DNA of 64,000 bases. It comes from Salminus brasiliensis (Eukaryota > Chordata > Actinopteri > Characiformes > Bryconidae). The notes beneath the pieces are model-generated. The model had not been told where the DNA came from. It did not search any database and worked only from the letters and a program-made list of their open reading frames with translations. Of this stretch, positions 1 to 64,000 are shown in pieces. Made by a program: the position numbers and the translations under genes. The stretch is from positions 8,537,581 to 8,601,580 of the forward strand of contig NC_132888.1 in assembly GCF_030463535.1 (NCBI RefSeq), given 5' to 3'. Position 1 is the stretch's first letter, and each line of letters begins with the position of its first letter.

Positions 1-2284
1 CTCTCTCTTTAACCACAGCTAAGTGCTGGCATTTGGATTGAAACGGGAAGCTGTACAGCAAATCAGCTTTCACTCAGGCCTGTGTGTGTGTGTGTGTGTA
101 AGAGAGAGGTAGGAACTATGAGGAAAAGTTGCTGTCATTGCGTCAACTAACAAAACGACCATGGTGTCGTTTAAATATACTGAACATTTCAAAAGTCTCT
201 ATATACACATTGATACGCAGTGTGTGTATACCATTGTGTACTATCATATTTATTACACCTGTTATAATATCTTTAATACTAACAACTAAGATTTAGATAA
301 TCATGAAATTTTCATCAGCACTACTACTGTTTACTCCTCAGATTGTAACTCTGTAGGCGTGCTGCCCTGGCATATGCAGGAGGGAGCAGTAGGCTGTTTG
401 CTGCTAGTCAGACTGCAGTCCTACACAGCAGAGTTATTGGAATTGGGTAGTTCTTTAGTTTGGGACTCTTTATACAATCGTAACTTTAACTTTACTTTAT
501 GTTTACGCTTTCCTTTAAGCTTGTCATCGGCCCAGCGATGCTGCGTCGGCAGCAGTTTAAAAAGAGGCAGTGGCTGGCAAAGGGCAGTCCCTGCCCTCCT
601 AGTGTCGGAAGCATTGCTGGAGCCAGGGGGAGATACGAGTGGGTTTGGCATTACCAGATTGGCAAAGAAAGGGAACAATTTGACAAATTAATTATTTTAG
701 AAATACACATTAGTGTTTTTGTTTATCAATTAATCACATTTTCATTTATTTTCAAGTTTATAGTCTGGTTTGGGGACAAATATTGGTGTATAAAAAAAAA
801 TAGAAATCATAATTATGGTGCATAATTATTTAGGTGGTGTAATAAACCATGAATTTAATACTTAAACTGTTTATTTTGTAATTATTATTATACGTTTATA
901 ACCTGGAGACACAAAGGATCCCCAATTAGACTGGGTTTTATCTGTGGTATATCCCTAAAACTGTCCCATTTATAGCAGGAACATTCCCACAGAGATGCTC
1001 AATCTCAGCACAACACTTTATTCTGCAACATCTCGTTTTCTCTCTCTTAATCACTTCCTCTTTTGGCTCACATTTCCGTTACACACGCCGCTAACGCTGT
1101 CAGACAGCACAGAGAGCACCCTGTTCACCCCAGCACACACTGTGGCGTCTCTATTGTCTCTGTCAGTGCCGGCTTGCAAAATTGCTGCTCCTGGATGAGA
1201 ACAGAGAGCTTAGCTAACACTTTCTGCACCCCTACTTATTATGAGTTCTTTATACTAAAGCTCACTGCTTTATATACAATAGCAGCTCATGCAGAGCAGC
1301 TGTAAATGTTAGGCACCGTTTTTTTTTATATTTTAGGTATTTTTGGAATATCTTGTATCTTGTATAGTTAATAATACACAGATCAAGCATAACGTTGGCA
1401 AGAACGGACAAACAGTGAACCGACGACAGGGTCATGGGCACCTAAGGCTCACTGATGCTCATAGCGGCCCCACCTCACAGCTTACAGGACCTAAAGGATC
1501 TGCTGCTAACGTCTCGGTGCCAGATACCACAGGACACCTTCAGAGGTCTTGGGAAGTCTGTTAGGGCAGCACAAGGGGGACCTAACTCAATATTAGGCAG
1601 GTGGTGCTAATGTTATGGACGATCGATGTCTACTGTAATTAACTGCTTACAGTCTTTTTTGTTGAGTTAGGTGGCTTGTGAGTTGCTCACCCCTTGTTCT
1701 GTATATTAATGTTCTAATAAATACTATAAATATTAGTATATGCTTTGTTTGGGGTGCTGTACAGGGGACAGTTACTTTGCGACTGGACTGGACTGGACTG
1801 CATCGATCCCAGTTTGGTGGGGAGCAGGGAAATACCCAGACCGTACTGAACTCCATTCCACTAAGACCAGTAAATAACCAATGTACAATCAATGAAGTAA
1901 GAAAGAAGAGTACAGTAAAAGACAGTAAACACTGTATAGGTTATTAAATTAATAAACGTGATCCAGGTTTGTGACAACTAAGACTAAGATAAATAGAACA
2001 GCTCAGCTAAAGGCTCGATTCTCAGCGCAGATTTAGAGGATTTATTCACTCATTATTTTCAAGTCAGAAAAAACATGAAATTTGACCAGGGGTGCCCAAA
2101 CTTTTGAATAAGCCACATCCTGCACCAAAAGCTATCAAACAGACGAGGCCTGTGCTCTCATCTGTCCACACCGGCCCCACTCTCAGGTGCAGCGGGACAC
2201 TCCTCCCCTTCAGTCTCACTGGCTTGCCTGCCTGCTGCTGACAGGTGTGTGGTGTTGTTGTTTTCGTGCAGGCAGGTCAATGGC

Positions 2285-2384
<100 letters not shown>

Positions 2385-4639
2385 GAGAGGTGGCTCAGGG
2401 CGCTCAGACAGACAGACAGACAGACAGACAGACTCAGTAGAGGAGGGGCAGGGTGAGACCAGGCTGGGAAAGGCTGTGTGCTGCACCTGTTGCTGAAACG
2501 TGCTGGGCCTGTTGGGGTTTAGTGGCTCAGAGGGAGTTCACGTGGACGTGGCCCCACAGGAAGCTGGGCTTCATTAGCTCTCTGAGCTGCAGGCCGGCGC
2601 TGCGGCCTGGGCCTCGGCTTGTAGAGAGACAGAAGCCAGCTTTTATTTTCGTGTTCTAAAGCGTGTGGTTTTTCGGGTGCCGTTCTGTTGCAGTGCCGCT
2701 TGTCTGCGAATAGAGCGGTGCACTAAAATGCAGAGCTTGCTTTTGGACTGTGATGTGTTTATTTAGCAGACTAAAGAACTCGACTGGGAACTCTGCGTAG
2801 AAGAGACGAAAACAAGAGTACAGACAGTTCAGAACCTCGGTTGACCTCTCTGTGCTCTGCGCACAAATGGGTCCTTTCATACTTTTACAGAACGTTGGCG
2901 GAAACCTCATTCAACCTAATGAGAAACCTAATGAAGCGCTCAGCCCAGGTCTCCAATCTGCAGGAGTTGTTCTTCGTTTCAGACGATGTTTGTTTGGTTT
3001 GCACGTGGAAGGTCAAAACTGTTAATCAGGATGAATCAGATTTAGCTAAGAGACGTTGACCCATGATGTCTAGCAGCACGCTGAGGGGTGGGGGAAGAGG
3101 GGGGGCAGTCTTCCCACCTAGGTCTAGAAGAAAGCCAGCTACCTAAATCCCTCAGTGCTGCTCAGGACGTCTGCGTTTGGTCCGCGTAGAGGCAAGGCAG
3201 CACCTCAGCTGACATAACGGTCATACAGTCAAGGCTCTGAAAGCACCTTGATTGAAACTTTGATTAGTCAACTTTTTTGGCTGTATTAGTGCATTACCAT
3301 TACATCAGTCTCCCCCTACAGGCAGGAAGTGGAATTTACGCTGTGAGCCACCACTTAATGGCACGCTTACATGAATTTCTGGATGAGCTAAGAGATACAG
3401 AACTGTCACTGAAAGTGGAAAAAGCACGTGGACCGAGGCAAGAGAGTCCATTAAATGGACAAATGTATTGGGACACTTGCATATTCAATGTTTCTTCCGA
3501 AATCAAGGGGTTCACTATGTGTGTGTACTACCGCATGTGTAGTCACGTGTCTTTGGCCCTATCTATTACGAACGTGGTTCTTTGTGCAACAATAAGTGGT
3601 TATTTTATGGAATCACTCAAAGAACCTTTTGAAGCACCTTTATTTTTTTGATGAGCCCTGCTGGCAATCATCCGGGAGCTGTTGTGGATCTTGTGAAGAT
3701 AAATTTCCACTGTGCCTCGACTCACAGCTTGCATTCTCACTTAACTCTCTCCCATTTAATTACTATTTAATTCCCCTGTAAAAGTGCAGGTGCTTGCCGT
3801 TTACAGTGAAGTATTTAGCAGGAAAGTCTGGAGCAGAGCATTTGATATAGTTACACTATGGAAAATGCATTCAGGTACGGGGGTAGCCAAACTTATTTTA
3901 GACTCTGAGGGTGAGCCTGATTTACAGTACTGCCAAAATAGCCAAAACGATATTTGTCTCTCTCTCTCTCTCTCTCACTGCAGCCAGAGTACTATGTGTA
4001 ACAGCCTCTTTAGCATCTCCATTGTCTTCCTGTGTAAAGGCCAACAGAGTTGTTGTCACCAGAGTGTGTGTGTGTGTGTGTGTATGTGTGGCCGTCTGTT
4101 CTGCTGGATTGCTCGCTCTGTCTCTAATGCGAGGGTGGAATGTGTTGGAGCGGCCGGCATGCCGGCATAGCTGAAAGGCCGTGCTGGTGATGTCATGCGT
4201 CGGCCCTCCTGACTCATCATTAGCTCAAATGAGCTTTTGCATCACGGGGCATGGAGAGGCCCTTAGCCTCCTCTTCATCTGTCTAGAGCTGCTTCTCTCC
4301 TTAATCCTAAGCTAAAGCCTTTGAATGCTTCTGCACATTACCTCCCTGACTTCCAGTGAGGAAACACTCAATAACAAATCCTCAAAATACTAAATAGAGA
4401 CTCCTAACATTCACAGCTGGAACAGGTAACAATTACCCCTGAATGCTCTCAGTGCCTTACACAGACAGGTTCACAGTACACTAATGCCAGACACACACAC
4501 ACACACACACATATATATACATGAACACACAAACAGATGGTACATGTTTACAGTCTTAAAAACGTTCCACTGTAGCTCTGTTTTCAAAACCTCCCCAAAG
4601 GCTTCTGGGTACAACCCTTGGAGATACTGATGCTACACA

Positions 4640-5364
4640 TCTTTCCGTATCTCTCCTCTCCTCTTCTCTCGTCTCCTCTCCTCTTTGTTCCTCATCTCTT
4701 CTCGTTGCTTCTCTGCTCACTTCTTACTTTCTTCTCTTTTTCTTCTCTTCACTTATTTTCTCTTCCCCTTGTCTTTTCTCTTCTCGTCTCTTCTCTCCTC
4801 GTCTCTTTTCTTCTTTCTTTGTCTCTCCTATTATCTCCTCTTCTTTCTTTCGTCCTCTTCTCTTCTCATCTCTCTTCTTTTTTTCTCTTCTCTCCTTGTC
4901 TCTTTTCTTCTCTCCTTGTTTCTCCTATTATCTCCTCTTCCCTTCTTTCTTCCGTCCTCTTCTCTTCTCTCCTCGTCTCTCTTCTTTTTTCTCTTCTGTC
5001 CTCTTCTCTCCTCGTCTCTCTTCTTTTTTCTCTTCTGTCCTCGTCTCCTCTCGTCTCTTATCTCATCTTCTCGCCTCTTCTCTCCTTTTCTCTTTTCTTC
5101 TCTCCTTGCCTTTTCTTTGTCTCTCCTCTTCCCTTCTTTCTCCCGTCCTCTTCTCTTCTCTCCTCTTCTCTCTTCTTTTTTCTCTTCTGTCCTCATCTCT
5201 TCTCGTCTCTTATCTCCTCATCTCTCATCTTCTTTCCTCTTCTCTCTATCGTCCTCTTCTCTCCTCGTCTCTCGTCTTCTCTCCTCATCTATCAGCCTTC
5301 TCTCCTCTTCTTGCCTCTTTTCTCCTCGTCTCTTTTTTCCCTCCTTGTCTCTCCTATTATCTCC
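4640..5364. repeat. ~725 bp polypyrimidine tract (TCTTC/CTCTT type)
   Basis: An almost pure C/T stretch on the + strand, built from degenerate CTCTTCTC, TCGTCTC and CCTATTATCTCC modules that recur in higher-order groups. It creates long Ser/Leu/Phe-rich frames on + and Arg/Glu/Lys-rich frames on -, which are composition artefacts. A tract of this length in an intron could adopt triplex (H-DNA) structure or act as a long splicing-factor-binding tract; that is inference. Confidence 0.93.
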
Positions 5365-7038
5365 GCCAGAGATCTATTTTCTGGACCGATCCTGGGCTCG
5401 AAGACCAAACGTACCGACCTCAGAGAGTGTGTACTAATTATTAATTACTTCTTTTTTGGATGGCAGTGTTTTGGGTGCATATTTGCCTTTCACGTTCACC
5501 TGCTGTGATGACCCCGTAAAGCCAGCTGTTACTGTTAATTAAGTTAGGAACAGGGTGGAAACATTGAGCCCTGACGAGTTTGATCTGAAAGTAAAAAAGT
5601 TTTAATATCTGGAGAAGAGGGAAGGACAACAAAAAAACACAAGCTGAGCTTGGGTGTAAAAACAGGACAGGGCAGAAAGGGGAAACCAGGGAAATCAAAA
5701 CAAAACCAACAGGGAATCAAGAGGAGCAAGATGCAAAGAAACGAGGCGAGGCGAGGAGCAAGCAAACCTGACGGTTTCCCTTAGAGCAGACCATGGACCA
5801 CACTGAACAACATGGTTCACAGGGCTAATTCACAGCACCTACCAGTCTGTGGACTGGGCCTAAGAAGCCACAGTCCCAGGTGAATCATGAAAACGAGGGG
5901 GAAGTCCTAATTTGGACCTTAGGGCGGAGTCCTGAGATTGCCCCTGGGGAGAGCATGGTAACGAGGGCCTGACGGGGATCTACAGTTTTGGATTTGGGGG
6001 AAATGTGTTGACGGTGTTTTACAGTTTGTAGCGTTAATAATTTACCACATTAACACGTTATTAAAACGGTCATTCTGACAGGACTACTTCATATTTCTAA
6101 AGATCTCCGTCCTCTCCTCTCTCTTGACACCCTTCACCTTCAGCCTTCTAGCACTCTCACTAGTGAGCAGTCTCTCGAGTGTGAATCACCAGCCAGCCCT
6201 CGCACCAAAAAAACCTAATCAGGGAAAACAAACGATTACCATTGGGCTTTTTCAATCAACGGTTCTGGTGAGCTGGTGGGGGGTTTTGGGGGGGAAATGG
6301 AGCGGTGGGCGGTGGAGATAATTAGACAGGGTTAAAAATAACCCAGCTCATTGTTTCTGCTGTCCCACATCCTCTGCTGCTGCACTCACAGCTTTAGGCA
6401 CACACACATCAGCTGGGAACAAAAACACACACTGGAGTGTACGGCTGGTCAGGTGGCAAGGCCCCATTCATGGTCATCTGCTGGCAGAAAAACGTTCACT
6501 AATAAATGGCCACTGTTTGATGCATTGGTAGATTTAGTAGACCGTCTGAGGAAGCTTCGTTTTGGTGCTTATGGGGGATTATGGGCCTAACTGGTAGCAA
6601 TTATGTGGACCTTAATCTGCAAATCAGTGTGTGCTAATTATTAATTACTCATTTTTTTGGCAGTGTTTGTGTACATATTTGCCTTTCTACAACATCATTC
6701 TCACGACCACCTGCTGTGATGGCCCTGTAAGGCCAACTGTTACTGTTCATAAGCGCTGGTTAACCCTTAGAGGCTGGAGCTCATTACTGCTGTGAGTCAT
6801 TCTCAGGAATGGATGCGTTTGTGAAGTGAAGTGAGAAACAGTCGCCTCCGTAACAACCAATCAGAAATGTCATGTCGTTGAATGTGACAGGATTGAAGGT
6901 TTTGTGCGAAAAATCTTTGCACAAATTGGTGCTTTCACATGATATTTCTATGCTTGGAACAATGCCAAATATTTTTTCATGTAAAAAAAATAAATGAGGA
7001 ATTTAAGAAGGAACGGGGTTGAAACATTGAGCTTGACA

Positions 7039-7049
7039 ATATATATATG

Positions 7050-7114
<65 letters not shown>
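7039..7114. repeat. (AT)n microsatellite
   Basis: Alternating AT/TA tract of about 75 bp, with a few interruptions, in the nlk intron. Confidence 0.9.
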
Positions 7115-7118
<4 letters not shown>

Positions 7119-7895
7119 GTAGAAAAGAGGTCAAGGAGGTTTTAATGATGTCACTTCCTCTAAATTATGTTAAAAGGATTGATCTATTATTTTTTACAGG
7201 AGGGGAAATGGCAGTGTCATGGCTGGGACACTGAAATCCTGAAAAATGAATAAATATATATAAATGATTTTAAAACGAAAGCAATATTTTGTAAAAAACA
7301 TTAATTGTAATGTTAATAAACTAAACAGAACAATATTACATAGAATATTATATTCAAACAGTATATTACTGCTGTCCAATGAAAAACATGTCTATTTTTG
7401 TATATGTTTTATTTTTAGTAGCTGTCTCTGTACACTGTGTAAATAATTTGGGATGAACAGACCAATAGAAATCCTCTAAATTACTTATTTTACACTGACC
7501 TCCATTCAGAGTTATATATATATATATGAAAATATAAATACAGTACAGTATATTACTATTACTTTGTTTATTTATTCATTTAATTGGTTTATTTATTCAG
7601 TAGTGTGAGTGAGTTAAGTGACTTTTCTAACCATATTAACTTTGTGTTAGAGACTTAAAGGGCACTGAATACTGAGAATCGCTTCTGCTATACTATTCAG
7701 ATTGGAAAGCAATATTAACATTTTTAATTCCATATAATCATGTACTGAATAAGTGCCGACTCCAGGCTGCACTTTTATTGTTGCAGTTAGTTCAGTATAG
7801 TATAGTTTGTGCAGCCATAGAGCCAGGGACATGGACATTTCTCTGCACCTGCTTGCTGCTGTGGATGTTTTCTAATACTCTTCCTGTCTCTGCAG

Positions 7896-10800
7896 CCTTC
7901 ACTTCCTGTCCTATACACCCTGTCCAATCAGGCCACCCATGAGGCAGTTCACCTGCTCTGCCGGATGCTGGTCTTTGACCCGGTAAGTGCTTTAGTGCTG
8001 TATGTCATTTATCAGCATTCTATGCTATTACATACTACAATGTGACTATTGAGTGAGAGTATAATAACTCTCCACCAGGTTTCAGATGTGCACTAAATTA
8101 AAAGCAATTTGTTATTTGTTGCAAAGTGTTGATTCACAAACCTCATACAGTAAAACCTTGTAACTCCCGTTTTTACACCACTGTTTGCACAGCTGCACTT
8201 TGCATAGTTTGGACATTTACAGGTGCTATAGAATGAACGTCTTCAGTATTTTAATTTGTTCTCTGATTGAAGATATACGACTTTGCACTTTTATACGTCT
8301 ATTTACCACCCTGTTATTTTCACCCTAGAATGAAACACACTGTTTTTCCTTGGTGGGCTCATGACTAAACTGATGAGCTTGATTCTGGTTGGCTGGTTTA
8401 CAGTGAGGCACTGTGATGATTCACCCATTGCATATCATAGCATAGCATAGCATCATAACAAGAACATGGAAACTATTTTTTTTTATTTCATTAAAAATGT
8501 AATTAACAGCTAAACTTTTTTTTTAGCCTAGTATGGGTCTCCGCTTGTTTAACGACTAATCCGTCTTTTGACTCCCCATTATCTGTAAATAAAATGAGCC
8601 AAGACTGTTACATAACTCTCATTATTCAGCTTTACTAAAAATAAAATCTTAAGTTTGGTGCTCTGAGTGGCTCAGCCGTGTCTTGTGCTACCACTATGGC
8701 CTGGGGGTTCCTGGTCCATGGAGTCCTGGTTCATGCCGCTTTGCCATCAGCAGCCAGAGTCTGAGAGAGCACAACTGGCTGCTCTCTCTCTGGGAGGGTA
8801 GATGACGCTGTCTGCTCCCAGCACTCTTAAGCGATGTTGGCCGGCACAGGCGTCTGTTAGCTGGTGTGGTGAAGCATTACGTGTATCGGGGTATTACGGG
8901 GTATTACGTGTATGGTATGTCCTTTCCCTCCTGGTGTTGGGAGCATTGCTAGTGCTAGGGGGAATTATGAACAGATGGCTTAATTGGCTGCACTTTTTTT
9001 TCGTTCTCTTATAGATTTCTGTTATAAATTTTCTTCGATTTTAGAACATGTGTAATAATTGAATGTATTGAATGTTATTAACAATCAATGTCCCCATTTA
9101 CAGTCAAAGAGGATCTCAGCGAAGGATGCTCTTGCGCACCCGTACCTGGACGAGGGGCGTCTGCGCTACCACACCTGCATGTGCAAGTGCTGCTACACCA
9201 CTTCCTCCGGCCGGGTATACACCAGCGACTTTGAGCCCGTCACCAACCCCAAGTTTGACGACGGCTTCGAGAAGAATCTAACATCTGTCCGGCAGGTCAA
9301 AGGTACATGTGCTAACTGACCATCAGGGGTAACTGTTCTGCTGTTCTTTCTGTTCCTCCTTTTCCTTTATACTTACGGCCTTACTTTCTTTCTAATTGGA
9401 TTAGAACAGATCTGAGCATGTGTCCAGCATGCATTAAGCAAGCCTCCTGCAGCTCTGCCACTGCACACTCCCCCCTCCCTTTCTTTTCCTTCTTGTTTTC
9501 ACCCTCCTCTCTTTGAGGCTCCTCTGTAAGTGCAGCCGATCCACTCGCAGAAGCTATTAGAGATAGCCTGTCAGCTAAAGGCAGGCTTACCACGCGGCCC
9601 GCTCAAAATAGCCCTGCCCTTCCTCCTCCCTCCTCATCCTCCCGCCCCGTGTGCACCTTGTTTCCACTGGAGGATTAGCTAGGGTGGATGTAAACCTCCT
9701 GGAGATTGAAAGCACATTAGGACATGTTTGGAACAGTCGGGGAGCTCCTCAGGCTCACCACCAAGAGGAAGTTTGTCAGTTCTTTTTGCTTCGAGAAAGG
9801 CTCCCAAGGCTCCTAAATTGATATTTCGCTCTGCTTCTGTGCCTGCTTGGCTTTAAATGTGAAAAAGCAGCAGAACATTTTGAAAGGTACACAGGACAGA
9901 AAAAACACACCTAGTGCTCTCAAGTCTAAAAGCTTTTCGGTCTGTTGCTGATGGGCTTGCTCTCATTATTCAGCTTAGTGTTTAAGATGCACTGTATAGA
10001 CAAAAGTACTGGGACACCTGCTCATTCTTCTGAAAGCAAGGGTGTTAAAAAGAGCCTGTTCTGCTTTTGTTTAGGAAGGGAAGGACTTCTACTAGATTTT
10101 GGGGGAGCATTGCTGTGAGGATTTAGTTTAATTCAACAAGCGTTATTGACGTCAGGATGCTGGATGATCCCAACCCCACTTCACCCCCAGCTCACCCCAA
10201 AATTATTGGATGGAGCACTAACCATTATTCCAGAGAACACAGTCAGTTCCACTGCTCCACAGCTCAATACTGGGGGCTTTATACCCCTCTAGCCCACGCC
10301 TGGTATTAGGCAGCATGGTGCCAATAGGTTCATGTTTATCTGCTCCAGAGAGTCCTATTCTATTGGCAGTACTTCTCTACATGGACAGCAATGGGTGCAA
10401 CTCAAAGTAGCTAAATGCATTCATTGGAAGGGGTGTCCACAAACATTTGGACATTTGTGTAGTGTATTTATGCTCGATAGATATTTTGATATTATGTGAC
10501 AGAACTGCATGTAAGAGCTTCACCTTTGTGTGTGTGTGTGTGTGTATAGATTTATCACAAAATCTTCTTTCTTTCTTGCAGAGATCATTCATCAGTTCAT
10601 CCTGGAGCAGCAGAAGGGGAATCGGGTACCTCTCTGTATCAACCCCCAGTCTGCCGCCTTCAAAAGCTTTATCAGGTAAGCTGGGTGGGCAAGCTTAGCT
10701 AGTGATGCCCACCAGGGGGCATCAATGCCACTCTATTACTGTAGTTAGATTGTGTTTGTCTATGATCATTAGAACCATGTTTATTAGTAATGAATGCAGA

Positions 10801-11655
10801 AACTCCAGCTCATCCAGCTCATTCCAAAGGGCTCCAGACGTCTTAGACAAAATTGGAATCTGGAAAAAAAGTGAGGGCTTTTGCAAAACCTGGAGTCCAT
10901 TGTCACTGAAGCAGATCAGTAAACACCAGAAATACAAACAAATGAAATGTTAAAATTGTAGACTTTCTATTTGTCAAAAAAATTATGCTGATCATTTAAT
11001 TTATAAATAAAACTTTTATTTTAAATTAGAAATGGGCTCAATGGGCTTATTTCAGATGGTCTAAAGGGTAAAGAAATTGATTTGTGCTGATTTTATAAGG
11101 ATATATATATATATATATATGCAAATATGCAGAAAGCTTGTATCTCCAAACTTTACAGTAGGAGGAAACAGTAGAACTTTACCAACTTTACAGTAGAAGG
11201 AAAACCCCTTTTCAAAAGATTTTATTTCAGGTCATTTTGGAGCATTTCTATTGGTCCATTCATCGTGAAATTAGAACACAGTATAAAGAATAACTACCAG
11301 ATTTACATCATGTCTATAAGTAAAAGGCAAGGGATTTTGGGAGATAGCAACAATATGCAAACTACTGTTTTAATCCACTTGCTACAGTGAAACTAAAAAC
11401 CTGAGGTGAAGTCTGTAACCATAGGAACTGAATTTTCTGATGTTGTAAGCTTGGGCAAAAGTGCAGGAAAATATCAATGGGATCAATTCAGAAAAGAGGG
11501 GCGCCGAATTTTTTGTCCACTAGGTGGCACCAGACCTTCGCTCGTAAAAAGTGCCACATGTGCCGTGACTGAGCATGGCTCTGTATTTCTCCCTCCTCAG
11601 CTCCACAGTAGCGCAACCCTCTGAGATGCCTCCGTCTCCTCTGGTGTGGGAGTAA
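7896..11655 (+). CDS. nlk: Nemo-like kinase, C-terminal 144 residues (gene 5'-truncated by window)
   Basis: NLK is a proline-directed MAPK-like Ser/Thr kinase that acts in Wnt/TCF, Notch and TGF-beta signalling. Four exons are visible: 7896-7982, 9104-9302, 10582-10675 and 11601-11655, each with AG/GT borders, joining in one frame. The protein enters at PSLPVLYTLSNQATHE, passes the end of the kinase domain (CRMLVFDP then SKRISAKDALAHPYL, the conserved CMGC subdomain XI), then the Cys-rich segment CMCKCCYTTSSGRVYTSDFE, and ends in STVAQPSEMPPSPLVWE followed by TAA. This tail is essentially that of vertebrate NLK, so the family call is secure. Whether this is the nlk1 or nlk2 fish paralogue cannot be decided from this part. 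Introns inside the span carry a SINE-like repeat and two MITE-like elements. The N-terminus, ATP site and catalytic loop lie outside the window. Confidence 0.96.
8659..8995 (+). mobile_element. tRNA-derived SINE-like repeat (family 2)
   Basis: Begins GCTCTGAGTGGCTCAGCCG, resembling a Pol III A box, followed by a degenerate B-box-like segment and a body with GCACAACTGGCTGCTCTCTC, GGGAGCATTGCTAGTGCTAG and AGATGGCTTAATTGG. Related copies occur near 44928-45148 (+), 60426-60600 (reverse) and as a 3' fragment near 530-680. Located in an nlk intron. Family name not assigned. Confidence 0.6.
9990..10466 (-). mobile_element. MITE-like DNA element, CACTATATGTCC family
   Basis: One end reads CACTGTATAGACAAAAGTAC and the other ends in ACATTTGGACATTTGTGTAGTG, so the termini are inverted relative to each other. 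The interior contains the phrases CTTCTACTAGATTTTGGGGG and TAGCCCACGCCTGGTATTAG, shared with copies at 27913-28436 and 45917-47040. No coding capacity. Lies in an nlk intron. Confidence 0.75.
11225..11345. repeat. Dispersed repeat with GGAGCATTTCTATTGGTCC
   Basis: Shares the phrase GGAGCATTTCTATTGGTCCA and the following CATCGTGAAATTAGAACACA-like segment with copies near 48015-48140, 56690-56800, 57075-57245 and 59975-60056. Probably a short non-autonomous DNA element; boundaries are approximate. Confidence 0.6.
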
Positions 11656-11725
11656 CTGATGATGACGACGACGATGAAGAAGAAGCAGATGACGGCGATG
11701 ATGATGATGAAGTGGGTGGTGGTTA
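11656..11725. repeat. nlk: GAT/GAC/GAA trinucleotide tract just after the nlk stop
   Basis: Directly after the TAA stop comes a tract of GAT, GAC and GAA triplets, within the presumed 3'UTR. It is outside the reading frame of NLK. The His/Arg-rich open frames on the opposite strand are products of this tract. Confidence 0.75.
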
Positions 11726-13993
11726 CCCTTTCGGCGGTCCCCTCCGCGCGCACACACCCCGCGCAGCCCCCGGACTACTGACGCCCAGGCATCCCCAAAA
11801 ACCTGCGTAGCATTTCACTGGAGTCTAGCGCTAGCAGACGTTGCTGATGTGTGTACTGTAATACTAACTAAACATGAAGTTCTAGAGAACCAACCACTGC
11901 TGATCGGGTCGAGGAGGGACACAGGGAGGGAGGGGGTGGGGGTGGGGTTGTTGACGTACAGTAGAAGTATTCCCACTAGTATGTAGGTGTACCGAGGTGT
12001 GTGAGAGGAGTGCACATGCACACGTATATATACACACCTACACACTCACACACACATACACACACATATACACACACGTGAGTGCAGCCGGACAAAGCCG
12101 GCCTCCGTGGACTTGTGGATGTGTGTTGAGATGCCAGGGTGTCTGGCGTCCCTGAAGGAAGGCTCTTTCTGTTCAGCCACTCTGAGTTGTGAGTGTGTGT
12201 CGTGCTTTATTTATTCGCTGATCGAGGGAACGCCTGCAGGTCCTCCACATGGCATGGAGGCACCGAGGCACTCTCCACCTCTCTGCATCTCTGTCTCTTT
12301 CCCATACCTGCCCTTTCCCTCCAAAAAAAACTCTCTGCATTTGTCCAGCTCGGGTCAGCTTAATTAATTTATTTCATTTTCAGCCGTAGTGTCAAATAAT
12401 TTTCTAGTTTTGTTTGTTTGATTTTAGGTTTTGCTGTTTTGTCTTATCTTATTTCATCCTGCTCTTCTTGTTTTATCACGTATTTCTCTGTTATCTCATA
12501 TTCAGTTTCAGAGAATCAGTATTTCCAGACTTGTGTGACAGTGCAGAGATACTGATGGCAAGGCCACACATGTAAGACTGCTGACCATGGTGGGCATGCT
12601 GGGCTGGTGGTCCTGTCAGTATTTGGGCCAGTTTCTACTCAAGGGTAACGCAGAAACATGGCCAGGCTAACACTGCCAGGACCCAAAGCATGAGATGAAC
12701 AGGACAAAATGCCAGGCCTGTGCACCTCACCTCCCCTCGTTTAGGTGTCAGGGGGATGGGAGTGGGGCGGCCTGCAGAATGAGGGAGCACAGCACAGTAG
12801 TTCTAGATCTATGGAGTTTTATGGAGATCTGTGGAGATCTATAGAGCTTCTACAGGCCCACACTGGAAGTCTTTACAGAAGTGCTAAGACATTTAAACAG
12901 CCTGAGAAGATCATCTCACATATGTTCAGCTGCCATCATAATAAGACGTGACTGAGCTGAGCTGCAAGGCCAGGCACTGGTTAACAGCGAACATCGAAGG
13001 AATATGGAAGTTTGATTATTTATGAACCCATACAGTATAGAAACGAGCCAAACCTAACCTGAAATGACTGAACTGAGGACAGCAGTGATTTCACTGAGCG
13101 AAGGAAAGGAGATTAGATACGTGGCAAATGCGTGATAAACAGCCATTCCGTACTAACGAAGATATATTCCCAAAACTTGTCCCTGAAAAAGGCAAGTGCA
13201 CCATTGTGTGGAGTGAATGTGCATGTATGAACCCAAAGCATGTTTTGGACTGGCTGTGCCGATCGGCCGCAATGGCGATCGCAGATGTCCATCACACGGT
13301 CCTCGACCCTCTGGCCCACCCTGCGCATCTTCCTTACTTTTCCCGAAGAACACGCAGGGAGGGACGTAGTCCGTGAAGGGCTCGAGCAAAAGGCGTAGTT
13401 TCCCTTACATATATTTCACACTGTCCGTACTGCAATCTCTCAGAAAAGGAAAAAAAAATCTCTTAAAATGAAAAATATTTAATATATTTTTAGATGACTA
13501 TTTTTATTTTCTTCCTTAATGTGCTATGGCATGCTTTCTCATGATCCACTGAATATGGGATGTAAATAAGTGAGTAGTTGATAGATTTCAATGGAAAACT
13601 ACAGTGAAACTAAAAAGATGTGCCGTACATAAAATAATTAAATAAATAAATAAAACAAAAAAATACAAATAATAATAATAAATCACAAGACAACACTGCT
13701 GTACAGAGGTTGAGCTAGCCTGCACATTTTTTAGGGCTGTGAAATTTGATTTTATTTTTAATTTTATTTTAGATTTTAGGTTTTTTTCCTCTTTTTTTCG
13801 TATAAATGTAAATATTTTTCTTTTTTTCCAGTTTTTGTTTTTTCCCTGCACTAAAAAAAAGTGTAGATAAAGACGTAATCCAAACCAGTATGATTATGGA
13901 AACAAACAACACAACCAATTATGTTAATTGTGTCTTGTGTGTACTGCAGAAAATAAGAGCTGTGGATATGAGTAGTCTAATGAAGTAGAACCC

Positions 13994-14035
<42 letters not shown>

Positions 14036-15163
14036 TCATTTACTTTAGAGAAACACTGAACTCGTTGTGTATATGTATATAATGAATTCACATTGTTGGT
14101 CTCTACCTCTGGAGCTCAATGACTTGGTTGTTTACCTCCACACCTTTTTAATTTAATGTGGAGATTTAAAACTTGAATGTCCCTTCCAACTTTTATATTC
14201 CTATAAAATCCTGTGCAAAAAAAATTACAAAAAAAATCATTAAAATTGCAATTGGTTGGAGGTGGGCCCATCATATCCTTGTACAAAATTCCATATTCCC
14301 ATGTATTCCCAACTCAGTGTTTTCCGACTGTTAGATCACACCAATCATTTTTTTTGTCATGCGGGAAGATCCATACTGATGACATGGTTGGTATCATTCA
14401 CTGAAAGTTGAAAGTTGCTGCATCCGAATCTGAAGTCCAAATACACGGCGATGCTAAAGCGTTTGAGCGAGCACAGCCTATTGACCATAACCACGCAGAA
14501 TTAAGCAGAGTGTTCACGAAAAGAGACTAACCTGTAACTTCTGTCGGGCCGATTTGAAAAGGTACTACTCATGCTGTCAAAGGTTTTTATAAGACATTTG
14601 AAGTTTATACTCAGAGGTAATGGTATTTGCATACATTTTACGACACATATATGAAATATAATAAGGAGACAGATTCCGAAAGCCTGGAAAACAGAGGTGG
14701 GTGATCCAAAGGGACCGGGAGGGTTCTAGATGTATTATGTGTTTGAAAACAGCGGGCGGTCTCTTTTCAAAGTGTAGATTTGAAGTACAGTGGTGAAGCT
14801 CATTAAATAAATGTTGACATTTATGGAAATGAAAACGTTGGCTTGTGTTTTTTTCCCCGTGCTACCGTTCATATATTTCATAGCTTACTTTATTGGACAG
14901 TGGGAATCAGCCACAGTTATGCCATGATATAGTCTATCTAATGGAGGTATTAATTACGCTAAGTGTAGAGGGGGGCCTGGTTCTCTGCCTTTTAAGCAGA
15001 GCCAGCACTTCTGTACTGTAATGTACATTTCCATTCATTATGCTAAGTAGCACTGACACACCTCCAAAGTGGGAGCTAATTTATTAAGCTGACTACGGAT
15101 ACATATATAGATGAAAAAAAAATAGATAACAGCAGTGACTTTTTGTCATTGCGCTTTAACTCC

Positions 15164-16066
15164 ACCTGTTACTGTCACTGTCCATTATATTGTCTCCTTT
15201 ACTATATAGGAGCACTGTGTAGTTCTGTCTGCAGTCTAGACTGTAGTCTCTGCATACCTTTTTAGCCTTCTTCCACTCTGTTCCTCAATGCTTAGGACCC
15301 CACAGGACAAACCACCACAGAGCAGGTAGTATTTGGGTTGTGGGTCATTCTCAGCACTGCAGTGACACTGACTGACATGGTGGTGGAGTAAATCTGTCCA
15401 CTCTATTAGACACTCTTACCTAGTTGGTCCAGCTTGTAGATGGAAAGTCAGAGACAGAAGCTCATCTGTAGTTTGTGTTGGTCATCCTCTAGTCCTTCGT
15501 CAGTGCCCACAGGCTGGATATTCCTGGTTGGTGCTCCAGCAGTGTAGCTGAGGTGTTTAAAAACTCCAGCAGCACTGCTGTGTCTGATCCACTCGTCCAC
15601 CTGCGTAACACACACTCCTAACACACCACCGCCATGTCAGTCAGTATCACTGCAGTGCACTGAGGATGACCCACCATCCAAATCAGAAACACAGTGGGGC
15701 AGTGGTGGTTCAGCGGTTAGAGCGCCGGGCTATTGATAACAGGGTTGTGGGTTCGATTCCCGGGCTCTGCAAGCTGCCACTGTTGGGTCCTTGAGCAAGG
15801 CTGGAGTTGGCTGCCCATCGCTCTGGGTGTGTGTGTACTCACTGCCCCTAGTTCACTAGTGTGTGTGTTCACTACCACAGATGGGTTAAATGCGGAGGAC
15901 ACATTTTGCTGTACAGTGACAAATATGTGCACCTTTACTTTTTTTTTTTTACCTTTACATGGACTACAGTCTGGAATTATAGAGCTACACAGTGCTCCTG
16001 TATGATCAGTGGAACTGATATAAAGGACAATGAGAGTAGAAAAAAGGAGGTGGTGTTAATGTTACT
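15164..16066. mobile_element. Long palindromic DNA transposon-like element with SINE inside
   Basis: The left terminus (about 15164-15260, with CACTGTCCATTATATTGTCT and GAGCACTGTGTAGTTCTGTC) is an inverted match of the right terminus (about 15958-16066, with GAGCTACACAGTGCTCCTGT and AAGGACAATGAGAGTAG). Internal arms are also inverted: GTCATTCTCAGCACTGCAGTGACACTGACTGACATG (15343-15378) is mirrored by CATGTCAGTCAGTATCACTG (15634-15653). Without the SINE at 15696-15955 the element would be about 640 bp. No coding capacity. Confidence 0.75.
15696..15955 (+). mobile_element. tRNA-derived SINE (family 1), copy 1
   Basis: Starts GGGGCAGTGGTGGTTCAGCG. An A-box-like GGTTCAGCGGTTAGAGCGCC and a B-box GGTTCGATTCC (15750-15760) are spaced as in a tRNA-derived head. 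The body reads AAGCTGCCACTGTTGGGTCC and the tail CACCTTTACTTTTTTTTTTT. Four other copies: 19408-19686, 26711-26932, 41135-41394 and 52893-53097. Confidence 0.85.
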
Positions 16067-16945
16067 AAAATAATACTTCAATACAGTAATGAGGTTTAAT
16101 TACTTACTCAGTGGGAATTCTAAAGGGATAAGCGAAAATCACATACCCATTTTTCTTCCTGAACATGACATATGACTATATTATTAGCTAATATCTATTT
16201 TTTATATTTTATATATTATTTAGATATATTTTTATCCCCGATACACTGAGTCAAACCCCAAGTTTTTTTCACCCCGGACCTAATTGATGCTGTGTATTAT
16301 GTCCACAGACATGAACTATCACTCTTAAAAAAAAAGGTGCATATTAATACCTGGTTGAATTACGTATTTCCCCCTTATGCTCTCTTTACATCTAACCCAG
16401 ACCCCCCTGCAAGGCTTTTGCGCCTCCACTAAAGTATCAGCATCAGACACTTCAACACAAGGCAGTGGGCAATACTGGATTTGTCACAGGCTCGATAGGA
16501 AAGATGAACAGAAAACATGCTACTTTGTTTAGTATAAAGTAACTGCATTCGTGAAGGTTATGCCAGCTGTCTGCGAGCTGAAGCTGAAGCCCAGCTGGGT
16601 CTTGCAGAAAGATACTGATCAGTAATGCTGGTGCTGATAAAATCCAGAGCTGGAAATAGCCTTCTCCAACTACATTTAATTAAAATGGTGATGACATGGG
16701 CAGGTCTTGCATGAATATCTACAATAACATTAAGGAGGAGTGAGATACTGATAGAAACTGAAGTGTTTGGCTGGAGTTTTGACTAAAAAGAGGCCAATTA
16801 ATAAAATCATTTTTTTGCAAAATTAAGCAGGGATTAATTCATGTGATGATCATGTTAATGTTAAATAAATAATTAATAATAATAATACATTTAACATGCT
16901 TGCAAGCCCACTCACCCCTCCCTCTCCGCACATGTTTATATTACA

Positions 16946-17035
16946 CACATTACATTTACAGCATTTAGCTGACGCTCTTATCCAGAGCAACTTACAAGGT
17001 CACTCGTATTACAAACCACAGTCTCCTCCCACATG
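16946..17035. mobile_element. Fragment of the CATTTAGCTGACGCTCTTATCC repeat
   Basis: Contains GCATTTAGCTGACGCTCTTA and AGAGCAACTTACAAGGTCAC, the conserved block of a widespread fish SINE-like repeat. The fuller copy is at 43874-44100. Confidence 0.65.
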
Positions 17036-17072
17036 GCACAGTAGTTTATATTATATATTATATACACTATAT

Positions 17073-17570
17073 ACAGCTCTGGGAAAAAATGAATAGACCA
17101 CCTATTAAAACACCTATTTTTTCTTATATTTGCATCTCGACGTGTCTAGCAGCTACTTTATTCCAGGCATTTCATCAAACAAAGCTAAGTTACCTGAATT
17201 TGCAGACAGCAAAATGAAAGACTAGTGGAGAGCCTGCCAAGACAGGAACGCTGTGATGGGCAGTCAAGGCTATTTCACCATAGTGATTTTTGAAAACTCA
17301 GATATTAGTCCTGTGTTGTTCACATTTCAATAATAACTTCTTTGCATTATAATTATTATAATCATTTCTTTGCATTTTTTGAGCGGTTACCATTTCTGCA
17401 AATAAATAAATGCTCTAAATCGCAAATATTTTGATTTAAAGTTCAGGGAAAATGTTGCCCTTGGTTTATGAAATACAATGCAAATGTTAATTTCTCTAAA
17501 TATATTGCCTATAAATAGTAAAACCAGAGAAACTGATCATGTAGGGTGGACTCTTTTTCTGTAGCTTTAT
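17073..17570. mobile_element. MITE-like element with CAGCTCTGG... / ...CTGTAG termini
   Basis: Left end CAGCTCTGGGAAAAAATGAA followed by TAGACCACC; the right end near 17545-17570 reads GGTGGACTCTTTTTCTGTAG, an inverted match. The inner block GAGCGGTTACCATTTCTGCA and ATAGTAAAACCAGAGAAACT is typical of a non-autonomous DNA element known to me from fish genomes. No ORF. Confidence 0.65.
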
Positions 17571-17589
17571 ATTATAAATTATATATAAA

Positions 17590-18180
17590 CTGCAACTAAG
17601 GTTTATTAGCTAGAATCCCACTTTTAATGACTGCAGTCTCTGGATTACTAAACCCCTTTGTGTATTTAGAATTTCCCCCAAATCCCACCAAAATTTTCTA
17701 TGGGGTTCAATTCAGGCGACAGTGACAAGCACCCCAGAATCATCCAGGACTTCTTCTGAAACCAAGCCTTGGTGGAAACTGAGGTGTGTTTGGGATCATT
17801 GGATTTTGTTCTGTGCAGCGATGAAACAAAAAAGGGACCTTTCGGGTCTTTGCTTCAGCTGTATGAATGTAGGACGAAGAATACAGTGAAGCAAGGTTGT
17901 GGCTCAGTGACACTCTGGGGCTGATTTGCTTCCTCTGGCACAGGAAACCTGCAGTGTGCGGAGGGCAAGACGGATTCAATCAAGTATCAGAAAAGTCCTA
18001 GGAGAAAACATCACGCCTTCTGTGAAGAAGATGAAAGCTGAAGCTTGAGCATCTGTGGACCTTCCAACAGTACAATTATCCCACACATACCTCAAAGTCC
18101 TGGAAGATCCTGACACGTGGTCATCACAGTTGCTTGACTTGAACCTCATAGAAAATCTTTGGTGAGATTTCAGTATCAGA
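17590..18180. pseudogene. Tc1-like transposon remnant, rearranged
   Basis: The left part (about 17610-17805) has GACTTCTTCTGAAACCAAGC, related to the transposase-bearing remnant at 23985-24440 and read on the - strand. The right part, ending near 18163, is read on the + strand and encodes a LNLIENLW-like match to the Tc1 signature DLNPIENLW. The two halves lie in opposite orientation, so the copy is rearranged or chimeric, and it carries stops and frameshifts. Confidence 0.6.
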
Positions 18181-18355
18181 TAACACTCACATAAACCTTT
18201 TTTAGTCTTGTTACATGAAGACGCTCTAAAGAGCTCATTGGATGAACTGTAATCACATGTTTACAGTCAAAACAGTTCAGACCAACAGTCTGGGACATGT
18301 GATCTGCCTATAGGCCTGCAAGGGTGAGCAGTGGAACAAAGGGCTGTGATAAAAG

Positions 18356-18555
18356 TCTTCTGTACGGCCAGGTGATACACACCACTTAAGTCCTCACAGC
18401 AATGCTCCAAAATACAGTACAAAGTCTCCCCTTACAGAAGAGACAGTTACTCCAACAAAAGCAGGATGAACTCTTTTTTTTTTTTTTTTAAATACCATTC
18501 ATTTCAGAAGATACAATAAATTAGCAGGTGTCCCAATAATTTTGTCTATTAATGC
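18356..18555 (+). mobile_element. Half copy of CACTATATGTCC-family MITE
   Basis: Contains GAGACAGTTACTCCAACAAA, GCAGGATGAACTC and GCAGGTGTCCCAATAATTTT, matching the right half of the fuller copy at 27913-28436. The left half is missing. Confidence 0.65.
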
Positions 18556-19085
18556 ATTTATCATTGCTGGTAAGAGAGCTAGATGATTTAACACACTGAT
18601 TGCTGAATTGGACACTTTCGTCAGTCATCTGATTTTTTTTTAATAGATATTACTTAGAAAAATCTCAATCTTGACAAATCAAAGCTCACAAAGTTCTTGA
18701 AAGACACAAGAAAAAGAAGTGCATCAGGACAGTCCAAATAAATTGTGCGTGTTGAGGTGATTGCTATGGGATTGCTAGGTTCTCGTTATGCTGTCCCAGA
18801 TGGTTACTAAGTCATCGCTATAGCATTCCAGGTGGTCACTAGGACATTGCCAAGTGGTTGCTATGATATGCCAAGCAAAGATTCAGGTGTCAAGTAGGCG
18901 ACATGTACTTGTCGTGACTCTGGCTAGTGTTACAGGTTGCACTCGTCTTGACGTCATTACCGAGGAGGACTGGCCTGCATCCGCCACAAAGAGTCTTCTG
19001 TGAGCTTCAGAGCTGCTTTCCTTATCCAGCTTTGGCGCCGACCTCTCTTAGAGCTCATCTCCTCGGGTTCGTCCTGATCTGGAAA

Positions 19086-20567
<1,482 letters not shown>

Positions 20568-20684
20568 TCACTGAAGCCCCTCACTGTCAGCCTAAGCCCA
20601 CTGCAGCAGCAGCAGCAGCAGCGCCGCTCCGCTCACACTGCCGGGGTCAGCAGTCCGTCAGGCAGTCAGCGAACAGCGTAGTCC

Positions 20685-20789
<105 letters not shown>

Positions 20790-20958
20790 CGTGACCTGCA
20801 GGCTGTGTTTACAGGAGTACGGTTAAAAAACGTGTAGTCGCGATTGTAGCTCACTTCCGGTGTTCAACTAGAGCTTTCAGATTTCAAAATAAGAGCATAA
20901 TGTATAATATTAAACATGTTTAAAATAACAGTACCGATGCACTGTAGAGTTTAAAGCG

Positions 20959-21004
<46 letters not shown>

Positions 21005-21136
21005 GTTGTTGTCATTGTCGTTATTATTTTTATTATTATTTTTTTTATATTATTATTATTGTTATTATTATTATTATTGTCATTGTCGTTATTATTATTA
21101 TTATAGTTATTATTACTATTATTGTTGTTGTCGTTG

Positions 21137-21174
<38 letters not shown>

Positions 21175-21232
21175 GTCGTTGTCATTATTATTATTATTAT
21201 AGTTATTATTACTATTATTGTTGTTGTAGTTG

Positions 21233-21276
<44 letters not shown>

Positions 21277-21857
21277 GTTGTTGTTGTTCTTTCTGTTGTT
21301 GTTGTTGTTGTAATTCCAACTACAAAAAGTCACTTTTTTCACATTTAGTTTTGTTAAGGTATTGTGCTGAAAATCAAGTTTCCCTTCTATAAATCTTAAA
21401 TTAATATTGCACTGACATAAGTATTTAGACACTTCAATCAGTACTTAGTTGAAGCATTTTGGCAGCTTACAGCCTCCAGTCTTCAGTAAAAAAAAGGTTT
21501 CACTGTATTTATAGAAACAGGCCTGTGATTTTTATATTAAAAATGCTTGTATAAAAAATGTGTTTGTCAGTTCTTAGAGACACTGTTGGTTCCTGTGTTC
21601 ACTGTTATGTTATTGTACTGTTGTACTTTTGGTGCATGCTGCTGAACTGTTGTTTTGATTGATTGGTTTTATTAGTATGTCATCATTAGTGTGTAGCACG
21701 ATGTTCCACCTGCCGGGTGTGGTCCCCAAGAAGAACATCACCCTGTACAAGGCTAAACGGATCGTCTCCTACTTATGATTTAACCCCCATTACAAACTGG
21801 GTACTAATTTACACATTTTTAAGCTGTTTGCAATCAACCAATCAAACAAGACCAATT

Positions 21858-21896
<39 letters not shown>

Positions 21897-21912
21897 TAAA
21901 AATAAATAATGA

Positions 21913-21957
<45 letters not shown>

Positions 21958-23150
21958 GTTGTTGTTGTTGTTGTTGTTGTAATTCCAACTACAAAAATTT
22001 GTAACATTTTGTTTTGTTGAAGCATCATGCTAAAAATTGAGCCCCCCATAGACCTCCGCTCAAGACCTCTTAATAAGAGGGAAAGTGAAAAGTGAAATTT
22101 TTGCAAATTTTTTAAAATGGAAAAATAATATTGCACTGACGTAATTATTCAGATGCTTCTCTCAGTTCTATAATTTCCCGTTGTACTTTTGGTGCATGCT
22201 GCTGAACTGCTGTTTTGTATTTAGTATGTCATCATTAGTGTGTAGCACGGTGTTCCACCTGGAGGGTGTGGTCCCCATGCAGAACATCACCCTGTACAAG
22301 GCAAAATGGATCTTCTCCCAAAAAGTACTGACTGATATGAAGTTAGGTTCTCTAGTGGACACAAAAGGTCTGATTAACATGATTTGGGGATTTTTGTCAT
22401 ACATGATTTTTGTTATTTTTTTATCAATTATAACTCACTGTAGATAGACTTCTATACATTTGTAATTAAAATGACTCAATCTCCATTACAAATTAGGCTT
22501 ATTAGCAATATTCTTCAAACTTGAAGCTGTTTTCAATAACCCAATCAAACAAGACCAATTCAAAGTAAATTATTATTATTATTATTATTATTATTAGTAG
22601 TAGTAGTAGTAATAATAATAATAATAATGATACAGAAATTCACATTTTTTATGAAGCATTGTGCTAAAAAAATAAGTTTCCCCCCTATCAATCTGCACTC
22701 TACAGATTTGAATACTTTTTTTTGCAGATTTATTAAAATGGAAAAATTATATATCGCATTGACGTAATAATTCAGATGCTTCACTCAGTTATATAATCTA
22801 CTGCTGTACTTTTGGTGCATGCTGCTGAACTGTTGTTTTGACTCATTGATTTTATTAGTATGTCATCATTAGTGTGTAGCACGGTGTTCCACCTGCCGGG
22901 TGTGGTCCCCATGAAGAACCTCACAAAATGTACTGACTGAAGTTAGGTTCTCTAGAAGAGACAAAAGGTCTGATTATCACACAGTCATACATATTGATGA
23001 TTTTTGTTTGTATTTTAATAATTAATTTATCAATAATAACTTACTGTAGATAGACTTCTATGTGGTTGCAATCACTATTATTATTATTGCTATTTATACT
23101 GTTTGCAAAAAATAATCAAACAATTCCAATTTACTGTAATACCAAGTGAT

Positions 23151-23230
<80 letters not shown>

Positions 23231-23950
23231 TTGTTGTTGTTGTATTTTTTATATTTAGTTTTGTTGGGACATTGTGCTAAAAATCAAGTCCCCTATAAAT
23301 CTGCACTCAATACCCCTTAATAAGAGTGAAAATGAAAAGTTATGAAATTAAAAGTAAGAAATGTTTGCAAATTTATTCAAAGGAAAAAAAAATTATATTG
23401 CATTGACATAAGTATTCTTTAACAGCGCTTACAGCCTCCAGTCTTCAGTAAAAGAAGATTTCAGGCCTCTGATTTTTATATTAAAATTGCTTGTATAAAA
23501 AAATGTGTTTGTCAGTTCTTGGCAACAGTCTAACAGACACTGTTGGTTCCTGTGTTCCATGTTATGTTATTCTTCTGCTGTACTTTTGGTGCATGCTGCT
23601 GAACTGTTGTTTTGACTCATTGATTTTATTAGTATTTCATCATTAGTGTGTAGCACGGTGTTCCACCTGGAGGGCATGATCCCCATGCAGAACCTCTCCC
23701 TCAACGGATGTTCTCCAAAAGGGCACTGACTGCTCTAGAAGAGACTAAAGGTCTGGTTAAAATGATTTGGGGATTTTTGTCATATATATCGAAGATCTTT
23801 GTTATTTTATTATTAATAATAATTTACTGTAGACAGACTTCTATACGGTTGCAATCAAAATGATTCAACCCCCATTACAAATAAAGCTTATTAGCAAACA
23901 TTTTCAAACATGGCTGTTTGCAATAAACCAATCAAACAAGACCAATTTAA
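20959..23950. repeat. Degenerate tandem array of ~560-770 bp units with ATT microsatellites
   Basis: The phrase TGTACTTTTGGTGCATGCTG recurs at about 21622, 22182, 22805 and 23579. Each time it is followed by TTTTATTAGTAT(G/T)TCATCATTA, a GTGTAGCACGRTGTTCCACCTG module, and (in at least three units) CCAATCAAACAAGACCAATT. ATT/AAT/AGT/GTT runs separate the units, at about 20959-21311, 21858-21980, 22570-22628 and 23152-23243. Units also carry a Tc1-like segment (CATTGTGCTAAAAATCAAG, CTTACAGCCTCCAGTCTTC). This is a local multi-copy duplication between lyrm9 and nos2. Asn/Tyr/Ile-repeat frames here are microsatellite artefacts. Confidence 0.85.
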
Positions 23951-23984
23951 ACAGCTAAACATAACTAACAGAACAAGCATTTTT

Positions 23985-24440
23985 CCACTTGTTCCAAAAA
24001 ATTCCACTTTTAATGATGACTGCAGTCTCAGAATTACTCAACCCCTTCATGACAAACCTCTGTAGAACTTAGTAGAGACCCCTTCTGCTGCAAACGTGAT
24101 GCAAAGCCACCAAAGACACCAGCTTCTGGCAGCCTTCATGAGGAATCTTCCCCATTACTCATGGGCAGTGTCCTCCAGTTCACTAATATCCTTGTGTCTG
24201 TGATTTCTATGGGGTTTCTAAGGGATTTAAGTCAGGCAACTGTGATGGCCACAATCTTCCAGGATGTCTTCTGAAACCAAGCCTTGGTGGATTTTGTGGT
24301 ATGCTTGGGATAATCGTCCTGATGCATGGCCCAATGATGCCCAAGCCTTAGCTTCCTCATAGAAGGCATGACATTTTTCTTCTTGGATTTCCTGATACTT
24401 GTCAGAATCCATCGTGCACTCCACACACTGCAGGCTTCCA
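23985..24440 (-). pseudogene. Tc1/mariner-like transposase remnant
   Basis: On the - strand the translation contains HQDDYPKHTTKSTKAWFQKT, matching the Tc1 catalytic-region signature (H-D-N-D-P-K-H-T-S-K). The + strand text (TCAACCCCTTCATGACAAAC, TTCTATGGGGTTTCTAAGGG) is typical of fish Tc1-like elements. Only the C-terminal part of the transposase is present, with frame breaks, so it is inactive. Confidence 0.75.
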
Positions 24441-24649
24441 GTGCCAGAGTCTGTGCCTGGATATTAATTAAACAGCCATTAACATGGTAAAGCAGCGCCA
24501 ACCAGCTCCTAGAAGATCTGGCTGTAGTTATAAAATCCTGGTTAAAGACATGTCTGTTTACATGAGCCTACAGCTGAGCTCTAGAACTGCATTCCTGCTG
24601 CAGCTTCTTTCAATGCTGCACTTTCATCTGATGTTATTTTATCTATTAT

Positions 24650-24745
24650 CTATTTGTTCTTTATCAAGGTTCTTCACCCTCACACATCTCTATTGCAAAC
24701 ACGGCTCTTTCACCACATTTCTTAAAGAACTATTTAAAGTGTAAA
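24650..24745. repeat. Short GGTTCTT...-type palindromic repeat fragment
   Basis: Contains AGGTTCTTCACCCTCACACA, TTGCAAACACGGCTCTTTC and CTTAAAGAACTATTT, matching the palindromic family near 37861-38125, 39948-40185 and 62378-62517. It ends about 360 bp before the nos2 copy A TATA box. Confidence 0.55.
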
Positions 24746-25103
24746 TAAAATCATATAGATGGCTTGTTGTTTTATGATGTGGTTGTTCATGTAGAAAGCT
24801 TTTTTTGGCATCCACACCTCTGTCTATAAATTTCTTGAAATTAAAAGCTTCAAAAGCACCCTTCCCCCTTTGCTCCTTCAGTGTTATGCAATCTGTGGTT
24901 TGGGTTTTACCTGTTGAAATGTTGGATACTCTGATGTTTACTTTTGGTTTGATTGTTGGAAAATGTCCCATGGGTGTCTGGATGGGAAGCATCTGCCTAG
25001 GCTACCACATTTTAGAAACTGTCCCACCCTCCCCAAAACATGTGACCACTAAATGCCTGGAGTCGGAAGTCCAGTTTTACCCAAATCCAAGGCAGGTGCA
25101 GTC

Positions 25104-25190
25104 TATAAAAGCCAGTATTGACCAGGCTGTTCTGCTGCGCTCCAACGGCAATCTGACATCTAACTGAAGACTGCAACCGAGGAAAAAAAG
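25104..25190 (+). promoter_or_regulatory. nos2: nos2 copy A: TATA box and untranslated exon 1
   Basis: TATAAAA at 25104-25110 predicts a transcription start near 25135-25140. The following sequence ends in GGAAAAAAAG at 25190 before GTAAAC, a good donor, so exon 1 is a short untranslated exon of about 50 nt. Copy B has the same arrangement at 61275-61371. I did not see a clear NF-kB or interferon-response consensus in the 400 bp upstream by eye. Confidence 0.7.
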
Positions 25191-25376
25191 GTAAACACAA
25201 GTGCCTTTCCTGAACATCTGTCATTCTTTTATTACCTTCTGTTTTTTAATTTGCATCTGCGTTTAGGAAAACAACAAGAGAGTAATGCAGTTTATACTGT
25301 TAATGTATTTAGTAAATAGCAAACATTATTTTTATTGTTGTTATCGTTAATGTTATTATTAATAACAACATGTTAT

Positions 25377-25407
25377 GATTTATGATGATTATTATTGTTG
25401 TTGTTGC

Positions 25408-25444
<37 letters not shown>

Positions 25445-25569
25445 ATTATTATTATTATAACATTCTGTCTTTTTACCATTTAAGAAACAAGTACATACAA
25501 TTAAGCATAAATACATGAGACTCACCCACTAATAATAATATATAGTAGTAATTGTCTACGATATAATCA

Positions 25570-25642
<73 letters not shown>

Positions 25643-25646
25643 ATTA
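25377..25646. repeat. ATT/GTT microsatellites in nos2 copy A intron 1
   Basis: Two ATT-rich tracts (about 25386-25460 and 25570-25612), the second passing into (GTT)n that runs up to the acceptor TTATTAG of exon 2. The GTT tract therefore acts as the polypyrimidine-like stretch before that splice site. Confidence 0.8.
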
Positions 25647-25676
25647 GAGACTGGCTGGTCTCTAACTGAGGAAACC

Positions 25677-28600
25677 ATGGGGAAGAAGGTCCTTCAAGAT
25701 GATGCAAAGGTGCTCCCACATGGTCAGCTTAACAAGGTCAGTTTAAAGCTGTTATAATAACATATGATTGTGGTAGGAAATGTTGAAGAAACCTACACCC
25801 ACATGTGTCAACAAATAAAACAAAAAATAAATAAATAATCAACAAAAAATAAAACAGGTTTGTTAACTTTCCAATTCTACAGCTGTCCATCAGTCGGTGT
25901 CCCATGTCGATGAGTGTGAAAAACTTTCAGAATGGCTCAAGACACCAGGACACGCTCTACCACCGAGCTGTCAAGGTGGGTCCCTTACAGCACGGTATAA
26001 AAAACCTCAGAAAGTTACTAGAGTCATCTGTATATATCATATCATGCATTCATAGTATTAAAGTTTATGCACAAATAAAAACTGGACAAAAGGGTACAAA
26101 AAACCCCCCCTTGAGATCAAATGATGTGTGAATACATTTCAATAAATTATGTATTTTATAACATCTGTTTTGCTGATTTCTGTCTGTGTTCCCTTCCAGA
26201 ATCACTCCTGTAAACCCAAAGTGTGTGAGGGTTCAATCATGAACCCAAAGTCTTTAACTCGATGCCCCCCTGTATCTCCACCAGCACCCAACGAGCTTCT
26301 CACTCAGGCCATCGATTTCATCAACCAATACTACAAGTCCTTCAAAACGTAGGTCCACTCTAAATACAGGCTTGTGTAAATTTGAATTATGCTCCATGTT
26401 AATGTAAGTAGAAGAGAGAAGTGGAGTGGAGAGAAATCATGCATACTTTTGTAACACAGGTCTAGGATAGAGGAGCACTTGGCCCGTATTGATGAGGTGG
26501 CCCAGGAGATCGACGCCACTGGAACTTATCAGCTCACCACAGAAGAGCTGGCGTTTGGGGCCAAACAGGCATGGAGGAACGCGCCGAGGTGCATCGGCCG
26601 GATTCAGTGGGCCAATTTACAGGTATGAGAAGATTGCTGGCTGATGTTCAGACCTCAGAGACTCACATAATTTTTCAGTCACTGACTCATTGGGCATTCC
26701 TTTTTCTTAAGGGGCAGTGGTGGCTCAGCGATTAGAGCGCCGGGCTATCGATAACAGGGTTGTGGGTTCGATTCCCGGGCTTGGCAAGCTGCCACTGTTG
26801 GGCCCTTGAGCAAGGCCCTTTAATCTCTCTGCTCCCCGGGCGCTAGAGTTGGCTGCCCACCTACCGCTGTGTGTGTGTTCACTACCACAGATGGGTTAAA
26901 TGCAGAGGACACATACATGCACCTTTACCTTTTATGACTTGGTCGGTTGTTTCTCCTCAGCTGTTTGATGGACGTAAATGCAAGACTGCTGAGGACATGT
27001 TCCAGTTCCTGTGTGCTCATCTTAAATTTGCCACCAATGGAGGCAACGTGAGGTAGGCTGGTTTTAGAAGATGCATTGTTTTCGTCTTGGTCTTCTCCTT
27101 ATTTTTATGTTGTTGAATTTATGTGTTATTCTAATTGTCGGTATTTCCACAGATCAGCTATCACAGTGTTCCCCCAAAGAACCGTCGAGGAACATGATTT
27201 CCGTGTTTGGAACAGTCAGCTCATCAAATACGCCGGCTATCAGAGGAATGATGGCAGTGTGATTGGGGATCCCGCCAGTGTGGAATTCACAGAGGTATCC
27301 ATATCCACTTTGGTCTTGTTGATGGCCTTATGGTCTCATGCCAGTGTTTCTCAACCCTGGTCCTGGAGGCACTCTGCCCTGCACTTTTAGTGCTTTCCCT
27401 TCTCCCAACTGATTCAACTAATCAGGTCAACTAACTAGCCCTTTCAGAGTTGCAGGGGTTGTGTGAAAGCAGTGAGTCCACTAAAATGTGCAGAAAAGGG
27501 TGCCTCCTGGACCAGGGCTGAAAAACATGTATGTCTTATGCAGCATAAGATGTAGTAAATTCAGTGAATGTTCGTTTTGCTCATTTTCCAACTCTGAAAT
27601 AACTGTTTGTGTATGCACTGGGTTGTAGCACAGTCTACAATTCCTAATCCTAAATCTGCATTTCATCAGCTTTGTATCCAGCTTGGATGGACACCAAAGT
27701 ATGGCCTCTTTGATGTGCTGCCACTGGTCCTGCAGGCTAATGGAGAGGATCCTGAACTATTTGAAATTCCCCCAGAACTGATACTGGAGGTTCATATGGA
27801 ACACCCACAGTGAGTGATAAATACTTTCTGAACAAATTCTGAGATTTTAAAACCCTTTAGCTTCTTTATTGGTTCCTTAATGAAATCAGGGTTTCATGTA
27901 GTGATACACATACACTATATGTCCAAACATTTGTGGACACCCCTTTGCACCCATCTGTAACACAGATGTAGAAATGCACACACATAGCTTATCTAGTCAC
28001 CGATGAGAAGTACTGCCAATAGAATTGGACTCTCTTCAGCAGATAACCACAAACCTACTGGCATTATGTCTATTGCCAGCTGTGGGCTAGAGGGGTATAA
28101 AGCCCCCCAACATTGAGCTGTGGAGCAGGCATCAGTGTTCTCTGGAATTATGGTTGGTGCTCCATCCAGTACTTTTACGATGAGTTGGGGAGTTGGGGAT
28201 GAGGTGGGATGGGGTGGTGATCATCATCCAACATTCTGACCTCACTGATGCTCTTGTCACTGAATGCAATCAAATCCTCACAGCAATGCGCCTTCAAAAT
28301 CTGATAGAAAGTCTTCTTGCTTGGACAGAAGAGACAGTTACTCCAACAAAAGCAGGATACACTTGTTTTTATTTCCCTTGATTTCTGAAGAAACAATGAA
28401 TGGGCAGGTGTCCCAATACTTTTGTCCATCCAGTGTATCTTAGATATTTCTTTTTAGATTATAGCATATAGAGCATCCTTAAACATGCTTACTTATTTAG
28501 GTGTAGTCATTACAGTCTTTCATAGCTCTTTAAATGTCAGGCTTATTACACTCTATGAGTTCATTGGTTTGTTGGAATTCAGTGATTACATGTTTCTTAG

Positions 28601-31600
28601 TTGGAAAACTTCTGGGCATTTAAGGGGTTAAAAATGTTTCATTGTGGCTCAGTGTATAAAACTTGCCATTCAAACAGCTTTCAACTTTAAAATGTTCATA
28701 AAAATGTCTGAAAACTTTCTGAGCAGAGTCAGTCTGGGCTTTTCAAACCCTTTATCTTCTTTATTGGTTTCTTACAGTTCAACCAGGGTTTCATGCAGTG
28801 ATAAACATACACTATCCAAACATGTCCAAACATTTGTGGACGCCACCCATTGCTCACATAGATGTACAAATAGAGAGAGAAGAATCCTTAAATGGTTCTT
28901 TTTAGGCACCTTTTCAGGCTGTTGCAAACAACATCTTGGCATTTACGGTTCAAACAGCTTGCAACTTACAATTAGAAATTACAGACCTATGAAAAAAGAA
29001 ATTTATATGAACATGGTCCTGTTGTTTTTGTTGGAAAACATATATGCCTGGAATGCCGAAGAAGTGGGTCATTCAGGACTACGCTCAAGCAGAGTGCCTG
29101 AAAATACAAGACAGTGAGAGCATAAGAAGTGAGCCTTAGTGGGTTTCGTAAACACAAAGCTGTGTTTCAGTGATTGGCTAGTCTGTAAGTGTTTACTTCA
29201 GAAATTACAGCTGAACATTTTAATGTTAGCAGAGGTGGTATGAGATGCAATCTCAATGAGATCTAGTGATAGATCAAAAAGCGCGAAATTTGCAGGTTGG
29301 TTAGTTGTATTTGGTCAGTGTTGTTTGTGCAGACCTCCAAGGCTCTTCACTGGCTTAAGGTCTCTCAAGGCAGCTTGTGTTCTACTTGAAATCGTAGTAA
29401 AACTTGACTAAATCTCCTGGCTCCACGAACACAAGAATTCCTAAGTCATTGAAGCCTCTGTCATTGAAGGGTCTGCAATAAAAGAACCCTTAAATCAACC
29501 ATCCCTTCATTCCTGAAGATCAGGGTTGGAGTGCCAAAGCCTTTAGTCCTCAATAAAACCTGTCTCTTTGCCACATTCTTTCATCCAGACACAACAAACC
29601 AGTTTCGCCTGCCCAAACTAAGGAGGTCCAATGGCCACTGAGGCTTTCCTATTCCCAGAACGCCTCAACACTTCACTCCCAATCTACTAATTAGCTTCCT
29701 TGAGCTCTGTGTGAATTTCAATGAAGTGCTGTCAGCTGGAGCCCGCAATCTGCTCCCGAATCTGAAGTACTGAGTAATGTAATGAGAAGCTGTAATTGAG
29801 CAAAGAATGGTCTATGGGTTTTTGGTAAGACGCATTTAGGTCTAAATAGTATATTAAATGTAGTAGACACTGATCAAATGTCTGGTTCTGCCCCACACTT
29901 ATTCTTTCATCCAGCCCACTTATTTAAGGACTTCATTGGTTTCATTAAACCCAGGTGCCAGAAAACGGCCACAGTTATGTCTGTTTTGGACTGAAATCTA
30001 TACAAATGTCCCACATTGAAGGTCCAGGGTCAATGTTACATGTAGCCCAGAGTTCAAATGCTATGACAAACTGCGGCTGCACAGTACATTTAACATAGCC
30101 AAACTCTTTAACTTGTCATATTTGCAAGCAAAGTCTATTAACTTGGTCATATATGCCACAGAATGCCAGAGAAAATTTCCAAAAAGGGCAAAAAATCTTA
30201 TCTTAGCTAACATTATATTGGCCAACTAATATTGTCTAATTGGCTGTTTTTAGTATCACATTATATTTAATTAGTAGACCTAAACCTAAACTACTACACC
30301 TAAACCTAATACTATATCTATACTTAGGCTAATTTATGCCTAGCCTTAACCTAACATCCTGGTTGCACATGTAAATATAGGTGCATATAGATCAATAGTG
30401 GCAGTGTGAAGTTGGGACTTAAGCGGTTTGACCAATGGTTGACATAGATGCAAGTAATGTAGACCAATACTGATGGTAAGAAGTCAGGACCAATTTGACC
30501 AATGGTTGACATAGATGTAGATAATGTATGCAAATACTGGAGCTAAGAAGGTGTGTTTAAAGCTGTACAAAGACTGTATAAATATACAGTGATGTAAAAT
30601 CAGTGCGGAATCCAGGGAATTTTACCCAATTTAGAAATCCCAGCCAGACGCATCCCACATCCCCAAAAGAGAACATGAGGGGAAAAGGTCTGGGAAAAAG
30701 AAAATGTCTTAAAGATGTATTAAAACAGACATTAACCACTGCACCTATGTATACTCTATATCTCTGACCCTTTATTAATTGATGGTGATTTCTTTTGTAT
30801 TTAGTTACGAGTGGTTCAAAGATCTGAACCTCAGATGGTACGCCCTGCCTGCAGTGGCCAACATGTTGCTGGAGATTGGTGGTCTTGAGTTTACAGCATG
30901 CCCCTTCAATGGCTGGTACATGGGCACTGAGATTGGAGTGAGGGACTTCTGCGATCCTCAGCGCTACAACATTCTGGAGGTGATTTTAGCACTCTATTTA
31001 ACCAGAACAATGCAGGATAGTATAAAGGTTTAGATTATGGCACTGAGTTCAAACTAATCCCTGCTTCTGTTGCCTTGTGTCCTGCAGAAAGTTGGTCGTT
31101 ATATGGGCCTGGAAACACAGAAGCTGTCCTCACTGTGGAAGGATGAGGCTCTGGTTGCCATCAATGTTGCTGTCATTCATAGTTTCCAGGTACATTATGT
31201 AAAACAAATGCAGACCCAACATTTATTACATGCTTTTGATGATTTTTAATAGGGTCCACTTATTTATGTGGGTCTAAAAATAAGCTGTAAACGTAGTCCT
31301 CAGTTTTTGAATGCTGCTTTGTTTTACGCTCCAGAAAAATAAGGTGACCATCACTGACCACCACTCTGCAGCCGAGTCCTTCATGAAGCACATGGAGACT
31401 GAAGTGCGCCTGCGTGGGGGCTGTCCCGCTGACTGGGTCTGGCTGGTGCCGCCCATGTCTGGCTCTCTTACCCCAGTGTTTCACCAGGAGATGATCAGCT
31501 ACATCCTCTCTCCGTTCTTCTACTACCAGGTATTATTAATGAACATCTGTATATTGAGGGTGTGCTCATCAACCATCCAATTATTTAAGCTAATTTCAGC

Positions 31601-34600
31601 TTATTTTAGCTATAGTAACGAGTCTTCTTAGAAGGTACAACAGGTGTGGTGACCCTGAATGCACTAATTAAGCCTTAAAAGTCCTATCTTTAATTTGCTT
31701 ATGTAACAATATTGTCACTCATTGGCTTTTCTTCCATTTCACCTAATCTTGTGGAGAATTGCTTAACGATTTCCTGGTCTGGTCATTTCTGCTGTTTTCA
31801 GTCTGACCCCTGGTTGACATATACATGGAAAGATGAAAAGAGAGGTCTGAAAAAAGGAAAAATGATCACCTTCAAAGGTCTGATAAGGTGAGGCAGCGTC
31901 ATAGCACTCTTCTTCTCAACACAATTTTAACTCCTACAAATCTGTACTAAATCTGTACTATATTACGACTGTTTTTCACATCTGCAGGGCTGTGGTCTTC
32001 TCTCAAATGCTCATGCAAACAGTCTTGAAGAACAGAGTGCCTTGCACCATCCTCTACGCCACTGAAACTGGGAAATCACAGACTTTTGCCAAGAAGCTCA
32101 AGAAAATACTCAGCTGTGCCTTCAACCCCAGGGTAAGACAAAAGCGCACTGTTCCTTGAGGAACCTATGGAGGTTCTTTAATTGGAAACTGTGGAGAAAT
32201 CTCTTAAGGTGCTATGAGGAACCTTTAAGATACATTTTTTAGAAGAGAAAGTTTCCTTCAGGGTTCCTCAAAGCACCTAAAGAGGTAAAGAACCTTCAAA
32301 CGTTCTCCAAGGATCTTATACTTTTAACAGTGTGGACCGAACTTACGTTCCTGCCTCTTTCTGAAACAGCTGCTCTGCATGGAGGACTACAATTTTCATG
32401 AGCTTGAGAAAGAGCGTCTCCTGATGGTGGTGACCAGCACCTTTGGCAATGGAGAACCTCCAGGAAATGGAGTGGTATGGACACTCATTCACATTAAGCA
32501 ATTCATCATCTGTGTTGAAATATCATCTACAAAATGTCAAAGCTCTCATTTTATTATAACATGTTATAAAGCAGCAGAGCATGGAGCTCGGCCTTTGATC
32601 AAGATTAGTAATATCACAAGCGAAAATATCTAAACTTAATTGCTCAGCACCTTAATAACTTAAACACCAGCCCACTGTTAGTGAGCAATTCAGTCAAGAG
32701 TGGAGTATGTGCAAATGGTACAACTAATCCCATTGGCCAGGTTCATTGTTCAACAGATGGAGGGGCTAGTTGTAAGAGTAAGTCCACCATCATTGAAAAA
32801 ATATGGTGAAGATGAGACGTGAACTAGGGCTTCACGGTATATTGATTCAGCATCACTATCGCAATGTGGCAATAGTCGCATTGCAGAACATGCAGTGTCA
32901 CCTCAGGCAAATTAAATCAAACATGTGCTTTGCTGTATGATACAAGAGAAAATTCCCAGTGTTCTCATTTTCCATCGCATATCTGCCCAGGATTATTTAT
33001 TTTACTCTAATATTGGACATACAGAGTGCATTATTAATATGTTGGATCATTAGCATATTGTGACTTCTGGTGAAATCTGGAAAACAAATACCTGTTTTTT
33101 AAAAAATGTAAGTAATTTCAGTATCATGCAGCTCTGTATTAAACAGAGTGACATGTAATCTATTTAATTAGGAGATAATACATTGTTGCAGTCCTGCAAA
33201 AATCAGATCCAGTATCCAGATTTTTATCCAGATCTAATAGGAATGCTCTTAAAGTACTCCCAAATTGAACTCTGTGTATCAGCTCACAAACATCTAAATG
33301 TTTTAAAATATCTGTGGAAATGGGTGGAGTTCTCATTATTTTATTGGTTGACTTTGTGACTTATAATGCAGCATGACAACTGATCCAGCCACGTGAAGGC
33401 TGATTATTAGCATGGCCAGTTCTCACTGTGAGTTATTTATGCCTTCAAAATGTGTGACAGGCACCCAGAGGATGGATAAAGTATCTAAATCCAAAATCAC
33501 TGAAACTAAAATCACTGAATTTAGTTAGTTACTTACTTTTATTATTAATAAAACTGAAAACGGAACAATGGAAAAATTACAATTTTTAGATAAAAAATTA
33601 TGTCTGACTGGGCGAAAATTCACAAATGACAATGCTATGGGAATATGACCAGTGAGAAGATGACCAAAAGTATGTCCAACTGTTTACATAAAAATCTATG
33701 CTACACTTTGTTAGTTTGAGTCAGTGTTCATGGCAGTGTAACCATTCATAACTAATGTTTCTAATGTAGTTTTTTTCTTCTTTTTTAAAGAGTTTCAAGA
33801 AGCACCTTTACAGCATTAAAGACCTGCAGAACGTCAGGTAAGTCCAGTTCAGTAAAGGACTTAGCAATGCCCTTGAAGAACCACTGATGGTTCCATAAAA
33901 AAACGTATTTGTAAAGAAGATGAAGAACCATCACTTTTCTAAATATGGTACAAATTCTGCTTTGTAGCTCTGTTATTTTGTAAGAGTAAGAGTATGCCCT
34001 AATTCTCATCTGCTCTCGTCACACAGGTACTGCGTCTTCGGCCTCGGCTCTCGGATGTACCCGCAGTTTTGTGCGTTTGCTCATACTGTGGATGATAAGC
34101 TTGCAGAGCTGGGAGCCAAGCGTGTGACCTCCATTGGAGAAGGAGACGAGCTGAATGGGCAGGAAGAGGCTTTTTCAGCCTGGGCTTGCACTGCGTTCAA
34201 GGTTGGTGAGGCACCATTCATCTTAAATGGCAATAAATAGCATTTTTCACTTTGTGTGAATGATCTCTGGTTTTGTGTTGTAGGCTGCATGTAAGGAGTT
34301 TGGCGTTAAGGGTCAGCTGTCAGGGGCTGAGCGTCTAACAGACAGCTGGGACCCTCAGAAGCACAGAGTTCAGCCTGACAGCTCCACTGTAGACCGCATC
34401 TCAGGTACAACATCCAACTTCTAAAGTGTCTAATGTGAGGTGATGCTAAATGAATGGAAATATATTGGGATACACAGTAAGGATTTATATTAGTTATATA
34501 ATTATATTTTTCCGCAATAGCAGAACTCATTTCAAATCAGTGGGAATTTTGTGTTAAAAGTGATAAGTGAAAAAATTGAATTCCATTGATCACAACACTA

Positions 34601-37600
34601 TTCTGTAATTAATTCTGATTAATCACAAGTTATAATGCTAGCTAGCACATACTTAAAATTTTGGGCCGGAGAACAAATAAATGTGCCTAATAAACTGTCT
34701 AGAGGAATCCAGGTTTTTTGTTTCTTATAATATAATATATGTAGTTTTGAGACCTTTAACTTTTTAAGAGATAAATGGATGATCAGTCATTGGTCTGGAT
34801 TAAGCTAAAAGGTAATAGTAGAGTAGCTGTGTGTGTGGCGGGTGGGGGGGGGGGGGGGGGGGGGTGTTAGTTAATTATGAAATTTAATCCGTATTTCAAC
34901 ATAAATAAAGTGTAATCTACCCTCCGAGCTCAAAAGTAGGGACGCTGTGTTTACATCTCTACATCTCTAAATAAAACCCCTAATACGTCACTAGGCTCTG
35001 TAAAGACAGAGAGACCTGTCTTTAGTTGGGGCCTAACTTGGTATGATGATTAATTTGCATTAAAACAGGATTGACAGCACTAATAATATAAATAATTATA
35101 TGAATCTTATATTATATATGTCAGATACTGAACTGTACAGACCAGGAGTGCACAATGTGACTCGATATGGCTGCATTGTGAATTCAAAGAGCTTCTGAAT
35201 GAATGTCTATGTTAGGCTGTATTTAATTACTCAAACTGCACATAGAAATGTGAGGCACAGGGTTTTAAAGCTGCAGTGAAATAGTGGAGAAATCAATAAG
35301 CTCAGGACAAGGGATTAAGTGATTAAGAGACCACCTGCAGACTCCACAGGGGTGTAATTCTATTCTATTCTATTCTATTCTGGTTCAAAAAATGTAATTG
35401 AGAAATAAAACAAAATCTGTGGTATTCTTCCCTGTTTAGCCTATTTTTCCATGTATATGGACTATAAACTAGTAGGCGTTTATGCCTTATATGTTTTATA
35501 CATAACATGCATGCATATTTTAAGCAGTATTCCATGCAAATTTATTGTTCCTGATCTCCCCATACAGTCAGGAAGTGGAATATCGCACTTTGCTCAACCA
35601 CTAAAGGACGCACTTTACACATGCATTTTACAGGCTGAGACATACAGCAATATGACTCAGGTTACACAGTGTTATGCAGTTCTCACTTACGCAGTTCTGC
35701 CCGCTTCACCAAAGCTACACAGTGCTGTTTCTGGCATGCCGAACCCAGAGTAGCAACAATAGGGGTGCTATTCTCCCTATTACAGTCAGTGGAGCATCAC
35801 AGTGATTTTTAAGCTGTGATTTGGAGGTAAAAATGTTATGCTATGCTATTCTCAGGGGTAGTACATCCAGTCCTGAGTCTTCAGGTGCTATTAGTTCTGC
35901 TTTAGTTGTGTGGCCACCCTGAAACCCCATACTGCCTTCTCTCCTTTAACAGCTCTCTCAGCACTCCACTCCAAGGCTGTGTTCTCCATGAAGCTAAAGA
36001 GGAGGAAGAACCTACAGAGTCCACGATCAAGGTTGGCTCTCAAACCTGAAGTGTAGTTTTCTTAGTAGTTTACTCTCGTAGTTTGGTTTGCTATAATGTA
36101 AATTTCTCTTTAGACGTTCTACAATCCTGGTAGAGCTGGAGGTACATGGAGGAAAAAAGGATGTTCTGAAATACGCTCCTGGAGATCACGTTGGGGTTTT
36201 CCCAGGGAACTCGGCCGAGCTGGTGACTGGCATTCTGAAGCACCTCCCCAATGTCCCTCCCACCAATCAGACCCTCCGCCTTGAGTACCTCCCTGACTCC
36301 AGCTTAGGTAATAATTCATTCATCTTCCATCTTTTGTCAGATATGGTGTGTCATGGATAAGTGTAGGCTGATGGTTGAGATGATGGAGAGCATGTTGTCC
36401 ATGATTAGGTCTTGAGAGATTTAATCGTACAATCAGGGATCTTTGTGGTGTCCTGCAGGAGGCACACAGTGGCACACTGATTCTCGCATCCCAGCATGCC
36501 CTCTGGCCAAAGCTCTTACATACCTCCTGGATATCACCACTCCACCTTCTCAAAGCTTCCTGCACAAACTTTCACAAATGACCAATCAGGATGATGACCG
36601 ACAGCGTCTACTGGCTCTTGCAAAGGTGCTCTTTCTCATTCTCATTAACACAACTGGTAAACCAAATATAGCATACATAACCAGTCAAAAGTTTGGACAC
36701 AACATTGCCCCCCTCCCCAGTCATGACATCCTACATCCATGACAACTACAGGTGGCCCCAGAATCCTTTCATTGCATTTGGATCAGTTTTAAGATTTGGA
36801 TCAAAGTTTAAGATTATAATCAACACACATTTAACCAGGTGTGTCGAAACTTTTGACTGGTGCACTTTTTTCATCATATAATCATTGTAAAATTGGCTTA
36901 AATGTAAAAATGGCTTTAAATTTAAACCAAATTAGGACAAATAAAAAGTTTGATTGCAATGGAAGTTTGAAATATTGGTCCAAAACCGTTTTTTACCCCC
37001 ATATTACTAAAATAAAATCTAAAAATATGATTATTTAGGTGATTTTTTTACTTTTTTAGATGTAAACTGTTTGTAAGAGTAACTTCATTCTTGTGTACAG
37101 TATGTTTGAACTTCATTGATCAAATTGCGCCGTACTTCTGTAGGACTTCAAGGGTTACTCAGAATGGAAGGAATTCCGTCGGCCCAATTTCCTGGAGATT
37201 CTGGAAGAGTTCCCGTCCCTGGAGATCTCTGCCGCCTTCCTCCTCAGCCAGCTGCCCCTGATGAAGCCCCGCCTCTACTCTGTTAGCTCCTCCCCTGACC
37301 TTTACCCTAATGAGCTCCACCTCACTGTCTCTGTGGTCAACTACCGCACTCAAGGTAAAGTAAAATCTATACACAATACTATTGTCCACACAGAGAAGGA
37401 CACAGCGATGTTTACAATGATTTGTCTAGTTGACTGAAATCCTAATTTGTTTATTTACTCAGGTGGGCACGGTCCTCTGCATCATGGTGTCTGCAGCACA
37501 TGGCTCAACACCCTCAAAGAAGGACAAATGGTGCCCTGCTTTATTCATGGGTACGAACGACACATTCCTTTTACTTCATGTTTAACAAGAAAAAGTGCAG

Positions 37601-39138
37601 CGACCAGTTGAGTTTGAATTCCAGTTTAAATGTTTGTTTATTTGCTTTTCTAATGATAATTTCAGGTCTAGTGGATTCCACCTTCCATCAGACCCCAGTT
37701 CTCCTACTATTCTAATTGGAGCTGGAAGTGGAATCGCCCCCTTCCGCAGCTTCTGGCAACAGCGTTTTCATGACGTGAAAAAGACAGGTACTCAAAGCTC
37801 CAATACGTAGACCTAGAGTCTATTTTTGGAAACAGAAGAAATTATGTGGACTATTATGTGGAAATATGAAGATGCTTCATGCCACAGAAGAACCTCTTTG
37901 GGTTCCATGAAGGACCATGGTTGTAGTAGAGATGTGTGAGTGTAAAGGACCTTTAAATTGGTAAAGAAACTTCACACTCACACATCTCATTCTTTATGGA
38001 CCCAAAAAGTTCTTCCCTGGCAGAGGTGGGCAATTTCAGTCACAGGGAACCAGATTCCTGCACAGGTTTGCCCACCCCTGTTCTATGGGATCATTCAAAG
38101 AACCCTTTAAAACACCTATTTAACTAAATGCGTAACTTTTGCTTGCAGGTCTGAAAGGGAGTCCAATGATGCTGGTGTTTGGCTGTCGTAGTTCGGACAC
38201 AGATCATCTGTATAAAGAGGAGACTTTTGAGATGAGGGAAAACGGCACTCTGAAGAGCATCACTCCAGCATACTCCCGCCAGGCTGGACATCCCAAGGTA
38301 CGCCTTCTTCACTTTTTTTTTCATCTGAATATTTACTGAGATCATCCACCTGACTGAGAACTGACACCTTAAGTGCATCCATCTGTTTCTGTTTGTATCT
38401 TAAAATTATAATTGTAAGAAATTACATTTATTTGCAACAGCATAAGATAATAATCAGCAATAATAACCATTGTTCTTTTGGGTTAGGTATATGTTCAAGA
38501 TGTCCTTAGGAAGCAGCTCAGTGAAGAGGTTTGGCAGGTCCTTCACCAGAGCAGTGGGCACCTGTATGTGTGTGGTGGCATGAACATGGCCCGAGACGTC
38601 GAGCACACCATAAAGGAGATCCTGGTTGGCAGACTGGGAATAACTATCAAAGAGGCTGTAGAATATCTGGAGAAACTAAAGGTGACCACTCATGGTGTCA
38701 TGGGCACCATATATAGGCTCTTGATCTACATATACTTCACATCATTAAGGATGCTTCTTACCTTCTAATAATTGAATGGTGGTCTTGAACCTTTCTAATA
38801 TCCAAGAGAAAATCTCTTTGGCCTCCAGTCGTCTACGTAGTCGCCCTAATAGTTGCTTATCTGGTCCAGAAAGAGCTATTCTATTGGCAATACTTCTCTT
38901 CAGAGATTTGCACCTCTGTGGGTGCAGAAATGGGTCCAACTTAAAGTAAGAGTACATTTATTAGAAAGGGGTGTCCGCAAACATTTGGACATGTAGTGTG
39001 ATATTGGATACAACTGCCAAATGAACTAAATATGAATGTAGTCTAAAAGTCCACACATGCAAAAACTATTTTTAATGACTTCATGATTTCTGTTTGCAGG
39101 CTGAGAAGAGGTACCATGAAGATATCTTTGGGGGCTAG
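25677..39138 (+). CDS. nos2: Inducible-type nitric oxide synthase, copy A, complete (1077 aa)
   Basis: NOS2 makes NO and citrulline from arginine, O2 and NADPH. There are 25 coding exons: 25677-25736, 25883-25975, 26200-26348, 26460-26622, 26961-27052, 27153-27294, 27670-27809, 30805-30979, 31088-31189, 31335-31529, 31802-31887, 31988-32132, 32370-32474, 33791-33837, 34027-34201, 34284-34404, 35953-36031, 36114-36307, 36459-36625, 37144-37354, 37463-37550, 37666-37787, 38149-38297, 38487-38681 and 39100-39138. All use AG/GT and sum to 3234 nt (1077 codons plus TAG) with no frame break. The ATG at 25677 follows a 5'UTR splice and gives MGKKVLQDD. The order is haem oxygenase, calmodulin linker, FMN, FAD, NADPH, as in all NOS. 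The absence of the 40-50 residue FMN autoinhibitory loop supports NOS2 rather than NOS1/NOS3. The C-terminal tail after RYHEDIFGG is absent. Probably cytosolic and transcriptionally induced. Confidence 0.97.
26711..26932 (+). mobile_element. tRNA-derived SINE (family 1), copy 3, in nos2 intron 5
   Basis: Starts GGGGCAGTGGTGGCTCAGCG, with B box GGTTCGATTCCCGG, body AAGCTGCCACTGTTGGGCCC and tail ATGCACCTTTACCTTTTATG. It sits close before exon 6 in the sense orientation. Copy B lacks it at the matching intron (63574-63666), so the insertion came after the duplication or was lost from B. Confidence 0.87.
27342..27530. mobile_element. hAT-like MITE, CAGTGTTTCTCAACCCTGGTCC family
   Basis: The left end CAGTGTTTCTCAACCCTGGT with CCTGGAGGCAC is an inverted match of the right end GTGCCTCCTGGACCAGGGCTGAAAA. 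About 190 bp, no coding capacity, in nos2 copy A intron 7. Confidence 0.75.
27810..30804 (+). other. nos2: nos2 copy A intron 8, ~3.0 kb, repeat-rich
   Basis: The largest intron of the gene. It holds a full CACTATATGTCC-family MITE (27913-28436) and a degenerate second fragment near 28800-28860. A local duplication is visible: CTTTATTGGTTTCTTACAGT with TTTCATGCAGTGATAAACAT near 28760-28810 resembles the start of the intron at 27862-27910. TTGACCAATGGTTGACATAGATG recurs near 30427 and 30495. No extra exon is seen. Confidence 0.75.
27913..28436 (+). mobile_element. MITE-like element, CACTATATGTCC family, near full length
   Basis: Left end CACTATATGTCCAAACATTT and right end CCCAATACTTTTGTCCATCCAGTG are imperfect inverted repeats (CACT...AGTG). 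Interior phrases TAGAGGGGTATAAAGCCCCC and GAGACAGTTACTCCAACAAA define the family. About 524 bp, no ORF. Confidence 0.8.
31802..32132 (+). other. nos2: nos2 copy A: calmodulin-binding linker and start of FMN module
   Basis: Exons 12-13 encode a basic, hydrophobic linker ([13 protein letters not shown], then [18 protein letters not shown], about residues 447-478), matching the calmodulin-binding site of NOS. It is followed directly by the FMN phosphate-binding motif [10 protein letters not shown] (about 488-497). In NOS2 calmodulin binding is tight and largely calcium-independent; this is a family property and was not tested here. Confidence 0.88.
32370..34404 (+). other. nos2: nos2 copy A: FMN (flavodoxin) module, exons 14-17
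   Basis: Contains [34 protein letters not shown] and [16 protein letters not shown], the FMN-binding loops. Exon 14 ends GTG|GTATGG, giving V where mammals have E; an alternative donor three bases upstream (GGA|GTGGTA) would drop that residue and keep frame. Intron 14 (32475-33790, 1.3 kb) shows no gene. Confidence 0.88.
34405..35952 (+). other. nos2: nos2 copy A intron 17, ~1.5 kb
   Basis: No exon seen. It contains a run of 21 Gs at 34844-34864 and a TTCTA pentanucleotide repeat near 35360-35382. Short open frames have no recognisable similarity. Confidence 0.75.
34844..34864 (+). repeat. 21-nt poly-G run
   Basis: Uninterrupted G run on the coding strand of nos2 copy A intron 17, following GTGTGTGGCGGGT. 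The exact length may be affected by sequencing. It could form a G-quadruplex in the pre-mRNA. Confidence 0.85.
36681..36862. mobile_element. MITE with CCAGTCAAAAGTTTGGACAC termini
   Basis: Left CCAGTCAAAAGTTTGGACAC, right GTGTCGAAACTTTTGACTGG: near-perfect inverted repeats 182 bp apart, typical of a Tc1-type non-autonomous element. In nos2 copy A intron 20. Confidence 0.85.
37861..38125. repeat. Palindromic GGTTCC/AGAACC repeat in nos2 intron 23
   Basis: CACAGAAGAACCTCTTTGGG, GATGTGTGAGTGTAAAGGACC and its mirror TTCACACTCACACATCTC form a hairpin-like element. A CAGAGGTGGGCAATTTCAGT / TTTGCCCACCCCTGTT pair (38024-38084) inside resembles a short hAT-type MITE nested in it. Confidence 0.6.
38800..39003 (-). 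mobile_element. Half copy of CACTATATGTCC-family MITE, in nos2 intron 25
   Basis: Ends GGGGTGTCCGCAAACATTTG then GACATGTAGTG, the inverted form of the family's left terminus, and has CTATTCTATTGGCAATACTT. The other half is missing. Confidence 0.65.
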
Positions 39139-39681
39139 ATCTAGAAGTCTTCTCCACTTTGGAGTTTTGAGGATTTTAGTTTCTTTCTCAATATAACAAG
39201 CCTTTTTTCATCCGTGTGATGTCATTTTTTTTTTACTATATTTATTTTACCATTTTACTTATTATACTACCTAATATATGTTTTGAACTTTATTCACTAT
39301 TTTTCATTACTGTATCTGTAACTGGATCAGCTCTCTGGGTGGTGACTCAGTTCCATGTCTGTAATGGAATATGTGAGGTTTGCTAAGAAATGTGAAACTT
39401 TCTTTAGTTGCTTCATCAGGAATGTTGTGTATATGGCAACCTTATTGCTAATTTACGACGCACCAAGGCACCAGGGCTTTGAGTACTGCATCACTGAGTG
39501 ATTTAATACCGAGATCAATGTCCTTATGTAGAAGAATTGTATATCCCAGATATTTTCTAATGCAGAGCTTTTCGCTGTTTTCATTTCCAACATTTTCTAA
39601 AATCATTCTTGCTGTTGGACAATTAAGAAAATGATTTTCTCTATTTTCCAGCTTCTTCAGTGTGTACAAATAGACCTGTAA

Positions 39682-39687
39682 AATAAA
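39682..39687 (+). terminator. nos2: Probable nos2 copy A polyadenylation signal
   Basis: AATAAA 544 bp after the stop codon, followed by a GT-rich stretch (CTGTTCATGCTTGTGTGTAT) that fits a downstream element. The 3'UTR also has ATTTA-like AU-rich segments (TATTTATTTTACCATT near 39240), as expected for an unstable inducible mRNA; this is inferred. Confidence 0.6.
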
Positions 39688-39947
39688 CATTAATATCTGT
39701 TCATGCTTGTGTGTATTTATTCCCATATCATGGCTCTCATCTCTCTATGGATCTGTCTGGGTATGCACATATGATCTAATGTTAGTTTACAAGCTGCATG
39801 TGAATATTAAAAGAGGGCAAATTAGACTAAATAAATGAATAACAAATGAATAAAATAATACAAATAAAAACATAAAAGTAGAAAATCCTGCAGTGAAATA
39901 TTGCTACCTCTACAGGTACACTCAAATACACAAATAAAAGTGCTACA

Positions 39948-40185
39948 AAAGGTAGAAGAACCACTTTTGGTTCCATATTAAACCGTTTTTGATGTGGATG
40001 TGGTCTTTAAATTGATAAAGAACATTTACATCAAAAGTATTTTGGGTCTTTTTAAAGGTTCGTCCCACTCACACATCTTTATGACAAACATGGTTCTTTA
40101 TGGGACCATAGGTGATTCTTCTATGCCATCACTCAAAGAACCATTGCACCTTAGAACCATTTGCTGTTAAAAGAACATTTGTTAT
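39948..40185. repeat. Palindromic GGTTCC/AGAACC repeat
   Basis: GAAGAACCACTTTTGGTTCC, TCACACATCTTTATGACAAA, GGTTCTTTATGGGACCATAG and CATCACTCAAAGAACCATT belong to the same family as 37861-38125 and 62378-62517. Confidence 0.65.
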
Positions 40186-41134
40186 TAAAAATGCAATTAG
40201 TAATTAATAAAGCCAGAAAGCAATACATTTGGTGTAGGGTTAACTATTTCCAAACCTAACCTTAATGAAGCCCAATATTGTTATTATAGTTTAATTATTA
40301 ATCTGAAAAAAGGGTTAGCACAAAAAATGTTAAAATTAGACAATTAGACCTACTTATTTAATACAAATTCAAGCTAAATGTCTGATTCAGGAGGTGAAGA
40401 CAGCCAAGTATATGCATTGAGGGAGTCATTTAGTTATTATTTGGTGTATACATTGTGCCTAAAATATACATCAAGCATTATTAGTAGTGAGAACTCAGTA
40501 TAATTAGTATAATTTTTAAAACAAATTCAATAAGGATAGTTAACAAAATGTTTATCTGAGCAATGTGAAATGTACCCCCAATTCTAGCCACATTCTATAA
40601 ACATGGTGATGTTGTGCATGGCCAGAAAGGCCCCATCACATGCTATTCATTTTGATTCCAATCATGGTTTTGCAAAATTATCCCGTGAAAGGTTTTCAAG
40701 GGTCATTTTTAAAATTTTTATTTTTTTTATAATTGCTTCAAAGAACCATTTTTAAAACTCTGTGTGTAACAGTGCATGAGCTATTATTTATCAGTAAATA
40801 AAATAAAGTAAATATCATTAAATATAATTAAGGATAAGAGGTTTAGACGATTATATGCAATAAATGTGGTTTTGTACTGTTAAAAATATTGATTCTTTTG
40901 AGCAGTAGTGTGTTTCGGGTGGACTACTAGTTTCCTTTACCCATTTATGGACTTCTTCCTCTGTGGACAGCCTGAAACACAGGGGAAACAGGGCGGTGGA
41001 GCTGATATCAGAGCCTGCTTCTCTGTTCCTCCAGCAAATGATGTAGGTTTTCCTTCTCTGCATGACCTTTCTGTTCTGTTTGGTCTTTCTTCACCTACTT
41101 AGTGTAAATTCCTACACTCATGATTTGTCATTAG

Positions 41135-41295
41135 GGGGCAGTGGTGGCTCAACGGTTAGAGCGTCAGGCTATCGATAACAGGGTTGTGGGTATGATACCT
41201 GGGCTTGGCAAGCTGCCACTGTTGGGCCCTTGAGCAAGGCGCTGGAGTTGGCTGCCCACCGCTCTGGGTGTGGGTGTACTCACTGCCCCTAGTTC

Positions 41296-41339
<44 letters not shown>

Positions 41340-41394
41340 AATGCAGAAGACACATTTCGCTTTACAGTGATAAATACATGCACCTTTACCTTTG
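41135..41394 (+). mobile_element. tRNA-derived SINE (family 1), copy 4, inside inverted repeat
   Basis: Starts GGGGCAGTGGTGGCTCAACG; degenerate B box; body AAGCTGCCACTGTTGGGCCC; GT run; tail ATGCACCTTTACC. TTTGTC flanks it on both sides (probable target duplication), and the right arm of the inverted repeat keeps the uninterrupted site (TTTGTCCAGCAAGAC in reverse). Confidence 0.88.
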
Positions 41395-41479
41395 TCCAGC
41401 AAGACAGCAGGATGAACTAATGAGAGGTAGTGGAGCCCCCTGTTGAGCAGATAGAGGCTGCACTCTTCTTAGATGAAAG

Positions 41480-41481
<2 letters not shown>

Positions 41482-41552
<71 letters not shown>
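41482..41552. repeat. (AT)n microsatellite
   Basis: About 35 AT units at the start of the loop of the inverted repeat. Confidence 0.93.
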
Positions 41553-41556
<4 letters not shown>

Positions 41557-42789
41557 TATATAGTTTGTGTATAGTTATATGATGTGTAAAGTTTGGCTCA
41601 GCTCGGCTCTCATTGGTTGAAAGTCTATCAGGTATGATATCAGGATAATGAGTCATAAATATTAATCATGTATTAAAAAAAATATTAAATATATTAAACA
41701 GACTCCGACTGTACTGAAAGAAGATTGGAAGACTACAGGTTGGATTATAGACACCACACTCTACAGGATAATCAGGAAAATTATAGTTAACAATCTCCCT
41801 AAAAATCAGGAGCAACTTGGCCTCAAAATCAGCCCGCAGTGTGGGCCAGGCATACACAATTAATATCATCATATTTGCAACAAATTTTCATGAAATCTTG
41901 CTTATTGAATTGTCTTGTAAACAACTCATTCATTTCCTTCGAGAGGTCCTTCATCAGGTAAGGCTGAAGCAGCACAATGGTAGTGAGGTTCTTGAACTGT
42001 ATGAACCCCCAGTCTTTCAAAGCTTTCATCTAAGAGAGCCCAACAGGGGGCTCCACTACCTCTCATTAGGTCACCTGCTGTCCGATGATTACAGAGTCTT
42101 GCTGGACAAATCATGAGTGTAGGAATTTACACTAAGTAGGTGAAGAAAGACCAAACAGAACAGAAAGGTCATGAAGAGGAAGAAAAGCTACATCATTTGC
42201 TGGAGGAACAGAGGAGCAGGCACTGATATCAGCTCCACCTTCTTGTTCCTCGTTGTTTCAGGCTGTCCACAGAGGAAGAAGTCCATAAATGGGTACAGGA
42301 AACAAGTAGTCCACCCGAAACAAATTTCTGCTCAAGATAATTCCGATTTTTAACAGTACAAAATACATTTTATGCAGACACACATCTAAACCTTTTAAAT
42401 ATTGCATGCTTACTTTTCTTTATTTTATTATTTATTTATTTATTTGTTGACATTTAATGATTGACTGTCATTAAACAATTGATAACAATTGACTATGCCT
42501 TCACAATTCACAAAACACAGCTCCTGGACTAAACTTAAATAAATTGTAAGCAAAGTAAAATGAATAGCATGTGAGTGAGGCCTTGTATGGCCTTTCTGGT
42601 CATGCACACCATCGCCATGTTTGGCAAAAAAAGGGATGGCATACCAAGCACCTGATAAGCACTGACTGAGATATGGTGGTGAATGATGGTGGTCATTCAT
42701 GCTTTGAGGCTTTTACTGCTAGTGGTCCAGGGGTCTCAAACCAAGGTCCTAATAAATTCATGAAGTACCAAAAGGCCTCTCTATGAGCC

Positions 42790-43005
42790 TTTTGCTTTTT
42801 TTCTAGGATGAACTGGGGAGTTGGGGAAGACAAGGTGGGTTGGTGATCATCCAATATCCCAACCTCACTAACGCTCTTGACCTTGAATACAATGGAATAG
42901 TAGAAAGCCTTCCTCTCTGGACAGAAGACACAGTTACTCCAACAGAAGCAGGATCAACTCTACTTTAATAGCCTTAATTTCAGAAGTAACAATGAATGAA
43001 CAGAT
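42790..43005 (+). mobile_element. Half copy of CACTATATGTCC-family MITE
   Basis: GGATGAACTGGGGAGTTGGG, ACACAGTTACTCCAACAGAA and AGTAACAATGAATGAACAG match the family's right half; both termini are lost. Confidence 0.6.
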
Positions 43006-43873
43006 CATTTGTGGGTGTTTTAAATTTACTCTACAAGGGTTTATCTTTTGAATAAGGAACAACAGTGTTTGGAGTTCACAAAATGTCACTTCCTTGTATC
43101 AAACTTTCATTATTCAGCGATGCCAAGAATAATACAGTTTGACATCCAAGAGCCCTTTCAATCAGCAGGCTTTAAGAGGTATGTGCCATTTACAGTTGTT
43201 CTCTGGTATTGGGTCTTTCTTGCCTCTAACTATTACTATGACGTTTTTCTTTAGTACTGTGATGGATTCCTAAAACTAAAGGAGGTGGCTGTAGTGGCTG
43301 TGTGATCTCATTTCATTTACACACATTGTTTCTTTATTGAGTTTTTTATAGAGGAAGTTCACTAAAAATATCTTGACTTTCAATCTACCCAACCCAAAGT
43401 TTCACTAACTTGATTTTGTCCCTCTCAGCAGGAGGTCCATCATACTGTATAATCCTTGAACCTTCATCTTATACAGGCCAGAAACCGATGTAGCTTTGAT
43501 TTGATTGCAACAGATGTCGTGGAAACATGAGGACTGAATTTGTTCCAGTAGATGTAACACAGCCCGACTGCCCCTAAGGAGGGACTTCACAGACATATGC
43601 ACAAATAAAATAAAAAACTGATTTATGGACTTCCTGGTAATGACGACACATTTTGTGGGAAACTGAGCCACTGGATTAATGAAAAAATAAGTTAGGTTAT
43701 ATGCCACATATATCATAACAATGCTGAAATGACCAGACTCGTTCGACGGGATCACTCTTCAGGTATTAAGAGTCCTCCTGCTAAACTAGGAAAACCTACT
43801 TTTAGCTACAGTGAAATAGATGGTCATTTTATTCTTAGGCCCAGTTTCCCAGACAGGGATTAAGCCTAGTCGT

Positions 43874-44100
43874 TGACTACATTTACATTTATGGCATTTA
43901 GCTGATGCTCTTATCCAGAGCGACTTACAAGGTTACTCATATTACAGAGTCGGGCCAATGTACTGTTAGGAGTCTTGCCCAAGGACTCTTATTGGTGTAG
44001 CATAGCATAGTCACCCAGACTGGGAATCGAACCCCAGTCTCCCACATGGTGTGGTAGCTCACTGACAGGTAGCGTTGTTATCTGTTGTGCCACACCAACC
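43874..44100 (-). mobile_element. SINE-like repeat with reversed B-box and GCATTTAGCTGATGCTCTTATCC block
   Basis: TTTATGGCATTTAGCTGATG, CCAGAGCGACTTACAAGGTT, then GGGAATCGAACCCCAGTCTC, which in reverse complement is a tRNA-type B box, and a tail with GTTATCTGTTGTGCCACACC. The reversed B box suggests the element is transcribed on the - strand. Confidence 0.7.
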
Positions 44101-44537
44101 ACCAAGAGAGGGTTGGAACTGGTCAGAGCCGAACAGTGGGAGCATTATCTGTAAGTTTAGCGACGAGACACAGCACAGAACTGCAATTTTCGAAAGAACT
44201 GACCATCACTACACACAACATTCTGAATGGATCTTCTCCACTGAAAGGAAAATTTAGACTAAGACAAGGTTTGAACCCTGTCTGAAAAACCAACCCTTAG
44301 TCTCTGACCATCTTTTACTTTTCTTAACTATTATTTTTATTTTATTTAGTGCTTAAGCCCTTAACACTAATAGAGCTTATTACACACAGTAACTACAGGG
44401 TCTTCTGTATAAACTGGTGGGTCTATTCTTTGGTAATAGAAGTTTATAAAAAAACACTTTTGGCCTGTTGGTGGTCCATAGGCTGTTTAGGGAAAGTATA
44501 TTTTTTGTTGTTTTATGTTTACAATGATTGACGTACT

Positions 44538-44538
44538 C

Positions 44539-44583
<45 letters not shown>

Positions 44584-44612
44584 TATATATAATAATAATA
44601 ATAATAATAATA
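44538..44612. repeat. (ATT)n-(AAT)n mirror-type microsatellite
   Basis: An ATT run passes through CTATTATATA into an AAT run, so the tract is a self-complementary inverted repeat able to form a hairpin. Confidence 0.85.
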
Positions 44613-44927
44613 AATTAATTCTTGCTCGTAGATGTTTTGTAATTTTTAACAATTCAAATGGTTTGCTCAAATTAGATTTCTACTTTCTTCATTTTTTTCA
44701 TAACTTGCTTGTTTTATGCTTGTTTTATATTATTTTCAGCCTATGCTTTACGCATGTATCTAGGCTATGCTGTTTGAGTTTTAATAAAGGTTGGTTAATT
44801 AATTGAGTGATTTAAATGCTTCTCCTGAAAACTCACTATTTTATGTTATGTTTTTGATTGGACAGCAACTAAATGCATTTATAAATAATCATGATTAATT
44901 TTAATGTTTCGATGATTTTAATAGACA

Positions 44928-45148
44928 AGCTCCTGAGTGTCTCAGCTGTCTAACCTATTGAAACTATCTATGGGAGATTGATGGTTTGATCCCTGGTGAT
45001 GCCACAGCCTGGGAGTCCCAAAGAGCACATCTGGCATCTCCCTCCCACTCTCTCTCTGGGTGGGCAGGTTGTCCCTCTTTGTCCCAATGGGGGTAGCACT
45101 GTGTGATGGGGGAGTCCCCACTAGTGGGTGGTAATTGGATATAATTGG
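44928..45148 (+). mobile_element. tRNA-derived SINE-like repeat (family 2)
   Basis: CTCCTGAGTGTCTCAGCTGT (A-box-like), GATGGTTTGATCCCTGGTGA (B-box-like), then AGAGCACATCTGGCATCTCC and GGGGGAGTCCCCACTAGTGG. Same family as 8659-8995. Confidence 0.65.
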
Positions 45149-46324
45149 AAAATATCTACATTTTGAATCTTGTGGAGTAATCAGATAATAACATCAGACC
45201 CCTCTCAACAAAGACCAGCTTTTCCAAAAGTTCCCAATCTTCTCCGTGATTTATGATGATTTTAATGCTAAGATGCTTATCATGAAATCTGTCTTGAACC
45301 ATTGAAAACTCCGACACTGTTCATTATCCAAATGTGAATAAATACTCATTCAGTCAAGATGCACAGACAGCAGACAAATCTAATGTCCTTTAAGAAAAAG
45401 AATCCCCTAATACATCATGTTCTTGTCTGCAGACAATGTTTCCATGTAGGCGTGTAACGCTATGAAAACAAAGAAATCTGTGTGGGCAGGGTGCATTCTC
45501 AGACCTGTTAGCCTTTGAGAAACTACCCCAAAGAAGCTCCAGATCTGACTCAGAGGACAAGCTCTGAGTTAAAAAAAAACAGAACATGACACACGTGGAT
45601 GTCGAATGTTTGTATTGCAAAACCTGTTTTTGTTGTCATATCAAAAACAAGCCTATTAGATTACTGAAAGTTTCCCATGATACCCTGTGTATTAATCACT
45701 AAAACGAATGTAAGACTTTTGTTTTAAAATCTGATACATCGATCAAATAACGTGAGGTTAGACATAAACAGAACATGAAACAAGGATACAGTCAGCAGAT
45801 TCTGCAGATTCTAACGTTCATACCGGAACTGCCCGAGCTGTCCACACTCATCGTTCTATGAGCTATGCTGTAGAAGAACCACTTATGGCTCCATGAAGAG
45901 CCACATTTGTGAAATACACTATATGTCCAATTACTTGTGGACACCCCTTCTAATAAATTGCAGCCATTGCTGACACAGATGTGCAAATGCACACACATAG
46001 CTTGTCTAGTCCCTGCAGAAAAGTACTGTTAATAGAATAGGACTTTCTAGAGCGTTGAGCTGTAGAGCAGTGCAACTGTGTTCTCTGGAATTATGGATGG
46101 AGCTCGATCCAATACTTTTGGGGTAGGTTGAGGAGTTGGCATAAGGTGGGGTGGTGAACATTTAACATCCTGATCTCACTAACTCTTCTGGACACATGAA
46201 AAAAGTTCCTCACAGCAATGGCCCAAAATTTAGTGGGAAGTCTTACCTGGACTCTTACCAGAGACGGTTACTCCAACAAAAGCTGAATAAACCTTAAACC
46301 TTTAGTGTATCTGATAAAGCTGAT

Positions 46325-46832
46325 AGGTTTAACACTGACTGATGGAGAAGACAAAGTAAGAAAATTCACCAGCAAGTTCAGAGCTTTATCTGTGTGTCTA
46401 TGTAGCATGTAGAGAACATTGTCCATGATCCGTCACACCCTGGACATCACCTGTTCCAGTATCTTCCCTCAGGTTGGCGTTTCAGCCAGTTGAGGATCAA
46501 GACCTTCAGACTACAGAGAAGCTTCTTCCCACACGCCATCACACTCATGAACAGCTGAACATTACAACACTACATTCTGAATACAGTCTACTACATACAT
46601 ACATCCAATCCAGATGTTCTCTTACTCCTTCTTTCTCTGTACTGCACTTTATTTATCTGATAGTGTCTCAGAACAATCTGTACTACCGTCTCAACCAGTG
46701 ACTCCTCTGTTCTCCATATTTATATCTATTTAATCCAGTCTGCACTGTTCTTTACTGCTGCACTTTCCACTTCACTTTAAATATACAACTCTGCACATGT
46801 TAAGTTTACAGGTGTGTCTGTGTGTGTATTTC

Positions 46833-46871
<39 letters not shown>

Positions 46872-46998
46872 GATGGGTGTGTTTGTTACTTCTGTAATGT
46901 CAGTTATCATGCACTGTGAGCTACTGTAACCAAAAACAAATTCCTTGTATGTTTAAGCATACTTGGCCAATAAAGTCAAATTCTGATTCTGATTCTGT
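46325..46998 (+). mobile_element. 5'-truncated L2/CR1-like LINE, 3' end
   Basis: A broken frame near 46480-46560 encodes a peptide resembling FRLQRSFFPHAITLMNS, then stop; this is the usual C-terminus of fish L2-type reverse transcriptases. The 3'UTR ends CTTGGCCAATAAAGTCAAAT with a TTCTGA/GATTCT repeat tail at 46980-46998, the characteristic microsatellite tail of this class. Not autonomous. Confidence 0.75.
46838..46870. repeat. (GT)n microsatellite in LINE 3'UTR
   Basis: About 16 GT units inside the LINE 3' region. Confidence 0.85.
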
Positions 46999-47211
46999 AG
47001 ATGAATATGGTCATGAGCAGGTGTCCCAATACTTTTGTATTTTTGGTACAGAACTATTATTTAAGGTTCTTTAAACTTTTAAAATGTTCTTCACAGACTT
47101 GGTAAACATGGTCCTTAAGGGTCTTTATTGATACCTTTATTTTTGTAGGTATAGTATAAAAGCTCATAGGACAGGATATAGGATTGAGCTCAAATCTCAG
47201 TCAATGTTACA

Positions 47212-47712
47212 AACTGCCAGTTTACACCTGGCTTTGACATGCGTTTTGTGCCCCAATAGTATCTGGATCTACTTTAACCAGATTCTGTTTACACTTGTCA
47301 CTAAAATGCATCTTCATTGTGATCAGATGAGATCTGATTATACTTTCCCAGTTAAGAAAACACACCAATACCAATCACTTCCCTTTCATTTTCTGGAAAT
47401 AAAGAAAAAATAATTCTCAATAGATGGTTCTCAGATTCTTGTAACAGCTCTATCAGAAAATGCGACAGACATATTTCCACTTGTCTGACGAAATTCAATC
47501 ACAGGTAACGCGTTCGCTTTACACTGGAATTAAATGTGGACGAGATCCGTCTCTGAGCACCTTCCAAATGTGGTTTGAGTGATTCGCTCGTAATCCAATC
47601 ACAATGCATCTTGGGAGTGTTTACACCTGGCCTTTCATGCAGACAAGTGAAATCCGAACGTGATCCAATCACCAAAAAGGCTGCTAATGCCAGGTGTAAA
47701 CAGGCCAATGGT
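47212..47712. mobile_element. MITE-like element with TTTACACCTGGC termini
   Basis: GTTTACACCTGGCTTTGACA at the left and AATGCCAGGTGTAAACAGGC at the right are inverted repeats about 480 bp apart. Inside, CAGACAAGTGAAATCCGAAC and TGATCAGATGAGATCTGATT recur in the copy at 53137-53712. A short non-autonomous DNA transposon; superfamily not assigned. Confidence 0.75.
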
Positions 47713-48014
47713 GAAAAACTTTTCATTTTTTAAATGCATGTTTCCCTAAGACCCAGTAGGTTTGTGTGCTGCATGTCCACAGTGCAGTATAAAGTAGCAT
47801 TAACTGGAACTGTCTCTGCTCAGCCATGTCTCTATCACTGCATAACAGAGGCTTCATGCTGTCTTTATTATTGGATGCACTGTGACAGTTTCTGATTGAG
47901 CATCTGTTTAATCAGAGTAACAATAAAAGGCAACTGAAGTATAAAGTACCATCTCACTGCTGTCAGGTTTGAACTTTGTGTCACTAAAACTGCAACTTTA
48001 CAGACAAAGAAAAA

Positions 48015-48140
48015 ACTTACTACCTTTCAATGGAAGTCATTGTAAAAGACAATGGCATTATGTCATTTTGGAGCATTTCTATTAGTCTATTCTTTAAGAC
48101 GTGTTCATACAATGTAAAGAACAGCCAGATTCAAATGACA
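48015..48140. repeat. Dispersed repeat with GGAGCATTTCTATTAGTC
   Basis: CCTTTCAATGGAAGTCATTG, CATTTTGGAGCATTTCTATT and AATGTAAAGAACAGCCAGAT match the copy near 57075-57245. Confidence 0.65.
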
Positions 48141-49699
48141 TTAAAATTAAAAACTGCAAAAATGGAGATACAAGGTTTTTGCATGTTGATGATGGTATAT
48201 TCATGTGTTTTCTTAATCAGAACACAGAATGTTCAGTTTCACATTCTTAACTTATCAAAGTTAAGGCAGCTACAACATTGACACATCACATTGGTAGTGG
48301 GCAGGAGTAGATTAAATTACAGGAATAGCAAGAATTAAAGTCTTTTGGTCTTATGGAAGTACTGTTTTTATTTACCAAATATTTTTTATCCTGATTTGAT
48401 TGTAAATAACACTGTAAATTTAAATGATGACAAGAATTAGCACTCGTAAAGTTAGAGATGCATTCAGGGTATGAGAATATAAAGTTGAATCACTTAAGAC
48501 CATTAACAACTGTCATGTCTGCCTCTGTTCTCTCATGTCTGCCTCTGTTTTCTGTGATTCTGTTTGTGTGTTGTCAGTTTTAGCCCCTCCTGTTCATTAG
48601 TGTCACCACCTGTACCTCCTCTGTAGCCATGCCCCCTTGTTAATCCCAGGTGTTCTTCATGACTCCCTTGTTTGTCTCTGTATAAGTACCCCTTAGATTC
48701 AGTCGTCCCTTGTCTGGTCTTGTGCATGTGTGTCTTCATGGTGGTTTGCAGTTTGTTTTGTTCTGTTTCAGTTCTGTTTCAGTCTTTGGTTTGCCATTTC
48801 ATTAAAAATCTGCGTCTGTCAACGTCTCCAAGCTCATCACACTCTATCTACAACATGCTCTGTGGTATTTTTTCCTATTTATTCACATGGAACCAGTGGC
48901 TACAGGTTTTTTATTCCAGATAAGCATGAGCACACCTGCTTTGGTTGAATGACAACCTGCAATCGTGGTGGCCTGATAAGATCAGTAACCCCTGGATTAA
49001 ATGATTGCACACAGTGCAAACTACAGACCTCTGTTATGGCACAAGAACACAATATTACCAGCTTTGAGTTAATGCATGTGTGCCGAATATGTGAAGCACT
49101 GATTGTAGCAACAATAATTAAATATAAAATCAGAGAGTTAATGCTACAAAAGGCACTGTAGGTCTATTCTAATGCTCTAATGGTTTTGGTTGTTGATGTG
49201 TCTGTGGTAGATCTATTTAGAGAAACCAGTAGAACATGAGTTACAGCAGCGTGAGTCAACCTTTAATTTTCCAGTGTGAGGCAAGGCTCCATTAGTGTAA
49301 TGTTTCTGATACGAAACTGACTTCCCTTGGCGTAACGGTCCATGTGCAATTATAATCCAAGGACAGCTCACATGAGCCACGATATGAAGAACCTCATCAT
49401 CTCGAGTGACCTACGCCTATGTTTTTCCCCCTCAGTCTTTCCTTTTCTTTGCACCTGCAGTAATATTTTCACCGATGACACCGACAGAGATGAATTACAA
49501 AGCAGCTTTCTAGCAGCTGGACTGTTCCCTGGCCCAGACTTCTATGTTTTCATATTTCAGCCCTCAGAAGCCTGTCATCATGCAGCCCACTGCCAGTGAT
49601 ATTACTGTAAGCACAGTACTGGGTCAGCATAGGCAAGAGACAGGAGGAGTATGATAACATACTTCAGCTGAATAAAAGGTCAACCACACTGTTTAGAAA

Positions 49700-50462
49700 T
49701 GCTAGAATAGAAAGGAAAAAGAAGGAAAGAAAGAACAAGAAAGAAAGAACTTGAGAAAAAGAAAGAAAAGAGAAAATAAAGTAAGAAAAGGGGGAAAAAT
49801 GAAGGAATGAAGAAAAGACAATAAGAAAAAAAACTGAAAAAAGAGAAAATAAAAAGAGAGAATATAAAAAGAAGAAAAATAAAGATAAAAAGAGAAGAAA
49901 AAGGAAAAAAGTTATAGAAAACAAATAAAAAAACTAAAGAAAAAAGAAAGAAAGAAAAGAAAAAATGAAGAAAAGAACAAAAGAAGAAAATAGAAAAAAA
50001 GAAAGAAAGAAAGAAGTAAAGAAAGAAATGAGAAAGAAAATGAGAAAAAAGTTAAAGAAAGAAACAAACAAACAAAAGGAAAGAAAGAATGAATTAAATA
50101 AAAACAAAATACAAAAAGAAAGAAAGAAAGAAAAAGAAAAAAGAAAGACAAACAATAAAGGGAAAAAGAAAGAAAGAAAGAAGTAAAGAAAGAAATGAGA
50201 GAAAATAAAAAGAGAGAAAACTAAAGAAAGAAAAATGACAAATGTGAAAGAAATAAAATGGGAAAAAGAAAGAAAAAGTGAAAAGAAAGAAAGAAGAAAA
50301 AGAAATAAAGAAATAAAAAGAAAAATGAAAGAAAATGAAGGAACAAATGAAGTAAATAGAAAGAAAGAAAGAAAAAGAATAAAATAAAAACAGAAAATGA
50401 GAGATCGAAAAAAAGAAAAAGAAAGAAAGAATCTAAGAGAAGTAGAAAGGGGGGGGGGGGGG
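49700..50462. repeat. ~760 bp polypurine (GAAA)n tract ending in poly-G
   Basis: Almost entirely A/G on the + strand, composed of GAAAGAAA, GAAAAA and AAAGAAG units, ending in 14 Gs at 50449-50462. It yields long Lys/Glu (+) and Phe/Leu/Ser (-) open frames that are composition artefacts. Strong triplex potential. Confidence 0.94.
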
Positions 50463-50907
50463 TTTGGACTATGAAGGTTATGGTTATTCTGTTTGTAACT
50501 TATTGCCAGTTGTGGAGAGTAATACAATGCAAGCTATGATGTGAAAACTGCCCAGAAAACTGTCAAACAGTCATATCACACCACTAAACATCATACCAGC
50601 TAACCATTAAGCTGTAGTTCTGTACTTTAAATAGAAGACTTTACTGCAGGAATATCTTACAAATAGTATTTCTACCTTCAGTCATACAGAGTATCTCTGT
50701 AATTGGCCACCCCTGCAAACAGCTTGTCATTGATACTGACCCAAACCCCTGCACACCATTACAAAAACCAGGACAATATTGTTGGTCATTTGGTATTTTT
50801 TCTATGTCAAAGATACAGTGATGTCAGAAGTGGGATTTACCAGGGTTTATTATCTGACACTTGGTCAGTTAACATGTACGCAATGGCTGTATATCCTGTT
50901 TAGCCAC

Positions 50908-50913
<6 letters not shown>

Positions 50914-50938
<25 letters not shown>
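50914..50938. repeat. (GT)n microsatellite
   Basis: Short GT run of about 12 units. Confidence 0.85.
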
Positions 50939-51469
50939 AAGCGAGTCTAGTGTGAGTTGAGTGAGTCATTAATCAACTCAAGTGCTTTACCATCAAGGGA
51001 CTCCTTGGTTCTTCTGGCAGTGCTACAATAGGCCCTTAAAGCTGTAGTCTAAACAGGTAAATCAAGACTAGAATCAACTGGAAACACAGAGGGAAGACAG
51101 AATTATAAAAAGAACTAACCTTTAGAAAGACTTCCTTTATAAAGGACTATGAATGGTTTAATATTTTTAATTAACAGTTATTAATAAGGTCATGAACACC
51201 TAAAATGACTGATTACTGAGTCTAACTATATATGCAGAGAAACAAATGGACTGGAGTCTGGAATTACAGTATATATATATATATAAATACAGTTGTGCTC
51301 ATGCAAAATATGTAACTCTATTTTGGCCTTTTTTAACATTTTGACTTTTTTTGTTGTTGTTGTTGCTGGACTAATAAATGGACCAACAGAAATGCTCCAG
51401 CATGACCAGAATAACATATTTTAACATTGACATCCAATGAAAGTTAAAAGTTTACCTCCTGACAAAACA

Positions 51470-51680
51470 AAACACCAAATGTTTCCATTGCAGTATTACA
51501 GAGTCTCTTCCCTTTTTCTGATAGAGATGTTACGGGAATGCGAGAATCGTTTATTGTTCCACTACGATGTAGAACCCCCACCATTTCCACCATAGCCTGG
51601 GGCCACTTAGCCAGAAGCACTTCAGGTCTTACCTGCATGTGAGTGGTCTTAGCTCCATACCAACCATACCTGACACAGCC
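51470..51680. repeat. Fragment related to the TTTACACCTGGC element
   Basis: ATTGTTCCACTACGATGTAGAACCCCCACC matches, with changes, the interior of the 53137-53712 copy (ATTGTTCCACCAACTTGCAGAACCCCCACC near 53511-53540). Termini not identified. Confidence 0.5.
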
Positions 51681-52892
51681 TTTCTGCTTCTTCCCTTTGA
51701 GATGGGAAATGTAATCGTTAATTATATCATTGTGGATATGGACTGTATGATTAAACTGTTGGTTGAAATGCACGTTAGGGTTGGAACCTGGTCATGGTTT
51801 TCTGTGGTTTCATTTACATAACAGTAGGTAAGGATTACATAAGTGTGGCAACAGGAAAACAAGGCAGTGACAGTAAGCCACTGCCCAGTTTGTTTTGTGA
51901 ATGCTTTGGATACAAAGCTCCAGAAGTAGTTGGTGACTACTTTTAGAAGTTATTACTTCATTTCCAACACGTGCCCATCACAGAAAAGGGAACTGCTCAC
52001 TTTATGCCCATTTAGCCATGGAATAAACCATAACAGATATTGAAGTTGATGTTTCAAGGAGACTGCCACTGAAAAAGCCACAGTAGCACTCTGAATTGTA
52101 CTGAAGTTCAACCTTATACTGTTGAAAAGGTTACCTGCAGTAATGTTGTCTTACAAGAGTTCCACATATTGTTATTCCCTCACACGTTGGGAATATTAGC
52201 CAGTTGTTATCCTCATTATCCTTATTATCTGCTAATCTGTTTGGACAGTGACACAATGTTTGCAATTTCGCCCCAAGGTGTCTATCAAAAATACTGGAAC
52301 TACAGAGAACTGCTAATATAAAATAACAATAACAATAAACAATAATAAGTATGCTACAGAACACCTAGGTAATCCGGATGTTGAGTTTCAGAACTGTGAA
52401 CTGATCATGTCAAAACGTAACTCATTGGCCACAATCAGCAAGATTAGAGAATTTTGTTTAGAAAATTTCTTCCAAAAATTGAAAAAAAAAAAAATTTCAT
52501 GAAAAGAACACCTTACCAACTGTGAAGTGTGGGGGCAGATCTACCATGTTTTAGAGTTGTTTTGCTGCCAGTGGAATTGGGAACATTGCAATTTGCACAG
52601 GTGGGGGAAGAGTAGATTCCACAAAATGTCAGCAAATCCTGGATGTCCAGCAAATAGCAAACCACCTGTTAAAAGGCTAAAGCTGAAAACAGGGTGGCTT
52701 CAATAACAGAATAATAATCTAAACATATCTCAAAATCCAGCAAAGGACTCATTGACAAGACACAAACTAAGAATTTTGGAATGAAAGTCCTAAACTGACC
52801 TAAACAGCTTACACAATGTGTGGATCGACTGCTTGCTACATCGACAAACTGTGTAGCAAGACGACCCAAGTATATCTCCCAGAACCTGTTAG

Positions 52893-53097
52893 TAAAGTAG
52901 TGGTGGCTCAGTGGTTGGAGCTCCGGGCTATTGATGACAGGGTTGTGGGTTTGACATCCAGGCTCGGCAAGCTGCCACTGTTAGGACCTTGAGCAAGGTC
53001 CTTTACTCTCTGCTCCTCGTTCACTGGAGCTGGCTGCTCACTGCTGTGTGTGTGTGTGTGTTACATGATACAGTAACAAATACTTGCACCTTTACCT
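52893..53097 (+). mobile_element. tRNA-derived SINE (family 1), copy 5
   Basis: AGTGGTGGCTCAGTGGTTGG, degenerate B box GGGTTTGACATCC, body AAGCTGCCACTGTTAGGACC, tail TTGCACCTTTACCTTTTTT. The most diverged of the five copies; part of the 3' body is deleted. Confidence 0.8.
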
Positions 53098-53136
53098 TTT
53101 TTAACACCTGCCATTATCATGCAGTTTTGCTAATCG

Positions 53137-53712
53137 GGTAACGTTCGGATTTCACTTGTCTGCATGGAAGCCAGCTGTAAACAGCGCCAAGGTGCATTGT
53201 GATCAGATTGCAATCAGATCATTCAGACCATGTTCGGAAATGGTCAAAGACTGATCTCGATTTAATACAAGTGTAAAGGAATGTGTTTTCTGTGATCGGA
53301 TTCTGTCAGGCAAGTTAACATGAGTAATAATTACTGTGGAGCTTGGCTTCTCTCTTTCTTGCTCGACGTCCTCTCTCTCTTTCTCTCGCTGTGTGTCTCT
53401 GCTCACGCTTGTGCTTATTTACTGGTAGATGATGGCAGTATTATATGGTTTGTTCTCTTGCGCTTGAAATAGTCCGATGTTAGAAACATTCCGGGAACAC
53501 AAGAACCGTCCATTGTTCCACCAACTTGCAGAACCCCCACCTTTCAAGGGACAGATCTCATCCACATTGTTCACCGGATGTAAAATGGAAGTGATGTACG
53601 CATTGGTGAGCATTGGTCCCGCTGGGAACGCATTTTGTTTACAGATGTAAACAGAATCCAAAGTATGTCAAAGCAGATCCAGATACTATGCCAGGTGTAA
53701 ACAAGCTCTCAG
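53137..53712. mobile_element. MITE-like element related to 47212-47712
   Basis: GGTAACGTTCGGATTTCACT and TTGTCTGCATGGAAGCCAGC near the left; right end TATGCCAGGTGTAAACAAGC. The left terminus is degraded. Shares interior text with the 47212-47712 copy, partly in opposite order. Confidence 0.65.
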
Positions 53713-54870
53713 AACTAGAGGCCGTCTGCAAAGAAGTGCAGGGCAAAAAAATCCAACTACAAATACTGAGAGACTTTCAGCTTCAGAAAGTGTTCGATTT
53801 CATGAGCTATGGAGGCTGTGTTCACTACTTCTCAATAAAATGTGTCATTTGACCAAAGGTGCCCAAATCTAGGACTGACTAGGACTGTCAGTGACAACTG
53901 TTCAACAAGAAACATGACTTTTTCAGTGACAATCAGTGTTTCAGTTTGCTTACCTGCATCTGAGAGAATACAATAAAAAGACATGAGCACAATGCCTTCA
54001 TTCCTGACTGCATACAACTGTAACAATTCAACGTTAGACCACAGATCACTTATCTGTCAACGCCAACTTGCCCTGCAACTACACCCTGTTCTCAGTAATG
54101 GAAGAATGCTTCATAGTAGTGCGGAGAACTGATAAAGAGTTGTTCAGCATGTTTTCATGAAGTCGACTGAGATCAGGAATCAGGAAATAGATTTTCACTA
54201 ACAAACTTTTCCAGAAAGAGTTTTCTTTCGTTTTTCTTTTTTTCTGCTCTTGGTCAGTAAAGAACTATCTGACCCCTCTTCAGTGTTAGCATGTGAGATT
54301 GTTGAGGCGTGTGTGCCGGAATTCGGAAGGATGCAACATTGGGCTTCCTGCACGATAGAGGAAGAATTGGTGGCTTTGGTTTGCCTTCATTAGCCACCAT
54401 ACTTTCTATTCTCATCACTGGAACTTCTGAAGCATTTTTTCACATGTCATCTTTTCCATCAACTTCACTGAAGCCTCTTACAGGCAGGAAGACATTGCAT
54501 TAGGTTTTTATTGCAAAATACCCTTATATATTACATATATTAAATATTACATATAGAAGGTTTAACAATACATTCTGCGTTGCATGTGAAATTTATATTA
54601 CATGCAATAGATAAAATAAAATATTGTGATTCTACAGAAGAATGCCTCTTCATTCACCAAAGAACCTTTTAATTAATGGTTAATTAAAAATGTGTGTGGA
54701 CAAGCTATTTAAACTTTAAAAGACATCTACATATTTTTAATGGACAAAAAATAGCTCTTTCCTTTAATGCCATGCTGTATTTCAGGAGTGTATTTCTGCT
54801 TGAAATGGTTAAAGTCTTGTATCTTCATTTTTGCGAAATGCCACAAGTTCATAATTTTTTTTTTTAACTT

Positions 54871-54876
<6 letters not shown>

Positions 54877-54914
<38 letters not shown>

Positions 54915-54944
54915 CACACACATATATATATATATATATATACA

Positions 54945-54992
<48 letters not shown>
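54877..54992. repeat. (CA)n-(TA)n compound microsatellite
   Basis: CATACATACACACACAC passing into TATATA with short interruptions. Confidence 0.9.
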
Positions 54993-54997
<5 letters not shown>

Positions 54998-56392
54998 TCA
55001 AATGAACGCATTCAGCTACTTTAAATTTCTGACCATGCCTAATGCCAGGTATGGGCTAAAGGGGTATAAAGCCCCCAGCATTGAGCAAGTAATAACTGTT
55101 GAAACTTTCCATATATAATCTTATAAATAGATACAAATAAAAATAACTATGAACTATAGATTCACATTAACACATTAACATTAACTAGCTAATGCAGCTG
55201 TTTTTTAGGGTTCATGCATCTGTGATCATCTAGCTGTGAACATGTTTAAATTAAACATATTGGACCACCATTTGGTCCCATTGTTATTTCCCCCTTCCAT
55301 ACCTCACTGGCCAATGAGGAGGAGACATTAGAATCATCTGAATGTGTCATCAGTGTGACAGTCCAAAGGGTGAAACGTGAGCTTTCATAAATAGCATTTT
55401 CTTCTCACCTTGAACAAATGGAACAAATAAACAATCCTCTGCTGTAATCAAACCCTGAAGGTGATGCTATCACATTCAGGCACTCTACATATTTGGCTGT
55501 CGGTAGTTTATAAAGGGCTGGATTTCTCCACGTAAATGTGGGGAATTCTGCACTAGAGAAGACGCAAAATTGACGCTTTATGCTGTGGGGCTTTTCCTCA
55601 TTCTGAACAATAAGACCATTCATCGGCTCCATCATCACAGGCCTCACGTGTTCCGTGAAATGACCCAAAACTCCAGCTGGTGTTTTTTTTTTAGAGAAGA
55701 ATGTAAATTCAGGAAAAGTGTGCTGTGGAAAATAAAATGCCACAGGGAACATTCGGACACCCTTAAAACAACAGGGCAGTAGGCCTTCACCTTTATTGTG
55801 TGTCCGAGCGTTTGTAGAGGCCTGCTCATCAAACATTTCTTAAATAAAAGGTTCTCGATATTAAGTTTGCCCCATTTTTGCTGCAGTAACTGCAGAGCCG
55901 ACCCAAGGCATATTCAAATTACACGGCCGCATAGGGCTCCAACGCCACCAGGGTCCCCCAAGAGCACCAAGATATCATAGTAAAAAAATCTATATTTTAA
56001 AAATAACATTGAATAATAAAACAAAATGATATTACACAGGTAAAAGCAATTTTTATATGAATTTATTTTCATAGGCACATCAATACTAGGTTACTCAGTT
56101 CCTGCTGTTGGCTGCTGCCACTGTTGGGCAAATGCAGATGATGCTAATCATAGTGGTTACGTTACACACACAGTGTAGCCTATGAAATGATGAAGCATCT
56201 GGTGCTAAGATTTGAGGGGCCCCAAATGAAAAACTGCTTAGGGCCCAATAAAGGCTTGGACCAGCCCTGAGTAACAGCATCTACGCTTCTGGGTAGGCTT
56301 CTCACTAGGCTTCTACCCCTCCAGAAAATGCAGTTCCACTGCTTCACAGCCCAATGCTGGGGGGCTTTATAAGGCTCATGTTCAGCTGCCCC

Positions 56393-56394
<2 letters not shown>

Positions 56395-56457
<63 letters not shown>

Positions 56458-56636
56458 AAGTCAAGTCAAGTCAAGTGGGTTTTATTGTCATTTCAACTAC
56501 ATACAGAGTACACAGTGAAATGAAACAACGTTCCTCCAGGACCATGGTGCAACATAGACAGTGCATACAAGACACAAGTGCAACACAAACAAACAAGTGC
56601 GGACAGACAACACAACACAGTACAGACCAGAGAATA
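56395..56636 (-). mobile_element. (AT)n tract and reversed 3' fragment of a LINE-like repeat
   Basis: The AT run (56395-56455) is followed by a TCAAG pentamer repeat and GTGGGTTTTATTGTCATTTC, ACAGTGAAATGAAACAACGT, TCCTCCAGGACCATGGTGC. In reverse complement this is a fish LINE-type 3' end terminating in a CTTGA repeat. Family not assigned. Confidence 0.6.
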
Positions 56637-56649
56637 ATAAATATATATA

Positions 56650-57245
56650 TATAAACCTTCTTAACTTTAAATGGAAGTTTTAAAAATTGAGTATTTTAAT
56701 TGGTCTATTCATCATGACATTTGGACACAATTCTCTATGTTTAAATGATGTCCAAAAGTAAAAAACTGGTCTACTAACTAGATCCCGAAGTAAAAATTTA
56801 ACAGCCAGTAGCAGTCACACAATAACTGCACAGTAAATACAATACAATAATAAAGATAATAAATTGCAGGTCAATAAAAAAATAATGAATAATAATAGAA
56901 AAATGGAAGAATAATAAATGAATGAATCATAATGTACACTTGGAGTGTGTATCAGCAGATATGACAATACTGAGTAAATATGTGCATATATTGGTATTTA
57001 AGTAAAATGTCAAGTGTCCAGGAGTGATGCAAGGTTTTTGCATGAAAATGGCAATACGTAGTCTATATGATAGAATGAAAAAACCTTTATAACTGTCAAT
57101 GGAAGTCAATGTAAAAAATCTGATTTATTCATTTAGTCATTTTGGAGCATTTCTATTGGTCCAGTCACCATAACCTTTAGACACAATGTAAAGTATAACT
57201 GCCAGATTTATATTATATCAAAAAGTAAATAACATCAAAAATGTG
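56650..57245. repeat. Two direct copies of the GGAGCATTTCTATTGGTCC repeat
   Basis: The first copy (about 56655-56790: CTTTAAATGGAAGTTTTAAA, TTTTAATTGGTCTATTCATC, GATGTCCAAAAGTAAAAAAC) and the second (about 57085-57245: AACTGTCAATGGAAGTCAAT, GGAGCATTTCTATTGGTCCA, ATCAAAAAGTAAATAACATC) are diverged direct repeats, about 430 bp apart. Confidence 0.6.
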
Positions 57246-58759
57246 TGTGACAGTGACGATGTCCTTTAGTATACCTGCAACATAGAGGAAGCTTTTTCAT
57301 CCTGTTTTCGCCAAAAATAGCGTGATTTGAAGGCTCATGCTTAACAGATCACAATCATAGTCATATGTCCTTCCTCTTTTCGGTTCTGCAACAGAGCTTT
57401 TCAGTAAAATGACAAGTTTCATATTGATGTTTCAAGTAAATCTTTGACACACTAAGCTATCAATACTGAAAGTAGGCTACAATTAGAACCTTTTCCTGTG
57501 CGTCACTGTTATCAATCTAGGCCTTAATAGGTGGAACAGCTCGTTAATTGACTTAGTTGTTCATGAAGCTTGAATTGAGTGTTTTATTCACATAACTTAT
57601 TCAAGTTGGATAAACCAGTGCTAATTAGAAGTTATACACAGATATCACAAATAACAGAAATAATAATAAATCATGGGAGTCTTTCTGAATGTTACCTGAT
57701 ATAGAGAAAATGGCTCAAAGCTTCCGTTTTAAACATGGTATTTGACCAAACTGTTATTGTTTAAGGCCATTCAACTACTATGGGCCTGTATTTGGGTCCA
57801 CATAAACCCAGACTAGCTGCTGGCAAGAAGCTAACACTAGACGACCAGAGCAAGGGCCAATGCTGTTATCCATGACTGGAGCCGTTGGGGCAGCTAAAAG
57901 CTAACACTAGGCTAACACAAAGCAAAAGCCAATGCTGTTTTTCAGCGAGCTATAGCCTTTGAAGAGGGCTAACCAGCTACAATCTTTTCGGCTGACTAAC
58001 CACACCATGCCAACTGCATTGTGTAACTCCATTAAAATTATTAAATAATTACTAAAACTATGTTTTAGTTTTTGTTCTTGTTACAGTTGTAAGCTATGCT
58101 ACAACCATCTAAGCTATGCCACGCTGCAATCTCAGCTACGTAAACAAGCCAATAAAAGTGGATCTTTGTCCAGGAGCCCTCTGTAAAAGGATAAACAGTG
58201 TGTTTTATTCTGAGGCCAAATAACAGGGTGGTAACAGGGCTTGTTAAACTGCAAACCAAGCTATTTTCAACCCAATCGAATGGACATGCTTTCTATTTAT
58301 CCATCAAACAACAACTTAAAATACTGCATGAATGCGTTCGTTGGCATCTGTAAGATTAATGAAGGAATGGAATGGTTAAATGGGTGCTTAAAGAAAGAAT
58401 TGCTGCTGTTGCTCATCTATAAAAATGTGGAAATGTGTCAGAAGCACCCTCCAGTGTGAAAGACTTGCATCTGCAAGTAATTCAAAAGAAATTCATATCA
58501 ACTTTCCATCCAGCCTGTGGTATGTAGACTAGATGTTGATAAAAAAGGACAGGTTAGCAGTTGTTCATTTGACGTGAGCCGTTGGGCTACAGTTTACTAG
58601 CTACAGTAACTAGTCTGTATTTCTCCATGTGTGGAGTTTTCAAAGCCGTCATGAGTTGATAGAATTTCTGCTGATGAAATGCACAGAACTCGTCATCAAA
58701 GGTCAAAAGTGTAAATTACTCACATGCTCATTTTGCTTTCATTTTAGTCTTAATATGGT

Positions 58760-58950
58760 ATTATGCAAAAGTTTTTGGCACCCCGATTTTAGGTGAAATA
58801 AATTATACATTTTACAAAGAACACACTTCTGCACATCCTAAAGGAAATACATTATGTGTTTTTTTTTCAATGTAAAATTTAGGAAAAAACATTTGCTCAA
58901 TCAACAAAATGTGTCATTTGACCAGGGGCCACCACACTTTTGCATAAGAC
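58760..58950. mobile_element. MITE with TTATGCAAAAGTTTTTGGCACC termini
   Basis: Left TTATGCAAAAGTTTTTGGCA, right GGGCCACCACACTTTTGCATAA: inverted termini about 180 bp apart. End fragments of this family also occur near 2083-2112 and 53838-53860. Confidence 0.72.
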
Positions 58951-59974
58951 TGTAAGTCAGGTCATGAAGGTTATGGATTTTTAGCATGTCACAAAGTACA
59001 AAAGTATCCTAGTACTAAAACTAAAATGAACTAGCTGGTGATAAAACAAAGAACATTTTTCTTTAATTTATTTCTAAATTCTCCCCAGCTCTGATACAAC
59101 CACAAAAGCTGAACTGGGCAGTAGCTGATCTGAGGCTTTTTCAGTTAATATGTATTTTTTGCTTGGCATTGTTTTAATCAAAGTACTCATGTGAGTTGAA
59201 TATTTGAGTTAAACTGAGTTAAACTGCCCCTCTATTAGTCCACCACTGACCAATCAGTAGAATTTTCTTTGGTTTAATACTGTTACATAAGAAAGTAATT
59301 ACTCATCTGTACAACATAACATCAGTAAGAACTTGGTATGATGCTTAGACATCAGGAAAAGGTTTGATTTTACTTCTTCAATGGGCCAGGATAATTAAGC
59401 ACTCATGGTTGATTGTCAGCTGTCTTGATTGCCTTTCTTCCTTAAAGAAAAAAGGCTCAGTAAAACTGGAGATACAACAACATTCATTTCCTTCATCTGC
59501 TCATATAAAGGAAAAGGCTACGCAGGAAGTTGAAATGGACCAAAGCTTTAATCAGTGAAGTATTTAGTCTGATGTCAATCACCAGTTATTTAATCTCAGG
59601 TTGACAAGAAGGAGGAAAAGGCTGCAAGGAAAACTCAGTAACATGGAAGATTATTATATAAATATATTATAACACATCATATGGGTCAGAAAGGCTTCAG
59701 CTTCAACTAAGATGATCAGCTTACTTCCCCCAGAAACAAAGAATCTGGCTGAAGAATCTCTTTCTGAACTTTTTCTGAAAATGGCAGAAATGTCCTGCTG
59801 GCTTGGATCTGGACACTGCTTTGAAAATTGTTAGAACCAAAGCTTGCATCTCCATTTTCAGTCTTTTTTTGTTTGTTTGTTTGGCATAATATAAAAATGG
59901 CAGCTGCCCTTTGTGGAAGTTCATTATGAACAAACAACAATAAAGGTGTCGAATAAGTGGATGTAAAATATTTT

Positions 59975-60056
59975 ATTCCAAGTCAGCTTGGATCATTTCT
60001 ATTGGTCCATTCATCATGGAAGTTTAACACAATATAAACAACAGAAAATTGTCCTT
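59975..60056. repeat. Dispersed repeat with GGATCATTTCTATTGGTCC
   Basis: CTTGGATCATTTCTATTGGT and CCATTCATCATGGAAGTTTA match the family at 57075-57245. Confidence 0.6.
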
Positions 60057-60425
60057 CTTCTGATCGTTCGAGGCATGGGCTCCACACAGCCTCTGAAGGC
60101 GTCCTATGGTGTCTGACAGCAAGATGTTATCATCAGGAGTCCTATTAGTTATAAGGTAGGTGCCCATGATCCTATAAGAAGTTGCACCTGTGGTAGGTAC
60201 TGATTATTGCATATTGGGAAACCCCACAAGACCTGCTTGATATTCTGGAGATATTCTGAGCCAGTTGTCTAGCCATCACAACTGGGTTATAAATTATCAA
60301 AAGGTTACAAATTATTAGCACGTCACAAAGTATTAAAGTATCCTAGTACTAAAACTAAAATGAACTAGCTGGTGATAAAACAAAGTACATTTTTATTATT
60401 TTTTTTTAATGTATTTATATATTTC

Positions 60426-60600
60426 TAAATTCTCCCAGCTCCGATACAGCAGCTAACAAATACCTGTGCTGACCAACACCGCACTAGGGGTGATTTGGAA
60501 AGGAAGTGCCATCAACCCACCCCTGAGAGAGCAAGGCCAGTTGTGCTCTCTCTGACTCCGTCTGCTGTTCACAATTGTCTAGCCATCACAATTGGGCACT
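60426..60600 (-). mobile_element. SINE-like repeat (family 2), reverse orientation
   Basis: CTCCCAGCTCCGATACAGCA, TGACCAACACCGCACTAGGG and GAGCAAGGCCAGTTGTGCTC are the reverse complement of the 8659-8995 family's body. A diverged piece also appears near 59085-59110. Confidence 0.6.
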
Positions 60601-60643
60601 TGTCAAAGTGTCCTGAAATAACTGACTGTTCACTTGCTGCGTA

Positions 60644-60645
<2 letters not shown>

Positions 60646-60676
<31 letters not shown>

Positions 60677-60690
60677 ATATATAATATATT
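60646..60690. repeat. (AT)n microsatellite
   Basis: Interrupted TA run of about 45 bp, 0.6 kb upstream of the copy B TATA box. Confidence 0.88.
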
Positions 60691-61274
60691 ACACACTAGT
60701 ATTACTCAGTAATCATAGGATCTTCTGTACAAACTGGTGGAGCTATTCTCTGGTAATAGAAGTTTGTAATAACACTTTTGGCCTGTCTGCAATTCATAGG
60801 TTTTTTAATGGGTTAATTAAACCCATTTCTTTTGGTTTCTTTTGGTTTGTCTATGGCATTAATCTAAAGAACCCTTACTGACACATTGTACAAAACATTA
60901 TAAGTATGTCCAAAAGTCAAAATTGTGCTATTAGAAATCAAAAAGTTTTTGGTTACAAAAGGGTATATTCATTGTTCCTTAAGTGATGTATTTTCCATCA
61001 GATTATCAGATGTTTTCTAGTTTGTGGGGGTAGTGGTTCAGAAATGTGACATTCTGCATGTATTCAGTGTATACAGTTACACAATTCTGTATGCAGAGTT
61101 TTACCCGGTAGTGGAGAAGAAGTGAAACTAATTGAGCCTGTTGAAGAGATTCCAGAGTTTGATAATATGAATCAGAAACCAAAGATCTAATATTTAAAGT
61201 TCTTTCCTCCTGCTTGGAATAGTGCCCACTGGGATGAGACAAAACATGACCTGCCCCAAATCTGGTGTGTAGAC

Positions 61275-61371
61275 TATAAAAGGTCCCAGGTTTCAACATT
61301 CATTCACTGTAGGGCACTGCAGCTTCCATTAGTTACTGAGGAAGAAAGCCTGCTACCTGAAAGGCGCAAAG
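61275..61371 (+). promoter_or_regulatory. nos2: nos2 copy B: TATA box and untranslated exon 1
   Basis: TATAAAA at 61275-61281 predicts a start near 61305. The exon ends AAGGCGCAAAG at 61371 before GTACAATTG. Structure matches copy A (TATA, short untranslated exon, intron, ATG in exon 2), but the promoter sequence is clearly different from copy A's apart from the TATA box, so the two genes may be regulated differently. Confidence 0.7.
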
Positions 61372-61593
61372 GTACAATTGTTATTATTATTTTTTATTAT
61401 TATTATATTTTTGTTATTTTAGTTTAAGTAACACACCTAATTTTGTCTTTAAATGATAAAGTGATGTGATAGTTATGGTAGTAACCTACTATTAGTCTCT
61501 TTTTCTGTTAATATTATGTGCTTTTTTTTCTCTTTAGCTCTTCATCAACATATTTATCATCACAGTAACAGAACCTAATATATTTAATTAAGC

Positions 61594-64000
61594 ATGGGGA
61601 AGATGACCATCGAAGAGGAGCTGCCTCAGACTCAGCCTAATAAGGTGAGTAAGGAACCCAATTCTGACAATTCAGACAATTTGGACGAAAATATTGGGAC
61701 GCACCTCTTAATCACTGAATTCAGTTTCTTTCATTCAATAGCATTGCCACAGGTGTATAAAATCAAGCACCTAACCATGCAGTCTGCCTTTACACGCATT
61801 AGTGAAAGAATAGGTGGTTCTAAAGAGCTCACTGGATTCTGTAATAGGAACCACCGCTGCAGCAACAAGTTGGTGTATATTCCTACCTCTTACATATTCC
61901 ACCGTATATGTATCAGCTGTAAGTGGTATTATTGAACAGTGGAAGTGTTTCGGAATCACAGAGAGCAGCTCTATTAGTCACGAAGTGTCAGACCACACAA
62001 AGTTACGGGGTCAGGGCTGAGTGCTGAGCTCAGAGCATAGTGCAGAAAAGTCTCTAACACTCTGCTGCCTTAATAAACAGAAAAGTTCCAGGTGTGATGT
62101 ATAGGTGTCCCAATACTTTTTGTCCAAATAGTGGAGCTGTAATACAGTCCACTAAGAGTGACAGACCAAGTAAAAGGTGTTGTTTCGCTGATGTCTAGTT
62201 GCTGGGAAGGCAAAGCAAACTTAACTTATCCATTATATCTAAAGTATTTTACATACCAAAATAAACACAAATGAGGTGCATCAAACATGCACAATAATAA
62301 TATATCATTTTTTAATTACTAATTAATAATAAAGTAAGGATTGTAAAGTAAATGAAAATACAGAATAATGAAGTACGCTCCTAAAACTAAAGGTTCTTCA
62401 AAGGGTTCTTTTAGAAATGCTACTTTCGATTTCATAAAGAACGATTGTAAAAGAGATTTGTGAGTGAGGTTCTTTAGACCTTTTAAAGGTTCCTCACACA
62501 TCCTTGCTACAACCCTAGTTCAGTTTGGTGCATGTAATATGAGTCTAATTAAAGGTTTTTAATCTGCTTGGAAAAGTGTCTCAATTTGAGCCACAACTAC
62601 AATCTTCTGGTTCCAGCTGTGGGTCATTCACTGTACTGGTTCACCACATAGGTTGAGTCCCCATTCCTCCAGAGCGGGGTTTTCAATGAGCTACTTTTTG
62701 ACATGTAATTTTGTATTGCATTTTATAATGTATTGAGAAACTGTTACTGCTTTTACGAAAGATAATATGAGCGTTGTTGTCCTCACTCTTCAAGTCTGGA
62801 AAAAATGTACTAAGAAACTTTTACTGGTTTGAAACAAGACAATAAGAGTGTGGTTGTCTCTGCTTTTCAGGTCAGGGAGAACAAGATCAGCCGCTGCCCA
62901 ATGGCAATGCAAATGAGGAACTATCAGAACGGCTCCACACACCAAGATACACTTTTTCACAGAGCCATTAAGGTGTGTATTCAAATATTGTTTTGGAATC
63001 TGGATTTGAAACCTAAAGAAATGAGAGAATTACAGTCTTTTTTATTAAATGACTGCTATACTGTCTTTAGACTTTTATTTGGCAGTTATTTCACAGGGCT
63101 GAAATCCATTATTTTCCTAAATTTACTCAAAACATTTGGTAAAATACTTTATTTTCTCTTCCAGAACCAGCTCTGCAAACCCAAAGTGTGTGAAGGCTCT
63201 ATTATGAACCCGAAGACTCTCACCCGCTCACCGGACGACGCCCCACCAACCCCTAATGAGCTTCTCATTCAGGCCATTGACTTCATCAACCAGTATTACA
63301 AGTCCTTCAAAACGTAGGTCTACTGTAATTCACATCAACTTACTCAATAAACTGGAGGTTTAGTCATTAGGCTTAATTCTGACTGATTCTATTGTAATCA
63401 TCCAACACAGGTCTAGGATAGAGGAGCACTTGGCCCGTGTTGATGAGGTGGCCCGGGAGATCGACACAACAGGAACTTATCAGCTCACCACAGAAGAGCT
63501 GGCGTTTGGGGCCAAACAGGCATGGAGGAACGCGCCAAGGTGCATCGGCCGGATTCAGTGGGCCAATTTACAGGTATGAGATGTTTGTATTCCTTCAATT
63601 ATAGACTACCTTCTGATGAATGCATTGGTTACATGTGAATACAAACATGCAGTGGTTCTTCTACAGATGTTTGATGCACGCCAATGCAAGACTGCCAAGG
63701 ACATGTTCCAGTTCATGTGCTCTCATTTGAAATTTGCCACAAATGGAGGCAATTTAAGGTACAAATTAATCAGGCACTTACATCTTTTGACTAATTTAAT
63801 GAGATATTACATATCCAGAGGTAATATTACATCCCTCTTTATTCATCTGTTTGTTTTACAGGTCAGCTATCACTGTGTTTCCTCAAAGAACTGATGGGAA
63901 GCACGATTTCCGTGTTTGGAACAGTCAGCTCCTAAAATACGCTGGCTATCAGATGGAGGATGGCAGTGTGATTGGGGATCCTGCCAGTGTTGAATTCACA
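61594..64000 (+). CDS. nos2: Inducible-type nitric oxide synthase, copy B, N-terminal 232 codons (truncated by window end)
   Basis: Coding exons 61594-61644, 62871-62972, 63165-63313, 63411-63573, 63667-63758 and 63862-64000 (runs off the window). All have AG/GT borders and the frame is open. Exon 2 begins in a 5'UTR at about 61538 and the ATG gives [12 protein letters not shown]. Exons 4-6 are exactly the length of copy A (149, 163 and 92 nt) with the same phases. Exons 2 and 3 differ in length (51 and 102 vs 60 and 93 nt) yet sum to the same 153 nt. The zinc motif CKPKVC (Cys55-Cys60) and haem ligand Cys145 in [12 protein letters not shown] are intact. The final residues are GDPASVEFT. Nothing visible suggests a pseudogene, but the substrate Glu, calmodulin site and reductase lie beyond the window. 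Introns 3-6 are short and lack the SINE found in copy A. Confidence 0.95.
61676..62138 (+). pseudogene. Mariner/Tc1-like transposon remnant in nos2 copy B intron 2
   Basis: The left end TTGGACGAAAATATTGGGAC and right end GGTGTCCCAATACTTTTTGTCC are inverted termini. The interior starts like a Tc1/mariner transposase N-terminus ([15 protein letters not shown]..., near 61800-61850) but has stops, frameshifts and an internal deletion. Inactive. Confidence 0.75.
62378..62517. repeat. Palindromic GGTTCTT/AAGAACC repeat
   Basis: AAAGGTTCTTCAAAGGGTTC, CATAAAGAACGATTGTAAAA and GAGGTTCTTTAGACCTTTTA belong to the 37861-38125 family; in nos2 copy B intron 2. Confidence 0.6.

Follow-up and report, generated by a model that had tools for sequence, protein, structure and literature searches.

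A predicted tandem pair of inducible-type nos2 genes with one near-identical exon in Salminus brasiliensis

The window (the whole 64,000-nucleotide stretch of Salminus brasiliensis DNA analysed here) very probably holds two paralogous nos2 genes of the inducible type, copies A and B, which share an orientation, lie some 22 kb from each other at the conserved vertebrate NOS2 locus and stem from an old local duplication, with purifying selection on their coding sequence, diverged introns, 5' exons and promoters, and an exon 4 most likely homogenised by gene conversion. Duplication of nos2 of this kind is already known in some fishes; the deficit of silent change in exon 4 is new here. A first-pass annotation had proposed a tandem pair of nos2 paralogues, and the gene models, NO_synthase domains, relatives in the PDB and divergence between the copies bear this out (Table 1).

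Table 1. Features of the nos2 pair and its neighbours (positions in the window)
Feature	Position	Strand	Basis or remark
Protein-kinase gene, 3' exons, nlk-like	7821..10699 (open fragments 7821-8042, 9059-9316, 10550-10699)	+	Pfam, translated reading
lyrm9-like gene, two exon-bearing fragments	20301-20567 and 19134-19310 (19134..20567)	-	Pfam Complex1_LYR
Putative TATA box, copy A, TATAAAA	25104..25110	+	
Putative untranslated first exon, copy A	25134..25190	+	Start inferred at about TATA+30; donor 25190/25191
Putative 5' UTR portion of exon 2, copy A	25648..25676	+	Acceptor score before 25648
nos2 copy A, 25 coding exons, 1077 aa	25677..39138	+	Gene model, domains, PDB relatives
Copy A coding exons 1-13	25677-25736, 25883-25975, 26200-26348, 26460-26622, 26961-27052, 27153-27294, 27670-27809, 30805-30979, 31088-31189, 31335-31529, 31802-31887, 31988-32132, 32370-32474	+	
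Copy A coding exons 14-25	33791-33837, 34027-34201, 34284-34404, 35953-36031, 36114-36307, 36459-36625, 37144-37354, 37463-37550, 37666-37787, 38149-38297, 38487-38681, 39100-39138	+	
Coding exon 4 of copy A, near-identical to that of B	26460..26622	+	
Copy A last coding exon	39100..39138	+	Ends [16 protein letters not shown], without C-tail past the tail base
Putative TATA box, copy B, TATAAAA	61275..61281	+	
Putative untranslated first exon, copy B	61305..61371	+	Next exon would begin at 61538
nos2 copy B, coding exons 1-6, 232 aa visible	61594..64000 (window edge)	+	Gene model, Pfam, PDB
Copy B coding exons	61594-61644, 62871-62972, 63165-63313, 63411-63573, 63667-63758, 63862-64000 (window edge)	+	
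Coding exon 4 of copy B, near-identical to that of A	63411..63573	+	

The two copies lie head-to-tail on the same strand, with 22,137 bases between the stop codon of A and the TATA box of B and 35,917 between their start codons, and a tblastn search of the window with the copy A protein found no third NOS-like piece (matches outside the exons of the two copies reached E 1.6 and 6.1). Among the neighbouring genes, the kinase fragments, which are presumably nlk, match Pfam Pkinase when 7821-8042 and 9059-9316 are joined (E 3.6e-4; 20.4 bits, under the cut-off of 31.7); none of the three gave a Pfam match singly at E 0.05, and 9059-9316 joined to 10550-10699 found its best PDB relative at only E 0.71. 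The two fragments on the opposite strand match Complex1_LYR, one passing the cut-off (E 8.6e-6) and the other falling short of it (E 0.012), and are presumably lyrm9. NOS2, LYRM9 and NLK are given as neighbours in the available part of a published account (PMC10343441), and the tandem pair would sit at this conserved vertebrate locus. A clusterin match at 55507-55779 was dropped because it fell below cut-off (E 0.016). Pfam assigned no family to seven of ten open fragments of the window, and the single Rfam match in the window is a LINE 3' element.

Copy A is intact over its 25 coding exons, as first annotated: the coding sequence of 3234 nt comprises 1077 codons and a stop with no internal stop, all 24 coding introns are GT-AG, and the four domains of a NOS are present (Pfam NO_synthase, E 7.8e-178; Flavodoxin_1, 2.4e-36; FAD_binding_1, 3.5e-62; NAD_binding_1, 2e-19). 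Aligned to 4nos and 1nsi, the protein carries RCIGRIQW and GGLEF, of which we take the Cys of the former to be the heme ligand and the Glu of the latter a substrate residue, followed by a linker aligned to nNOS with a predicted calmodulin site and by FMN, FAD and NADPH domains. RCIGRIQW recurs in the visible part of copy B, whose GGLEF region, calmodulin linker and FMN, FAD and NADPH domains would lie past the window edge, and both copies bear CKPKVC (CxxxxC), presumably the zinc/dimer motif, near the N-terminus. By sequence comparison both copies are predicted to be of the inducible type, with iNOS a closer match than either nNOS or eNOS. Among single heme-domain chains in the best 60 of 126 PDB rows for copy A, 4nos (human iNOS) scores 743.6 bits, whereas nNOS chains reach no more than 639.9 and eNOS chains 625.3, aligning with the oxygenase domain at E 2.9e-222; for copy B, 1nsi scores 319.1 bits against 254.6 for nNOS and 265.3 for eNOS. 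The top row for copy A is 8t1j, a near full-length nNOS that matches in two stretches, and no iNOS chain of such length occurs among the best 60 of 126 matches. The reductase half of copy A was compared with nNOS alone, there being no iNOS reductase chain among 47 matches. The nNOS alignment splits at residues 828-850, where nNOS carries extra residues, as expected if copy A is without the autoinhibitory FMN-domain insert, which belongs to nNOS and eNOS and not to the iNOS type (PMC10904358, available part). The enzyme would make NO from arginine using NADPH, heme, BH4, FMN, FAD and bound calmodulin. The N-termini (MGKKVLQD in A, MGKMTIEE in B) have Gly2 and a Lys at position 3 but no Ser or Thr at position 6, so that neither fits MGxxx[S/T], the consensus for N-myristoylation.

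That copy B repeats the structure of copy A 22 kb downstream (from the stop codon of A to the TATA box of B) holds for the six of 25 coding exons that lie in the window. From the ATG at 61594 the frame is open to 64000, as had been claimed; exons 3, 4 and 5 are equal in length in the two copies (149, 163 and 92), exon 1 measures 51 in B against 60 in A and exon 2 102 against 93, and 139 of the 142 bases of exon 6 are visible before the window edge cuts off the rest. All five visible coding introns are GT-AG with phases, by exon length, as in A, and the copies are thus like tandem duplicates: adjacent, on the same strand and alike in the positions and phases of these five introns. Copy B matches Pfam NO_synthase at E 1.1e-66, and its best PDB relative is 1nsi, human iNOS (E 1.4e-94).

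The proteins are identical at 185 of 229 aligned residues (81%), or, once exon 4 is left out, at 122 of 152 over a stretch of 206 columns, and the coding sequences at 0.825 of nucleotides, with dN 0.109 and dS 0.678; by exon, dS outside exon 4 runs from 0.52 to 1.44 (not computable for exon 2). None of the five shared introns aligns better than shuffled sequence: the closest, intron 3, has a global score equalled by 13 of 200 shuffles, and blastn pieces that span the short introns 3 and 5 are carried by the flanking exons. Coding intron 1 measures 146 bases in A and 1226 in B. Copy A was rejected as a fast-evolving copy, a Tajima-type relative-rate test being non-significant with either outgroup (human iNOS: 9 changes in A against 3 in B, p 0.08 by chi-square and 0.15 by binomial; nNOS: 6 against 3, p 0.32 or 0.51). 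An old local duplication of the unequal-crossover type would have made the pair, after which the coding sequence would have been held by purifying selection as introns, 5' exons and promoters drifted apart, and exon 4 would most likely have been re-homogenised by gene conversion.

The exon that encodes RCIGRIQW, the motif with the heme ligand, is exon 4; it differs between the copies at 6 of 163 bases (NG86 dS 0.087). At degenerate codons for the same residue, silent changes number 2 of 49 in exon 4 against 32 of 102 in exons 3, 5 and 6 together (Fisher p 6e-5), and each exon also differs from exon 4 singly: 12 of 19 in the aligned part of exon 2 (p 5e-7), 17 of 40 in exon 3 (p 1e-5), 7 of 23 in exon 5 (p 0.004) and 8 of 39 in exon 6 (p 0.02). 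A windowed permutation gives p 0.0003 and the longest identical run (65 nt) p 0.007. This near-identity suggests gene conversion, for which the one literature search on fish nos2 listed a single paper, on avian receptors. A strong constraint acting directly on DNA or RNA, such as splicing signals in the heme-motif exon might impose, is an unlikely source of the likeness but one with some claim to attention: a run test limited to silent sites gives little (p 0.07), fourfold sites alone give p 0.019, silent change is uneven among the other exons too (p 0.011), the encoded peptide is highly conserved, and exon 4 GC3 (0.69 in A, 0.65 in B) lies within the 0.41-0.75 range of the other exons, which leaves GC-biased conversion unsupported and, with the preceding tests, makes uneven silent constraint possible. 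Such constraint sits poorly with a likeness that starts and stops with the exon and a few intron bases (aacacag before, gtatgaga after), and with exon 6, whose protein is also conserved and which nevertheless shows its share of silent changes. Conversion of exon 4 is the reading we prefer.

Judged by its sequence, the duplication is old, local and head-to-tail. That it could be lineage-specific, as the first-pass annotation had ventured, fits published lineage-specific Nos2 duplications (PMC10342570, available part). It is rather improbable that the pair predates or accompanies the teleost genome duplication instead of being a later, lineage-specific event: the dS values outside exon 4 are close to saturation, as such an origin would have them, but 81% identity exceeds the published zebrafish figure for Nos2a against Nos2b, 68.4% (PMC6386840, available part), a comparison in which the regions differ.

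Copy B is presumably complete and functional. Duplication of the gene's first part only, or decay of the remainder, would make it a 5' fragment or pseudogene, and a decayed 3' half is possible because 19 of its 25 coding exons lie past the window; we think this improbable, a shade more so than an early origin, because frame and splice sites are intact in all six visible exons, dN/dS is about 0.16, and residues common to human iNOS and nNOS are kept much as in A (21 departures in B, 23 in A, over 121 positions).

At its C-terminus copy A stops at RYHEDIFGG, whereas the nNOS chain 8t1j continues for 33 residues past RYHEDIFG; the C-terminal tail, 20-40 residues beyond an eight-residue tail base, is absent from copy A, in which a few consecutive G bases adjoin the stop codon. 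Mammalian NOS carry such a tail, in a review whose available part lists mouse, rat, cow and two insects and no fish, and which reports that deleting it from an iNOS construct raised reductase activity 10-fold and NO synthesis by 15% (PMC10904358). Zebrafish Nos2 is about as long as copy A, so a short or absent C-tail may be usual in teleost Nos2, and, the review's list being free of fish, we do not take the tail to be a defining trait of fish NOS2. If teleost Nos2 is generally tail-less, these enzymes would be natural counterparts of the laboratory tail-deleted iNOS. The NADPH site of copy A is also altered, with CGG in place of CGD where P450 reductase has the Asp632 loop, and GAGSG in place of GPGTG. 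There is a slender chance that the copies have split the work, a tail-less A with its altered NADPH site gating electron flow differently (more superoxide or faster reductase turnover) beside a canonical B, with conversion keeping the heme pocket common to both.

End-to-end placement of two haplotypes of a single gene is a common artefact of fish assemblies, named beforehand by the first-pass annotation as the possible undoing of the pair; A and B do run in the same direction, but it is very unlikely here, since a 17.5% difference in coding nucleotides, a dS of 0.68, unequal intron lengths and shared introns that all align like shuffled sequence mark them as something other than alleles.

Each copy was said to have its own TATA promoter and untranslated first exon, and both do have TATAAAA together with suitable GT donor and AG acceptor sites, the exons themselves being putative. 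A second TATAAAA lies upstream of copy A at 24529, and by count alone the motif is unremarkable, chance giving 0.26 and 0.71 per kb stretch. Promoters and first exons have no alignable core between the copies (local score 25, equalled by 30 of 200 shuffles). In the kilobase preceding each TATA box there is no strict consensus for NF-kB, GAS, ISRE or AP-1; there is a relaxed NF-kB site at 24142, upstream of copy A (both strands read; 0.25 expected), and two C/EBP-like sites per copy (0.83 and 1.15 expected), the counts being compared with mononucleotide shuffles alone, and these are at most weak hints of immune regulation. The claim that the copies have diverged in regulation is compatible with unalignable promoters, which are equally the neutral expectation at the pair's age; expression may differ between A and B. 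Tandem copies whose promoters have diverged, and of which one exon has probably been converted, offer a usable case for studying split regulation of immune genes, and leave the general picture of the NOS family unchanged.

Human NOS2 stands single at its locus, with an untranslated first exon and its ATG in exon 2; copy A resembles it in having no FMN-domain insert and a (putative) untranslated first exon. Copy A differs from the mammalian enzymes in lacking their C-tail (PMC10904358, available part). Among fishes, the available parts of the published accounts state that Neoteleostei have lost nos2 and that several other fishes have duplicated it, cavefish, catfish and northern pike independently and in a lineage-specific way (PMC10342570), so that a lineage-specific duplication is not new as a kind, and report N-myristoylated Nos2b in zebrafish, carp and goldfish (PMC6386840). 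Zebrafish nos2a and nos2b are likewise two paralogues, of 1081 and 1078 aa and thus near the 1077 of copy A (PMC11201229, available part), but they are not a tandem, lying on separate chromosomes as the first-pass annotation had stated (PMC9137985, available part), and are only 68.4% identical (PMC6386840). Channel catfish (Ictalurus punctatus) has, like Salminus, two nos2 genes in one teleost, nos2.1 and nos2.2, presumably the same pair as nos2b1 and nos2b2, a likeness of gene count and published description (PMC9137985, PMC10342570, PMC6386840, available parts).

The nos2 pair is real, of a known kind and was well described by the first-pass annotation, whose model of the complete upstream gene (copy A; 25 coding exons, 1077 aa) proved right in detail when rebuilt from open frames and splice scores. 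The spliced reading frame has a single stop, at its end, all coding introns are GT-AG (24/24), and the Pfam domains run in the order NO_synthase, Flavodoxin_1, FAD_binding_1 and NAD_binding_1. At the head of the PDB matches stands the nNOS chain 8t1j, nearly full length and matched over two stretches for a sum of 1292.7 bits; of the heme-domain chains, among the best 60 of 126 matches, human iNOS (4nos, 743.6 bits) scores above nNOS (639.9) and eNOS (625.3). The downstream gene (copy B) had been said to repeat this structure with an open frame, and does so over the six coding exons in view and their five introns, whose phases are those of copy A, up to the window edge that cuts it off; its best solved relative in the PDB is human iNOS (E 1.4e-94). 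The reported spacing of 22 kb corresponds to 22,137 bases from the copy A stop to the copy B TATA box (35,917 between start codons), and tblastn returned no further NOS-like sequence in the window outside both copies.

Coding exon 4 differs between the copies at 6 of 163 bases, against 34/149, 15/92 and 19/139 in exons 3, 5 and 6. Among degenerate codons with the same residue in both copies, silent changes number 2/49 in exon 4 and 12/19, 17/40, 7/23 and 8/39 in exons 2, 3, 5 and 6 (Fisher p 6e-5 against 32/102 pooled from exons 3, 5 and 6), and codon shuffling seldom yields a 54-codon window as poor in differences (p 0.0003) or as long an identical run (p 0.007). This likeness would most likely represent a conversion tract of about exon length. 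Uneven silent constraint is a less likely alternative, compatible with weaker results for a silent-only run (p 0.07) and for fourfold sites alone (p 0.019), by variation in silent change among the other exons themselves (p 0.011) and by a GC3 that does not rise in exon 4.

Over 229 aligned codons 185 residues and 82.5% of bases are identical, with dN 0.109 and dS 0.678 (NG86), and the dN/dS of ~0.16 points to purifying selection on the visible part. Introns 1-5 measure 146/1226, 224/192, 111/97, 338/93 and 100/103 bases (A/B), and 0/5 pairs align better than shuffled sequence (global score reached by 70, 181, 13, 89 and 156 of 200 shuffles). Two alleles of a single nos2 are rejected by this dS and by introns unalignable beyond shuffles.

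The promoters differ, as had been claimed: 720-base stretches around the two TATA boxes (600 before to 120 after) align no better than shuffled sequence (30/200 shuffles reach the score). Each copy has a GT donor past its TATA box and an acceptor just ahead of the ATG, splice sites from which an untranslated first exon would be predicted in both. Within 1 kb upstream of either TATA box there is no strict NF-kB, GAS, ISRE or AP-1 consensus; a relaxed NF-kB site occurs once, in copy A, and C/EBP-like sites twice per copy. The copies may differ in regulation.

Ahead of copy A lie the last exons of a plus-strand kinase gene, putatively nlk; they match Pfam Pkinase below the family cut-off. Between this gene and copy A, a minus-strand gene with an LYR motif fits lyrm9. 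PMC10343441 names NOS2, LYRM9 and NLK as members of the LGALS9 locus of gnathostomes; the pair therefore most likely occupies the ancestral position of NOS2.

Features of the nos2 pair and surrounding repeats, in window positions
Feature	Position	Strand	Remark
Low-complexity arrays	4650-5364; 49704-50431		long; CT-rich and A/AG-rich
Dispersed repeat	15696-15942; 19402-19683; 41131-41393; 52899-53100		four of five places
Dispersed repeat	26711-26914		fifth place, in copy A intron 4
Direct repeats	21465-23951		several, diverged, ~0.15-0.4 kb each (blastn pairing); within 4 kb upstream of copy A promoter
TATAAAA, additional	24529
TATAAAA, copy A	25104
Copy A coding exons	25677-39138	+	3234 nt
Copy A exon 4	26460-26622	+	near-identical to copy B exon 4, silent sites included; neighbouring exons unlike
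Copy A NADPH loop	38487-38681	+	[12 protein letters not shown] and flanking residues
Copy A last exon	39100-39138	+	short run of G adjoins stop codon
Inverted pair	40835-41129; 42105-42397		88.5% alike over 295 bases; shortly past copy A
UnaL2 LINE 3' element	43888-43941	-	Rfam RF00436, 55.5 bits, cut-off 55
TATAAAA, copy B	61275
Copy B start codon	61594	+	frame open to base 64000
Copy B exon 4	63411-63573	+	see copy A exon 4

Together with the probably converted exon 4, the tail-less end of copy A deserves a second look. The last exon encodes [12 protein letters not shown] and then a stop; the protein ends one residue beyond RYHEDIFG and the mammalian NOS-type C-tail is absent. We take this motif to be the tail base of PMC10904358, an eight-residue stretch described there as identical in mammalian and insect NOS and as preceding a C-tail of 20-40 residues. 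By the same account, an engineered iNOS deprived of the tail alone shows reductase activity increased 10-fold and NO synthesis increased by 15%. The nNOS chain 8t1j continues for 33 residues past RYHEDIFG. Zebrafish Nos2a and Nos2b are given as 1081 and 1078 aa in a portion of PMC11201229, so that, by protein length, a short C-terminal end may be usual in teleosts. Copy A has CGG in its NADPH loop at the CGD of nNOS and P450 reductase, and also GAGSG in place of their GPGTG, as compared over five alignments (three nNOS, two P450 reductase) among 62 matches; one of the two P450 reductase chains, apparently an engineered mutant, has CGA at the CGD site. The Asp632 loop of P450 reductase participates in NADPH binding, according to an extract of PMC12472590.

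Passages of PMC10342570 describe Nos2 as duplicated independently, in a lineage-specific manner, in cavefish, catfish and northern pike, and as lost in Neoteleostei. A pair in a fish other than these, such as Salminus brasiliensis, would be one further case. Channel catfish carries two nos2 genes, termed nos2b1/nos2b2 or nos2.1/nos2.2, presumably the same pair, in extracts of PMC6386840 and PMC9137985; two genes are present there as in Salminus brasiliensis, whose pair is tandem.
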